Positions 1-64,000 of a stretch of DNA of 64,000 nt are shown one piece after another; position 1 is the stretch's first letter; the number at the start of each line of letters is the position of its first letter. Below the pieces are notes generated by a model. The model did not search any database. It was not told where the DNA came from and saw nothing but the letters and a program-made list of their open reading frames with translations. Source of the stretch: Limnanthes douglasii subsp. nivea (lineage: Eukaryota > Streptophyta > Magnoliopsida > Brassicales > Limnanthaceae); NCBI GenBank assembly GCA_036936605.1, contig JAUPFV010000003.1, positions 150,320,997 through 150,384,996 on the forward strand, in the 5' to 3' direction. The position numbers and the translations under genes were made by a program.

Positions 1-590
1 TTGTTTTGGTTAAAAAAAACACATGAAATTATATTAAATTCTACGTAATTCAAACTAACTATATCAAAATTTACTTAAATCGTGCACAATCGTGCATGTC
101 AGTAGTCAAAATCACGGACACAACACAACATATTATATCAAATTCACGTAACCATAAAACCATAATTTAGTAACAATCGGACGCAACCACGTTCACATTT
201 GATAAAATCGCGCACACACTTTAATATAATCTATGGAAAAATCACGCATTTTGGATTCGCGGTTCATCCATAATTTTGTAGGATGCATGCGAAAAATCTA
301 GCAGATACAATAAAAACTTAAAAACGTACCTTGACTCGCTCAAATCCATAATCTAGCGGTGTGTTGTAGACTTTTTTAGCTAAAATTAATATTTGGAAGG
401 TTGTTGGATTGGAAACAAAAATCTGGATGTTTAAATTTAATTTTGGTTAAATTAATCTTAATTTTTTTTGAATGATTCTAAAAACAAATCTCATCTTTAA
501 CCCAGCCCGAAAGAGTATCCATGCCCATTACCGAAGCTTCCTCAAACGGGTTCGGTTTTTTTTGAGGGTTTTGTCTATTTTTCATTTTTG
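1..590. other. intergenic DNA upstream of LeuRS
   Basis: AT-rich sequence with no convincing gene. The last part should contain the leucyl-tRNA synthetase promoter, but I see no clear TATA box at a suitable distance. The short frames crossing this stretch are unlike any protein I recognise. A C-rich, TC-rich leader begins near 600 and is more like 5'-UTR. Confidence 0.5.
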
Positions 591-716
591 TCTTAAAACT
601 CGTCTCTCCTTATCACTGTCTCTTCATCGCGCCGCCGCCATTCTATTCTCACTGGCTCTTCGTTTTCTCCGATTGGCAAATGCGCATTTGAAATCCACAG
701 CCAATTCGAATCACAG

Positions 717-1064
717 GTAACAATCACCCTAAAGGTTTCATTTTTTTTTCTTCTCTTTAGCGCTATTGGTTTCACTGAGAAACGCTATAACTCAACTCTT
801 AGCAGATGCTCAACACGTAATTCACAGGTTCCAAAGACGTTAACTTCATGATTTGATATCGGTTTCGGAGCGATAATATACTTTGCTTAACTTTAGTGAC
901 TTTTTAGTTGAAAATTCGTTTGGTTTCTCGTATATTTGTAGTTAGGTTGTTTTGAAATTTGCTAGATTAATAGGTTTCGTGAGCATGATTGTTCGTGCGG
1001 ATCGCAACTTTAGCATTCTGTAGATCATGTTAGTCTGCTTATACTTATTGGTTTACTTGTGCAG
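717..1064 (+). other. probable 5'-UTR intron of the LeuRS gene
   Basis: The sequence shows a donor at CACAG|GTAACA (GT at 717-718) and an acceptor at TTGTGCAG|GTTCTG (AG at 1063-1064) after a T-rich stretch. The acceptor lies 19 bases before the LeuRS ATG. The longer frame starting at 1027 therefore begins inside this intron. Introns in the 5'-UTR are common in plant housekeeping genes. Exact exon 1 start is not visible; it probably lies around 590-650. Confidence 0.7.
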
Positions 1065-1083
1065 GTTCTGTGGGTTTCACGAG

Positions 1084-4000
1084 ATGGCATCCGACGGTGG
1101 GAAATGCTATGCGAGGAGAGACAAGCTCCTTGAGATTGAAACCAAGGCTCGAGCTTTGTGGGAAGAGAATGATGTATTTAGAGCTGAAGCTGGGGAAACG
1201 CTTCCAAACCCTGGTGAAAAGTTCTTTGGGAATTTTCCGTTCCCATATATGAATGGCAACTTGCACCTTGGTCACGCCTTTACAATTTCTAAGCTTGAGT
1301 TCGCAGCAGCTTTTCATAGACTTAGAGGGGCTAATGTACTCTTACCGTTTGGGTTTCACTGTACTGGTATGCCTATTAAGGCCTCAGCTGATAAGCTTGC
1401 TCGGGAGATGCAGCTGTTTGGAAATCCACCGGTCTTTTCTTCTGTGGTAGCTGAGGAAGTGAAGCAAGCAGAGCCTGAGAGTGATATGGGAGATCCAGCA
1501 TTACCTGATAAATTCAAAGGAAAGAAGTCCAAGGCGGCAGCAAAATCTGGTGTACAGATGTATCAATGGGAAATTATGCGTAGTTTTGGTCTCTCGGATA
1601 GGGAGATAGCTGAGTTTCAAGACCCCCACAAATGGTTACACTTTTTCCCCCCATTGGCAGTGGAGGATCTAAAAGCTTTTGGTTTGGGCTGTGATTGGAG
1701 GCGCTCCTTTGTTACCACTGATGTGAACCCATTTTTTGATTCTTTTGTAAGGTGGCAGATGAGGAAGTTGAAATCCATGGGCAAGATTGTCAAGGATCTT
1801 CGTTACGCAATATACTCTCCTTTAGATGGCCAGCCATGTGCTGATCATGATCGTGCTAGCGGTGAGGGTGTTCAACCACAAGAGTACACTATCATCAAGA
1901 TGGAGGTTGTTGCACCTTTCCCTCCAAAGTTGGGGCATCTGGAGGGTAAGAGGGTCTTTTTGGCTGCTGCTACTTTGAGGCCAGAGACCATGTATGGACA
2001 AACTAATGCTTGGGTGTTGCCTGATGGGAAATATGGGGCTTATGAAGTCAATGAAACTGATGTGTTCATTGTTTCCGCTAGAGCAGCTCTTAATCTTGCA
2101 TATCAGAATTTCTCGAAGATTCCTGAGAAGCCTAGTTGCTTGGCTGAGCTGACTGGCTATGATCTAATTGGTCTTGCTCTTAGATCCCCTCTTTCACTTA
2201 ATGAGATTATATATGCTCTTCCCATGCTGACCATTCTAACAGACAAAGGTACAGGAATTGTGACCAGTGTCCCTAGTGACGCCCCTGATGATTTTATGGC
2301 TTTACAGGATTTGAAAGCAAAACCAGCTTTCCGCGCAAAGTATGGTGTCAAAGATGACTGGATCATGCCTTTTGATATAATACCTATCATTAACATTCCA
2401 GAGTTCGGAGATAAGGCTGCTGAAAAAGTTTGCATGGATCTGAAAATCAAAAGCCAAAACGACAAAGATAAGCTCGTGGAAGCAAAAAGGCTGACATATC
2501 TGAAAGGATTTACAGAGGGAACAATGCTTGTGGGTGATTTTGCTGGCAGGAGGGTCCAGGAAGTTAAGCCATTGATCAAGACCAAGCTTATAGAGAGTGG
2601 CGAGGCAATCATCTACAGTGAACCTGAGAAGCGGGTTATGTCAAGATCTGGTGATGAATGTGTGGTGGCACTTACGGATCAATGGTACATCATATATGGT
2701 GAATCAGAATGGAAGAAGTTGACCGAGGAGTGTTTATCAAACATGAATCTTTACTCGGACGAGACCCGACATGGCTTCGAGCATACTTTGAGCTGGTTAA
2801 ATCAGTGGGCTTGCTCGCGATCCTTCGGACTTGGAACCCGCATCCCATGGGATGAACAGTTCCTTGTTGAGTCTCTATCCGATTCCACTATTTACATGGC
2901 CTATTATACAGTTGCTCACTTGTTACATGAAGGAGATATGTATGGAGGCAATGTTTCTTCAGTCCGTCCTGAACAAATGACTGATGAAGTGTGGGATTAT
3001 ATCATATGTGGCGATCCTGTTCCAGAAGCATCAAAGTTACCACCTTCCCTTCTCAATACGATGAAGAAGGAATTTGAGTACTGGTACCCATTTGATCTTC
3101 GAGTCTCAGGGAAAGACCTGATCCAGAATCATTTAACATTTTCTATCTACAACCACACAGCCATAATGGCGAAGCGCCACTGGCCTCGTGGGTTTAGGTC
3201 TAATGGTCATATTATGCTCAATTCTGAAAAGATGTCCAAGTCAACTGGAAATTTCAGGACCATCCGCGAATCAATCGAGGAATTCTCAGCAGATGCCACG
3301 AGATTCTCATTGGCTGATGCTGGTGATGGTGTTGATGATGCAAATTTTGTATTTGAGACAGCAAATGGAGCAATTTTGCGCCTCACAAAAGAAATTGCAT
3401 GGATAGAGGAGGTTCTCTCTGCTGAATCGTCTTTGAAAACTCGTACTCCTACTTTTGCTGATAAAGTCTTTGAGAATGAGATAAATATTGCCATCGAAAA
3501 GACCGAGCAAAGTTACCAGAACTACATGTTCAGAGAGGCCCTGAAAAGTGGCTTTTATGATCTACAGCTTGCCAGGGATGAGTACAAATTCTCTTGCGGG
3601 AGTGGTGGCATGAACCGTGATTTGGTGTGGCGTTTCATGGATGTGCAGACAAGACTCATCACACCTATCTGTCCTCACTACGCAGAGTATGTCTGGAGGG
3701 ATCTTTTGAAGAAGGATGGCTTTGCAGTTAAAGCTGGCTGGCCTATTGCAGGTGCTTCAGATTTAAAACTCAAGAGTGCCAATAAGTATCTGCAAGATTC
3801 GATTGTCTTGATGAGAAAGCTTCTTCAGAAGCAGATTTTGGGTTCTAAAAAAGGCAATAAGAAAGGGGTTACAGTTGCACCACATCCAACAGAGGATGAG
3901 TTAATAGGTCTGGTATATGTTAACGAGCAGTTTGATGGATGGAAAGCAGAGTGCCTGAGAATACTGCAAAACAAGTTCGACGCCAGTACTCGTTCTTTCG

Positions 4001-4341
4001 CACCTGACAAAGAGATAATGGAGGACTTGCAGAAAAGTGCTGTTGGGCAAGCGGCAAACTTTAAACAGACTCAGAAACTATGTATGCCTTTCTTGAAATT
4101 CAAGAAATATGAGGCTGTTCAACTTGGAGCACAGGCTTTAGATTTGCGGCTGCCCTTTGGAGAGATTGATGTCCTCCAGGAAAACGTGGAGTTGGTTAAG
4201 AGACATCTTGGCCTTCAAGAAGTGGAAATATTGTGTGCGACTGACGCTGATGCTGTAGCCAAAGCTGGCACACATGCCTCGCTCCTGAATCAAAATCCTC
4301 CTTCCCCTGGCAATCCAACGGCCATATTCTTGACCAGGTAA
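1084..4341 (+). CDS. cytosolic leucyl-tRNA synthetase
   Basis: Class I aminoacyl-tRNA synthetase that charges tRNA-Leu in the cytosol. The coding part is one uninterrupted exon of 1085 residues, the usual length for the eukaryotic/archaeal-type enzyme. I start it at the ATG opening MASDGGKCYARRDK because the upstream Met at 1027 lies in the probable 5'-UTR intron. The HIGH-type motif is HLGH at residues 61-64 after PFPYMNGN. The CP1 editing domain follows, with its TLRPETMYG segment at about 297-305. The KMSKS loop is at residues 716-720, then the anticodon-binding helices, then the C-terminal extension ending NPPSPGNPTAIFLTR. No organelle-targeting peptide is evident, which fits the cytosolic form. 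The stop codon TAA sits inside a donor-like CAG|GTAAGG, so the last few residues may be spliced differently (see findings). It is the best-preserved gene in the window. Confidence 0.97.
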   Translation: MASDGGKCYARRDKLLEIETKARALWEENDVFRAEAGETLPNPGEKFFGNFPFPYMNGNLHLGHAFTISKLEFAAAFHRLRGANVLLPFGFHCTGMPIKASADKLAREMQLFGNPPVFSSVVAEEVKQAEPESDMGDPALPDKFKGKKSKAAAKSGVQMYQWEIMRSFGLSDREIAEFQDPHKWLHFFPPLAVEDLKAFGLGCDWRRSFVTTDVNPFFDSFVRWQMRKLKSMGKIVKDLRYAIYSPLDGQPCADHDRASGEGVQPQEYTIIKMEVVAPFPPKLGHLEGKRVFLAAATLRPETMYGQTNAWVLPDGKYGAYEVNETDVFIVSARAALNLAYQNFSKIPEKPSCLAELTGYDLIGLALRSPLSLNEIIYALPMLTILTDKGTGIVTSVPSDAPDDFMALQDLKAKPAFRAKYGVKDDWIMPFDIIPIINIPEFGDKAAEKVCMDLKIKSQNDKDKLVEAKRLTYLKGFTEGTMLVGDFAGRRVQEVKPLIKTKLIESGEAIIYSEPEKRVMSRSGDECVVALTDQWYIIYGESEWKKLTEECLSNMNLYSDETRHGFEHTLSWLNQWACSRSFGLGTRIPWDEQFLVESLSDSTIYMAYYTVAHLLHEGDMYGGNVSSVRPEQMTDEVWDYIICGDPVPEASKLPPSLLNTMKKEFEYWYPFDLRVSGKDLIQNHLTFSIYNHTAIMAKRHWPRGFRSNGHIMLNSEKMSKSTGNFRTIRESIEEFSADATRFSLADAGDGVDDANFVFETANGAILRLTKEIAWIEEVLSAESSLKTRTPTFADKVFENEINIAIEKTEQSYQNYMFREALKSGFYDLQLARDEYKFSCGSGGMNRDLVWRFMDVQTRLITPICPHYAEYVWRDLLKKDGFAVKAGWPIAGASDLKLKSANKYLQDSIVLMRKLLQKQILGSKKGNKKGVTVAPHPTEDELIGLVYVNEQFDGWKAECLRILQNKFDASTRSFAPDKEIMEDLQKSAVGQAANFKQTQKLCMPFLKFKKYEAVQLGAQALDLRLPFGEIDVLQENVELVKRHLGLQEVEILCATDADAVAKAGTHASLLNQNPPSPGNPTAIFLTR

Positions 4342-6130
4342 GGCATTTTCTCTATTTTGGGGGTTTAACTACTCTGATTATTATAATTATTTTTATTTAT
4401 CAGCTGGTATGTGCTCTATTATGGTTGTCGGTTGATGTGTATAGATTTTGTTATCAACTTTTACTACCATTTTCCAATGAAATAAGTATTAAAATACGAT
4501 AAGATAACCTTATTTAGAAAATCTAAATGTCAAGAAAAACTTAATTAGGTACTCATAGATATCGACTTCAATAAACATTGTATTACTCTGCATGTTTAAA
4601 AGATTACACTATAGAATTTTCTCTATTCAGCTTGGCTTGGGTATCTGAGTAGTGATTTGAAGAGAAACAGTTTGAATGACATTCTTCGAGAGGGATGCTG
4701 AAACTGACGATGTTATGGCCTGTTCCCTATGAGAAACATAGTCTGCTAACAAGCCCTTCATGATCTCTATCTTTCTAGTGTGTTTCATCTTGTGAATTTA
4801 GATTCTTTTGATCTGGTTGTATAATGTTAGGTCGGCTACGAAATAATAATAATAATCAACCCGTCTGTTGGAACTCGTAGATTTTTGTCAAATCAAACTG
4901 GTTTTGTGAACTTTTGCTTTTAAATTACAATTTTTTTTACAAAGGGAGTTGATTCAAATCCATTTGTGTATCTGAAAACAAAAAGAACAAGCTGTGCTGT
5001 AAAACAGTTCAAGGTATTATTTGAAAGATAGAAACAATAAATAGCCAGACTGGGTGTATAATTCTTATAATTCTTATCCGAGTAAGTTTAGCCCCTCTTT
5101 TTTATTGTTTGCAGGTAGTAAAACTTCCGTCAGTGTACACAATTTTACAGTTGGTGACAGAGTTGGTAAATTTTGGTGTATCTTTTCTTTATTTCAAATA
5201 CTTATCAGGGAAGAGTTTGTCCTCGTAATTTCTTTTATATTGATTGTTAAATCTCTTAGACCATGTTTGTCTTTCAAAACATCAGTCCTCACCGGACTAT
5301 GATAGTAGTTGCAGGTTTGTTTTTATTTGATCTTGTACCAGTATTTTTGGGTTATAAAAAAGTTATGGTAATAACTACACACGTCCAATAATTGATTCAT
5401 TAAGTATATCCCAAAATTTCTGCAACAACTAATGCCTGTGTGTCAACATTAGTTGTCCTGAACAATCCAAAGATGTATTTAGTAGTTTCATATATGTAAA
5501 TAATTAAAACCAAAAATTAAGTGTTTGGTCATGTCAGGGCAAAATATCTTTTTTAATTGTATGGTTGAATGATATAAAAAAGACAATTAAATGGTACTTC
5601 TCTAGTTTATATATGTATAATTTAAAACAATTTTAAATGGCTTTAAGGCTTAAGTTTAAGGTTTAATGTTGGAGATTAGCCATAGAACTTAGTTTATGGG
5701 GCTTAGGTTTATTATTAGAATTCAAATTATGATTGGGATTTACAGTTTGGAAGTAGGATGGTTGAGTTTATAGTCTGGATATTAGTATTTATATAAAAGC
5801 TTATTTTAATATGAAAATTTCAATGAAAGTAATTATTATACTCTCCTCCTACATCCAATTTTTTCTTTTATTATTACTTAATATTCATTTTATCTATAAA
5901 ATTCACAATACCTAATTCTTTTTTAATATTTCAAATACTCACATTTTATCTAAAGCCGCGTAGCCTTTTTTTAATTTTTGAACTAAACTTTCTTTTTTTC
6001 ATTTTTTTACTTTTTTAAAAGGTCATGTCTTTCGAATCCGAGTTTAAAAAAAAATACCTGAAAGTATCATCGACTTTGTTTTTTAAGGTGAACAAAACTA
6101 GATCCATTGATGATATTTTTTGAATTTCTT
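4342..6130. other. 3' flank of LeuRS and AT-rich spacer
   Basis: An AATAATAATAATAA run near 4843-4857 is a plausible plant polyadenylation signal for LeuRS. Beyond it the sequence is AT-rich with no supported gene. The 82-codon frame at 5054-5302 resembles nothing I know and has no coding character. Confidence 0.5.
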
Positions 6131-6400
6131 AAAAAAAATAACGAGTAAAATGCGAGTTCTTTGGAAATTAACTATAAGAGTTTTTTTAAAATCAATCATA
6201 CGATTTTTTTTGAAAAATCAATCATGAAAGCTCTTTAAAAAAATCAAAGATGAGAGTTCTTTGAAAAATTAACAATGCTATTTTGTTTGAAAAATCAACC
6301 ATACGAATATTCTTTGAAAAATAAATTATGCGAATACTTTAAAAAAATCAATCATGAGAATCAATCATACAAATTCTTTGAACAACAAATTAAAAGATAT
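6130..6400. repeat. degenerate minisatellite, about 30-37-bp units
   Basis: Repeated variants of TTTGAAAAATCAATCATGAG followed by a short ATTCT-like segment occur in series between about 6180 and 6390. Unit length and sequence drift strongly, so this is an old, decayed tandem repeat. Confidence 0.6.
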
Positions 6401-8160
6401 CATTAATGTATTTATTTTTGTTCGTTTTAAAAAACCAAAGCGGATTATACTTCCAATTTTTTTTCCAAACTACGGTGACATTAAATTTTTAAAATTAAAA
6501 AAAAATACCAATTGACACTATCCTATTTACATTTAGAACTATTAGTTGATATTAAAGAAGACTAATACTTTTCTCTTTTGTAATATAGTTCTTTGATTTA
6601 AATTTGTTAATAGTTATCATAATATATATCAATGGAAAATACCAATATATATATATGGTTCGAGATTTTAAGTAATTATTTTTAACAAATTACACCGAAG
6701 CCACTTAAATTGAGGGACGAATGCATATTCACAAACGAATTTGTCGGGTATTTTTATATATTTTAGAAGAATTGTAAATAAAGGTGTTTTATATTAATTT
6801 TTATTATTTGTTGTTCTCTAATTTAATATTATATTTTTAACTATGATTTTTAAAATAATATTTTAATTATTTTTAATTATATACAAGTTTTTTTGTCTAG
6901 ATTTTTTTTAAAAAAAAACATGTGAATTCTTCTTTTTTTGCTATTCAAAATTTAAATCTTATCGAAAAACACATGTTAAAAAATTATCGAGATTGGGAAT
7001 GAGATACGTGGAATCAAACCAATATTGATATTACATTGTATTTTTATAGATTTTTGTTTGAACCAAATTCATCGTTAAAAAATTGAAATATTTGTTTGAA
7101 CCAGATTTTTAACTTTATCAATTCATTCGTCAGATTTATCGTAGTATACTTACAATAAATACGATAAAGATTTGAATTTTCTTTCTTGGTTGTGTGACAT
7201 ACCGATTTCTGATAAAAAGAGTTATCAACTTCGTTGAACATAGTCGAGATACTCATATTAAATAGTAATTGTTCATCTTTTTTTTATTATAATAAGTTAT
7301 AAATCGACCGTAACTTGCATTTCTTCGGGTTTAGATTACCTAATATTTCCATAGTTGATTGTATAGTTTTCATATATTGTTTTTTAGAATAAGCAATATG
7401 GTTGGACAAGAAGATGTGAGAGGTGTGTTGATTATTTATGCAATATTGCCTTACGATTAAGTACTTAATGACTTTGAGTCTGCTGAATGTATACATGAAT
7501 TCATGCTCACGAAGAATATAGTTTCGTAGAATATTTTGATCAAACGTTATGTAAAGTTGGGTCATATAAAACTCGATAAAATACGTCGGGTAAACAATGT
7601 TTCTTATACCACGTATAACAATATATTTCATCTTCCAAAAGAGCGCCACATCAGCATAATTTTCAAACAATTCTTAAAAAATTCTCAATCTACATAGTAA
7701 ATCATATTTCAAATTTCATCATATTCCACCATATTTCTCTTTCTTCCACGTCATTGTACATGTAATATTCTACCATATTTTTTTATTTCTCTTCCTTATT
7801 ACTTAATATATATTTACATTATATATATATATATATATTGTATTATATAATTTTAATAAGATAATACACAATATATTATCGTTATAAATTTAAATTATAA
7901 CATTAATAACAATTATAAAATTAAAATTACTTATTTTAATGAAATAATACATAAGTGTTTCGTGAAGGATCCATAAAAATAAATGAAGATAACAAGAAAA
8001 AACTACAAAGTCGTGAAACAAGAGGGAAGAAAAATCAAAATATTTTGGTGTCCAAATCATACAGCCAAAAATTACAAAAGTTCACTCTGCATTGAAATAT
8101 GAGACAACACTCCTTCTCTCTTTAAACTTCAAAAGAATACTGTAACGGTAATATTTTTTC
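6400..8160. other. AT-rich spacer, possible relic frames on the minus strand
   Basis: Very AT-rich. Two minus-strand frames (7044-7256 and 7287-7670, the latter 127 codons) run close together and could be pieces of an old gene or transposon protein, but I recognise no motif. A (TA)n run lies at about 7818-7840. Nothing else can be supported. Confidence 0.3.
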
Positions 8161-8169
8161 TGAAATCTT

Positions 8170-9036
8170 ATGGGTTTGCCGTTCGTCATGGTGGGTTCCG
8201 GCCTTTTTGGCCTGAATGTCGGCCATCCCTGCTCTCCTCTCCTTCTGCCAAATCAACCCAAGGTTGTTACTCTAGTTTTGTCCTCAACGGAGTTACCTTT
8301 ATCGCCGGGATGTTGTACGCCGAGATTTTTCTTGGCTGTTACCTGCCGCCCCGATGTGTCCTACTCAGATTTTTCTCAAGTGACATCTTCTATTGGTTTT
8401 ATGGCTGCTCGTCCTAAGGCCTCTGGTTTGGTTGCACGAAGATCTCTAGTCCGTGCTCCTGTGTTTACTTGTTGTCCGTGGTCAGTCCCCAACGGTAGTT
8501 TGCAGAGAACGGGTTTTGTTCTCTGCATTCCTTCTTGCTTTTCGTGGTCTCCAAAAGGAGATGGCGGTTGTTTTCCTCAACCTAGGGTTCTAGCCGTCGT
8601 GGAATTTTCATCCTCCGTCGTAGTACTTTTTGTCTTCGTCCTAGCCTTGTTAGTCATTGCTGTTGTCCTTCTGTCGCCATCGACCACCTCACTCTCATCT
8701 CTGATCTTCCACGTCGTCGTAATTTTCCAGAGATCCGTCCTCCAAGTTGGTTCCGTCCTTGTTTTATTCGCCGGTCAAGTGCTTTTGGCCGTTGTTGAGT
8801 CAGTCTTGTTTCCGGTAGCTACTCAATGTCTTAGACTTCTTGGTGGGTGGTTAAATGGATACTCAGTTTCCGATCAGGTCCATTTCACCGTTGCCGAATC
8901 TGTATCTAGGGTGGCTGCTGGTGTCAAGGCAGCGTGTTCTTCAGTAAAATGCTTCTCGGGAATTAACCCTTGTTTGTTTGGCCCTCCCATCCTTCTGCTT
9001 ATTCTACTCTTAGTTAATGAAACTAAAAGCTTTTAG
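8170..9036 (+). other. GC-richer open stretch of unknown nature upstream of the LINE ORF2
   Basis: An 867-base open frame starts at an ATG, but its product is a low-complexity, V/L/S-rich chain with no domain I recognise. The local base composition is clearly less AT-rich than on both sides. It lies directly upstream of a LINE ORF2 and may be that element's 5' region read in a chance frame. It could equally be a captured fragment. I would not call it a gene without expression or homology. Confidence 0.25.
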
Positions 9037-9288
9037 TTTCATTATTTTGTTAAATGGTTTTAATTTCACTAGCATTTTAAATGGCTTTAAACTTTTTAGT
9101 ATTTTAAATAGATTTAATTATTTAATTATTTTGAATGTGTTTAATTTTTTTAATATTTCAAATGAGTTTTATTTTTTAGTATTTTAAATATATATTACAC
9201 TAACCTGTGTTTTGGTTATTGTGGACGTTTTAACCTCTCTGGTTCATTTTATCGGACCCGTTGGTCGGAGTTAAAGAGGTTAAGTTCG

Positions 9289-9483
9289 GTGAGAAAGTTG
9301 ATTCACCCTTATCCTTCTGAGATTGAGCCAAAATGTTCTAGCGGTCAACAACTTGATTCTCTTGAGGAAGCCTATGAGATAGAAAGTGGGGAGGAGGTCG
9401 ACTCGCCTCCTAAAAGGTACCGCCTAGCAGAGGCTACGGCCAAGGGTATGTTGGAGTTGTTCTCCGACAGGACCATCGTCTAA
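9289..9483 (+). pseudogene. possible C-terminal remnant of a LINE ORF1
   Basis: A 64-codon frame rich in acidic residues ends 22 bases before the LINE endonuclease ATG at 9506. Position and spacing fit the end of a plant LINE ORF1 just before ORF2. No zinc knuckle is visible here, so identity rests on context only. Confidence 0.35.
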
Positions 9484-9505
9484 AGCACTGTAAGATCTCT
9501 GATTT

Positions 9506-12500
9506 ATGAATATTGCTTCATGGAATGTTAGGGGATTAAATGACCCTGTTAGACAAAAAGATGTTATCGAGTTTATTATTAGTAATAATATATCCTTATT
9601 AATCCTAGTTGAAACTAAAGTCCAATTGTATAAAGTTGATGCTATAGTTAGAATTTGGATTAATCCTAGTGTCATTACCATAACTAGAGAATCTCAATCC
9701 TCTCAGTATATTCACTGTCTAGCTAAGTGCCATAACTTTAATGCTTCCTTTAGATTTACTACTATTTATGATTTTAATGAAGCCGTAGATAGATCCCCCC
9801 TATGGAATGACCTGTGTACCATATCCATGGTAAATAAGCACATTCCATGGGATTTTCTCGGGGATTTTAACACCATTCGCCACCCAAATGAGCGTACGGG
9901 ATCCTCCGAAAATTAGACTTATGCTATTGATGATTTTAATAGTTGCTGCTTCAATTATGAGCTTAATGATCTCCGATTTACTAGATTTCACTTCACCTGG
10001 ATTAATAAACAGAATAATAGTCCGATCTTATCCAAGATTAATAGAGTCATTTTCAACAATGTCTGGGATGATATATTCCCAATGTCTTACACACACTTTG
10101 GTTTTCTTCGATCTTCTGACCATACTACCGTCACGCTTAACCTTGGACTTCCTCGTCCTAAGCATAAAAATCCGTTCAAATTCTTTAATATGTGGCAATC
10201 TCACCCGCTTTTCAAAGATATTGTTAATAAAAGTTCGAATAGCCCCATTGCTTCTTCTGGGATGAGTCTGGTCACTGAAAAACTTCATCGAATGCAGTCT
10301 GAGCTTATGGGTCTTAATCGTAAAGAGTTTAGTGATATTAGTTCCAGAGTCATTAATGTTCAAAAAATACTTTTCCAAGCTCAAACCAATCTAGCTTGTG
10401 ACCCGCTCAATTCTTCTTTGGTCTCGGAAGAATGTGACGCATCTACTTCCTTTATCTTTCTTAGTAGAGCCTTAAACAAAAATCTAGAGAAAATTGGATC
10501 AGGCTTGGTGACAAAAATACAATTTTTTTCCACAATAGCATTAAAGCCCGACTTTTCCGTGATAAGATTATTTCTATCACTAATGAGAGTGGAGTAATTG
10601 TCCCTACTCCTGCTAGTGTTTCAAAGGTTTTTGTGAAATACTTTGAGAACTCTCTCGGGACCAGGCATTTTGATGGGTATCCTGGCCTTGAAACCATTAC
10701 CTCTCTTCTTACCTCTAAAGTTACCAATACGGATAAGGATTCTATGAATTGTGAGATCACTCGCGAGGAAATAAAATCAGCTCTATTCAGTATTGACATT
10801 AACAAAGCTTCGGGTCCTGATGGTTTCAACTCGTGTTTCTTCAAATCTAATTGGAACATTGTTGGCCATGACATCTGTAATGGTGTCCTCGAATTCTTTC
10901 TTTTTTATTTTTTTGGAGGCCTATTGGAGCTCCACTTCTATTGCTCTCATCCCTAAAAAAGATTTTCCTTCAGATCCTACCAATTTTAGACCCATCACGC
11001 TCTGTAATGTCAGTTATAAGATCATTTCCAAAATCTTAACCAATAGAATTAAAGATTCTTTCCTTATCTTATAGATAATTCCCAATCGGCTTTCGTGAAA
11101 GGAAGGAATATTTCTGATAATATCCTTTTATCTCAAGAGCTTTTAAAGGGGTACCACTCCAATAGTCGGGATAAAAAGGTTGCGCTCAAAATCGATTTAA
11201 TGAAAGCCTTTGACAATGTTAGATGACACCTAATCTTAGATATTCTATTAGTTATGCATTTCCCTGATAAAATGATCACATGGATCATCAATTGTATTTC
11301 TTCTCATTCTTACTCCATAAATATTAATGGAGATCCTCACAGAAATTTCAAAGGTCGAAAAAGGCTCAGGCAAGGAGATCCTCTCTCCCCCTTCCTCTTT
11401 GTCCTTGTCATGCAGGTTCTTTCAAGTATTCTTACGGAGAAGAGTAAAGATAAGAACTTTCGATTTCATTGGAAATTTCAAAAGCTCAAAATCATTAATC
11501 TCTACTTTGCTGATGATCTCATGATTTTTTGTCATGGTGATGTGAACTCCCTTTTTCTCATCAAAGAAGCCCTTGACGAGTTCTATACTCTCTCAGGGTT
11601 AAAAGTCAATTAGAATTACCTCTAGAATTGAATCTTGGACCACTAAGCATCTTTCTTATGCTGGTAGGCTTCAATTCATTAAGTCTGTATTATTCACCGG
11701 TCATGTTTACTGGTCATCCATCTTTATCATTCCCTCAAGGATTATCAAAGAATTGACTCAGTACCTCCGTCGTTTTCTCTAGTCTGACTTGGAAATAAAA
11801 ATTCATGGTGCAAAAGTTGCTTGGACCAAGGTCACTTTGCCCACGGTGTAGGGCGGCCTTAGGATTCTAGACCTCAAAATCTGGAGTCAGGCGGCTGACC
11901 TAAAGCACCTTTGGTCGATCATAAGTAATAACACTCACTCCATTTGGAGTGACTGGATAACGATTGAAAAAATTTAAAATATTAATTTTTGGAATCTCAG
12001 GATGGGATCTTCGCCCTCTTGGATATGGAGGAAAATTCTTCGTCTCCGTCCTTTTTCTTGTAATATGTGCAGGATAGCAATTGGAAATGGCTCGAGTACC
12101 TCTTTCTGGTACGATCCTTGGCTTCTTCACTCTTCGCTCGCTTCCTATTATGGCGAAAGTATCATCAAGGATTCTAGACTTGGGAAAAATCTCAAGGTCT
12201 CGGATATAATCCTCAATGGAAGCTGGAATTGGTCGTCCAATATTAGAACTGCGAATGCCCGAAGCCGCGCCAGTCTGTTGGAAATCCATAATCTCATTCG
12301 CTCTCTCCCTCCTCCTAACATACTCTCCAAAGATATTCCCTTCTGGAAGGCGAAAGAAGGATGTACTTCATTCTCCATCAAGGACACGTACAAAGCCATT
12401 TGATTGCCCCACCCTAAAGTAGGGTGGGCCGGGTTATTTTGGAATAAATCCAATATCCCTCGCCATTCTTTCATTCTTTGGCTCGCTATTAAGGGAAAAC

Positions 12501-12740
12501 TTGTCACTAAAGACAAACTTCTTAGTTGGGATTATAACATCCCAGCTGATTGTGCTATTTGCAACTCTGATAATAAGACAATTCATCATCTTCTATTTGA
12601 TTGTAGTTTCACTCAGAGTATTTGGACACACGTTAGTTCTAAAATAGGTTTTCCCATTATCGCCTCCTGTTGGCAGTCTTGGGTTTGTGAAGCGTCAAAT
12701 TGGTCTCAATCTCGAAACCATTCCATTTGGTAGTCTTGCT
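9506..12740 (+). pseudogene. broken LINE (non-LTR) ORF2: endonuclease, reverse transcriptase, zf-RVT
   Basis: ORF2 of a plant L1-like LINE, normally an endonuclease plus reverse transcriptase that copies the element into nicked DNA. The start reads MNIASWNVRGLNDPVRQ, the typical APE-type endonuclease opening. It is followed by LGDFNTIRHPNER (about 9857-9900) and SSDHTTVTLNL (10110-10145). The RT part shows [15 protein letters not shown] (10809-10855), [28 protein letters not shown] and RQGDPLSPFLF. The catalytic-site motif is YFADDL at 11503-11520. A C-terminal zf-RVT region carries CAICNSDNKTIHHLLFDC (about 12550-12605). The frame jumps several times (near 9915, 10080, 10600, 10930, 11070) and has in-frame stops, for example at 11223, so it is dead. 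Confidence 0.9.
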
Positions 12741-13199
12741 TCACCGCGGTAATTTAACACGTCTGGAAGGAGAGGAATCAAAGAACCTTTGGCTCCCCTC
12801 CTGCCATTGCCTCTATGGTTTCTCACCGAATTTTTTCCGATCTTCGGTTTATATTCCAGGGCACCAAGACTGGTTGGCCTTTCTAATATTAGTACTTATT
12901 ACTCTATTTTTTGCAGGGCTCCTTTGCAGAGTGCAGTTCGTGACCTGACACTTCATTGATGGATGGAACAATTGCGGATGCTGCTGCCGATGTCTATCTG
13001 TTTGAGTTGCTCACTAGTCTACTTGTCTTGGACGAGTCCTATCTTTCTACTATGAATCGATCATTATTTTATGTTATTTCATATTGTATCACAAAAGACT
13101 TTCCTTAGTCGTTTGTAGATGTATTTCGAGGGGGATGCCCGAGATCCTTGTATGAACCTTATTTCAATTATTTAATGCTATTAAACACACCCAATAAAA

Positions 13200-14240
13200 T
13201 CATACAGGCAAATCTATATTTATAGATCTCACAAAATAAAAAATAATAGAATTATTATTTTTAATTAGTAAAACATTCATAAGATAATTTTGGTAAAACT
13301 AAATAAAAAAATGCCCGAAATTTTTCAGTGAACGAATCAAAAAATTTAAAAATCGTTTTAAAAATACTAAATAAATAAAAAAGTTTTAAAAAAAATTACT
13401 ACTCAATTTAAACAACTAAATCTTTATTTATAGATTTCGAAAAATAATAAATAGTTGATTCTATTTTTTAACTAATAAATATTTTAAAATATAATTTGAA
13501 AAAAAATATAAATATAACCTTGTACGAATAGTCCTTTAAAAAATAAATTGTGCTACATCTTTTGAATACGATTTATTTTTCATTTTTTATGCAAATATGC
13601 GCATATCTTAAAACTCACTAATATATATTTATTTTCAAATAAAATAACACTCATGTCGGTTTTCAAAATGTAATATTTATGAGTTTTTTAAAATATATAT
13701 GATAATATATTGAAGATTATTTAATTAATAAACATAAGGAAAAATGCAAAAGATGAACTTACCGCGATAAAGCAGGCAATAATTTTGAAGAGAGAAAATG
13801 AATTGTACTATAATTTAATGACGGTGTAATATATTTTTATTTATTTAAATGAAATTGATGCGTATGTTTTGGATCATTTCAAGATTTATGTTACCGATAA
13901 AAAGTTTTTATGTATGGTAATTGTGGGATTTTTTTTATAGATAACACTGTTTTTTTTCTTCGTTATTTGAATAAACTATGTATATATAAACCGGCAATGA
14001 ATTAACAAAAATGTTAGTATAAAATGCAGGAGCATAATAAATATTAATTTTTGAATTTATGTTGGTTTTTTATTTTTGATGATATTGTTTTTATTTTAAT
14101 TTTAATTTTAATTTTTGAAAAATTTATGAAAAAGAAATTCTATGAACTAAAATGAAAGGTAGTCCAAGTATTTAAAGGATAAAATGAAGTATTCTGGACA
14201 TCTTTGAGGCGATGGAATTCTAAAAACCAAAGAACCTTGA
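13200..14240. other. AT-rich spacer
   Basis: Very AT-rich DNA with A/T runs and no supported gene, RNA or transposon end. Confidence 0.5.
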
Positions 14241-14251
14241 ATAAATGCGGT

Positions 14252-14548
14252 CTATAATTTCAGACCGCTTGGCTTCAAAGGACGCCTGGGCCTTGACCAG
14301 CCTCTTGGAGGTAGCACTAAGACTTGCGTCAATTCAATACAACAGTTCCAGCCTCTTTTGAAGCATATCCCGTTTGAGCTTTGAAGCATATCCCGTTTGA
14401 GCTCTAAGACTTCACTGGCCCTTCTTAGGTTTAGCAACATCTTCACGGACCGTACGAGTTCGTTTGGTGTACCAATGTTACGTTTCGGTTCCCTTTTTAC
14501 TTGGTCAAGAGCTTTAAACCGTTGTGTGGCCTCCTTTTCGAGTGTCAT
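14252..14548 (-). pseudogene. coiled-coil-like protein fragment broken by a 23-bp tandem duplication
   Basis: The minus strand reads a charged helical stretch (KEATQRFKALDQVK, then SEVLELKRDMLQ). A perfect 23-bp direct repeat (14358-14380 and 14381-14403) then shifts the frame. In the other frame the helical, charged character resumes (KRLELLY, then SKRLVKAQASFEAKRSEI), with one stop. This suggests a once-continuous coiled coil. I do not recognise the family; Gypsy antisense genes elsewhere in this window also encode coiled coils, but I see no specific match. Confidence 0.4.
14358..14403. repeat. perfect 23-bp tandem duplication
   Basis: TTGAAGCATATCCCGTTTGA plus GCT is present twice in direct, adjacent order. 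It disrupts the minus-strand frame described for 14252-14548. Confidence 0.95.
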
Positions 14549-14549
14549 T

Positions 14550-15010
14550 TAGTTGTTTATTTAAATATATATAAATAATCTATAAAATTTATGTATAATA
14601 TTATCATTTATTCAAAAAAGAGACTAGTATCTCATTTAGTTGGTTACGGTGGGATCCTATATAGAAACTTTTTTTATTGGTGAATATATAGAAACTTAAG
14701 GAAACACACAGATTTGGATTGAAATGTAAGAGATATTTTAATATATTTAAATTTTTTAACTATGTATTGTAAAGGTCTAGATTTGCCAAAAAAAAGTATT
14801 GCAATATTTTTATCTATAGTACCATTTAAAACAAAAGAAAAACAAGTTATAATCAAATTACTACCTATATTTTAAAAAAAATCCATTTTAATCAACTATT
14901 TATTATTGAAGACCCAACCATAGCTTAAATACCCTAATCAAATTTGCTTTTACATTTTTCTCTACAATGGTGTTTTGTGACATCATGAAGTCTTTCTAAC
15001 GAGGACAAAA
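14550..15010. other. AT-rich spacer
   Basis: No supported gene. A minus-strand frame at 14674-14856 has no recognisable features. Confidence 0.5.
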
Positions 15011-15011
15011 C

Positions 15012-15249
15012 TAGAGGTGATATTCGGTCGGTTCGGTCATTTTTTTTTAAAATTTTAAACCAAACCGAAATAATTCGGTTTGTATATTATTAAACCGAAA
15101 TAGCAATAAAAAAATCGGTTTTTTTCGGTTTCGGTTTGTTCGGTTTCGGTCGGGTTCGGTCGGTTTTTCGGTTTTAAAGGCGGTTCGATTCGGTGCGGTT
15201 CGGTGCGGTTCGGTGCGGTTTCGGTCGGTTCGGTTTTTGCTCACCCCTA
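15012..15249. mobile_element. hAT-like short non-autonomous element with CGGTT-rich ends
   Basis: The left end reads TAGAGGTGATATTCGG and the right end, reverse complemented, TAGGGGTGAGCAAAAACCG. Terminal sequences of the form TAGGGGTGAGCAAA next to CCGAACCG repeats are typical of plant hAT non-autonomous elements. The inside is low-complexity GGTTCGGT and AACCGAAA. I could not find an 8-bp target duplication, so one end may be displaced. The open frames here are products of the hexamer-like repeat. Confidence 0.6.
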
Positions 15250-15686
15250 CTTGAGTGTACTGTGTTATAAGTTCTATCTCTTGTCTCTATTTTTTTCATT
15301 TTATGACCATATTTTTATTCATTTTTATGACCATATTAATATTTTGTCCGTTACCTGGAGACTATTTTTCTGTACAAAGCATCTTAATGATTTCGTAGAG
15401 TGGCATTATGTATGTCACTCTTTCACCCTTATATGCTGCTTTCTAATTTAGACTATACTTATGAAATTAAATTTCTTAGATGACATGAACGATTTGATAT
15501 GTTTTCAGCATAAACCAGAATTCTCAGGTAAAGCGAAATGACAAGATCCAATGAGTATAGTATCCTAGAATTAATACCATCAAATGAAAATGCGCAGAGT
15601 TATAGAAAGAAAGCCAATTCTTAAATTCAAAACACTTGGAACAAAACACCAATACATCTTAGTCCATGCTTTATTTCTTTTACGTG

Positions 15687-15905
15687 TCAAACAAGATATA
15701 TTATTCTTAATCGCGAAGGAGTAGGAACAGACGACAAAGGTTCAGAAGCATCACTATACCCTCTAAGTATACTCCCTTCCTCAGCTGTAAACCCAAGTGA
15801 AGTCAACATAGCAGGCCAGCAGTTTTTAGTAATAATTTCAATCGCCTGACAACAATTCAAACCAACTCCAAGTAATATATCCAATAACATTGACAAAATC
15901 TATAA
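15687..15905 (-). pseudogene. fragment of an egg-cell-secreted protein 1-like (EC1, prolamin-like) gene
   Basis: EC1 proteins are small secreted cysteine-rich proteins made by plant egg cells that act in gamete fusion. The minus strand reads LNCCQAIEIITKNCWPAM and then LTSLGFTAEEGSILRGY, the diagnostic C-terminal half of the prolamin-like domain. The conserved Cys usually found after GY is Ser here (GYSD). Upstream, the expected FVN-type segment is present only in another frame, so there is a frameshift near 15885. No signal peptide half is present. It is therefore a truncated, mutated copy of about 70 residues, in an interval full of hAT material. Confidence 0.75.
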
Positions 15906-15951
15906 ACAACTAACAAAAAACAATACACACCAAGTAGCTGGTACATCCTAA

Positions 15952-16135
15952 TTGAACTTGAAGAATGAAGACGATCCATTTTTACATGGAATCAAGTACA
16001 CAACAATGCGGCCCACAAAACGGTTTCGAGATATGGAACAACTATCTGGTGGGGAAAAAACTGTCGCAGCACCTGCATTGCTGTTTTCTATTCATAGCTA
16101 TAGGCCTTCACCATTTTTCATACTAGATGAGGATT
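15952..16135 (+). pseudogene. fragment of SMC1 (cohesin ATPase), C-terminal head
   Basis: The plus strand reads [29 protein letters not shown] and SPFFILDE. These are the ABC signature (LSGGEKT) and Walker B (FFILDE) of the SMC1 C-terminal ATPase head, a cohesin subunit. Only about 60 residues are present. After FFILDE the family continues with the D-loop, but here unrelated sequence follows. A stop or deletion lies just upstream of LNLKNEDD. No introns are seen inside. This is a captured or dispersed fragment, not a functional gene. Confidence 0.85.
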
Positions 16136-16659
16136 ACAGGAAAACTGGGAATAAAAAGCAAACCAAGAACTTGAACAATTACAGGAAAACTGAATACCAA
16201 GCAATTTACTGAGGAAAAAGTTGATGAAATTATAAAAGATGGGTCCAAAACTTGACCACCTTTGTTTTACAAGATTGTCATCGTATCGTTACACACACCA
16301 ATAAAAAAGAGAAATAAATCATTCTTCTACTTAACAAAGCTTTTAAGAAAACAAAGAGAGAAAAACAACTGAAGAAATCATTCTTCAATCAAATAAGCTG
16401 CATCAACTAACACGTATTTCTTCTTCCCATTCTGTAAAAAAAACAATCAAACAACAACAAAGCTAGTAAATGAAACAAAGCAGTAGATAATAAGCTACTA
16501 AACTCTTAGTTGTTTGTTGACAGTACACATACCTTCATCTCTAGTGACATTCATATTGGATGACGTTCCTTCACTCGTATCTTTAGTAAATTCTATAAAA
16601 TAAAAACAAAAATTATGTTAGTTTTTAAAGCTTAAACATACATATATATATATATATAT
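16136..16659. other. unassigned spacer inside the hAT cluster
   Basis: No gene recognised. The stretch is A-rich with short exon-like pieces but no clear protein similarity. Confidence 0.4.
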
Positions 16660-17035
16660 ATATAAAATAATAAATACATATATCTGTCTCCATTTTTTCA
16701 AATTCTTCAACGTAATCCATTGCGTCTCGGAGATTTATTGGAGTTGACGAAGACCGCAGCCAGTTTTGCGAACAAATAAGGGCTTCTATCATCTTTGGTT
16801 GTAATGCGCTACGAAATGGATCAAGAACACGACCGGCAGTGCTAAATACGGATTCAGAAGCTACCGTCGATACCAGAACTGCAAGAACATGTCGCGCAAT
16901 TACGGAAAATACTCGAAATCTTGGAGAATTGATATTCCACCATGCCAATATATCAAACTCTTCTACATCTTCGCAACTCTCCGATAAATACTTTTCTACT
17001 TCCGATTGATTTTGAAAATAATCAACTTCTTTCAA
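16660..17035 (-). pseudogene. hAT transposase C-terminal dimerisation domain remnant
   Basis: The minus strand reads FDILAWWNINSPRFRVFSVI, then VSTVASESVFSTAGRVLDP and PKMIEALICSQNWLR. This is the characteristic C-terminal dimerisation region of hAT-family transposases (RICESLEEPER/DAYSLEEPER type). The N-terminal BED finger and catalytic part are missing. A (TA)n run at 16642-16664 extends the reading frame artificially. It probably belongs to the same hAT-derived cluster as the short element at 15012-15249 and the captured gene scraps between them. Confidence 0.85.
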
Positions 17036-17433
17036 ATGTCACAAAACCTAAATACATAACAATCAAGTGGATAAACTTGATATAATTTGCAAAAAGTTAG
17101 AGAAATTTCTTTCTAGAAAGAAAAAGCTCTGGCCGCTTTTTGCTCCACCTTCCCTCATTTTATTTTCTTTGATTTATTTTCATTTTGATTATGTTCACAA
17201 TTACCATTATTTCCTGTTCGTAATTCATTTCCACAAGATTATAGCAAGAAAACACAGTCTACATCACAAGAAAATACACTCTACATCACTGTAGTAAAAA
17301 CTTCTTTTTTTGATGATTCACACTTTGGCCAAGTGTTTGGCACGGTCGTCAATTAATCATTGTTTATTCTTTTGGAAGATTATCGATTTCTACTCACTCC
17401 CGCAGAATAATTATTATATTATTTTCCATTTAA
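17036..17433. other. AT-rich spacer
   Basis: I see no gene here. The 75-codon plus-strand frame at 17067 has no recognisable features. Confidence 0.45.
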
Positions 17434-19775
17434 TTGGAAGATTCAACCCAAGATAATACTCAGGAGGTCCTAATCTTTAAGAAAACGGAAAACATTCGTC
17501 ATGATGCAAAAAATTTCGATAACAGTGTGCTTAGGTCCTTAATTTCTTTAATGGAGGCTAAAAAGGTTAATACTCAAGGACTTCCAGCGGATGAGAAGAA
17601 GAAAATCGGAAATAAGCGAAAACAAAATGCTACAAAAGCTTCCGGTAAGAGTGTGGTTTGTGCTCTTGATTTTCCTGTTATAGTTCCGTTCGATCTATTG
17701 GTGACTCGAGAAATGCTGTTGAAAGATGATATTTGCGATGATGAACGAGAACCGAGTGATGAACAACCAGAATTGAATGCCGAACATGACTACTCAGCTG
17801 GCCGTGAAGCTGGAAAACTGCTTCTAACAGTTTCGGATAGGCAACTTGATAACTCGATTGGATTTGCCTTTTCTTCTCAGGTGACGACTACTAGCAATGG
17901 TTCTTTGCTCAAGAAATAAACTGGAAAAATCCGTCCGAAACCGGGACAGAGAAAGAAACCAAAGGAAAAAAAGCCTTCTCCGGCGACCCATTCTATGTTT
18001 TCGGAGCAACAACTAATTTTCGGAACAATTCCGGCGAGCTTAACACCTCCGACTGTGGCTCCAGCAACAAACTTATCTTTCACCGGCGATCGGAATTTTT
18101 CCGCCGACCAAAAATCACCACCTCAACTAAGAAATGAGTCAAATTGTACACTAAATTCTCGGAAGGAAAATATATTAAAGATGTGAATTTAAATTTGAAT
18201 TCAACTGAGTCTTCTAATTAAGCGTGCTATTAAAGATGTGAATTCAAATTTTGAATTCAGATAAGTCTTCGCATTTAATTGTACTTAAAAAAAGGTTCCC
18301 TGCATTTGAATTTGAAAGGGCAAGAAACGTTATTGCTGAAGAAAATTCAAACTTGAATAACAAAGAATAGAAAAGAATTTAATTGAGAATTTACTGCTGC
18401 TCTTAACAATTCAAATTTGTAAAATTTGAATAGATTTTTTTTAATGAGGAGTTTATTGCTGCTCGGTAATTCAAATTTGTTTGGAAGAGATATTAAGTCT
18501 CTGAATTTGAATTCAAATGAACATAGAGAATCTACTGCAATTGGAAGAAAATGAAATTAATTTCCATAAAGAAAATCGATCGCTTAAGAAAAGCATGCAT
18601 GGAAAAGGTAGCCGAACAATACCATTTAATTCAATTAACACCAATAATCTGCAAGGAATGTCATGGTAAAAAGGACATATTTAATTTTTCAACCATGGAA
18701 TAAATGCTTTTAAGGGCAGTGACGTGCATAAAAGGTTTAATGAAAACAGAAGCTCACAATCAAATATTGGAACAGAGGATAATGACAATACGTCCCCATT
18801 AAACGATCAAGATTTTTTCGCATCGCGCACAACAAATATTCCACCTAAAACATTCTCCAACCTATTCCAAGGCTCCCGTTTAGAAAGGTTTGAAGCTTCA
18901 GTTTATCTCTCCCCCTTCAGATAACAGTGATATTATCCTTGATTCGGTAGATGAAGTTCCATTCGTCGAGACTTGGAGTACTTGTTTTATCGAATGTTTC
19001 ACCGGTAGGTTTCCGGGTAAGATTGCACTGGATAATATTATGAAACGATGGGGAGTTTGCTGCAAAATTCTACCTTATTGAAAATAATGGACGGTTTTCA
19101 AATTCCATACCGAAGAAGACCTGCTTCGTGTAGAAATGGACCTTATATCACATATGGTAAGACTTTAATGCTTAAGAAAATCGATAAAGATGTAATGTTA
19201 ACATGTGATCTATTCACAAAAATACCAACATAGGTGATCCTCAATGATGTCCCTCTCAGTATTTGGAGTGAAACTGGTCTACTAAGATTTCATCAAAAAT
19301 TGGTACGCCACTTTTTATAGATAAATTTACGTGCGAAAAAACTCGAATGAAGTACACTTTCTGGTGGAAATTGATGTTAGCAAAAAACCAATCACAAGTT
19401 TTGGTGTGAAGCTCCCTTGTGGAAGGTGGTATACTCAATCTGTAGTATATGGAAATTATCCTCTCTTTTGTTATGTGTGCAAGATATTCAGACACAATCA
19501 CTCTTTTTTTCCAACTACAAAACAGGGCAAAGCTAGTATCAGCGAGAAGCAGAAAGAAGAAACCTCAGGACAACCATCCCGAGGAGCACAAGACCAGCAA
19601 AAGAACGCAAGTGACTTACCACCCAAAAAACAGAGGTAACCCTATCACTTCTACTCTACCTCCACAAGTTACCATTAATCCCAACAGACGCCCCAAACCA
19701 TCTGAAATTTCCACACCCATTATTGACGAAAAGATGAACCACATCAATGGAGAAAACGTTTGTTCAAGTGATACC
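17434..19775 (+). pseudogene. LINE ORF1 (DUF4283 and CCHC_4-type) remnant, cut by a Gypsy insertion
   Basis: ORF1 of plant LINEs encodes a nucleic-acid-binding protein. The lower half (18890-19560) shows, across several frames, FVETWSTCFIECFTGRFPG, then VILNDVPLSIWSETGL, then KKPITSFGVKLPCGRWYTQ and FCYVCKIFRHNHSFFP. This is the DUF4283-like region followed by a degenerate zinc knuckle with only part of its Cys/His set. The upper part (17434-18186, open from a TTG with no good ATG) is charged and fits the variable N-terminus. There are several frameshifts and stops (for example 17917, 19079, 19231). The frame ends where the Gypsy LTR begins at 19776, so the element was disrupted by that insertion. 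Confidence 0.75.
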
Positions 19776-20133
19776 TGATGAGGTTTGATTTTGCTAAAGT
19801 AAATTGCTATGGAAAAATTCTTAGAGAGAGAAAATACTTAAGAGTTTTTAGAGAGAGAAAACACAAGTATCAATTAGTTTCAAGTGAAAGTGTTCAACCC
19901 CTTTATTAGAGTAGTCTGGTCCTTTATATATAGGAGCCAAGACTTAGTCTTAAACTGAATGTGTTACGAAAATGGACTAATTGCTACTTAGTCCTTACGA
20001 ATTATACAAAGTTACAATTGTCTTCTAAACTTACGCAATTTATAAATTAGGGACAAAAATTATATCAATTACAATTAAGCCCCTGAATTTACATTGTTTA
20101 CAAATTAATTCTTAAAAACCTATTTCCATATCA
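19776..20133 (-). repeat. 3' LTR of Gypsy copy A
   Basis: On the minus strand this begins TGATATGGAAATAGG and ends ACCTCATCA, giving TG...CA termini, 358 bp. It is preceded (minus strand) by a polypurine tract and matches the partial 5' LTR at 30065-30248 over about 184 bp with scattered differences. The 5 bases next to it, ATACC at 19771-19775, should be one copy of the target duplication, but the partner is lost with the truncated 5' LTR. Confidence 0.85.
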
Positions 20134-20150
20134 GAAGCCCCCTAGTTCTC
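20134..20150 (-). other. polypurine tract of Gypsy copy A
   Basis: On the minus strand GAACTAGGGGGCTTC lies directly before the 3' LTR start. This is the expected primer site for plus-strand DNA synthesis. Confidence 0.75.
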
Positions 20151-20606
20151 ATATCAGTAAATGAATGAGAACTAAAAAGTCTTCGAAACCGTTTATCTTC
20201 GAATTGTCAACCTGCCATTCGAAGCCATTGTCTTCGAATGATCAACCTGTTATGATTAAAAATAACTATTCGAAGCTGTTAACTCATAAAATTATTCGAA
20301 GTATATATACAAGCTATAAATTCTTAAAAACCTATTCGAACGAATCTCAAAAACATATTCGAATCAATCGAAAAATAACCTCGAATAATAACCAAAAGAA
20401 TCGATGTAATGACTTCGAATAAAAATTGCCTCGATGTAATATGTAAATAATCCTCCCTCGAATATAACAGTTACATGCGTGTAACGATTATATTCATCAG
20501 TGACGTAAACCTGACAAGTGTTGAACAAGCAACCCACCCAACGATTTATATTCCAACCTATCACCAAATAGGTCTGTTCATCTTCACACGTCTTCACCTA
20601 TTTCAG

Positions 20607-20614
20607 TATAAATA
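20607..20614 (+). promoter_or_regulatory. TATA-like box for the antisense gene of copy A
   Basis: TATAAATA on the plus strand, about 170 bases upstream of the first good ATG (20781) of the antisense gene. The same box is conserved at the matching place in copy B (34662-34669, minus strand), and a similar one is found in fragment C. Confidence 0.6.
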
Positions 20615-20780
20615 CCACTTATCTCTCATTTCAACTCTCTTTACACAAAAACACTTTAGAGAGAAGTCAGAGCTTTTTTGGCTACCTTCAACTGCTCCTT
20701 CCCTATTCCCAGAATTCTCACTAGAAAACCCGAATCTTCCGATCAATCTTCATCTTCTTCGATCAACTCATTCTTGGTTT

Positions 20781-23690
20781 ATGAGAAAGAAACCAGTAAC
20801 CAAAAAGTCAAAGACCATTTTTCCCAAAACACCAGAATCCTCTGATACTGACGGCAACCTGGTGTTCGGATCTTACGACTATTTTTGTATAACGCAAATA
20901 GCCGAAGAATATCGAATAACGTGGTTAATTAGAAGTGGCCCAATTGGAACTACAACTAAGACATTTTACTACGGTAATTTCAATCCTATCAAAGTTCCAA
21001 ATATTTCTCCTTCTTCCAAAATCGAAGAACAAACGTCATCTAGAATCTCAGGCCCTAAAACTCCTCGAACTTCCTCAACTCAAAGCAAAGTTTCTCCTCT
21101 GAAACTGAAAGCGAATAACCCTTTCTCAGAAAAATCTTCTTCAACCAAACCAAAAAAGACCTCCATCACCATGGGAGATGAATCAACAATCATTCGAATT
21201 TCTTCTCCTTTGAAAAACACTACTAACGATCATCCTCAGAGAGAAGTGATGGAAGAGACAATTCGAACTGTTAACCCTCTTAGAGAAGTAAACATTTCAA
21301 CTTCACAAGACCCTCGAGAAGGAACTTACAAAACCAATGAAGTCGACTCGAAAGCTACAAAATCTGATGCTGAGGTCGAATCTCAAGAAGAAGCTGACAT
21401 CTGTTCCATTTCCGAGGAGGAAAGAGAAAAAAATTGGGAGGAATTTAAGAAACCACGAGAGCAAATATATTATCGCTTTGAAGAAGGTTCGATATATATA
21501 TATATTACAGAGAAAACCAATCCTCTTGCCTTAAGAAGCAATGGGAAATGGGAGAAAATATCACCCTTCGACTGCCAAAGGAAGGAGAAACTCCCCTCGA
21601 CTGCAAGGATGATGAGCTAGTGGTATACCCAGAAATCATCAACTAAGGTCTTCGATTTCCACTAGATCCGATGATTGTAGAGTACTTCGAAGTCTTTAGC
21701 TTGTGCCCTACCTAGGTGACTCCAAATCAATGGTTTACCCTCACGTCAGTGATCATGGCATCTCGCCTATCCAAAATACCGATCAGCATAAAGGAATTTA
21801 ATTTCACTAACTAAGCTTTCAAAAGGTCTGAAGCTTCCATTCTATTATCTCACATTGATGGATGACCTTAAAATAATTGATGATCTTCTGGAGGCTGATA
21901 AATTCTGGAAACAAAGGTTTGTTTTCATCTCCGGGGCTTGGGAGAATGGCAAGCCGATTTCTGAAGACAATCCTTCGAAGTTAACTATGGTCTGGAGAAG
22001 CAATCGTAAGTTCTCAAAAAATTTCCTTTCTACCTTTTTTAATACATATTTTATTTTCTTACTTAATATTTTATTTTGTTTGTTTATATTAGAAAATTCG
22101 AAGCGCTACTCCACTCGTCGAGAAGCTGCTAAGGTGATATTCTAAAAATTGACGGCCTGGGCTGAAAAAGAATGGAATAACGCCTTCCATACCGTCTTTC
22201 AGCCCATTAACTTCCTCCAATGCCACATGTTTCCGATCACAAAAGGTGGGCTGCCTCCCTAAAGATTTATCTTATGACCTAGATCCGAAGCTCGTATGCC
22301 AACGAATTCCTCAAGCCGACTGTAAAGTTTTTCTCCCAATTTGTAACAGATCAGACAACCATCTGCCCAAAAAGAAAAAGGAAAAAATCACCAAAGAAAA
22401 GAAAAGCAAAAAGGCAGTTAGCACATCTAGTGCTAACCCTTCCACACCCTTAAAACCGAAGCGTCGAAAATGAAAAGTTTCAGAATAACCTCTTTCACCC
22501 ATCGAAGAGGGAGAAAATCAAGAAAACTCATCAAAGAAGAAGAAAATATCTTCCGATTCTCCCAGAAAGAAGAAAAAACAAAGAAGAATCACTTCGTACA
22601 AATTGATTGACGAGCATGAAGACGATGCTGCTGAAAACCAACAACAACAACACCCCTCAAATCCTCCAACCGAAGATCATTCCACGCAAGACAATCATGT
22701 GATTGTCATCGATGAATTTTCTCCTACCGTTTATCATCGTCCTACAAGTTTCAAACCAGATATGTTCATCAATTTTAAAAACACAGAGGCACTTGCTGGC
22801 GAAGAGGATCCTACTCTTCAAGTCATTCAAAATCACATGCTTGATTTTGCGAGGCCTACTACAGATAAAATTCTTCCAGAATCGACTCGTTTCTTCGAAC
22901 CTATCATATCTCTGGATATAATTGACAAGCCTAGTATCTCGGAATATCGCAGCCCTCCTCCAAATCCGGCAATTACTATTGCTCTTCAACTATTTTCCGA
23001 TCTTGATGCTGCTGCAAAAACTCTTGTCTCTCAAATCGAAGCCTCTCAAGAGCATCTCAAACAGTTAGCCAAAGATATGGTTTACTACAAAGAATCTTAT
23101 AAAGCTGAAAAGAAATTTAGAGAGATTCTGCATAACAATATAGCCAAACAATTTTAGGGTTATGAGGTAGCTAGATCCGAGCTGATAAAAGGTGCTCTCT
23201 GTATAAAGGATCATCTTTGAATCAAGCATATGGTTGACACAGAGCTGCTGACAAATTTACATGAAGAAAAAATAAAGAAACTCAAAGCCGATCATGTCGC
23301 CGTATTGAATCTTGAAAAATCTAACTCTTCTACACTTCAAAATTCTCTAACTCTTTGTAAAACAAAAAATAAAGAGTTGTCCGCTGAGATAGAGAAATTG
23401 AAGAAGAATTTCGAAGCAGAAAAAGCTGGTGCTGTAATTACTGCCAAAGCTGAGCTATCAAAGAATATGCAAACAGCTATTCAGGTCGGAAAAGAAGATG
23501 CAACCATCCTTCTTCTTCGAAAACTCCATGCTGCCTATCCAAAAATAAACCTCACAAATTTTTGGAACGACATTCTTGAAGAAAAACGTCCAAGTGAGGC
23601 ATTCGACCCTGTTCCCAGCTCATCATCTTCAAAGGACGAATCATGCGAAGAAGAAGAATCTTCTGACTAGCTACTCTTTTAATTTAGTTT
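20781..23690 (+). pseudogene. antisense gene of Gypsy copy A (putative gypsy-type domain plus coiled coil)
   Basis: This gene runs opposite to gag-pol. It starts MRKKPVTKKSK at 20781. A Ser/Lys/Pro-rich N-terminal part follows. The middle region corresponds to a conserved domain seen in copies B and C (LMDDLKIIDDLLEADKFWK, FVFISGAWENGK), like the plant 'putative gypsy type transposon' domain. An intron at 22006-22092 follows, then a basic stretch, then a long coiled coil (about 22980-23600) and an acidic tail EEEESSD with stop near 23670. The function of such proteins is not established. Copy A is broken: a frameshift near 21580 and stops near 21645, 21715, 22143 and 23157. TATA box and intron show it was built as a transcribed, spliced gene. 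Confidence 0.75.
22006..22092 (+). other. intron in the antisense gene of copy A
   Basis: Donor AGCAATC|GTAAGTTC and acceptor TTATATTAG|AAAATTCG. Removing it joins WRSN in frame to QNSKRYSTRR. Copies B (33232-33313) and C (36668-36746) have an intron at the same codon region. Confidence 0.8.
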
Positions 23691-24255
23691 TTTTGTCCTT
23701 GTCTAATCAGAATATCTCTTTTTGTATTGTAACCACTCGATCTCAATGACAAAGAGTTCTTCCTTTTTATGTTGTTGTTATTTTACATATTATCCGATGC
23801 TAAATACCAAATAAATACAAAATCTTAATAAAAAATAACAAGTACTGTTTTCTTTGAAAAAATATGAATGTGTTGTTAAGCTTGAATAGCTCATCAAAAT
23901 TCTCAAGTGAGTTTTTAAACATCCACTTCGAAATACCAAATGTATAGTGGTTATAAAATATGGTTATTTCTTCGAAAAGTGTTATAAACACTTCGGAATA
24001 TCCTACCCTTAACTAATCTCAAAGGTGATTAGTCTTTGATGATTTGTTAAGATAGTGTCTAAATAAATGTAAGCAACCATTGGAAAAAAACGAACTTTAT
24101 TAATAAAGTTGAATATGTACATGTATATGATGCCTCATTAAAACCTTCATGGGCCAACAGGGTAGGAAAGAGTGCACCATTCAAAACAAAAATTCCAAAG
24201 TACAAACACATGTCTACTCGAAATAAAGCTTCAAATGCTGAATATTCCATGGATG
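23691..24255. other. spacer between pol and the antisense gene in copy A
   Basis: Non-coding part of copy A. It contains, on the minus strand, the block AAGGTTTTAATGAGGC that also follows pol in copies B and D (31160 and 61080), so it is an element feature and not host DNA. Confidence 0.6.
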
Positions 24256-24259
24256 TTGT

Positions 24260-27200
24260 AACATCATCCCCTCGAAATCACAAAGACGATAAGATCCAGG
24301 CTTAACTCTTTCAATAACTGTATAAGGCCCTTCCTAGTTCGGAGCCATTTTGCCGAGGCTCTTTTCCTTTATGTGTAGAAAACATTTTCGCAACACTTTA
24401 TCACCTTCTTTAAATTCTCTTATTTTCAGCTTCGAATCAAATCTACTTCTCATAAGAGTTTGATAATGTATGGTATTCAAATAAGCTCGAACCCTTTTTT
24501 CTTTAATCAGATCCAAATTTCCCCTTCGATTTTCATCATTAAATCTTTTAGAATATTGAGATACTCTAAAAGATGACATCATAGATTTAATAGGGCTAAC
24601 TGCATCCATACCATATGCCAAAGCAAAAGAGTCTCTTTTGTAGCCTCTCTTGGAGTTGTTCGATAAGCCCAAAGTACCTTTTGCAAATAATTTGGCCATT
24701 TTCCTGCTGCCCCTAATAGATTCTTCTTCAAGCCATCTAAAATTGTTCTATTTGTCACTTCCACTTACCCATTAGCTTGAGGATGAAAGGGCGTCGAAAA
24801 AATTGCTGAATCCCTTTAGAAGTACAGAATGCATCCCTTTCCCTATTGTCAAATTGAAGACCATTATCTGTTGTAATTTTCCGAGGAATCCCAAATCGAA
24901 AACAGATATTATTCACAATAAATTTGATGACATCCTTTACTTTTGTGCTTGATAGCGGTTCTGCTTCCGCCTACTTTGTAAAATAATCTACCGCCATAAT
25001 TATCATTTGCCTTCCCCCTGAAGCCATCGGCAAAGGTCCTACCGAATCAATTCCCCAGCTATCAAATGGTATCGCCTCAGATATAGACATGAGCGGTACT
25101 GCTGGTCTGTGAATAACATTAGCAAAACTCTGACAAGTATCATAACCTCAGACTAAATTCTTAGGGTCGTTCATGATTGTAGGCCAATAAAACCCTGCGA
25201 GTAAAACTCTTCGCGATAAAGCTTTAAACCCATAATGAGCTGACTTTTCTCCATCATGCAACTCTTATAATACTTCTTGTGATTCTTGCTTGCCTAAACA
25301 TCATAGCAATGGTCTGCTTAATGCCATTTTATATAAAATTCCATCCAGAACTATATATCCAAAAGCTTTACCCCTTAATATTTTAGCCAATTGAGAATCA
25401 TCTGACAATAATCCTTGGGTCAAAAACTTAAAAATATCTGATCGCCAATCGCGTCGGCTTTCATCAGTGCTATAATTTCACATTGGCCAGGTTGAGCAAC
25501 AATTGAAGGATTCTCTTGTAGAAAAATCCAAGGATATTCTTCCTTGTAAGAAACATTTTCTAAATAATCATCCACCATGTTACTTCCTCGCCCGATATAT
25601 TCCACAACCACATTTTCAAACAGAAGCATTAAATTCCGAAGCCCCCGAAAATATAAAATCAAACGATCCTTCCTTGCTTCAGAAAACCCAGATACTTGAT
25701 TCGCCAATAACTGAGAATCCGTTTCCAAACGTACTGAAGTCACCTTACAAATTTTTGCCAATCTCAAACCTGCCAAAGCAGCTTCGTACTCAGCTTCATT
25801 GTTTGAAGCATGAAAACCGAATTTAATTTATTGGACCATTATTTCCCCCGTCGGAGCTATCAATTGAAATCCAACACTACACCCTGAAATACTGGACCCT
25901 CCATCTGTTCGAACAATCCACTTCGAATCTATAGGCAGAACTTTTGTGCTTTCTTCCTCATCCGTTCTACTTGGGTGGAACCCCAAAAACAAATCAGCCA
26001 AGGCCTGCGCTTTAATCGTTGTTCGAGGTGTAAAGAAAATATCATAGTCTCCCAACTCCACTGACCATTTGGTCATCCTCCCCGAAATATCAGGTCGTTG
26101 TAATACATTTTTTAAGGGGAATGAAGTTCGGACTTCTATAATATGAGCTTGAAAATATAGACGTATCTTTCTAGCAGCAATCACCAATGCTAAAGCCAGC
26201 TTCTCCAACTTCATATACCTTTTTTCCGCTGCCACCAGACTTTTATTGACGTAATACATCGGCTTTGGAATTCTTGAATCTTCACTAATTAACACTGCGC
26301 TGAGTGCAAAATCCGATACGGCGATGTACAAGAATAACTTCTCCCCATTTCGAGGCTTTGTTAATACTTCTGGTGACGACAACAAATTTTTAATGCTTGT
26401 GAACGCTGCTTCGCATTCCAACGTCCATTCAAACCTGTTAGGTCCTTGTAACACTTGAAAGAAAGAAAGCATTTATCAGAAAATTGTGAAATAAATCGAT
26501 TAAGTGCTGCTAACCGTCCTGTCAATATTTGCACTTCTTTAACTGATCCATGTGAATTCATTGTTATCAAAGCCTTTAATTGTTCTCGGGCGGCTTCTAT
26601 TCCTTTTTCGCTAATAATAAAACCCAAGAATTTCCCCGATCGAACTCCGAAGGTACATTTTTCCGGATTTAGCTTCAACCTGATTGCTCTTAGATTCAAA
26701 AAAACTTCTTGTAGATCATCAAGATGCACCTCCTCCCTTGAAATTTTCACTACCATATCGTCTATATATACCTCCATATTTCTTCCGATCTGTATAGCAA
26801 AAGCTTTATTCATTAATCTCTGATTAGTGGCCCCAGCATTCTTCAATCCAAAGGGCATCACCCTATAACAATGGAGGCCTCTATCAGTTATAAAAGTCGT
26901 GCACTCTTGATTCTTCGGATCCACCTAGATCTGATTATACCCTGCGAAAGCATCCATAAAAGTCAAAATTTTATTGCCTGAAGTGGAATCAATCAACTGG
27001 TCAATTCGAGGAACAGGAAATGGATCTTTGGGGCAAGCTCTATTCAAATCTGTAAAATCTACACACATCCTCCATTTCCCATTCTTATTTTTAACTAATA
27101 CCGGATTCCCAGTCCACAAAAGATATTGAGATTCCCTTATGTGTCCGACCTTAGACAACCGATCCACTTCTGCAACAATTGCTTCCATTTTTTCCGATGA

Positions 27201-29965
27201 AAATGCTCTTCTTTTTTGAATTACTTGTTTGACCTTCAGATCTATGGCCAAGCTATGCCAGATTACTTCGATAGATACTTCTGTTACATCTTCCGTCTTC
27301 CAAGCGTAGAGATCCAAATTCTGAGACAAAAAATTAAACAGTTGTTGGCGTAGATTAGGGGTCAATAAAGTTCCAATCCGAAGCACTTTTCCTTCTGAAA
27401 AAGTAAACTCCTTTATTTCTTCACTCACTGTTAAAGACCCCGGAGTTTCCCTCGGATCGTCAACCCTTTCTTCCAACTCCGAGGGAACCTTTTCTAACTT
27501 CCATTCTCGCATCATATGTCCACTGCTGGATCCTCGGACCCGAAGCGAAGTGGCATAACACTCTCTGGAAACCTTTTGATCGCCCCGAACCACTCCAACT
27601 CTGTCTCCAACTACATATTTAAAACACTGATGAACTGTTGAAACCACCCCATACATTCTTGAAAGCCACGATCTTCCAAAAATAGCTTTATAACTTGTGG
27701 GACAGTCCACCACCACAAAAAATACTTGAACCTTTTTCTTGAATGGTCCTTTCCCCAAACTAACTTCTCCCTTGAATTCGCTAACAACATGAGCTGTTAC
27801 ACCCGTAAATCCAATAATAGTACGATCCGATTGAGTAATTCGAGGAGGATTTGTCATCGTATCATAGGTGGACTTAAAAAGAACATTAGCAGAACTGCCA
27901 GTGTCAATCAGTACACGTCGAATTTTGACGCCAGCCACCTCAGCTCAAATTACCACAGCATCCTCATGTGGTCCTGCAGTCCTTCTCAAATCATCCTCAT
28001 CAAACAAAATGAAGGGAATGTCTTTCTTTCCATACAAATGCGTTGACATCCTCCCTTCAATTTGAGTTGTCAAGTTAACAACATGCCTTTTCCTTGAGCT
28101 GTCCGAATTTCCAGTCATTGATTCGCCCCCAAAAATTGCTAACGATTCAAAAAACTTGCATGATTCCCGAGCATGTCCCTTTTCTACAGAAAAATCCCCA
28201 ACAGGCTCCTCCACTGCCATCAGAAGCAACCTATTCAGATCCTTTTCGATATATTCATTAGAAGCATCAAATGACTCAACCTGTGAATCCATAATCATCA
28301 AATTCTCAGCTGGTTGTGCAGCCTTCGAAGTTGATGCACCATTATTCTTCGATGCACTTCCATGTGACTTCACATAAGTCAAGAGCTTCCCATTCTCAAT
28401 CAAATATTGGATTTCTTTTTTCAAGGTAATACAATCATTTGTATCATGCCCAATATCATCATGATACCTACAAAATTTATTATTCCTTTCTTCCCTCAGT
28501 CGGATGATAGGAGCTGGTTTCCTAAAATTCACAGAATTCTTAGTTTTATCCCAAATGATAGAAATACTCTCTGTCAAATCAACATAATACTATGGCCTAA
28601 CCCATGTATTCAGCCTGGGCATGTTGTAATTTTTGGATGAACTGTGGTTCGAATATCCACCACTCTGAGAAGGAAAATTGCTGTTATTTTGCCTCGACTG
28701 CTGATTATTCCCATTATCATTATTATTTCCATCAGAGGGTTGCCCCTGATTATTGGCTGCCTGTCCCGAATTCTTCGAAGTATTAATTGGTGCACCTTGG
28801 ACTCTACTAGACTCTTCAACCTTAATTTGATCCTCGACTTGAGCCATTAACGCTCCAAAAGTCAAAGCCCTTCTCTTTGTCGTCTCATTATCCAGATCCC
28901 CTGGCAACAAACCCTGGCGAAAAGCGGCCATCGCCACATTTTCTTCACAGTTATCCAAACTTGCTTTGGTTAATACAAATCTCTTGGTATAGTATTTCAA
29001 TTTCTCTCTTGGTGCATGCTTGCACAGGATAACTGTATCACCATTAGCTCTCATCTCATTGCTTCCAACAAACTGCCTTCGGAAAGCAGTATAAAAATCT
29101 CTGAAATTTAAAATTGACCCTCTCGGAATCCTGTTGTACCATTTGAGAGCTGTTACTTTAAAAATTTGAGAAAAAGCACGAAACATAAGTCAGTCGTCAT
29201 CCTAGAAATTCATCATATAATTTTTTAATTGTTCGATGTAATAATCGAGATCTTGCATCCCATCGAACTTTTCAACCTTCGAAATATCAAAATGCTTCGG
29301 AAGCGTCATAGAGAAAATTTCATCTGTTAATGGAGAGTTCCTCCAATCAACACCTTAAACACATTGATCATCGGCCCCCATTGTGACATACAAATTCCTA
29401 TCGGTTTCAGCATATTGATTCGAAGGATTTCCTTCATGCCAAATTGATCAAGGAGCATTCTTAGACTTGATCTCCTTTTTATACCTCCTCGAATAATCTC
29501 TTTCTGATTATCCTTTCGAAGAACTTCTATGCCTTTTAAATCCTAAAGCGTAACTTTATACTTCCTCATCACTAGAGGTTATCATTTTTTGCTTATCTTT
29601 CTTGTCCTTTCGAGATGAATATCTCTCTTTAGGAGACACAAAGCGTGTTTTTTTTTATGCTCGGACTTAGCATGTCTGTCATCAAAAGATCGATATGACT
29701 GACCTTCCACATCGGGTTTTTTCATTTTTTGCCTAACTTCAGATCTGATTCTAGTAGAAAGTATCTCTTGCTCCCTTCGTTCATATTTTTCATTCAAAAT
29801 ATTGATTTTATCAAGAAGTTGATTCATTCTTGTCTCAAAATCAGATCGAACTTGAACTGGAGACGATCCATCAGTTCTATTCCCATCAGTCCCATTCTTT
29901 TACAAATAATCTCATACCGTTTCTATCGCTGATTGAAGCGTAGGATTATTATTTTCAAGATTCAT
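24260..29965 (-). pseudogene. gag-pol of Gypsy copy A, multiply disrupted
   Basis: Gag starts about 29965 (MNLENNNPTLQ). The capsid-like gag domain is at 29186-28700 (ALKWYNRIPRG, RRQFVGSNEM). A knuckle-like CRYHDDIGHDTNDC follows near 28470. Protease has LIDTGSSANVLF (about 27912-27880). RT shows FTDLNRACPKDPFPVPR and YIDDMVV, RNase H shows VRTDGGSSISGC, and integrase ends near 24330 (FKEGDKVLRKCF, KSLGKMAP). Stops interrupt one frame at 28588, 27942 and 26925, and frameshifts separate RT, RNase H and integrase. Not functional. Confidence 0.9.
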
Positions 29966-30043
29966 CTTATGAATTTTAGTCAAAGAATACCACTGAATAG
30001 TACCACTTTTGAACATAATAAGCTACTGTTTTTCGTGTTCAAA

Positions 30044-30061
30044 TCCCCAGTGGAGTCGCCA
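30044..30061 (-). other. primer-binding site of Gypsy copy A
   Basis: On the minus strand TGGCGACTCCACTGGGGA follows the LTR end after three bases. The TGG start matches the CCA tail of a tRNA. The matching site in D (55314-55331) is similar but not identical. I do not assign the tRNA. Confidence 0.7.
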
Positions 30062-30064
30062 ATT

Positions 30065-30248
30065 TAATAAGGTTTTGATCTGCTAAGGTAAATTGCTATA
30101 GAGAAATTCTAGAGAGAGAAAGTTCTTAAGAGTTTTTAGAGAGAGAAAATACAAGTACAAATGAGTTTCAAGTAAAAGTGTTCAACTTCTTTATTAGAAC
30201 ATTCTGGTCCTTTATATAGAGGAGCCAAGACTTAGTCTCAAACTGAAT
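30065..30248 (-). repeat. truncated 5' LTR of Gypsy copy A
   Basis: It matches the first 185 or so plus-strand bases of the 3' LTR (19776 on), including the TAGAGAGAGAAA and CCTTTATATA blocks, then stops abruptly at about AAACTGAAT where copy B integrase sequence begins. The U3 end is missing. Confidence 0.85.
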
Positions 30249-30283
30249 CTAAGGCGATACCATTCGATAAATAGGGAATTGAT

Positions 30284-31027
30284 TTGGTGGGACCTTTTCC
30301 GATGGCCTCTTGGGGAAGGCAAATGATAATTGTAGAGGTGGATTATTTTACGAAGTTGGCAGAAGCAGAACCGCTATCAGGTACAAAAGCAAAGGATGTT
30401 ATCAAATTTATTATGAATAATATTTGTTGTCGATTTGGGATTCCTCGGAAAATTACAACAGATAATGGCCCTCAGTTTAATAACCATAAAATTGCTGCAT
30501 TCTGTACTTCTAAAGGGATTCAACAATGTTTTTCGACGCCCTTTCATCCTCAAGCTAATGGACAGGTTGAAGTGACAAATAGAACGATTTTAGATGGCTT
30601 AAAGAAGAATCTATCGGGGGCAGCAGAAAAATGGCCAAATTATTTGCAAGAGGTGCTTTGGGCTTATCGAACAACTCCAAGAGAGGCTACAAAAGAGAAT
30701 CCTTTTGCTTTGGCATATGGTATGGATGCAGTTACTCCTATTGAATCTAAGATGTCATCTTTTAGAATAACTCAATATTCTGAAAGATTTAATGATGAAA
30801 TTCGAAGGGCAAATGTCGATTTGATTGAGGAAAAAAGGGTTCGAGCTTATTTGAATACAATACATGATCAAACTCTCATGAGAAGTAGATATGATTCGAA
30901 GCTAAAAAGAAGAGAATTTAAAGAATGGGATAAAGTGTTGCGAAAATTTTTCCTACACACGAAGGAAAAGAGCCTCGGAAAAATGGCTCCAAACTTGGAA
31001 GGGCCTTATACAGTATCGTCCTTGTGA
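30284..31027 (+). pseudogene. integrase fragment of Gypsy copy B
   Basis: The catalytic core reads VDYFTKLAEAEPLS (first Asp), TDNGPQFNNHKIAAF (second Asp) and QANGQVEVTNR (Glu). It continues with [21 protein letters not shown] and the C-terminal domain FKEWDKVLRKFFLHTKEKSL. The N-terminal zinc finger is lost at the truncation. The end is cut short by an internal deletion of about 30 bases relative to copy A near 31015, creating an early stop. Of the Gypsy copies here it has the longest uninterrupted integrase frame. Confidence 0.9.
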
Positions 31028-31680
31028 TTTCGAGGGGAGGATGCTGCAGCATCCATGGAATATTCAGCACTTGAAGTTTTATTGGGAGTAGACATGTGTT
31101 TGTACTTTGTAATTTTTGTTTTGAATGGCGCACTCTTTCCTACCCTGTTGGCCCAGGAAGGTTTTAATGAGGCGTCATATACATGTACATATTCAACTTT
31201 ATCAATAAATTTTGCTTTTTGGCCAATAGTTGTTTACATTTATTTGGACACTATCTTAAAAAATAATCAAAGACTGATCACCTTTGAGATTAGTTAAGGG
31301 TAGGATATTCCGAAGTGTTTATAACAGTTTTCGAAGAAATAACCATGTTTTATAACCACTATACATTTGGTATTTTGAAGTGGATGTTTAAAAACTCACT
31401 TGATAATTTTGATGACTAATCAAGCTTAACAACACATTCATATGTTTTCGAAGAGGTATGGTACTTGTTAATTTATATTAAGGATTATGGTACTTGTTAA
31501 TTTTAAAAGTGGTAAGTTCATATTATTAAGACTTTGCAATTATTTTATATTTAACATCGAATAATATGTGGGAAAATGGTAACATAAAAAGGAAGAACTC
31601 TTTCTCATTCAGATTAAGTTGTTATAGTATAAAAAGGAATATTCATATTAGTCAAAGACAAAAAAAACTGAAGGGGTAGC
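31028..31680. other. spacer between pol and antisense gene in copy B
   Basis: It matches the copy A spacer (minus strand 24255-23691), including AAGGTTTTAATGAGGC. No gene. Confidence 0.6.
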
Positions 31681-33231
31681 TAGCCGATTAGTCAGAAGAT
31701 TCTTCTTCTTCGGATCACTCGTCCTCTGAAGATGATGAACTGGGAACAGGGTCGAATGCTTCGCCGGGAGGTTTTTCTTCAGGAATATCGTTCCAAAAAT
31801 GTGTAAGATTTATTTTTTGATAGAAAGCATGGAGTTCTCGAATGAGAAGAATGGTTGCATCTTCTTTTCCGACCTGAATAGCTGTTTGCATATTTTTTGA
31901 AAGCTCAGCTTCAGCAGAAGTTACAGCAGCAACTTTTCTGCTTTGAAATTCTTCTTCAATTTCTCTATTTCATCGGTCCACTATTTATTTTTTGCTTCGC
32001 AAAGATTTAGAGAATTTTGAAGTGTGGTAGAGTTGGACTTTTCAATATTCAATTCGGCAACATGCTTGGCTTTGAGTTTTTTCATTTTGTCTTCATGAGA
32101 CTTTGTCAACAGCTCTGTTTCAACCATATGCTTAATCCGAAGATGATCTTTTATACAGAGAGCGCCTTTTATCAGCTCGGATCTAGCAATCTCATAACCA
32201 TAAAATTGTTCGACTACATTGTTGTGCAAAGTCTCCCTAAATTTCTTTTTAGCCTCATAAGATTCCTTATGGTAAACCATATCATTAACCAGCTATTTGA
32301 GATGATCTTGAGAGGCTTCGATTTGAGAGGCAATAGTTTTTGCAGCAGCATCAAGATCGGAAAATGGTTGAAGATCAATAACAATTGCAAGATTTGGAGG
32401 AGGGCTGCGAAATTCCGATGTGCTAGCCTCTTGAATCATATTTAGAGTTCCTGGAAGCTCTTTAACTGGAGTAGGCCTTCTGAAATCAAGCATATGATTT
32501 TAGATGACATGAATAACTGGGTCTTCTTCACCAGCAAACGCTTCTGTGTTTTTAAAATCGATAAACATGTTTGGATCGAAGCTTGTATGAGCGTGATAAA
32601 CGGTAGGCGAATAGTCGGTAATGACAATCACAGGATTGTCTTGGTTGGAATGCTCTTCGGTCGAATGAATTTGGGGTTGTTGTTGTTGGTTTTCAGCAGC
32701 ATTATCTTCGTGTTCATCAACCAGGTTGTACGAATTGATTTTCCTTTGTTTTTTTTCTTTCCGAAGGAATCAGAAGATGTTTTATTTTTCTTCGACAAGT
32801 TTTCTTGAGTCTTTCCTTCTTCGATTGGTGAAAGAGGTTATTCTGCAACTTTTCATTTTCGACGCTTTGGCTTCGAGGGTGTGGAAGGGTTAGCACCAGA
32901 TGTGCTAACTTCTTTTTTGCCCTTCCTTTCTTTGGTGATTTTTTCTTTTTTCTTTTTCGGCAGATGACTATCCGATCAGTTGCGTACAGGGAGAAAAACT
33001 TTGAAGTCGGGCTGAGGAATTCGTTGGCATACAAGCTTTGGATCTGGATCAGAAAATAAATCTTTAGGAGCCAGCCCACATTCCTTGATTGGAAACATAT
33101 GGCATTGAAGAAAATTGATGGGTTGAAAGGCAGTATGAAAGGCATTATTCCATTCATTTTTAGCCCATGCAGTCAGCTTTTGGAATATCTCCTTAGCAGC
33201 TTCTCGACGAGTGGAGTAACGCTTCGAAATT

Positions 33232-33313
33232 CTAGTATAAAACAACATGATAAAATGTTAAAAGATAAGAAAATAAAATATGTATTAAAAGGTAAATATT
33301 TTAAGAAACTTAC
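33232..33313 (-). other. intron in the antisense gene of copy B
   Basis: Minus-strand donor AGCAATC|GTAAGTTTC and acceptor TTATACTAG|AATTTCG, at the same position as in copies A and C. Confidence 0.8.
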
Positions 33314-33810
33314 GATTGCTTCTCCAAACCATAGTTAACTTCGAAGGATTATCTTCGGAAATTGGTTTTCCATTCTCCCAAGCCCCGAGGATGAAAACAA
33401 ACCTTTGTTTTCAGAATTTATCAGCCTCTAGAAGATCATCAATGATTTTAAGGTCATCCATCAATGTGAGATAATAGAATGGAAGCTTCGGACCTTTTGA
33501 AAGCTGAGTCAGTGAAATGGAATCTTTGATGGTGATCGGTATTTTGGATATGTGAGATGCCATGATCAATGACATGAGGGTGAACCATTGATTTGGAGTC
33601 ACCTTGGTAGGGTACAAGCTAAGGGCTTCGAAGTACTCTACAATCATCGGATCTAGTGGAAATCGAAGACCCCAGTTGATGATTTCTGGGTATACCACTA
33701 GCTCATCATCCTTGCAGTCGAGGGGAGTTTCTCCTTCCTTTGGCAGTCGAAGGGTGATATTTTCTCCCATTCCCCATTGCTTCTTAAAGGAAGAGGCTTG
33801 GTTTTCTCTG

Positions 33811-33812
<2 letters not shown>

Positions 33813-33857
<45 letters not shown>
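33813..33857. repeat. (AT)n microsatellite inside the copy B antisense gene
   Basis: About 22 AT units. The matching place in copy A (about 21490-21506) has only a short TA run, so the repeat has expanded in B and encodes a Tyr-Ile run. Confidence 0.9.
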
Positions 33858-33859
<2 letters not shown>

Positions 33860-34661
33860 ACCTTCTTCAAGGCGATAATATATTTGCTCTTGAGGTTTTT
33901 AAAATTCCTCCCAATTTTTGCTCTTTCCTCCTCGAAAATAGAGTAGATGTCAGCTTCTTCTTGAGATTCGACCTCATCATTGGATTTCATAGCTTTCGAG
34001 TCGACTTCATTTATTTTGGAAGTTCCTTCTCGAGGGTCTTGAGAAGTTGAAATGTTTACTTCTGTAAGAGGGTTAACAGTTCGAATTATCTCTTCTATCA
34101 CTTCTCTCTGAAGGGGATCGTTAGTAGTGTTTTTCGAAGGAGAGAGAGTTCGAATGATTGTTGATTCATCTCCCATGGCGATGAAGGTATTTTTTGGTTT
34201 GGTTGAAGAATATTTTTCTAAGAAAGGGTTATTCGCTTTCAGTTTCAGAGGAGAAACTTTGCTTTGAGTTGAGGAAGTTCGAGGAGGTTTAGGGCCTGAG
34301 ATTCTAGATGACATTTGTTCTTCAATTTTGAGAGAACGAGAAAGCTTTGGAACTTTGGTAGGATCGAAATTACCGTAGTAAAATGTCTTAGTTGTAGTTC
34401 TAATTGAGCCACTTCAAATTAACCCTACTCTTCGATATTTTTTGGCTCTTTGCGTTATACAAAAATAGTCGTAAGATCCGAACACCAGGTTGCTGTCAGT
34501 ATCAGGAATGAGTTTATCGAAGAAGATGAAGATTTATCGGAAGATTCGGGTTTTTCGGTGAGAATTATGGGAATAGGGGAGGAGTTGAAGGTAGTCAAAA
34601 AAGCTCGGACTTCTCTCTAAAGTGTTTTTGTGTAAATAGAGTTGAAATGAGAGATAAGTGG

Positions 34662-34669
34662 TATTTATA
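34662..34669 (-). promoter_or_regulatory. TATA-like box for the antisense gene of copy B
   Basis: TATAAATA on the minus strand in a block nearly identical to that of copy A (20607-20614). Confidence 0.55.
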
Positions 34670-35166
34670 CTGAAATAGGTGAAAATGTGTGAAGATGGAT
34701 AGACCCATTTGGCTATAGGTTGTAATATAAATCATTGGGTGGGTTGATTGTTCAACACTTGTCAGGTTTACGTCACAGATGAATATAACCGTTACACACA
34801 TGTAACCGTTACATTCGAGGGATGATTATCTACATATTACATAGAGGCAATTTTTATTTGAAGTGATTACAACGATTCTTTTGGTTATTATTCGAGGTTA
34901 TTTTTTGGTTACTATTCGAGGTTATTTTTCGATTGATTCGAATATGTTTTTGAGATTCTTTCGAATAGGTTTTTAAGAATTTATAGCTTGTATATATACT
35001 TCGAATAGTAGTGTGAGTTAACAACTTCGAATAGTTTTTTTTAAGCATGACAGGTTGATCATTCGAAGACAATGGCTTCGAATGGCAGGTTGACAATTCG
35101 AAGATAAACGGTTTCGAAGACTTTTTAGTTCTCATTCATTTACTGACATGAGAACTAGGGGGGCTT

Positions 35167-35640
35167 ACCGAATACTTTCCTAGCCGAATCACCCCCCCTC
35201 CCTCCCCAGTTGACACTCCGATGACTCTTGTTAATGACTGTGAATCCATATTTAAACATCCACAAGGAAAAGATGAAACCATACCTTCCACAAGGAACAC
35301 AACTGATCTATCAACTATTCCTTGACAAAAGGTGCAGAGTAAAAAATCAAAGAAAATTGCGAGGCGCGGAGTGCCCATAAACTCATCGGTTGATAAATGA
35401 AGCTCCTCAGGGGCCTATGTGGGCATGCAGATCGAGACGAATCACTCTCACGACTTTGAAGACTTTATTTCGCTTATATGCGCATTATCTACTCACATGT
35501 TAGATTTCTTTTGACTTATTGAAGTACTCAGTTTTCCTGATTTTATTTGTGAAGTCCATTAGTGACTTATACTCTACTGGGAGGTCTTAGGACTCCCTAG
35601 ATGATTGTAATTTTATACATCATATATATAAAACACCACA
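35167..35640. other. unassigned DNA between copies B and C
   Basis: It starts right after the copy B polypurine tract and ends where fragment C begins. I see no LTR, gene or repeat. An 80-codon minus-strand frame (35136-35378) has no known features. Confidence 0.45.
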
Positions 35641-35681
35641 TTTACCTGGAAAAAAAATATGGTGACTTTTGTGGTGCTCAC

Positions 35682-38105
35682 CTCTTGGTTTCTCTTCAAC
35701 TCCTCGTTTTCTTCCTTTAGAGTGGCAGCATTCGAAGTAGCAGTAAGAAGATCGTCGGACAACCTCTCTTTGCTAGACTTGAGGTCTTTGATAATGTCTG
35801 CCTGATTTCGAACTTGCTTCTCCAACGCAAGCACCGGTTGAACATTGCTTAACAAGGAGTGAGTTATAACATCCTTTTCACTTGAAACAGTAAAGGTCTT
35901 ACCATTAAAAGTGACTGAGTTTGAGGTGCTCGGAGGAAGATAAGGCCCGACAAAATCATCTCTGGGAAGATTCATGAAGTACTCACCAAGCCCACCAAGA
36001 CCAGTGATGTCCACACCGTCAATACTAAGATCTCCCCCTTCGACCTCATCGGTTTGGAAGTCACCATGTATCTCTTCTGTTTGTGTTGGGTCAGAGGGGT
36101 CAACTTGGGGAGGAGGCTCCGAAGTCCGGAGAGAAAGCTCGTCACCCTTAAAGGTCTTTTTCTTCTTGGCCTCCCTGTCTTTGCTTTCACCTCCCCGTTT
36201 ACGATCTCGTTTGGAAGCCCTTGGAGGGTTTGGGGAGTGCACTTCTTGCCTTTTAGTCTCCTACTCCACCACTTCCAAGAGAGCAGCATCAATTTGACTG
36301 GGGACTGGCCCCTCTGGATGTATTGGAGCATCCTCCTCCACCTCAGCAGGGTTAGCTCCACCCACCACCTTCTTGCCTTTCTTTTTGCCTTTCATCTTGC
36401 TCGGGGCCTTGGCCCGGCCTGGCAAGTAGAGTGTCCCATCTGGTTCATGCGTTCTTTTGAGCACTACGTCCGGAGGAGGCTGGGTGGTGAGCTCTTCCCA
36501 AGATAGGTCTCTCCGACCTGTGGTGTTCCAAAGGTGAGACCTTGCTAGGTTGCCCCCTGTGAAGGCAGCATGGAACCGATTCCCCCACTTCTCAGCGGCC
36601 CAAGCGTTGATCTTGGTGCAAGTGGTCTGCCCGGTTTTCAAATGATCAATGAAGTCCTTGGGCAGTTCTGGTAAGGCAAAAGTAAGACCAATTAGTTTAA
36701 ACTAACTTTTAAAAAAAAAGACAATAATGTAAAGTAGAAGACTTACGGTCGCTCCTCCATCTGCTTGTGAGAAGGCTTGGGTTGACTCCAGACTTGATCT
36801 TCTTCCCATTCTCCCAAGCGCCACTAACAAACAGGAACTGGGTCTTCCAATTCCTCTCCGACTCTAGCAAGTCATCCACAGCTTTGAAGTTATCCCCCAT
36901 GTTGAAATGGTATAAGGGGATGTGGTGGTTTCTGCAGAGACTGGCCACAGCAGCAAACTCCTCCATTGGTAGAGGAATCCCGGAGAGCCTTGTAGCCATA
37001 ATGCTGGCCATGAGGGTGTACCAGGCATTGGGGCTCAGCTGGCTCAGACAGAGCTTTATCAGATGGAAGTATCTGACAATTTCTGGGTCCAAGGGGAATC
37101 TGAGCCCCCAATTGAATAGCTCCGTGAAGATGATAATTTTGCTTAATTTGCAGTCCATGGGAGTCTCTGGGTGTATGGGGATCCTTATCTTCACGTTCTC
37201 CGGAATTCCCCACTTCGTACGCATCTGGCCCAGTTCAGCTGTGTGGATGAATGCGTAGTTAATCTTTTGCAGGACGAGGAGGTACTTGACATTGACCTTG
37301 TGAAAACAATGCCCCACCCTTCCTTCGAGACTCTCCGGCAGATCCGGATGCCTCAAGCACAACTTCTCTTTGCCTTTGTTTTTTTTGGCAACAACAGCAC
37401 TACTGGTCTGACCGGAGGGCTCATACTCAAATGGAGCCTCTTCGACAGAGTCCTCCATTACTTCCTCCATAATTGATGAAGGGTTTTCAGTAGTAGTAGC
37501 AAGGGGAGGGTTCAGATCTGGCTCAGCCTGGTCTACGGACTGCTGGGCTTCAGTGTTCCCTTGGTTTTTGGCCTCTGATTGGGGCTCTGATGCAGATGTT
37601 TCTCTTCGAAGACCTGGACTACTACCCTCCGGACCAGACAGTTTGTCCTTGGGAGCTCTGATAGGCACTTCTGACCCAGTGCTGCTGTCCTTAGCACCCG
37701 ATTTTGAAGGAGTGCTCTTAGAAGCATGACCCTTGACCAACCGACCTTTTCTCCGGTCAACTAACTTTTGAGGGGAGGTTTCAGTGTCTGACCCCATAGC
37801 TAAGAAAGGGAGGGCTTTTTGAAGCTGGTAACAGTTACCCCTGGCTCAACAACAGGTTCCGATTCTTGAACCGAAGAACTAGAGATAATGGGGGAGAGAT
37901 TAGTTTGAAATAACTTTTTCGGCTTGATGCCTTTTGAGGAAGAAGAACCTTGATCTGATTCTATGGCTGAAGTCACTGGCTTGTCGATGGGCGAAACGGG
38001 TAATCCGGCTGCAATGCGTCTTTCCCTTTCGACCTTCTGCGCCTTTTCTAGTTCAGAGAGGTTGAGCCACCCACCTTTGATCAGAGCGTTCCTTGCTGTA
38101 AACAT
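35682..38105 (-). pseudogene. antisense gene of Gypsy fragment C, 3' end displaced to fragment D
   Basis: The minus strand starts MFTARNALIKGGWLNLSELE (38105), then changes frame near 37800 (either a short unrecognised intron or a frameshift). It continues through MGSDTETSPQKLVDRRKG to the conserved domain (FNWGLRFPLDPEIVRYF, FVSGAWENGKK; 37300-36760). An intron lies at 36746-36668, a basic linker with one stop near 36261, then a Lys-rich region and a coiled coil (KDLKSSKERLSDDLL, TLKEENEELKRNQE). The last codon GAG at 35682 is followed by GTGAGC, a donor, and the element breaks about 40 bases later. The next exon is in fragment D (61995 downward). Function unknown; it was probably expressed from its own promoter. 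Confidence 0.7.
36668..36746 (-). other. intron in the antisense gene of fragment C
   Basis: Minus-strand donor GAGCGACC|GTAAGTCT and acceptor GCCTTACCAG|AACTGCC, matching the intron place in copies A and B although the sequences are otherwise diverged. Confidence 0.75.
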
Positions 38106-38200
38106 AAACTATCTGGGTAAATTTTTGCTTTGGAGAGAAAAATCTTTAAGAAGTTGCAGAGTAAATATGAGAGTGATGGTGAAACAGTAGAAAGTGTTTT

Positions 38201-38208
38201 AATTTATA
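38201..38208 (-). promoter_or_regulatory. TATA-like box for the antisense gene of fragment C
   Basis: TATAAATT on the minus strand, about 95 bases upstream of the ATG at 38105. Equivalent boxes exist in copies A and B. Confidence 0.45.
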
Positions 38209-38542
38209 GTAAATCTGAAAAAGGAGTTTGATTCCTAGGAGAATTCGAAAAGATTGGTAATGATTAAAGACGACGCTGATGTCACCATCTTTAATTAAGA
38301 GGTTGCTTTTCGAAGAAGGTGGGTTCGAAATTCAAGGTGAAAAAACGGCTGAAGCAACCAACCAGAAAGCGACACGTGTCCCATGAACTCTGGCACAAAA
38401 CCGTTTGGACTCACGAAGTTTTATCAGTCCGGATAAAACCATAAGACAAACAGACCTGTCCGGATTAAAACTACCCCTGACGTCGGACTGTTTTCAGGTT
38501 TTTTACAAAAGTATTTGAACAAACACCTAAAAAAGGGGCTCC
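38209..38542. other. region between antisense promoter and 3' LTR in fragment C, with polypurine tract
   Basis: Element-internal non-coding DNA. The last bases AAAAAAGGGGCTCC form the polypurine tract immediately before the LTR. Confidence 0.6.
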
Positions 38543-38948
38543 TGATGAGTCCGAATTCTGCTTACTCCCCGGACAAGGACATATCGGTCCAAGGCCTCCG
38601 GACCGGACAGACCACTTCGAACACTTAGCCCATTGGACTGTTCGAACTATGACAAAAGTACTAAAAACCTAAACACTTCTTGACTAAGCTGCTTGCTCTC
38701 CTACTAAGAGCTCATGGGTCCTTGAACATGACCCGGGTCCATTAAACATGACCCGAAAACCCATAAAGCCCAAATGCAAGGGTATAAATACCCAACCACC
38801 TGCATTAAATGTGGGTAATGAAAATTAACTGCAACCAGGCAGCTTAATTCTCCCTCTACCTTCTACTCTAAATACTAAACACCCATATACTTTCACAAAA
38901 CTCCGAACAAATTACCAAATTACCCTCAGACATAAATTAACCACACCA
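38543..38948 (+). repeat. 3' LTR of Gypsy fragment C
   Basis: 406 bp, from TGATGAGTCCGAATT to AACCACACCA. It contains TATAAATACCC (about 38782) as the likely LTR promoter TATA. It differs from the 5' LTR at 54904-55310 at roughly a dozen positions by eye, as expected for two LTRs of one moderately old insertion. It is followed directly by GGTAT. Confidence 0.9.
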
Positions 38949-38953
38949 GGTAT
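38949..38953. other. target-site duplication GGTAT, right copy
   Basis: GGTAT follows the 3' LTR of C. The identical 5 bases precede the 5' LTR of D (54899-54903). Five-base duplications are normal for Gypsy integration. Confidence 0.8.
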
Positions 38954-39192
38954 AAAACATGACATGAGTCCATTTTATGATAGTACTAGTTCTTTTTAGT
39001 AAATGAGAAACCTTAAGTCCCATGAGAGAACCAAACACGTGGATATGAAGTTGCACTTCATCTGAGTTGTGATATAAATCGAGAAAATGAGAGAGGGGGG
39101 GGGGGTAAATATTACAAGTTTGAAAATCCTTCAGATGCTCTGATCAAGGTTTTGTTGGATTCAAAGTTTACAAACTGCATTAGGTTTGTGTA
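38949..39192 (+). pseudogene. Copia RNase H, C-terminal half (split by the Gypsy insertion)
   Basis: The plus strand reads GIKHDMSPFYD, then SHERTKHVDMKLHFI and, in a shifted frame, ENPSDALIKVLLDSKFTNC. This is the end of a Copia RNase H (family pattern HERTKHIDVRYHFI, then ...NPADmLTK). An 11-G run near 39092 and stops break the frame. The N-terminal half lies at 54711-54903; the frame continues from one to the other across a single GGTAT. Confidence 0.85.
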
Positions 39193-39800
39193 AGTTTTAT
39201 ATACATGTTAATTGGATGTCCTAAAGAGTAGTTAGAGCACGAGGACAATGGATACAAAATTCAATCTAAGCATAGATGTAGAGTTGTTAGATGTAGGTGA
39301 AAAATAATTGTTACAACATAGCCAAACTTGCAAAAAATGAATCATATACTCAGATGAAGCAATAGTATACTATGGAGTCATATAGTTTAAATTATGCGGT
39401 CTTAGTAAACATCATATGACTGAATATTTTCATTACTGCACAAGTTTTCTTGTGTGAGTGAATAATGACTCGAGTTGTTATATCCCAGCAAATACATAAT
39501 GTTCCAATTAAAGGAAGTTTGAAGTTCTAACATTTGCTAGTATAAAATATATTAAAAAAATAAAATAATATAAAATAATAATTTTAAACCATGATTAATC
39601 AAAATTTACTTATTTAAATTATTAAATAATTTGAAAATAAAATATTTATTATAATATTAAAATTTAAAAAAAAATGAATTTGAAACAAAGTGATTAAAAT
39701 TCGAAACAAAGAAAGGCTAAAAATAAATAAAATTTGAATTATGAGGGTGTGTGACCGCGTTTTTTTGTACAAGTCGTTTTCTGAGTCTGTGAGAGTCTTT
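39193..39800. other. Copia 3' region and AT-rich spacer
   Basis: The part at about 39325-39520 resembles 53970-54150 (shared blocks such as TCATATAGTTTAAAT and ACACAAGTTTTCTT), so both may be Copia-derived. The rest is AT-rich without a gene. Confidence 0.5.
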
Positions 39801-39807
39801 TATTTCA

Positions 39808-39815
39808 AAACCATT
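39808..39815 (+). promoter_or_regulatory. TATA-like box upstream of the EAR-motif gene
   Basis: CCATTATAAAAAGC lies about 105 bases before the ATG at 39917 and is followed by a TC-rich leader with TTTTCTCTCT. This fits a plant core promoter. Confidence 0.5.
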
Positions 39816-39916
39816 ATAAAAAGCTTTAAGGGCGTTTGTTCTTAAAAATCCTTAGAAGTCCTAATCCTACATTTTCTCTCTGAGATTCTCAATTCTCCTG
39901 TATTTGCTTTCTCAAG

Positions 39917-40363
39917 ATGGCTAGGGAAGGCTACTCCGACATGCTTAAGGACTATGATCTGAACTTCGGTAAAAGCTGTCTGAGACGTCAGGAATCAATA
40001 GGAGATAATTTCTCGATTATCTCCCATGAAGAGGCGAAGAAAGTTCTCGATTTTCATTCCGATTCCGATTGTGGTTCTTTTACTTCTCCTCCTCCTGATG
40101 AAGTAAATTTATGTATCGATTCCACTGCCGATAGTAAGATTTCTTCATTCCATTCGGAATCCAAAGTTGGCGGTGGTAAGTTGCCGGATACTATTAGTTT
40201 TGTTCGGTTAGAGACAACTTCCAGATCTTTCCATTGTGGTAACCCTAACCCTAATCTTGATCTAAATCTTCCTATCGGTCTAGTATTATTCTCTGATTGT
40301 GGTCACCGTAATCTTCATCTGGATCTTAATATTCCATTACAAGCTTGCGATGAAGAACTCTAA
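39917..40363 (+). CDS. small EAR-motif (DLNLP) protein
   Basis: Single-exon frame of 148 residues starting MAREGYSDMLKDYDLNFG, stop TAA at 40361. The ATG context AAGATGGCT is good for plants. The C-terminal third carries two copies of an LxLxL / DLNxP-type motif, LDLNLP (about residues 116-121) and LDLNIP (about 137-142), the form that recruits TOPLESS corepressors in plants. A third partial motif, YDLNFG, is at the N-terminus. No DNA-binding domain, signal peptide or membrane segment is visible. It may act as an adaptor repressor or be the remnant of a larger transcription factor. I do not recognise a named family. Part of its downstream region is duplicated at 41396. A TATA box and leader suggest it could be expressed. 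Confidence 0.6.
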   Translation: MAREGYSDMLKDYDLNFGKSCLRRQESIGDNFSIISHEEAKKVLDFHSDSDCGSFTSPPPDEVNLCIDSTADSKISSFHSESKVGGGKLPDTISFVRLETTSRSFHCGNPNPNLDLNLPIGLVLFSDCGHRNLHLDLNIPLQACDEEL

Positions 40364-40397
40364 GGGCGCTGAGGATAACAAGTTTAGTTCAAAGTAG

Positions 40398-40770
40398 TGA
40401 TAGTATACTGCAGTAGTTTTAGATCGAGTGTCAGAAACTGTTTATATGATTGAGTTTGAGTGTCTACAGGTTATAGTTAAGGCAATGCTTGTTGCCTGCG
40501 GCTGCATGGATATGCTTTTAGACAATTCGGATGGATATGCTTTTAGAATTCCATTCGAATGGTTTTGATTGGTTTTTACTAGTTAGTATGTTTCACAGAA
40601 ACAAGAGTCTGTAAGTTTCGGCTTTTTGCATTATAATAATAAAATCATTTCCTATAATCTATCTTCTCTCTGTGACAAAATAATAAACTGAAATTCTGTA
40701 TTGATGAAACAAGTCTATGTATGTTATGTTACTATTTGTATTATCCATTTCTCTACTATGAAAACAAATT
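40398..40770. repeat. direct duplication of the EAR gene downstream region, copy 1
   Basis: Starts GTATACTGCAGTAGTTTTAG and runs through GGCATTATAATAATAAA-like and TATGTTATGTTACT blocks. The second copy is at 41396-41830. The intervening segment carries PITH-gene exons. Confidence 0.8.
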
Positions 40771-40774
40771 AATT

Positions 40775-41395
40775 GACGACGATGAGTAGCTTCTGATTTT
40801 CATTCCATTCAATCAAGTCATAAAACTGCAATCCATTGTAATCAAAGGCCCCGAAGAGGAAGGTAAAGATAGATATCTCATAGTCATTTCTGGATTTCAC
40901 GAGCCTAGATCAATGTCTCTGTCAATTCTATGTTTGTGTGTGATTAGCGGTCGCATATTGTCATCACATGGATGTTTGGCTAAACACAAAGCTGTTACGT
41001 TTTGGGTCCATATTTTTCCTTTGTAGCATTATAAATAGGATTGTCTTGGTAATGTATTACTTATGCTTAATTTGATTGGATAATTGTTTAGGTCCTAAGG
41101 GTAAACTAGAAAAGAAGCAAAACCATGATTTGTTATTGTTAGGATGTTTAACTTTAGAGTGAACTATTTTAATGGTCTCTTGAAATTTAATGGTGGAAGG
41201 TCATAGTAATTTACCAGCATTTTTTAATACTAACTCATGTGACACAGCCTTACTTTCATCTGGCAACCTTAAGGTAGAGCTCCTTAGTTTTTGAGTTTCA
41301 CGTTTGAATCTTTTTTTCAGTAAACTCAAATTAGGATATTTATAATTCTTTAGTTGTTTCAATTAACATTTCCGATGATTTCAAAGTTGTTAAGA
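40775..41395 (+). pseudogene. PITH-domain gene fragment, copy 1 (middle exons)
   Basis: PITH domains occur in small proteasome-interacting thioredoxin-like proteins. Exon ending at 40862 reads LLIFIPFNQVIKLQSIVIKG then PEEE and a GTAAAG donor, a signature of the PITH domain. The preceding codon is TAG where the family has Gln. After an intron ending TTGTTTAG (about 41092) comes GPKGKLEKKQ, a decayed version of the next exon. Near 41245, CDTALLSSGNLK corresponds to the ...PPSDTALLS... exon with its first half deleted. Exons 1 and 2 lie downstream at 42452-42771, so the order is scrambled. Confidence 0.75.
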
Positions 41396-41830
41396 TCGTA
41401 TACTGCAGTAGTTTTAGATCGAGTGTCAGGAACTGTTTATATGTTTGAGTTTGAGTGTCTACAGGTTATAGTTAAGGCAATGCTTGTTTCCTGCGGCTCC
41501 ATGGATATGCTTTTAGACAATTCGGATGAATATGCCTTTAGACAATTCCATTTGAGTTCTGAGTTTAGGTTTGATTCTGAGTTCGAGTTTGTACACCTAT
41601 GGGCTGGATATGCTTTAAGGCCATTCAGTTTTGATTTGTTTTTACTAGTTAGTATGTTTCACAGAAAGAAGATTCTGTAGCTTTCGGCTTTTGGCATTAT
41701 AATAATAAATCATTTCTTATAATCTATCTTCTCTTTGCAAGAATGTATTAAACTGAATTTCGGATATTGAAACAAGTTTATCTATGTTATGTTATGTTAC
41801 TACTTGTATTATGAAAACTAACGAATTGAG
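41396..41830. repeat. direct duplication of the EAR gene downstream region, copy 2
   Basis: Matches 40398-40770 with small differences and extra sequence (TTTGAGTTCTGAGTTTAGG). Frames here are not coding. Confidence 0.8.
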
Positions 41831-42173
41831 GCTTCCCCTACAAAAAGCCAGGTACATCTGCATCATTTAAGAAAGGGATCAAATTCTAGAATTGTGTTTA
41901 TGTTCAAAATTTAGATATTTTATAACATGTAATTTTATTTGGAAAAAATAATCATATTATTTCCTCGCAAAACATGTTTCTTGCCTTGTATTGCATAGTT
42001 CAGTCTTGGTATAGCAGTGGAAAGACTTCTTTTTATTGCAATATGTAGCAGATTTTCTGTTGCTGTAGCTATGATTGATTGAAGGAAGCAAAAGAGTGAA
42101 GTAGCTAGGAGGACTGGTAAGGTGATTTGGTAGGTTGTCTAAGTTTGTCGAGGAAGCTTGGGTAGTTAAGGAA

Positions 42174-42330
42174 GCGTCCTAAGGTTCAGTGTGGTCCATA
42201 GACAAGATAGGGTTAGCTTTGACAGTTTTTTGGTTCGTAGTTGAGCAAATTAGAGGTTCAATGTTTGAAGACTTTATTTTGGTAAAGTGTGGGAAGCTGG
42301 TTTTTGGCACCATGATTGGACAGCAGACCT
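42174..42330. repeat. dispersed direct repeat, copy 1
   Basis: Begins GCGTCCTAAGGTTCAG and includes GTAGTTGAGCAAATT and CATGATTGGACAGC. Copy 2 is at 42914-43052, and a partial third piece (TTTTTGGCTCATTGTAGAGC) is near 43110. The copies flank PITH exons 1 and 2. Confidence 0.8.
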
Positions 42331-42451
42331 GGAGGTCTGGAGGATGTTTGGAGGCTTTATTTTGGTTAGGTACAAGAAGTATACTCAGCAGGTATTTGAC
42401 TCAAGAATATTAACTAAAAAGATAGATCTCGGTTCTGATCGAAATCTAATC

Positions 42452-42771
42452 ATGTCTGCTGATTCAGCGAGCGGAGTTCCAAAAGGCCAAGTAAGTGCTT
42501 ACAGATTCAAATCTCTTTGTGTCGTCTGGTGATTGAAGAAAACCTCGAGAAAACAAAGCCGGACTTTTCTTTTGATCTATAAAAAACAACGATGTAGTCT
42601 TTTGGGTTTTTGCATCTCCGTTTCACAATTTTCTGTAACAATTATGAATACTAATTTCTGGGTTTCTTGTTTTTGAATTAACAGGTTGATCTATTGGACT
42701 CCATTGATTGGTCTAGTGTTGAATGTCTTAACCAAAGTAGCAGTCACTCTCTCCCTAATGCTCTCAAACAG
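42452..42771 (+). pseudogene. PITH-domain gene exons 1 and 2, isolated
   Basis: Exon 1 (42452-42490) starts at an ATG and reads MSADSASGVPKGQ, then donor GTAAGT. The intron ends GAATTAACAG at 42684. Exon 2 (42685-42771) reads [17 protein letters not shown] then [12 protein letters not shown] and has donor GTGATT. Both exons are intact, in phase, and match the N-terminus of plant PITH-domain proteins. The expected exon 3 is not found just downstream; copies of exon 3 lie upstream (40775) and far downstream (50013). So the gene is split and probably non-functional, unless a very long intron joins exon 2 to 50013, which itself is decayed. Confidence 0.8.
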
Positions 42772-42913
42772 GTGATTTTTGATAACTACAATAATCTTTG
42801 AGGTTCTCCGGATTTTCAAATTCATTTTGTGAATATGATGATTATCTTCAATTCAGTAACCGGAATGGTGCTAGGTTACCTCAAAATGAGCCTATATTGA
42901 ATCATATATATAT

Positions 42914-43052
42914 GCGTCCTAAGGTTCAGGGTTGGTATGCTTTGACAGTTTTCTGGCTCGTAGTTGAGCAAATTGCAGGCTGATGTTTGGAAATTTTATT
43001 TAGGTTAGATGTGGGTAGCTGGTTTTTGGCGCCATGATTGGACAGCGGATCT
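42914..43052. repeat. dispersed direct repeat, copy 2
   Basis: See copy 1 at 42174-42330. Confidence 0.8.
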
Positions 43053-43059
43053 GGAGTCT

Positions 43060-43560
43060 TTTTATTTCAAACTTAAACTCATTCGACGATGTCATATAAT
43101 TGTTTCGGTTCAGGTTTTTGGCTCATTGTAGAGCAACGGTAGACTGGGTTTGGGGAGAAATTTGCAGTGCCCAATCAATTTAAATGTAGAGAGGGCCACA
43201 TTAAATGAAAATGGCAGCTGCATTTTTCTTCTAATTATTATACCTAAGCGTACATTCTATTTCCTCTGTAAAACGATTACATATGTGATAGTTACATATA
43301 TTACAAAATAAACTCTTTATTTTGTTGTATTATAATGTCTTGACCAGGAAAAAAAATCACGATTAGTTTCATACAACAGTACTGAATTTACGGTAATCGA
43401 TTGGCTCTGGACTATATCCTTGGTCATTGAGGGCTAACTATCTGCAATAGAATATCTCATTAATTTTGATAAAATTTTAATTCGAGTGGCTTGTTTTATG
43501 AAGTTTATATGATTAAAAAACATAACTCTTTTTATAATTCTTGACCTTAAAAATATTTAA
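43060..43560. other. spacer
   Basis: No gene recognised; AT-rich with a partial third copy of the 42174 repeat at its start. Confidence 0.45.
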
Positions 43561-43628
43561 GCTTAGTTTTTTCGAACAACCCCAGCCAAGGTATACCAAT
43601 AAAATCAGCCAACCTGGAGTGTGCTTTT

Positions 43629-43802
43629 CGGTTAGACCTAAAACTGTCATTTGCTCTAGTTGAAGTGGCTGTACAGGAAGCCTGAAACATTACTTATCAA
43701 GAATCCCATAAATCACGGTTAGACCTAAAACTGTCATTTGCTCTAGTTGAAGTGGCTGTACAGGAAGCCTAAAACATTACTTATCAAGAATCCCATAAAT
43801 CA
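43629..43802. repeat. 87-bp tandem duplication
   Basis: CGGTTAGACCTAAAACTGTC through CCCATAAATCA occurs twice in a row (43629-43715, 43716-43802) with a single visible difference (CCTGAAAC/CCTAAAAC), so it is recent. Confidence 0.95.
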
Positions 43803-43825
43803 AATCAAATGGCAAAACAAGCTAA

Positions 43826-43875
43826 GCGTTCCATTCCTTTAACATAATATGCGTTCCATTCCTTTAACATAATAT
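43826..43875. repeat. 25-bp tandem duplication
   Basis: GCGTTCCATTCCTTTAACAT plus AATAT occurs twice, perfectly, just 23 bases beyond the 87-bp duplication. Confidence 0.95.
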
Positions 43876-44519
43876 GCACTAGCTATTATAGCACAAAATC
43901 CTTTCCATTGAATTACAACTTCATCCCAAGACTAGAGGTGTAGATGACCATCTAACTACTGTCGGTTGCCGTATACACAGATTGGTTATGAATATTATGC
44001 TTAACCACAAAATGGACTCATCAACCTGCAATCGCAAAACACAAAATTATCGAAAAATAAGAAATTTTACTTACGAATATTATATTTCTTTATTATTTTA
44101 CTCAAAATGTCTTGCCTCGTTTGAAAAAATCTTGGATTCTGAACTGGTTGTTTTGCTGTAACTTTGAGCTGTTTCGGGTCGGATACCAGACTCCTTCATG
44201 GCTATGAGTTCAGTTTTTAATCCCTCATCAGTACAACCGAGTTCATACGGATTTACTCCTGCAATTATGAATTCCTTTAGCACAAAAGGTCCAAATTAAG
44301 GTGATGTTTGGTGGACAGTTCATAAACTGAAAATCTAGCTTACGATAAGCCCCACAATAAAAGCTACCTCTTTACTTTACTATACTTTTAAGTTGTCGCC
44401 TCCACCGCGATCAACAGCATTCCTATACCGTCTAACCAAACTGATCGCTATGTTTCTCGAAGGACCATACTCATCGTCCGGTGAAACAGAACCGCCTAGC
44501 GAACACTTCTGACATGTAA

Positions 44520-45180
44520 GAATCACAACTTCTCATTTTCGTTATATATAAGGTAAAGCAAAAAATTTTAGACTTCGAAGTTTGCTTTTTCTACTCTTTT
44601 TTTCTTACCAACATTCTCTTAGGAGAAATTTGAGGCCGTCGTAGATGTGTGTTGGGCTGACTATGAAATCTCCAAGTGAAAGAAGAGTTATATGCTACAT
44701 CTATTGTAGGGGAAGTTATGGACCAAGTCATTGGAATAACAAGCATGGTCTAGAGAATATGGAATCGGATTGAATTAGTCTTGTCCAATCCCGACCCCTC
44801 CATTCGTAGACATAATCAAATAAGTAGTGAGGAGCAATTTAGTGTAGGATTATTTTGTTTGTATATACCCCAATAGCAGACCATACAGTGGATTGGAATA
44901 CAAGCCGTCAAATTTGGTCATAGTCTTATGTACCAATAGAGCCTTAAGTTGTACATTCTCTCTGATGAAATGTAGATATAGGCTATTTATTACTATTTCA
45001 TATTTATAGGCTGAGAAAAGTTTTTGAGGATAATTAGAAATCTGTCATTTTAGGTCTGCCCATCTATATTTACCAGTTAAGATAGACAATGACAAATCTT
45101 TTACTCGATAGGTCTCGCAAGATGTGCGCTCTTAACCTAACTATGCTGATAATCACGACTAAGCTGCTGCAACAATTGGA
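44520..45180. other. spacer
   Basis: No supported gene. Confidence 0.4.
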
Positions 45181-45202
45181 GCTTAACATACATATTGAGG
45201 TT

Positions 45203-45375
45203 CTGTATCTCATTATAGTAGCATAACATCTGAGGAATATAGTTGTGGAACATCAGATGTAAGGCAAGGGCTACCGCTAGCTTTAGGTGATGCTCAACCG
45301 AGCTATCATTTTTCTGCTCAAACGTCTGCTGCAGGGTATCTACCTCGACAGTGTTGCATTACACTGACCTTAAAA
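45203..45375 (+). other. exon-like open stretch, unidentified
   Basis: In one frame the plus strand reads SVSHYSSITSEEYSCGTSD, then VRQGLPLALGDAQPSYHFSA. Composition and codon use look like an exon of a Ser-rich plant protein, in an otherwise AT-rich interval. No splice sites can be fixed and I know no family. It may be a gene fragment like its neighbours. Confidence 0.3.
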
Positions 45376-45429
45376 CGGAAAAAATACGTCATGATCTCGA
45401 TCAAACCATCAAAAATCTTAAACAGTTGG

Positions 45430-46240
45430 TACGTTCTTTGATTTCTTATCTCGTGGGGTATTTTTGTGCAATCATGAAGATCTTCTAATTCTTCACTAAT
45501 TTTTTGAATTTATTTTGTGCTAATAGCCAAGCCAAAAGAAATTGATTTCTACTTTGAGAAATAATGTTGGTTTACTTGTTTTGAGTCGTATTATATTTTT
45601 TAACCGTCTTAAATCACAAGCATTTCAAACGTTATATTTATTATTTCAAAAATATATTTTTATTCTATTTAAAAACTATAATATTTGTCCATATGATGTT
45701 ACGACATCCATGTATCTATTATTAAACATCATATTTAATATTTTGGTAATACTATATTAAAGGTTTCAATAAAACCTTGATTTGGATATCTTATACCAAA
45801 AATAAAATTACGATAAAATATTATTATAAAAATATTAAAATATATTGAAATTTATACACTATAAAGTTTCCAAAGTTCTTGGACTAATATCAAATAATTT
45901 TTTAATATATGATTCGTCTATAACATCGTTACCGTATATGAGATAAGATCGTACGTTAAAAGATATAACAAGAATTATAAATTTTTATTCAACGCTATTT
46001 ATATTACTACGAGGATAAACAATAAAAATTATTGCATATCTTATTAATAAAATTCTAACAAAAGCAATCTCCAAAACATCCTATGATATTTGAACTAAAC
46101 ACAAACCTAGTTTCAAGCATTTACATGATAGAAGATGTTCAGATGTAACGAAGCGTTATAGGTTGAGTAAAAAAAAGTTAATACAAATAAGTTAGCACTT
46201 ATTTTATTGCATATTGTTAAATGTAAGATAAAATAAGTCA
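45430..46240. other. AT-rich spacer
   Basis: Very AT-rich; the 72-codon frame at 45542 is likely chance. Confidence 0.5.
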
Positions 46241-46254
46241 AAGCATAATTTTGT

Positions 46255-46420
46255 TCTCTAAATTGGTTTACTATATTAATTAAATCTTCTATATTAATTA
46301 AATATTCTATATGTATAAAAAAATTATATTAATTAGATCTTTTATATTATTTAGACGTCTATTAATTAGATTTCTCACTAATTGAGTTTTTTATATTAAT
46401 TAAATTTCTTAACTAATTGA
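46255..46420. repeat. ATTAATTAGAT-type minisatellite, block 1
   Basis: Repeated TATTAATTAAATCTTCTA-like units of about 18 bp, followed by TTGATTAAGATTTATCA and GATATTGTTTTGCATGTG. The same order occurs in block 2 (47480-47850), so the two blocks are homologous. Confidence 0.75.
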
Positions 46421-46499
46421 TTAAGATTTATCATAAAAAAGATATTGTTTTGCATGTGTGGCAGACGAAGATAGCAGATCTAGAGTAAAGTCAAGCGCA

Positions 46500-47380
46500 A
46501 TCATAATGAGTTATCTACTGGACTGGAAAGGCTTTAACAAATGGGAGGCATATAACTGAATTTAAACATAACTTTCTGTCTATAAGTATGTCAGATGAGG
46601 AAGGGTTTGGTATAATGGTGGAGGTGGAAGACTTATAGTCTTGGAAGATTAACATGTTGTTATGGAGGCTGATTGGACTGATAGTGTTTTAGTCAATGAT
46701 GTGTCCATAGCATATGAGGCGTCTAGTGTGGGGAATGGATTTGCTGGGATTCAGCTAGAGACAATTAAAGGTTTGTCAGAGAAGATAGAGATCTAATCGA
46801 AGAAGTACCTGAAGAGGTTTATGACTGAATAGTATTAGTGAACCAGTCATTCATTTGTTACTGCTCTAAATTTGGTATGTTTAGGCGCATAATCTTGAAT
46901 AGTACCTTGAAAATGAAATAGCTGAGAAGATAAGTCGTAACTTACTTGGAGTAACGTTTATGCTTCTGTCAACTGAACAAAACAAGAGGTTAAGTGAATG
47001 AGTTGTTTGGACAACTATCATCGTTAATAGGAGCCCGTAGACTTTTGGTTGTCATGGAATTTGGTAGGTACCAGAGGTGGATCTGGAATTGACATGGAGT
47101 TTGAATATAATGGTGGAGATATGGAGGCCTCTACGGAAAATATTTTCAAGCTGATTTCAAGTTTGGACTTTGCAAAGGAAGTTCAACCATTAATGGGTTT
47201 GGGTTTTGACTTGATGTCTGATGTTGAAAAGTGTTGTTCGGCCTTATCCTGGGATAGATTAGATGAACATTATTAATGTTTTCTTGGATACACCACGTCG
47301 GGAAGACTGAACTATTAAAAAAGATTGCCTCGATAGAGTTCATGAACTACATGAGAATTAATCACTCGAGGTATGTAGGT
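46500..47380. other. unidentified segment between two minisatellite blocks
   Basis: It contains a 75-codon frame at 47049-47276 (DMEFEYNGGDMEASTENIF) and other protein-like pieces (MEADWTDSVLVNDVSIAYE near 46659). I recognise no family. If the flanking blocks are LTRs or parts of them, this is the interior of a small retroelement. Confidence 0.35.
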
Positions 47381-47479
47381 GGACAATTTATCTCCGGTGA
47401 GTAGTTAACATCGGGGTAACATATACCATAGTTACTATAATCCTAGTCGAGAATTGTTAAGTGTATGCTAAATGTGAGT

Positions 47480-47790
47480 CTGCTATATTAATTAGATTTT
47501 GATATTAATTAGATATTCAATATTAATTAGATATTCTATATTAATTAGATCTTTTATATTAATTAAATCTTCTATATTAACTAGATATTATATATTAATT
47601 AGATATTCTATATTAAGTAGATGTTCTACATTAATTAGATTTCTTTATTAATTAAGTATTATATCTTAATTAGATCTTTTACAATAATTAGATTTATATA
47701 TTAATTAAATCTTCTATTAATTTGGTTTTTTATATTAATTAGATTTTCTATTATTTTTGTCTTCGATATTAATTAGGTTCTTTAATAGTT
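47480..47790. repeat. ATTAATTAGAT-type minisatellite, block 2
   Basis: About 17 units of TATTAATTAGATATTC-like sequence, longer than block 1. Block 2 is followed by the same TTGATTAAGATTTATCA block as block 1. Confidence 0.8.
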
Positions 47791-47804
47791 GATTAAGATT
47801 TATC

Positions 47805-48300
47805 ACAATTGACCTATAAATAGAAGAAGATATTGCTTTGCAATGTGTAGCGTGATGGTGAGTTGAATATTTTTTTCTGAGAGAGAAACTAGCTCTAGGT
47901 CTTCTAAGAGATAAATACCGAAGAGAGGGTTGTGTGAATCATATTATCTTTTTTTATAAAGAGTGATTGGGCATTTTGTGTTTAAGAGTCTTTGAGAAAC
48001 CTACTTATTTATAAAAAATACTGTTCGTTATCTGTGGATGTAAACTTTCTTGACGATCTGAAACATATTAGATCTCTTATTGTGAGATTTGTTTATTTTT
48101 ATTATTCTTTCTTATTGACTTTGTTCTTTAAATAAGATAAGAGTCAAAGCTCGTATTACCTTTAATAGCCTCTCAGGTAGGTGTTCGCCTATGTTGGTCA
48201 CTACTTTGGCTTAGTGGCTAGGATTCGGCCTAACGAGTCTTGTTAAGACTGGGTCAGATCTTGTTCGAATATTATTGGATTCTCTAACATGTATTCATGT
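47805..48300. mobile_element. LTR-like segment, tentative
   Basis: A TATAAATAG-type box (CCTATAAATAGAAG near 47812), a GAGAGAGAAACT leader and a TTGTGTGAATC stretch followed by polyadenylation-like T-rich sequence resemble the R/U5 part of a Copia-type LTR. A second segment of similar design is at 53650-53950. No TG...CA ends could be fixed. Confidence 0.3.
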
Positions 48301-48431
48301 AATTTATTTCAATATAAATTTTTATTAGACTTCCAACATAAATAATTTCGAGGTGAGAACTTAAAATTCTAAGAGAATTTCTCCTTTAAGGAGAAGAATT
48401 CAGTAACAATTTTTTTTATTCATGAATAATC

Positions 48432-48758
48432 TTGGAGATTAATAAATTCTTAAATGATGATAGTCCATTATCGAATGATTTGGTGTTAATACCAATCATT
48501 CAAAAGTCGTTGGAACATACAAATACTCAAGTTGATATTTGTCATCCACCTTTGGGAATGGTTCATTATAAACAAATTAAAATATTTGAATTGGACAAAA
48601 ATGAAGTTATTCTTGATAAGCAAAATCTATTTCTTCAAAAAGTTAAATTTGAAGTATTTTGTATTTTCAAAGGTCCATCAGAAAGAAACTCTATATTTTC
48701 TAATTATACAGTCTATCTTCATGAACAAGAATATTTTTATTGTTTAACAAAAAAATAA
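48432..48758 (+). other. 108-codon open frame, unknown
   Basis: The frame opens at an ATT/ATC-rich start (MEINKFLNDDSPLSNDLVL) and ends TKK at 48758. The protein-like composition is plausible, but I recognise nothing and the start codon is not a clear ATG. Low support. Confidence 0.25.
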
Positions 48759-48759
48759 T

Positions 48760-50010
48760 CTTCGAAATTTCCCTCGAGCCATGCATTTTTTTTTATTTTT
48801 AGTTATGGATTAACATAATGAAAAAATAGTACAAATTTATTAAATATAATTATTTTTTGAGGTAATATCATAATTATAAAAAACAAATTAATTAGTTAAT
48901 GATTTTTCATAACTATACGGGATTCGAAGGGTAAGGGTAATTTGGAAAAGCATAAAACATAACTCTTTACTCAACATGAATGAATTGAATTGAAAAATAA
49001 ACACTCTCTTATTTTCTTGAATAATTCTTCAGAGAAAATCATTTGTTAGAAAATAAAGTTCATAAATAAAAACTTACAAAAGTTAAAAATGAACTTCTCA
49101 TCAGAAAATTGACGGAAAGTTGGTAAAAAATATGGAAGCTTGAGACACGTATTAAATATATTTTCGAAATTGGATCAAAATATTTATTTGATCCTCCAAT
49201 GAAATTTATCTTGAGTGTAACAGGCCTTGTGATTTTCAACACAAACAATTAGAAATAAAAAATAAAAATCGATAAATATTGATAAATGAGACATATTTTC
49301 CTTTCAAGAGATTTTGGGAGCGTTATGAATCATATAATCACCTCTTGAATCATCTCCTTGTTTATAAAGATCATTAAGCTGTGGTAGAGTTTATCACGAC
49401 AAAAGTTTTGATTTTTGCTAAAATAACTCATTTTTGATTAATTTTTGAAATATGACCAACTTTGCCGCGACAATTGATGTAATTGTCTTCTGTTAAAAAA
49501 TGTGTCAAAAATACGAATGATGTAAAATTATATTTCAAAGGTATTATTTTGATATTTTAATACCTTCGAGAAATTGTTAGATATTTTTAAATCAAAATTT
49601 ATGTTTTAATTATTTTAAATATTAAACAATTTAAAATTAAAAATAAAAAACTTTGTTAATAATAAGTTGAACAAAATAATGAATATAAAATTTTAAATTT
49701 GAAAAGAAACCTAAAATTAAACGAAATTTGAACTCTTTGTACCTTTGTGACAATTTTTTCGGAAGTAATTATGTGCCTCGTTTAAAATGATTTGGAAACT
49801 CTTACAAGGTACTTAGTTCTGATACTCACTCCAAATTTTGGATTCTACTCGGACCAACAAATGTTGAAATATTAATTTTAAAAGTCTGGAAGTTTCCGAG
49901 TTATGATATGCACATTAGTAATATTAAATCACATCCCAAAGCGACAACATAATTATGGAAACAGTTCTATTAACACGTCAACTATATATAAACCTCATTA
50001 AAACCTTTAT
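48760..50010. other. AT-rich spacer with a dispersed repeat
   Basis: The part at 49540-49700 resembles 54240-54400 (shared TTTGATATTTTAATA and AAATATTTTTAAATCAAA), so a dispersed repeat is present. No gene. AACCTCATTAAAACCTTTATG near 49991 resembles, in reverse, the Gypsy post-pol block. Confidence 0.45.
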
Positions 50011-50012
50011 GC

Positions 50013-51020
50013 ATAAAACTGCATTCCATTGTAATCAAAGGCCCCGAAGAGGAAGGTAAAGATAGATATCTCATAGTCATTTCTGGATTTCAGGAGCCTC
50101 GATCAATGTCTTTGTCAATTCTATGTTTGTGTGTGATTAGCGGTCACATATTGTCATCACATGGATGTTTGGCTAAACACAAAGCTGTTACGTTTTGGGT
50201 CCATATTTTTCCTTTGTAGCATTATAAATAGGATTGTCTTGGTAATGTATTACTTATGGTTAATTTGATTGGATAATTGTTTAGGTCCTAAGGGTAAACT
50301 AGAAAAGAAGGAGAACCATGATTTGTTATTGTTAGGATGTTTGACTTTAGAGTGAACTATTTTAATGGTCTCTTGAAATTTAATGGTGGAAGGTCATAGT
50401 AATTTACCAGCATTTTTTAATACTAACTCATGTCATTAAAATAACTTTGAGGATCATTGCACAGACTTTGTCTGATGAACTTGGAAAAGAAGGAATATAA
50501 TGATACGTTGTTGCTCCTAGTGACAGGAGATAACAAAATTAAAGAAGAAGGTATTTGAAGATTTTTTTAATTTGGTTGGTTCTGATCGATAATGCATCGC
50601 CTTAACAGGACCTTATGTTGCGACGAGTACCTTATTAATAGGGGGTTTTAAAACTATTAGTACATATAAATTGTAATTTGTCCAGATTTTAAAATGCAAT
50701 ACTATTTTTCAAGCCCTAAAACAGTGCAACTATTCTCCAACAATGAGCATATGGCATTCAAGTAAAGTGATTTTAATTTTGATTTACTCCATAGTTCATT
50801 GTTTTGTGTGCAGTCTCACTTATGATGCACTCTTGATTTGATAATGGTAGTAATGTCGATGACTTTCCTCCAAGTGACATAGTTTTACTTTCAGGTGGAG
50901 CTCTTTAGTTTTTGAGTTTATGTTTGAATCTTTTTTGAGTAAACTCAAATTATGATATTTATAATTCTTTGGTTGTTTCAGTTAACATTTATGATGATTT
51001 CAAAGTTGTTAAGATCGTTC
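50013..51020 (+). pseudogene. PITH-domain gene fragment, copy 2
   Basis: This is nearly identical to copy 1 (40822-41250) in its first 420 bases. Exon end reads IKLHSIVIKGPEEE with donor GTAAAG at 50056. It then has about 440 bases missing from copy 1, including NVDDFPPSDIVLLS near 50852-50893, a conserved PITH exon. It ends with the shared block up to TTGTTAAGATCGT (51018). Neither copy has the last PITH exons. Copy 1 therefore derives from this arrangement by a deletion, or both from a common parent. Confidence 0.75.
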
Positions 51021-51340
51021 CTAATTTTTTTTAAATGATCAGTGAATTGTGATGAGGGTAAACTCAACATATTTGTTAGACCAAGCAAAAACATATAAGT
51101 TATTTTAATAAAAACCCAATCAACTCTCTTTTTAAATACCTCGACATCCCAGTACCAATCTTCAAATCCTTAATTTATTTGAAACAATGCACATTGGCTC
51201 CTCATTCGGTATAAAAAAATCTATGAGATCATCAACCACTTCGAATCCCACTAGAGGCTTTCAAAAACTTCTATACCACCATCACTTTTTCCCCTTTTTA
51301 TCTTATTTTTTAACTTCGTGCTTCTCCTTTTACTTTACCA
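51021..51340. other. spacer
   Basis: No gene recognised. Confidence 0.4.
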
Positions 51341-51344
51341 CTAA

Positions 51345-53060
51345 AAGTGTTCAGAAAACTCGTAATGTGTACTTTACCATAGAATCCAAAAAATGATGGA
51401 TAATAGATATTATTGAATGCATACAGTCAAGCCAAGTTTTGTCGAAGATTGCATTATAGAAAGTTGGATCATCCATCACCATGAAGAGTAAACAAACTGT
51501 TTTATTGAAATCCTTTTTAACAAGAATAAAATACATGTCAAACTCCCCGGTAACTATAACACTTGATCTTATGAAGTCAACAACCCTTTTTTCTAAATGA
51601 CATATGATGGGGAGGACTCCATCATAGGTTTCTTTTAACAATATATTAGTAGAACTTATGATATCTATCAGGAACCTTTAGATCTCAACACCTTCCAAAT
51701 GTGCATTTATGAAGATGATATCTTCGTGAGATCCAGTAAAATCGTAGAAGTCATCATCTTCGAAGATAATAGAAGGTAAGAAACATGGCTAAAGTGAGGC
51801 GACATTCTTCTTTAGAACTGCACTTCTAGGATCCCACCATGGCTCTTCGTATATGAAATGGTGATCTCAAAGCTTTGGATATCTTGCCTCAGAGCTACAA
51901 AATATCTTGTCCAATTTTTAGCATCATTGTTGTACTTGCAGAATTTCCTATTTCTATCATCTTAACGTTTATTTATTGAGGGAGAAAATCTGAACTGCAT
52001 TTGACCCTTCGCCTTGTGAGAGTTTTCTACCACACTCTCGGTCAGCTTGGTAATTTTTTTGTGCCTCATCTTTTTGTTTCTTGTGTTATCATATACTCTG
52101 ATTTATAGCGGACTGTACTTGCTCATAGTTAATTATTCGAAAAGATAAATATTGGACTTGTGTTGTATGAGGTAAATAAATATGATAGGTGATTTAATGT
52201 TATTGCACTACCTGATATTTTCGATATGTAACCAAAGTAACAATGGAGATCAGAACTGAAGGATGATAATTTTGCATAGGTTGGTCTTTGTGAATTAACC
52301 GCATACACATAGTCCTTAATCCTATATTTAACTTCTACCCCATCCAGGAAAACCTTGATTGTGAGAGACTTTTTTATAATATCCTCTGCTATTACCCCCA
52401 AGAAAAGTATATGTCCGAAAGAGAAATAAGACAAGTCCTCTTTGAAATACTTAAGACTCTCCCAATTCTTGTACATGCAATCAATAAGATATTTTCAACA
52501 AACTGATAACTAAAAAGTGGTCACGACATATCAAAACTAGTAAAAGACCTCGGGTCCAACGGGTTGAACCTTGTCAAAGCATTACTCTAAAGGTTCATGT
52601 AGAAACTCATCATAGCGTTTCCAAACTATTCAATATGATGTTTTTTATCACTGCTTCCATCGTACTTCTTTATTTTATGAAATCAAACCTACGCGATCAC
52701 TCGAGCGCTGTGATCTATATAATTAGTTCGGAAACCTTTATTCTATAACTCTAACTTTAGAAAAGATTACTTGATTCATTCTCTAGAGCCGAATAAGGTC
52801 CACATAATATTGCGACCCAATGTTACAGATTGGTGCTTGGTTACCATGTACTGGCCATTTCTAGAACTGTCTACTTATACACATTGGAGTTATAACCCAA
52901 ATGCTGAAACCATACCAATTCTTTAGGATCATAAGGGTACACATTTAGACGAGTCCTAAAAAGAAGGGAAGTTTGGGGATGTTGAGAATTTTGTGGAGTT
53001 GTTGGGTTGATCTCGGTCCGCTTAACATTTACAACCATAGTCGGAGCGTCTCGCACTTCC
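51345..53060 (-). pseudogene. old Gypsy gag-protease relic
   Basis: The minus strand shows LKYDGSSDKKHHIE near 52660 (gag opening), RNRKFCKYNNDAKNWTRYF near 51950 (knuckle-like region of Tat-type gag, with Cys/His lost), and at 51641-51351 FMVMDDPTFYNAIFDKTWL and MHSIISIIHHFL. The last two match the protease flank VVDCPTSYKAIFGRSWL of copy A. Many stops and frameshifts. It is far more decayed than copies A-D, so it is an older insertion. Confidence 0.7.
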
Positions 53061-53650
53061 CTCTATTTCTCAGTTTTGTGGTGTATTTGATTATACTTCT
53101 AGACATCGAGTGCTTCCTATATCTGGTACACTTATTATTTTTTCAATGGTGTGACTTTCTGGTGAGGGGACGAGTGCTCCTCACTGGTACTTTTGAAGAT
53201 ATCTACCGAGTTCTTACGTGATAGTCTCACGGTCTGTAATGACGAGTGAACTCGTAGTCATTATCTTATGTCCTCATTAATAGCGGGTGAACTCATGTTC
53301 CTCTCCGTTTGTAGGGAGACCACTTTGACCAATGACTTTGTTTGGGCCCGAAGTGCTATGAATTTGGACATAAGGTTATGTATCATCTCATTTAGTTGAG
53401 TTTATGAAAAAGAGAAATCAAAAAAGGTTCACGAACCTTCTCATAAAACCTCAATCCCCGATATGAAATATGTGAATATTACTCCTTGATTAGCCATACT
53501 AATGTATAAAAATCCTATAGTGTTGCTTCTGTTAGTCTATTCAAAAGAACAAGTTATAAATTGTGTTCGTGAGTTTGGAGGTTTAAATCACTCATCGTTA
53601 GTTCTATATAGTGTAATAAAGATACAAATATATGGTCGTATAATTTAGCT
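53061..53650. other. spacer, possibly part of the old Gypsy relic
   Basis: An 82-codon plus-strand frame at 52973-53221 is antisense to the relic and unlikely to be real. No other gene. Confidence 0.4.
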
Positions 53651-53950
53651 AGAGAGAGAAAAATTCAACTTGTTTGATTTTTTAAAGAGAGAGAGGGCGC
53701 AAAATAGTAGATAAACAATAAGAGAAACAAGGAGATCCATAGTTGTTTCTATAAGCTAAATGAGCTTTGTATCAAAAGAAGATTTATTATCTTAGTTGTG
53801 TTTGAGAGAGTCTTCTTGTAACATTTCTATATAAAAAAAATTGTGTATGTTGTCTGTAAATGTAGGATCTCTTCACAACTGAACCACGTTAAATCTATCT
53901 TGTGTGATTAGTTTTAAATTATGTCATTATATATACTTTGTGTTGGAAGG
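53650..53950. mobile_element. LTR-like segment, probably Copia, tentative
   Basis: GAGAGAGAAAAATTC, a GTGTTTGAGAGAGTC stretch and TTGTGTATGTTGTCTGTAAA resemble Copia LTR R/U5 regions, and it precedes a Copia RNase H remnant. Ends not fixed. Confidence 0.35.
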
Positions 53951-54710
53951 TTCATAGAGCCACGACTCTATTTTATCTTGCCAAACTTGTAAAGGTTCAT
54001 AAAGCTAAGGTATACTGTCAAATCATATAGCTTAAATCTTGTGGTCTCGGCTAACAACATATGCCCGAATATTATGATTACCACACAAGTTTTCTTATCT
54101 AACCGAATACTTATTTGAGTTGTAAATAAATATAAAATGTTTTAGATTAGAAAAAAGCAAACATACCCATGTTTGTTGGTAAAAAATCAAAAGAGATACT
54201 ACTATTGTTTTATTATTAAAAACATATAAAATTATATATCTTGAGACAATGAGTTTGATATTTTAATATTTTCAAAAAATGGTTAAATATTTTTAAATCA
54301 AAGTTTATTATAATTATTTAAAATATTAAACAATATCGAAATAGAAAACAAAATTTATATAGAAGTATTTGAATGGACATATAAATTAAAATTAAAATTT
54401 GACCAAAGAACTAAAAGTAAATAGAATTCCGAAGTTATGGTTCCCATCTCAAGCTTAGTATCACCCAAACACCAACCAAAACAATTGATAAGATGTTTAT
54501 GCAAAAGATACCTTATGTTAATGTCGTTGGAAGCATTTTGTACGCAATGACATACACGAGACCGAATCTTCCTTACTCCATTAATATCTGGAATCAAGTT
54601 ATGTAAAATCCAGGAAAACCTCATTGAAAACCCTCAAACGGCTCATAAATGAAAGGGTTGGTTGAAGTTGGTTTATGTTATAATCAGAAATTGAGGATGA
54701 TAAGATGTTG
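53951..54710. other. Copia-derived and AT-rich spacer
   Basis: 53970-54150 resembles 39325-39520. 54240-54400 resembles 49540-49700. No gene otherwise. Confidence 0.4.
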
Positions 54711-54903
54711 ATGGAATATGTTGACTCTGATTACACATGTTGCATTGACACAAATAAGTCAACTTATGGTTATCTCTTTATTGTTCTTTGACAAAATGGT
54801 TAGCTATAAATCGTGTCTTCAAAAGGTCGTTGCATTGTCATCTACCTAAAACAATGAATGAAACCATGTAGCTGAAAGGATGTTTTGGTGACACAATTGG
54901 TAT
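54711..54903 (+). pseudogene. Copia RNase H, N-terminal half (split by the Gypsy insertion)
   Basis: Reads MEYVDSDYTCCIDTNKSTYG (family pattern YvDSDyAgd.d.rkSTtGY), then VALSST in another frame, then LKGCFGDTIG. The frame ends at the Gypsy 5' LTR. The missing half is at 38949-39192; after removing one GGTAT the reading frame is continuous. Confidence 0.85.
54899..54903. other. target-site duplication GGTAT, left copy
   Basis: GGTAT directly before the 5' LTR of D, identical to 38949-38953 after the 3' LTR of C. Confidence 0.8.
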
Positions 54904-55310
54904 TGATGAGTCCGAATTCTGCTTACTCCCCGGACAAGGACAGATCGGTCCAAGGCCTCCGGACCGGACAAACCACTTCGAACACTTAGCCCATTGGACT
55001 GTTCGAACTATGACAAAAGTACTAAAAAACCTAAACACTTCTTGACTAAGCTGTTTGCTCTCCTACTAAGAGCTCATGGGTCCTTGAACATGACCCGGGT
55101 TCATTAAACATGACCCGGAAACCCATAAAGCCCAAATGCAAGGGTATAAATACCCAACCACCTGCATTAAATGTGGGTAATTAAAATTAACTGCAACCAG
55201 GCAGCTTAATTCTCCCTCTACCTTCTACTCTAAATACTAAACACCTATATACTTCCACAAAACTCCGAACAAATTACCAAATTAACCTCAGACATATATT
55301 AACCACACCA
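54904..55310 (+). repeat. 5' LTR of Gypsy fragment D
   Basis: 407 bp, TGATGAGTCCGAATT to AACCACACCA, near-identical to the LTR at 38543-38948. TATAAATACCC at about 55144 is the likely promoter box. The primer-binding site follows after three bases. Confidence 0.95.
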
Positions 55311-55313
55311 ATT

Positions 55314-55331
55314 TGGCGACCACAGTGGGAG
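55314..55331 (+). other. primer-binding site of Gypsy fragment D
   Basis: TGGCGACCACAGTGGGAG, starting with TGG, three bases after the LTR. tRNA not assigned. Confidence 0.7.
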
Positions 55332-55382
55332 TAGAAGGTGCCTAAATCAAGCATTCGAAACCAGCAAGAAAAATCAGTCCGA

Positions 55383-58300
55383 ATGAATCTGGACGCCCAG
55401 GAAGTACCACCAGCTTTGCTCGAAGTGGTGGGAGAAAACGATGAGTACACTATCGAAGAGCGTGATAGATTAAAGGGTGAGGGCAGAAAAGGCTAAAATG
55501 GGCATGAAAAAAAAGTCAAAAGCGTTAGTTGCTCATCACACCGATAACCCCAGAGAGCATGAGCCTTCAAAGACTCATGTAAGTACCAAAAAGACTCATG
55601 CCAGTTCCAAAAAGTCTCACCGGTCTAAGCCAGTAGAGAGTTCTGACTCAGGCTCAAAATCTTCTGATAGCTCTTCGGACGATGAGGGAGTTGAAGAATC
55701 CTTATCCTCTAGCATTGATGAGGGTCGGACTAAAAATAAGCAAAAGCAGATTAAAAAATATTCAAGAAAAAGAGATAGACATGGAAAGATGAAGAAGAAT
55801 ATTGGTAAAGGGTCATCTCATAGCCGGAGGCATGTGGACCGGATGCTGATGGATCCTTTCGCTTTTCACGATGAAACATGTATCTTCGCAACTCTCAATG
55901 AGGATACTGTGTTCAGTCGTGGTAGAAATTGGAGGCAATCTCCATTGTCTTCCAAAATTATGTCTGAAAACCTCCCTAAGAGGTTTGACGACACCAAAAT
56001 AGAAAAGTACGATGGCAGTATTGATCCGGACAACCATTTGGAACAATTTAAAAACTTCATGATGAACTTTGATGACAATGATAAGCTACTTTGCAGAGCA
56101 TTCTCCCAATCATTTACGGGGAGTGCTCTAAAATGGTATAACAGCCTACCACAGGGTTGTATCAAGAATTTCGATACTTTTTTGGTGGCCTTTCAAAGGC
56201 AGTTCGTTGGGAGTAAAAAGCTAAAGGGCAATGGAGACACAATAATCCATTGTGCCCAGGAACCAAATGAATCCTTAAAAGAATATATAATTCGTTTTGT
56301 GAACACCAAGAACGGGTTGGCTGATTGCTTCGAGCAAGTGGCAATAGCATCCTTAAGACAGGGCTTGAACCCTGGCAATTTGGCTGATTCAGTGACCAGA
56401 AAGAAGACCATGACCTGGGGAGGGTTGCTGAATCAGGTTGGAAAACAGATTAACGTTGATGAAACGAAGAAAACCAGGGTGCACAGGCAGGTGAGGTCTA
56501 CCCCAGTGGCACCAAATCCCAATCAGAATCAGTCCGGGAACAAGGCAAAAGAGATCGGACAGGCGCATGGCAGAGCTAAAGCTCAGTCTCAGCCAGCTGC
56601 ACCTGCTCAGAGTCAGCAATCCAGAAACAAGAGAGGGTCTTGGGTTCAACCGGAGTGGTTCGCAGAATTAAAAGAAAGTGTGGCCACCATATATAATAAA
56701 ACAAAGGAAGAGGTGCACTATAGAAGGCCAGCCACACTGCAATCTCGCAGAGAGCATCGCAATAACTCATTTTGCCAATATCACAATGATATTGGCCATA
56801 CCACCGATGATTGTATAGCTTTGAAACAAGAAGTTCAGAACTTGATCGAAAGGGGAAAGCTGGGGGTTTATGTCAAAAGAAGAGGAGGTAACAGGCCTGA
56901 CAATACTCACCGGGTTGGTCCAAGTAATGCTGCTCCGGAGAGAGCCATGGTTATAATCGAGAGGTTTGATGTGGAATCTGAATACTTGGATCCTGATCCA
57001 ACTCGAAATAGAGTGGGTGCAATTGAGGAGTGTTCTAGGACAGTCTCCGGCCTCATTAAATTTTTTGAGTCCCTTACAATTTTCGGAGGGGATACTATGA
57101 CAGCTCCTACTGCTTCTTCGAGGAAGAGGCACGTTCATACTTTGGCCACCCAGCTAGAAAGATGCATGACTTCCTATGAGTCCCAAATTCCATTCCCCTT
57201 CATTGTTTTTGATGAAGATGATTTGAGAGATATAGCTGGCCCTCATGAAGATGTTGTTGTTATAGGAGCATCCATTGGGGGCAATGACATAAGGCGAATT
57301 TTGGTGGATACTGGAAGGTCAGCCAATATCCTTTTCTTAACCACATACAAGAGAATGAAAAATCCAGCTGTAATTCAGAGTTCGGACAGATCAATTGCGG
57401 GCTTTACTGGTAGCTCAGCAGATGTGATCGGGGAGATCGAAGAAGAAGTTTTGTTGGGCAAGGGCCCTTTCAAGAAGATGGTCAGGATACTTTTTATTGT
57501 AGTGGATTGTCCCACTTGCTATAATGCTATTTTAGGGAGGTCTTGGCTCTCTAGGATGCATGCAGTGCCTTCAACAGTCCACCAATGTTTGAAATATGCT
57601 GTTCAGGGACAGGTGGGAGTTGTCTGGAGCAGTCAAAAGGTTGCAAGGGAATGTTATGCTACAGCTCTGGCTCCCCGGACGTTGGGGGCAGTTCGTATCA
57701 ACGAGCAATAGCAATTTGAGGGACTTTCTGGGGGTGAGGGTGAAATTGATGACCCCAAAGAGACCCCTGGAGTGTTAATACCGGTCGAAGAAGTAGAGAC
57801 ACATTGTTTAGAAGAAGGAAAAAGCGTCAAGATAGGGTCTAAAATACCACCTGGTCTGAAAAATGAGATGCTAAAGTTTTTGAAAAGCCATCAGCACGTT
57901 TTTTCTTGGAGCAATGCTGATGTTATTGGGGTTCCAGCAGATGTGATATCACATCACTTATCCGTCCGGAAAGACGTAGCACCAGTAGTTCAAAAGATAA
58001 GGGTTTTTTCTAAAGAAAAGGCTGATGTTATTGTACAAGAGGTTGGCAGGCTCACAAAGATGGGGCATATGAACAAGTCCCAATATCCCTTGTGGACTGC
58101 CAATCCGGTCCTGGTAAAAAAGAAAAATGGCAAGTGGCGCATGTGCATTGACTTCACAGATCTCAATAGAGATTGCCCAAAAGATTTGTATCCAGTTCCC
58201 CGGATTGACTAACTAGTAGAATCCACCTCTGGGAACAAGCTACTATCTTTTATGGATGCATTCTCCGGATACAATCAAATCCAAGTAGATCCAAAAGATC

Positions 58301-60999
58301 AAGAGCATACCACATTTGTCACTGACGGGGGTATTCATTGCTACAAGGTAATGCCATTTGGGTTGAAAAATGCTGGGGCTACTTATCAGAGATTGGTAAA
58401 CAAAGCTTTTGTTGATCAGATTGGAAGGAATATGGAAGTATACATCGATGACATGATGGTAAAGAGTGTGGATGAGAAATTGCACTTGGCTGACCTCCAA
58501 TAAACTTTTACCAACTTGGTGAAAGTGAATTTAAAGTTAAATCCAGAAAAATGTGTGTTCAGAGTGCAATCCGGGAAGTTTCTAAGCTATATTATAAGTG
58601 AGCATGGGATATAGCCCGATCCGGACCAGCTTAATGCTCTATTCCACATGGAGCCTCCTCGAAATATTAAAGAAGTACAACGGCTAACGGGGAGGTTAGC
58701 TGCTTTAAACAGATTCATCTCAAGGTCTTCGGAGAGGTGCGCCCCGTTTTTTCAAACCTTGAAGGGTGCAAAGGGATTCAATTGGACCTCACAGTGTGAT
58801 GAGGCCTTCGATGAGATCAAGAAGCATTTGTCCTCCCCCAAAACCTTATTTAAACCAGTTGATGGGGAGACATTCTTCGTATATTTGGCAGTTTCAAGTT
58901 GTGCTATCAGTGCTGTGTTGGTGAGAGAAGTGGATAATTACCCCCATCTAGTATACTACATCAACAAGAGTTTGATGGATGCAGAAAGGCGTTATTTGAA
59001 ACTTGAGAAGTTAGCATTAGCCCTGGTAATAGCTGCAAGAAAAATGATGCCTTATTTCCAGGCTCATCCTATCATCGTCCGGACATCTTTTCCCTTGAAG
59101 AATATCCTCCAAAAGACAGACGTTTCAAGTAGGATGACAAAGTGGTCAGTAGAATTGGGGGATTTCGACATAGATTTTGCTCCTTGAACGGCAGTCAAGG
59201 CCCAAGCTGTGGCTGATTTCTTGGTTGAATTTCACTCCGACAGAGATTCAGAGCAAGCTACTAACATGAAAGACAAAAAGGTCTGGGTCGTCCGGACAGA
59301 TGGTGGATCCAGCACTATGGGTTGTGGTGCAGGGGTGTGTTTGACTTCTCCGTATGGTGACAAAATGTACCAAGCTATATGTTTCGCTTTCAGGGCTTCC
59401 AATAATGAGTCTGAGTACGAAGCAGCTATAGCTGGTTTAAAGTTAGCCTATGTTTGTGGGGCTAAGAGGGTCAAGCTATTGAGTGACTCCCAGCTTCTTA
59501 TTCACCATGCCCAAGGTCAATTTGAAGCTAAAAAGGAGCAGCTAGTGAAATATTTACTTCTTCTTAGAAATGAAGCACTCAAGTTTAAAAGCGTTATTTA
59601 TGAACATATACCCCGGACAGAAAATGAGTTGGCAGATTCATTGGCAACTATAGCATACACGGAGTCATATCCATGGATCCATGTCCTGGAGAGCCTCTCC
59701 ATTCGACTTAATATGGGCAAAGAAGAAGAAATTTTTGAAGTGCAGGAGAAACAACCTCAGGATTGGAGATTTCCTCTCCTGCAATACCTCTCCGACGACA
59801 TCGTGCCTCCAGATAAATCACTGGCAAGAAAGCTAAAACACAAGGCCCGTGGTTTTATCATACTGAGAGACATTCTGTATAAAAAGTCTTACAGCAAACC
59901 TCTTCTGCGCTGTTTGGGGGATGATGAGTCTCAGGTAGTCCTCTCCGAATTACATGATGGTGAGGGATCAACTCATTGTGGATTCAGGGCTTTAACAAGG
60001 AGAGTTTTACTGGCCGGCTACTATTGGTCATCTATCATGAAAGATGCTAAGGAGCTGGTAAGAAGGTGTGACCCATGCCAAAGATACAGCAATGAAATTC
60101 ATGTCCCAACCATTCCTTTAGAGTCAATTTCTGAGCCTATACCTTTTGCTCGATGGGGGTTGGATTTAGTAGGGCATCTCCCTATGACATCCGGAGGGCG
60201 CAGGACTATAATTGTTGCTATAGATTACTTTTCAAAGTGGATTGAAGCAGCCCCTTTGGCAGGAACAACATCAAAAGCTGTCATAAAATTCATTCTATCC
60301 AACATCTGTTGCAGATTTGGTATCCCACAAAAGATAACAACAAACAATGGGCCACAGTTCGACAATAGGGAAATTGAGAGTTTATATGCCTCAAGGGGTA
60401 TACAACATTGTTTCTCTTCACCTTTCCACCCACAAGGAAATGGTCAGGTTGAAGTGGCTAGCAGAACAATTCTGTCCGGTTTAAAGTAGAATTTGGAAGG
60501 GGCTGCTGGGAAGTGGCCTAGTTATTTACAAGAGGTCTTGTGGGCCTACTAGACAACACCTGGGGCTGCAACACAGGAGTCACCTTTTGCTTTGGTCTAT
60601 GGGATGGATGCAGTAGCTCCCATAGAAGCAACCCTCTCATCATTTCGTATTCACAACTTCTCTGAATGCGCAAACGAAGTAGCAATCAGAGGTCAGCTCG
60701 ATCTGGTAGAAGAGAGATGAGTTAAAGCTCACCTTAGAATTGCGCACTATCAAGGTTTGATGAGAAGCAGATTTGCCTCTAGAGTTAAAAGAAGAGATTT
60801 TCAGCCGGATGACAAAGTATTGAGGAAAGTCTTCTTACACACTAAAGAGAAGCTGCTCGGCAAATTGGCCCCAACTTGGGAAGGACCTTACATGGTTGTT
60901 GAAAGGCTTAAACCTGGAACATATTGGCTAGAAGACAAGGATGGAAGAGTTTTGACCCACCCTTGGAATATCGAACATCTTCGGATGTACTTGGAGTAG
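55383..60999 (+). pseudogene. gag-pol polyprotein of Gypsy fragment D, with stops
   Basis: The likely start is the ATG at 55383 (MNLDAQEVPPALLEVVGEND). A one-base shift in the GGG at about 55475 moves into the long frame. Then one frame holds everything. Order: gag domain (SALKWYNSLPQG, FQRQFVGSKKL, about 56110-56220), knuckle-like CQYHNDIGHTTDDC (56776-56817), protease VDTGRSANILF (about 57304), RT (MDAFSGYNQI; YIDDM at 58441), RNase H (VRTDGGSSTMGCG, about 59291) and integrase (HCGFRALTRRV, CDPCQRY, AIDYFSKW, GNGQVEV). Eight in-frame stops occur at 57709, 58210, 58501, 58612, 59185, 60487, 60550 and 60718. The second catalytic Asp of integrase is Asn (TNNGPQF, codon 60343-60345). Pol has no frameshift. 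Confidence 0.9.
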
Positions 61000-61452
61000 C
61001 ATTTGTGTAAATATTTACTTGTTTAAACATCCATGTAAATATTTGGGGGCATACTCTTTCCTCCCTGGTGGCATGTGGAGGTTTTAATGAGGTGTCCGGC
61101 TTTTTAAATAAAATTTGATGCCTTCTTAAAAACTTTCTGAAGTGTTTTAGTTTTGTCTTTTGTCACACCATCCGGATTGAAATAAAAGAGTGATGACCAC
61201 TTAAACATTCGTCATCGGAGAATTTAAACACTCTCACTATGAAATAACTAAGGGCTATTTAAACTCTAACCATCAAAATTGGAACAGATTATGAAAGAAT
61301 GTGAGAATTGTGCAAAACAAAGATATTCATTAAAACAACTTAAATTCCTTGGCCTTCCAAGGACTTTCAAATCGTCAAAACAGAGTGAAGGATCTATCCG
61401 GTCAAATACCGGGCACATTAACAAAAAAGAGTGCCTTGGCCTTCCAAGGACT
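61000..61452. other. spacer between pol and antisense gene in fragment D
   Basis: Contains GAGGTTTTAATGAGGTGTCC near 61078 and a pair of CCTTGGCCTTCCAAGGACTTT repeats (61350 and 61436) about 86 bases apart. No gene. Confidence 0.6.
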
Positions 61453-61453
61453 T

Positions 61454-61995
61454 TAGTTTAGATAACATGAAAAGTAAAAAGTAATTCGTAAATTAAGGTT
61501 GAGCCTTTGAAGATGGCTCAGCTTCATCTGTCTTCTTCTTCCCCTTGGGATCATCTTTCTCTTCGTCTGGGCTCTCCCGGTGTTTTCTTTGTCATCGGAT
61601 GAGGAGGCACTGGAGAAGCCAAACCTGTCACCTTCGGCCATTGTGTGATATGGGAGGTCTTCAGGCTCTACGTGAAGCCACAAATCACCCAGGTTCCTCT
61701 TCGGGAACTTTTCATGGAAGAGTAGGACCATGTCTGATTTTACCTTGGCATACATTTGCTCATGAGTGTCGATCACGTTGTTGGCATAAGCATCGATCTT
61801 GGCTTGGATTTTGGCCTCCTGCTCCCTTAGCAAACCAGCTTTCTCCTCGGCACCTTTGGATACTGCATTCTCAAGTGCAATTTTCTCGCTGGTTAAGTTG
61901 GTGATAATTTGGTCCTTGGCCTAGGTCTCCCCTTTTGAGGTGGCAAGATCTTTCTCCAGTCCGGACAGCTTCTCCCGGAGCTCTGTGATAGTGTT
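61454..61995 (-). pseudogene. last exon of the antisense gene (fragment D)
   Basis: The minus strand reads NTITELREKLSGLEKDLATS, then LTSEKIALENAVSKGAEEKA and REQEAKIQAKIDAYANN, a coiled coil. The C-terminal segment VLLFHEKFPKRNLGDLWLHV follows, and an acidic Ser-rich tail (SSASSSDDKENT) ends it. It matches the end of the A and B antisense genes (LHAAYPKINLTNFW, acidic tail). A TAG interrupts it at about 61921. Acceptor ...ACTAGAG| at 61996 is in phase with the donor at 35681 of fragment C. Confidence 0.7.
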
Positions 61996-62023
61996 CTCTA
62001 GTATCAAATATGTAGTGTTTACC

Positions 62024-63730
62024 GGATTTTGAATTCCAGAGTTGATTTTGATATTCCAACAATTGAATTGGGATTCGAGCATGTAAACGTCGAAGCTGAA
62101 GCATATGTAGGAATTAGATCATTACCTACCATGTGCAACTTTTCTGCTAATCTAATCGACGTAATTAAACTTCTGAAGTTTCCATTTTCGTCATTGAGAA
62201 TTATTCTCTAGCTCTGGTAGTTGAACAAGATTGATTGGTTTTTGTTTTTTTTGTAAGAGGAAATCCGCAACAGGTATTCAACCGCACAAGTGTAAACCCT
62301 CCGTCTGACATAATAGCATGCAAACCAACGCCAAAAGGTAAGCTACTCAACTACACAGAGATAAACCCTCAGTCTGACGCAATAACGTACAAACCAACGC
62401 CACAAGGTAAACCACACAAGGTGACAGACTCAAACCAAAAAAACGTTTGTAAATGGATTCGAGCTCATGACTGAGCTCAGCTCATGACTTTTGGACACAA
62501 GCGTGCCTTACCCCACCACCCCAACTACCTTTGTTATTTGTTATTGCATGCGGGAGGTATTAAGTTTTGTTCATGTATTTCCTAGTAGAAAGAAACCTTT
62601 AGAAATCCTTCATTATGTTAGTGGAATCTCCAAAAGGTGAGTCCATAAAATTAAGTAACAAAATTTGTTTCTATTTTTCGCCTAAACAGATTTAGATTCA
62701 GTTTGGATCGGTTTTGATTTACAGGCTGACATTGCTTTTAGGCCCACCTGGAAGTGGAAAGACTACTTTGTTATTAGCATTGGCTGGAAAACTTGACAAA
62801 GATTTGAAAGTAAGAGAATATGTACTCCTTAATATGTCCTAATATGTTATGATGAATACCATTCTTTCTTCATTTGTTTTACTTTCGATAAAGGAATGTA
62901 AAATGAGATATGTTAGCAGAACTATCAAGAAGGGAGAAAGTGGCGAGGATCAGGCCTGATCCTGATATTGATATTTACATGAAAGTGAAAGTGAGTGAAC
63001 ATGAAAAACAAAATAAACATGATCTGTACTTGTTATAGTCCAGATGTGAACCAGGTCGACAACAATTTATTGTTTTGATCAGGCAGCAGCTTTAAAGGGA
63101 CAGGAGGCAAGTGTAGTTACAGGGTACATACTTAAGGTCCGAAGTCAAATATGAAATGGGTGAAAAAATAAACAAAAAGGATTGAGATGTCTGACTTTGA
63201 GTATTTTCAGATTTTAGGACTTGATGTTTGTGCTGATGATTGGGTCTCAATACAAAGAGGATCCGTAGAGCTTTGTTTCCGTGAGGCAATTTACGGAGCC
63301 ATTTCAGTTGTTTCACGTTGGTAGGCAATCTTGTGACGAACTTGCTACTCCTTTCGACAAGTCCAGAGCACACACTGCCGCTCTAACTACTAACAAGTAT
63401 GATGTGAGCAAGATGGAAATTTTCAAAGCTTACATGTCAAGATAATATTTGCTCATGAAGAGGAATTCATTTGTCTACATTTTCAAATTCTTTCAGGTAA
63501 GTTGTCGCAGGCAAACAAATTCTATTGACAAGTGCATTGTTATGTTCCAGTCTAAATTCTTTAATATCTTATTAAACATTTTCAGCTGATTATTATAGTT
63601 GCGGTAGCATTTACGTTGTTTTCCCGAACGGAGATGCACCATGGAACAGTGATTGATGCTGGGCTTCATATGGGTGATATTTTCTATTGGGTTGTATGTA
63701 TGATGTTCAATAGGTATTAGTATTTATATA
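62024..63730 (+). pseudogene. ABCG (PDR-type) transporter pseudogene, N-terminal half, exon-deleted
   Basis: Plant PDR transporters are full-size ABCG pumps of the plasma membrane. Exon pieces in order: RVDFDIPTIELGFEHVNVEA (62033 on), then AYVGIRSLPT. FPSRKKPLEILHYVSGISK follows with donor GTGAGT (to about 62637). Then [19 protein letters not shown] (62724-62810, Walker [10 protein letters not shown]). LAELSRREKVARIRPDPDID is at about 62915-62980, then KGQEASVVTGYILK (63090-63135) and ILGLDVCADD (63213). FQLFHVGRQSCDELATPFDK, MEIFKAYMSR and MKRNSFVYIF follow (63303-63480), and IVAVAFTLFSRTEMHHG (63590-63645). The exon between Walker A and ELSRREK, and about 150 residues before FQLFHVG (signature and Walker B region), are missing. 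There is a stop after AYMSR. The gene is dead. Confidence 0.85.
62294..62432. repeat. 69-bp imperfect tandem duplication inside a PDR pseudogene intron
   Basis: AAACCCTCCGTCTGACATAA and AAACCCTCAGTCTGACGCAA start the two units (62294, 62363). They continue with similar CAAACCAACGCCA-AAGGTAA. Confidence 0.8.
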
Positions 63731-64000
63731 AAAGACTATTTTAGAATTTACTTTTTTTTGGTTTAAATTTATTAATAGTTAGCATAATAATTAATATATA
63801 TATATATATATATAAAATGATGCGAGATATTAATTTTTAATATTCTTTGAACAAAATAAAATAATTGAGATTATTAGTAAAGGAAACGTACAAAAGCACC
63901 TTGGGGAGCAAATTAAATTAGAGGACGGATTGAGATTAACAAATAAAACTCAACATCCATTACCTTTTCATTAACAAAAAAGTAAGTTCAAAATCACGGA
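63731..64000. other. AT-rich right end
   Basis: AT-rich with a (TA)n run at 63797-63814. No gene seen; further PDR exons would be expected beyond the window if any survive. Confidence 0.5.

What the first reader, a model, noticed from the sequence alone, without database searches (positions are those of the whole stretch)
35641..62023. One Gypsy insertion is present in circularly permuted order around a 16-kb host segment
Seen directly: fragment C ends with a 3' LTR plus GGTAT at 38949, and fragment D starts with GGTAT plus a near-identical 5' LTR at 54904. The Copia RNase H frame breaks off at D's left edge (...GDTIG) and resumes in the same frame at C's right edge (GIKHDMS...), using one GGTAT. 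The antisense gene ends in C at an intron donor (35681) and continues in D at an in-phase acceptor (61996). Both element breakpoints carry TTTACC (35641-35646, 62018-62023). Inference: the element once sat whole in the Copia relic. A segment was then permuted, by circular DNA reinsertion opened inside the element, or by tandem duplication followed by loss of the outer halves. Few insertion histories can be read out this completely from sequence alone.
Basis: partly seen in the sequence, partly recalled or inferred. Interest (0 to 1): 0.88.

Follow-up and report, generated by a model that had tools for sequence, protein, structure and literature searches.

The report
Plant DNA circle reinserted, order permuted
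A 26-kb piece of a plant's repeated gene array, with a retrotransposon inside it, appears to have closed into a circle, been cut open inside the retrotransposon and pasted in elsewhere, leaving the two halves of the retrotransposon at opposite ends.

Summary
The core observation holds. In 13 of 13 fetched array units of the same plant genome the Copia relic runs unbroken where the window splits it, with Copia-left plus the 5' Gypsy half at one end and the 3' Gypsy half plus Copia-right at the other. The '16-kb host segment' is one unit of a tandem array present on three chromosomes.

Two new facts point to a circle. In other Gypsy copies the window's two element edges are adjacent, with 0-1 bp lost. 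And window 50012/50013 joins two array positions that meet in no other listed match, the expected closure scar; its two sides have different divergence histories. This is the A-B/C-D to B-A/D-C signature of circular intermediates (PMC7450558).

Corrections: TTTACC is not in the element; one copy is the 3' end of a poly(A) retroelement, the other a gene intron. The 'intron donor/acceptor' is open reading frame in relatives. LTR similarity is not diagnostic.

Not settled: the empty acceptor site, the occupied donor, raw reads. The mechanism is known; a plant case with both joints resolved is useful.

The parts
35166..35657 (+). Left neighbour: 3' end and poly(A) of a LINE-type repeat (label by eye); its upstream part is 19179-19775, split by a nested LTR element
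35658..38948 (+). 3' part of the Gypsy element (first native base 35658 with one mismatch, or 35660)
38543..38948 (+). 3' LTR
38949..38953 (+). GGTAT, right target-site copy
38949..39200 (+). Right part of the Copia relic (RNase H end; Copia label by eye, right end approximate)
38949..50012 (+). Q: most of a long-type array unit
42685..42771 (+). PITH-domain gene exon piece (Pfam E 1.6e-4, 21.8 bits, below the 23.7 cut-off)
50012..50013 (.). Unique joint, read as the circle-closure scar; parents share one base (C)
50013..51065 (+). PITH-gene 3' piece that continues into 51066 as at C334:198806768-198807216
51066..54903 (+). P: end of a neighbouring, more diverged array unit
54454..54903 (+). 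Left part of the Copia relic (label by eye, left end approximate)
54899..54903 (+). GGTAT, left target-site copy
54904..55310 (+). 5' LTR
54904..62002 (+). 5' part of the Gypsy element with gag, RNase H and integrase domains
62014..64000 (+). Right neighbour: end of intron 1 and following exons of a pseudogene, read as PDR-type ABC transporter (recalled motifs; ABC_tran match just below its cut-off)

Best explanation
Shown: one Gypsy element has a half on each side of a tandem-array unit; its insertion site exists empty in other units; its two broken ends abut in relatives; the unit contains a joint seen in no other listed match. Inferred: the Gypsy inserted into the Copia relic between two neighbouring array units, P (short type) and Q (long type). 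A segment of about 26.3 kb, from the PITH-gene piece of P through Copia and Gypsy to position 50012 of Q, was cut out or copied and closed into a circle by end joining with 1 bp of microhomology. The circle was opened by one break inside the Gypsy and joined into chromosome C223, about 0.5 Mb from an array on the same chromosome, between the tail of a LINE-type repeat and a transporter pseudogene.
For: Empty site in 13 of 13 fetched units. Element edges adjacent in 6 of 9 relatives, 3 not read, and all 39 other listed matches end at 62000-62002. Joint at 50012: of 57 matches, 9 end at it, 16 begin at it (one of these the window's own second copy), only the window crosses it; parents share 1 bp. 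The two sides of the joint differ in history: window-C112 versus C112-C223 differences are 104 and 42 in P, 150 and 146 in Q, Fisher p 4e-5. Same block-order change and micro-joints as human cases (PMC7450558, abstract and Results).
Against: No occupied donor was found, so the order P-Gypsy-Q in the donor is inferred. The acceptor is not shown empty: the transporter's first exon is not in the window or within 20 kb. A donor in a tandem array is the setting that PMC7188851 names for false positives. The left edge falls exactly on a poly(A) end, which a random break would not predict. All searches scored only 40 candidates.
Confidence: 0.78

Rival explanations
1. Tandem duplication of the Gypsy-bearing segment in the chromosome, then deletion of the outer half on each side, leaving one inner unit between two half elements; the 50012 joint would be the duplication joint.
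For: The family does form tandem arrays, and a duplication joint would look like 50012. PMC7188851 describes such an imitator.
Against: Two independent deletions would have to end at the same base of a 10.4-kb element, about 3 in 10,400 (my estimate), and neither outer remnant was seen beside the segment.
Confidence: 0.1
2. The break in the Gypsy was made by a LINE-type insertion (or a LINE-mediated join at a broken end), so the circle opened at or in the LINE rather than by a plain break, with the rest as in the best explanation.
For: The poly(A) of the repeat directly abuts the Gypsy half at 35657/35658.
Against: No repeat of the Gypsy edge longer than 9 bases was found left of 19776. The 5' end of the LINE was not located because that search did not complete.
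Confidence: 0.15
3. Misassembly: chimeric joining of repeats produced the order.
For: Array and Gypsy are multi-copy; reads could not be examined.
Against: Three abrupt joints would be needed, two against unrelated neighbours; the segment differs from the sampled array copies by 1-9%, so it is no copy of them; the window has no N.
Confidence: 0.05
4. Two separate Gypsy insertions of one family, one on each side.
For: The family is abundant, and LTRs of different copies are 95-99% alike over 150 bp.
Against: Matching 5-bp target copies, the exact split of one Copia sequence and complementary element edges would all be coincidence.
Confidence: 0.01

Closest known systems
Circular-intermediate segmental duplications in human (PMC7450558: abstract and Results read; PMC7188851: abstract, passages and part 1 of 2 of Results read)
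   Same: Block order changed from A-B/C-D to B-A/D-C; micro-homology or small indels at closing and opening points; new site elsewhere
   Different: Here the host is a plant, the donor is a tandem array, and the opening lies in an LTR element whose relatives show the native order. The donor copy is not found.
Circle-mediated translocation in cattle colour sidedness and circle amplification in wine yeast (Durkin 2012, Galeote 2011; seen only as references and one passage in PMC7188851)
   Same: Circle cut at another point and reinserted
   Different: Those carry genes with known effects (recalled); none is shown here.
Plant eccDNA from tandem repeats (PMC2543021: listing only; Cohen 2008 cited in PMC11712536: passages only)
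   Same: Tandem repeats as the source of circles
   Different: Circles from repeats are mostly described as exact unit multiples (abstract start of PMC3225859, human). Here the joint at 50012 is out of phase, which suggests end joining.

Membership tests
Circular-intermediate segmental duplication/translocation | Ends of the derivative copy are adjacent in the ancestral order | tested here: met
   6 of 9 Gypsy relatives read across, 3 not read. Tested on relatives of the element, not on the donor.
Circular-intermediate segmental duplication/translocation | Ends of the ancestral segment are joined inside the derivative by a new joint | tested here: met
   50012/50013 crossed only by the window among 57 matches, 40 of 117 candidates scored; 1-bp microhomology
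Circular-intermediate segmental duplication/translocation | Block order between the joints is that of the ancestral locus | tested here: met
   Array tiles and window are collinear from Copia-right to 50012 and from 51066 to Copia-left, apart from insertions and deletions
Circular-intermediate segmental duplication/translocation | Acceptor site known without the segment | tested here: inconclusive
   Neighbours identified; first exon of the right-hand gene not found nearby
Circular-intermediate segmental duplication/translocation | Not explained by tandem duplication plus deletion | tested here: inconclusive
   Coincidence of the two breaks argues against it, but the donor family is a tandem array
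Circular-intermediate segmental duplication/translocation | A physical circle | not testable with these tools
   Needs circular-DNA sequencing
Ty3/Gypsy LTR retrotransposon | Two LTRs, 5-bp target copies, gag then RNase H then integrase | tested here: met
   reverse transcriptase was not scanned

The most novel reading that the evidence does not exclude
Circles that bridge neighbouring units of this gene array are a recurrent route by which the array family spread in this plant; the window is the one case still readable, and the arrays on C112, C223 and C334 were seeded the same way.
Probability: 0.15. Interest if true: 0.7.

Novelty: new member of a known kind. Interest (0 to 1): 0.52.

Why it matters
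Reintegration of circular DNA is often proposed in plants but seldom readable afterwards. Here closing and opening points can each be placed to within about a base from one assembly, because the circle was cut inside a multi-copy element and came from a multi-copy array. That gives a simple search rule for other cases: complementary halves of one LTR element facing outward around a host segment.

Tried and rejected
TTTACC as a mark of the permutation: rejected, the copies are native to unrelated neighbours. A target-site duplication at the outer flanks (AAATATG..GTG): not above chance, 466 of 5000 random pairs score as high. An intron in the antisense gene: rejected (by eye). LTR similarity as proof: rejected. 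A local swap of two adjacent blocks without a circle: not supported, since the window's flanks gave no match in the fetched array tiles. The right-hand gene as acceptor with its first exon to the left: not found. Pfam and PDB scans of the paralogue's first exon found nothing; in the window's P-loop piece the generic AAA model is just above its cut-off and ABC_tran just below, so the name PDR rests on recalled motifs. The LINE 5' end: its search did not complete. Papers: searches gave lists (15 of 48, 10 of 71, 7 of 7, 12 of 22 papers listed), one search gave none, searches failed. I saw no plant case with this signature in those lists, but most were seen as titles and abstract starts only.

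Full report
Setting. The window is C223:150320997-150384996 of an assembly of 1.78 Gb in 633 contigs. It holds no N.

What is there. Gag, then RNase H and integrase domains lie in order in the 54904-62002 part. 'Copia' is recognised by eye, not by a family scan.

The 16-kb segment is an array unit. A genome search with 38949-40400 listed 58 matches, on C112 (73.92-74.08 Mb), C223 (149.33-149.84 Mb, and the window itself) and C334 (198.81-198.94 Mb); 40 of 649 candidates were scored. Tiles from each array show Copia-left directly followed by Copia-right and the unit body in the same order as in the window. Spacing is about 18.9 kb between four C112 units and 23-46 kb elsewhere (positions).

Empty site. 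Thirteen other units that begin at the Copia break were fetched. In all 13 the Copia runs through without Gypsy; 12 read GGTAT and one TGTAT. The window's two flanks, joined, line up with them without a gap. Two more diverged starts (C223:149432810, 71%; C334:198843174, 73%) were not examined at the joint. A search with 50 bases of Copia-left plus 150 bases of LTR listed 40 matches (40 of 2470 candidates scored): only the window's spans both parts, the other 39, one of them the window's other LTR, begin at query 40-51. No occupied donor was therefore found.

Opening point. A search with 61500-62600 listed 39 other matches, all ending at 62000-62002 (40 of 9382 candidates scored). In six of nine fetched loci the sequence continues as TGTGGTGACTTTTG..., the start of the window's other half (35658: TATGGTGACTTTTG...); in one of the six (L042) this holds for only about 20 bases; three loci were not located by the script. 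A whole relative, about 90% identical, with AACAT target copies (by eye), stands at about C223:150301005-150311418 and shows the same adjacency around 7 bases that match neither window half. The two window edges thus look like one break with 0-1 bp lost. Two independent deletions would fit so closely with a chance of about 3 in 10,400 (my estimate).

Closure point. In the three arrays sampled the sequence after 50012 is a stretch of about 4.15 kb. In the window a PITH-gene 3' piece follows and runs on into 51066, an adjacency also present at C334:198806768-198807216 and so older. The joint at 50012/50013 is different: with 49900-51300, nine matches end at query 113 or 117 and sixteen begin at 113 (one is the window's own copy at 40819), and of 57 listed matches only the window crosses it (40 of 117 candidates scored). 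The two parent sequences share one base there.

Two parents. Over three Q stretches (5620 sites) the window differs from C112 at 150 sites and C112 from C223 at 146. Over three P stretches (1649 sites) the numbers are 104 and 42; Fisher p is 4e-5. Sites grouping C112 with C223 outnumber the other two patterns 24:3:1 in P and 12:5:5 in Q. The Copia-right stretch Q0 (556 sites, 17 and 13, pattern 4:1:0) is in between and was left out of the sums; 43500-47700 and 51620-53770 were not used. So P and Q probably come from different units, as expected if the circle took the end of one unit, the Copia and Gypsy, and most of the next.

Order in time. The LTRs differ at 10 of 406 aligned sites (2.5%). 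Q differs from C112 by 155 of 5753 (2.7%) and C112 from C223 by 152 of 5780 (2.6%) (sums). Gypsy insertion, separation of the Q unit and the split of the two arrays are therefore of similar age, about one million years at a recalled rate of 1.3e-8 per site per year that was not tested here. The circle must be younger than the Gypsy insertion. C112 and C223 units share an insertion of about 4.5 kb at 39506-39520 that the window and one C334 unit lack.

Neighbours. On the left the segment touches the poly(A) of a LINE-type repeat; six of six fetched copies match up to the A-rich tail and then differ. On the right, from about 62014, it touches the end of intron 1 of a transporter pseudogene whose paralogue at C223:235.86 Mb matches at 82-93%. 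The paralogue's first exon is not in the window or within 20 kb on either side. The acceptor is known by its edges only.

Reading. The structure has the signature described for human circular-intermediate duplications: the derivative's ends are adjacent in the ancestor, and the ancestor's ends are joined inside the derivative, with micro-homology or small indels (PMC7450558, abstract and Results read). PMC7188851 (abstract, passages, part 1 of 2 of Results) describes the same order change and names tandem duplication plus deletion as an imitator; the complementary break argues against that here. Passages of PMC11712536 state that circular repair intermediates can reintegrate in plants; PMC10948907 was seen as two passages.

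Verdict. The mechanism is known; the interest lies in its legibility, in a plant, from an array donor.

Noticed in passing
window 19776-35165: A nested LTR element with long inverted arms (20138-25082 against 30247-35162, mostly 76-96% complementary) splits the LINE-type repeat; its flanks suggest a 4-5 bp target copy (TACC).
   Followed up: partly
C112 73.92-74.08 Mb, C223 149.33-149.84 Mb, C334 198.81-198.94 Mb: Tandem arrays of a unit with PITH-gene pieces and a 159-aa open frame (window 39884-40363) without a Pfam match.
   Followed up: partly
C223:150301005-150311418: A whole, unpermuted relative of the same Gypsy family stands just left of the window with its own AACAT target copies.
   Followed up: partly
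C112 and C223 arrays, at window 39506-39520: A shared insertion of about 4.5 kb with about 15 bp repeated at its ends, absent from the window and from one C334 unit.
   Followed up: no
C334:200723960-200725053: A separate PITH 3' copy at 84-91% whose match ends near where the array sequence at 51066 begins; possibly close to the parent gene.
   Followed up: no
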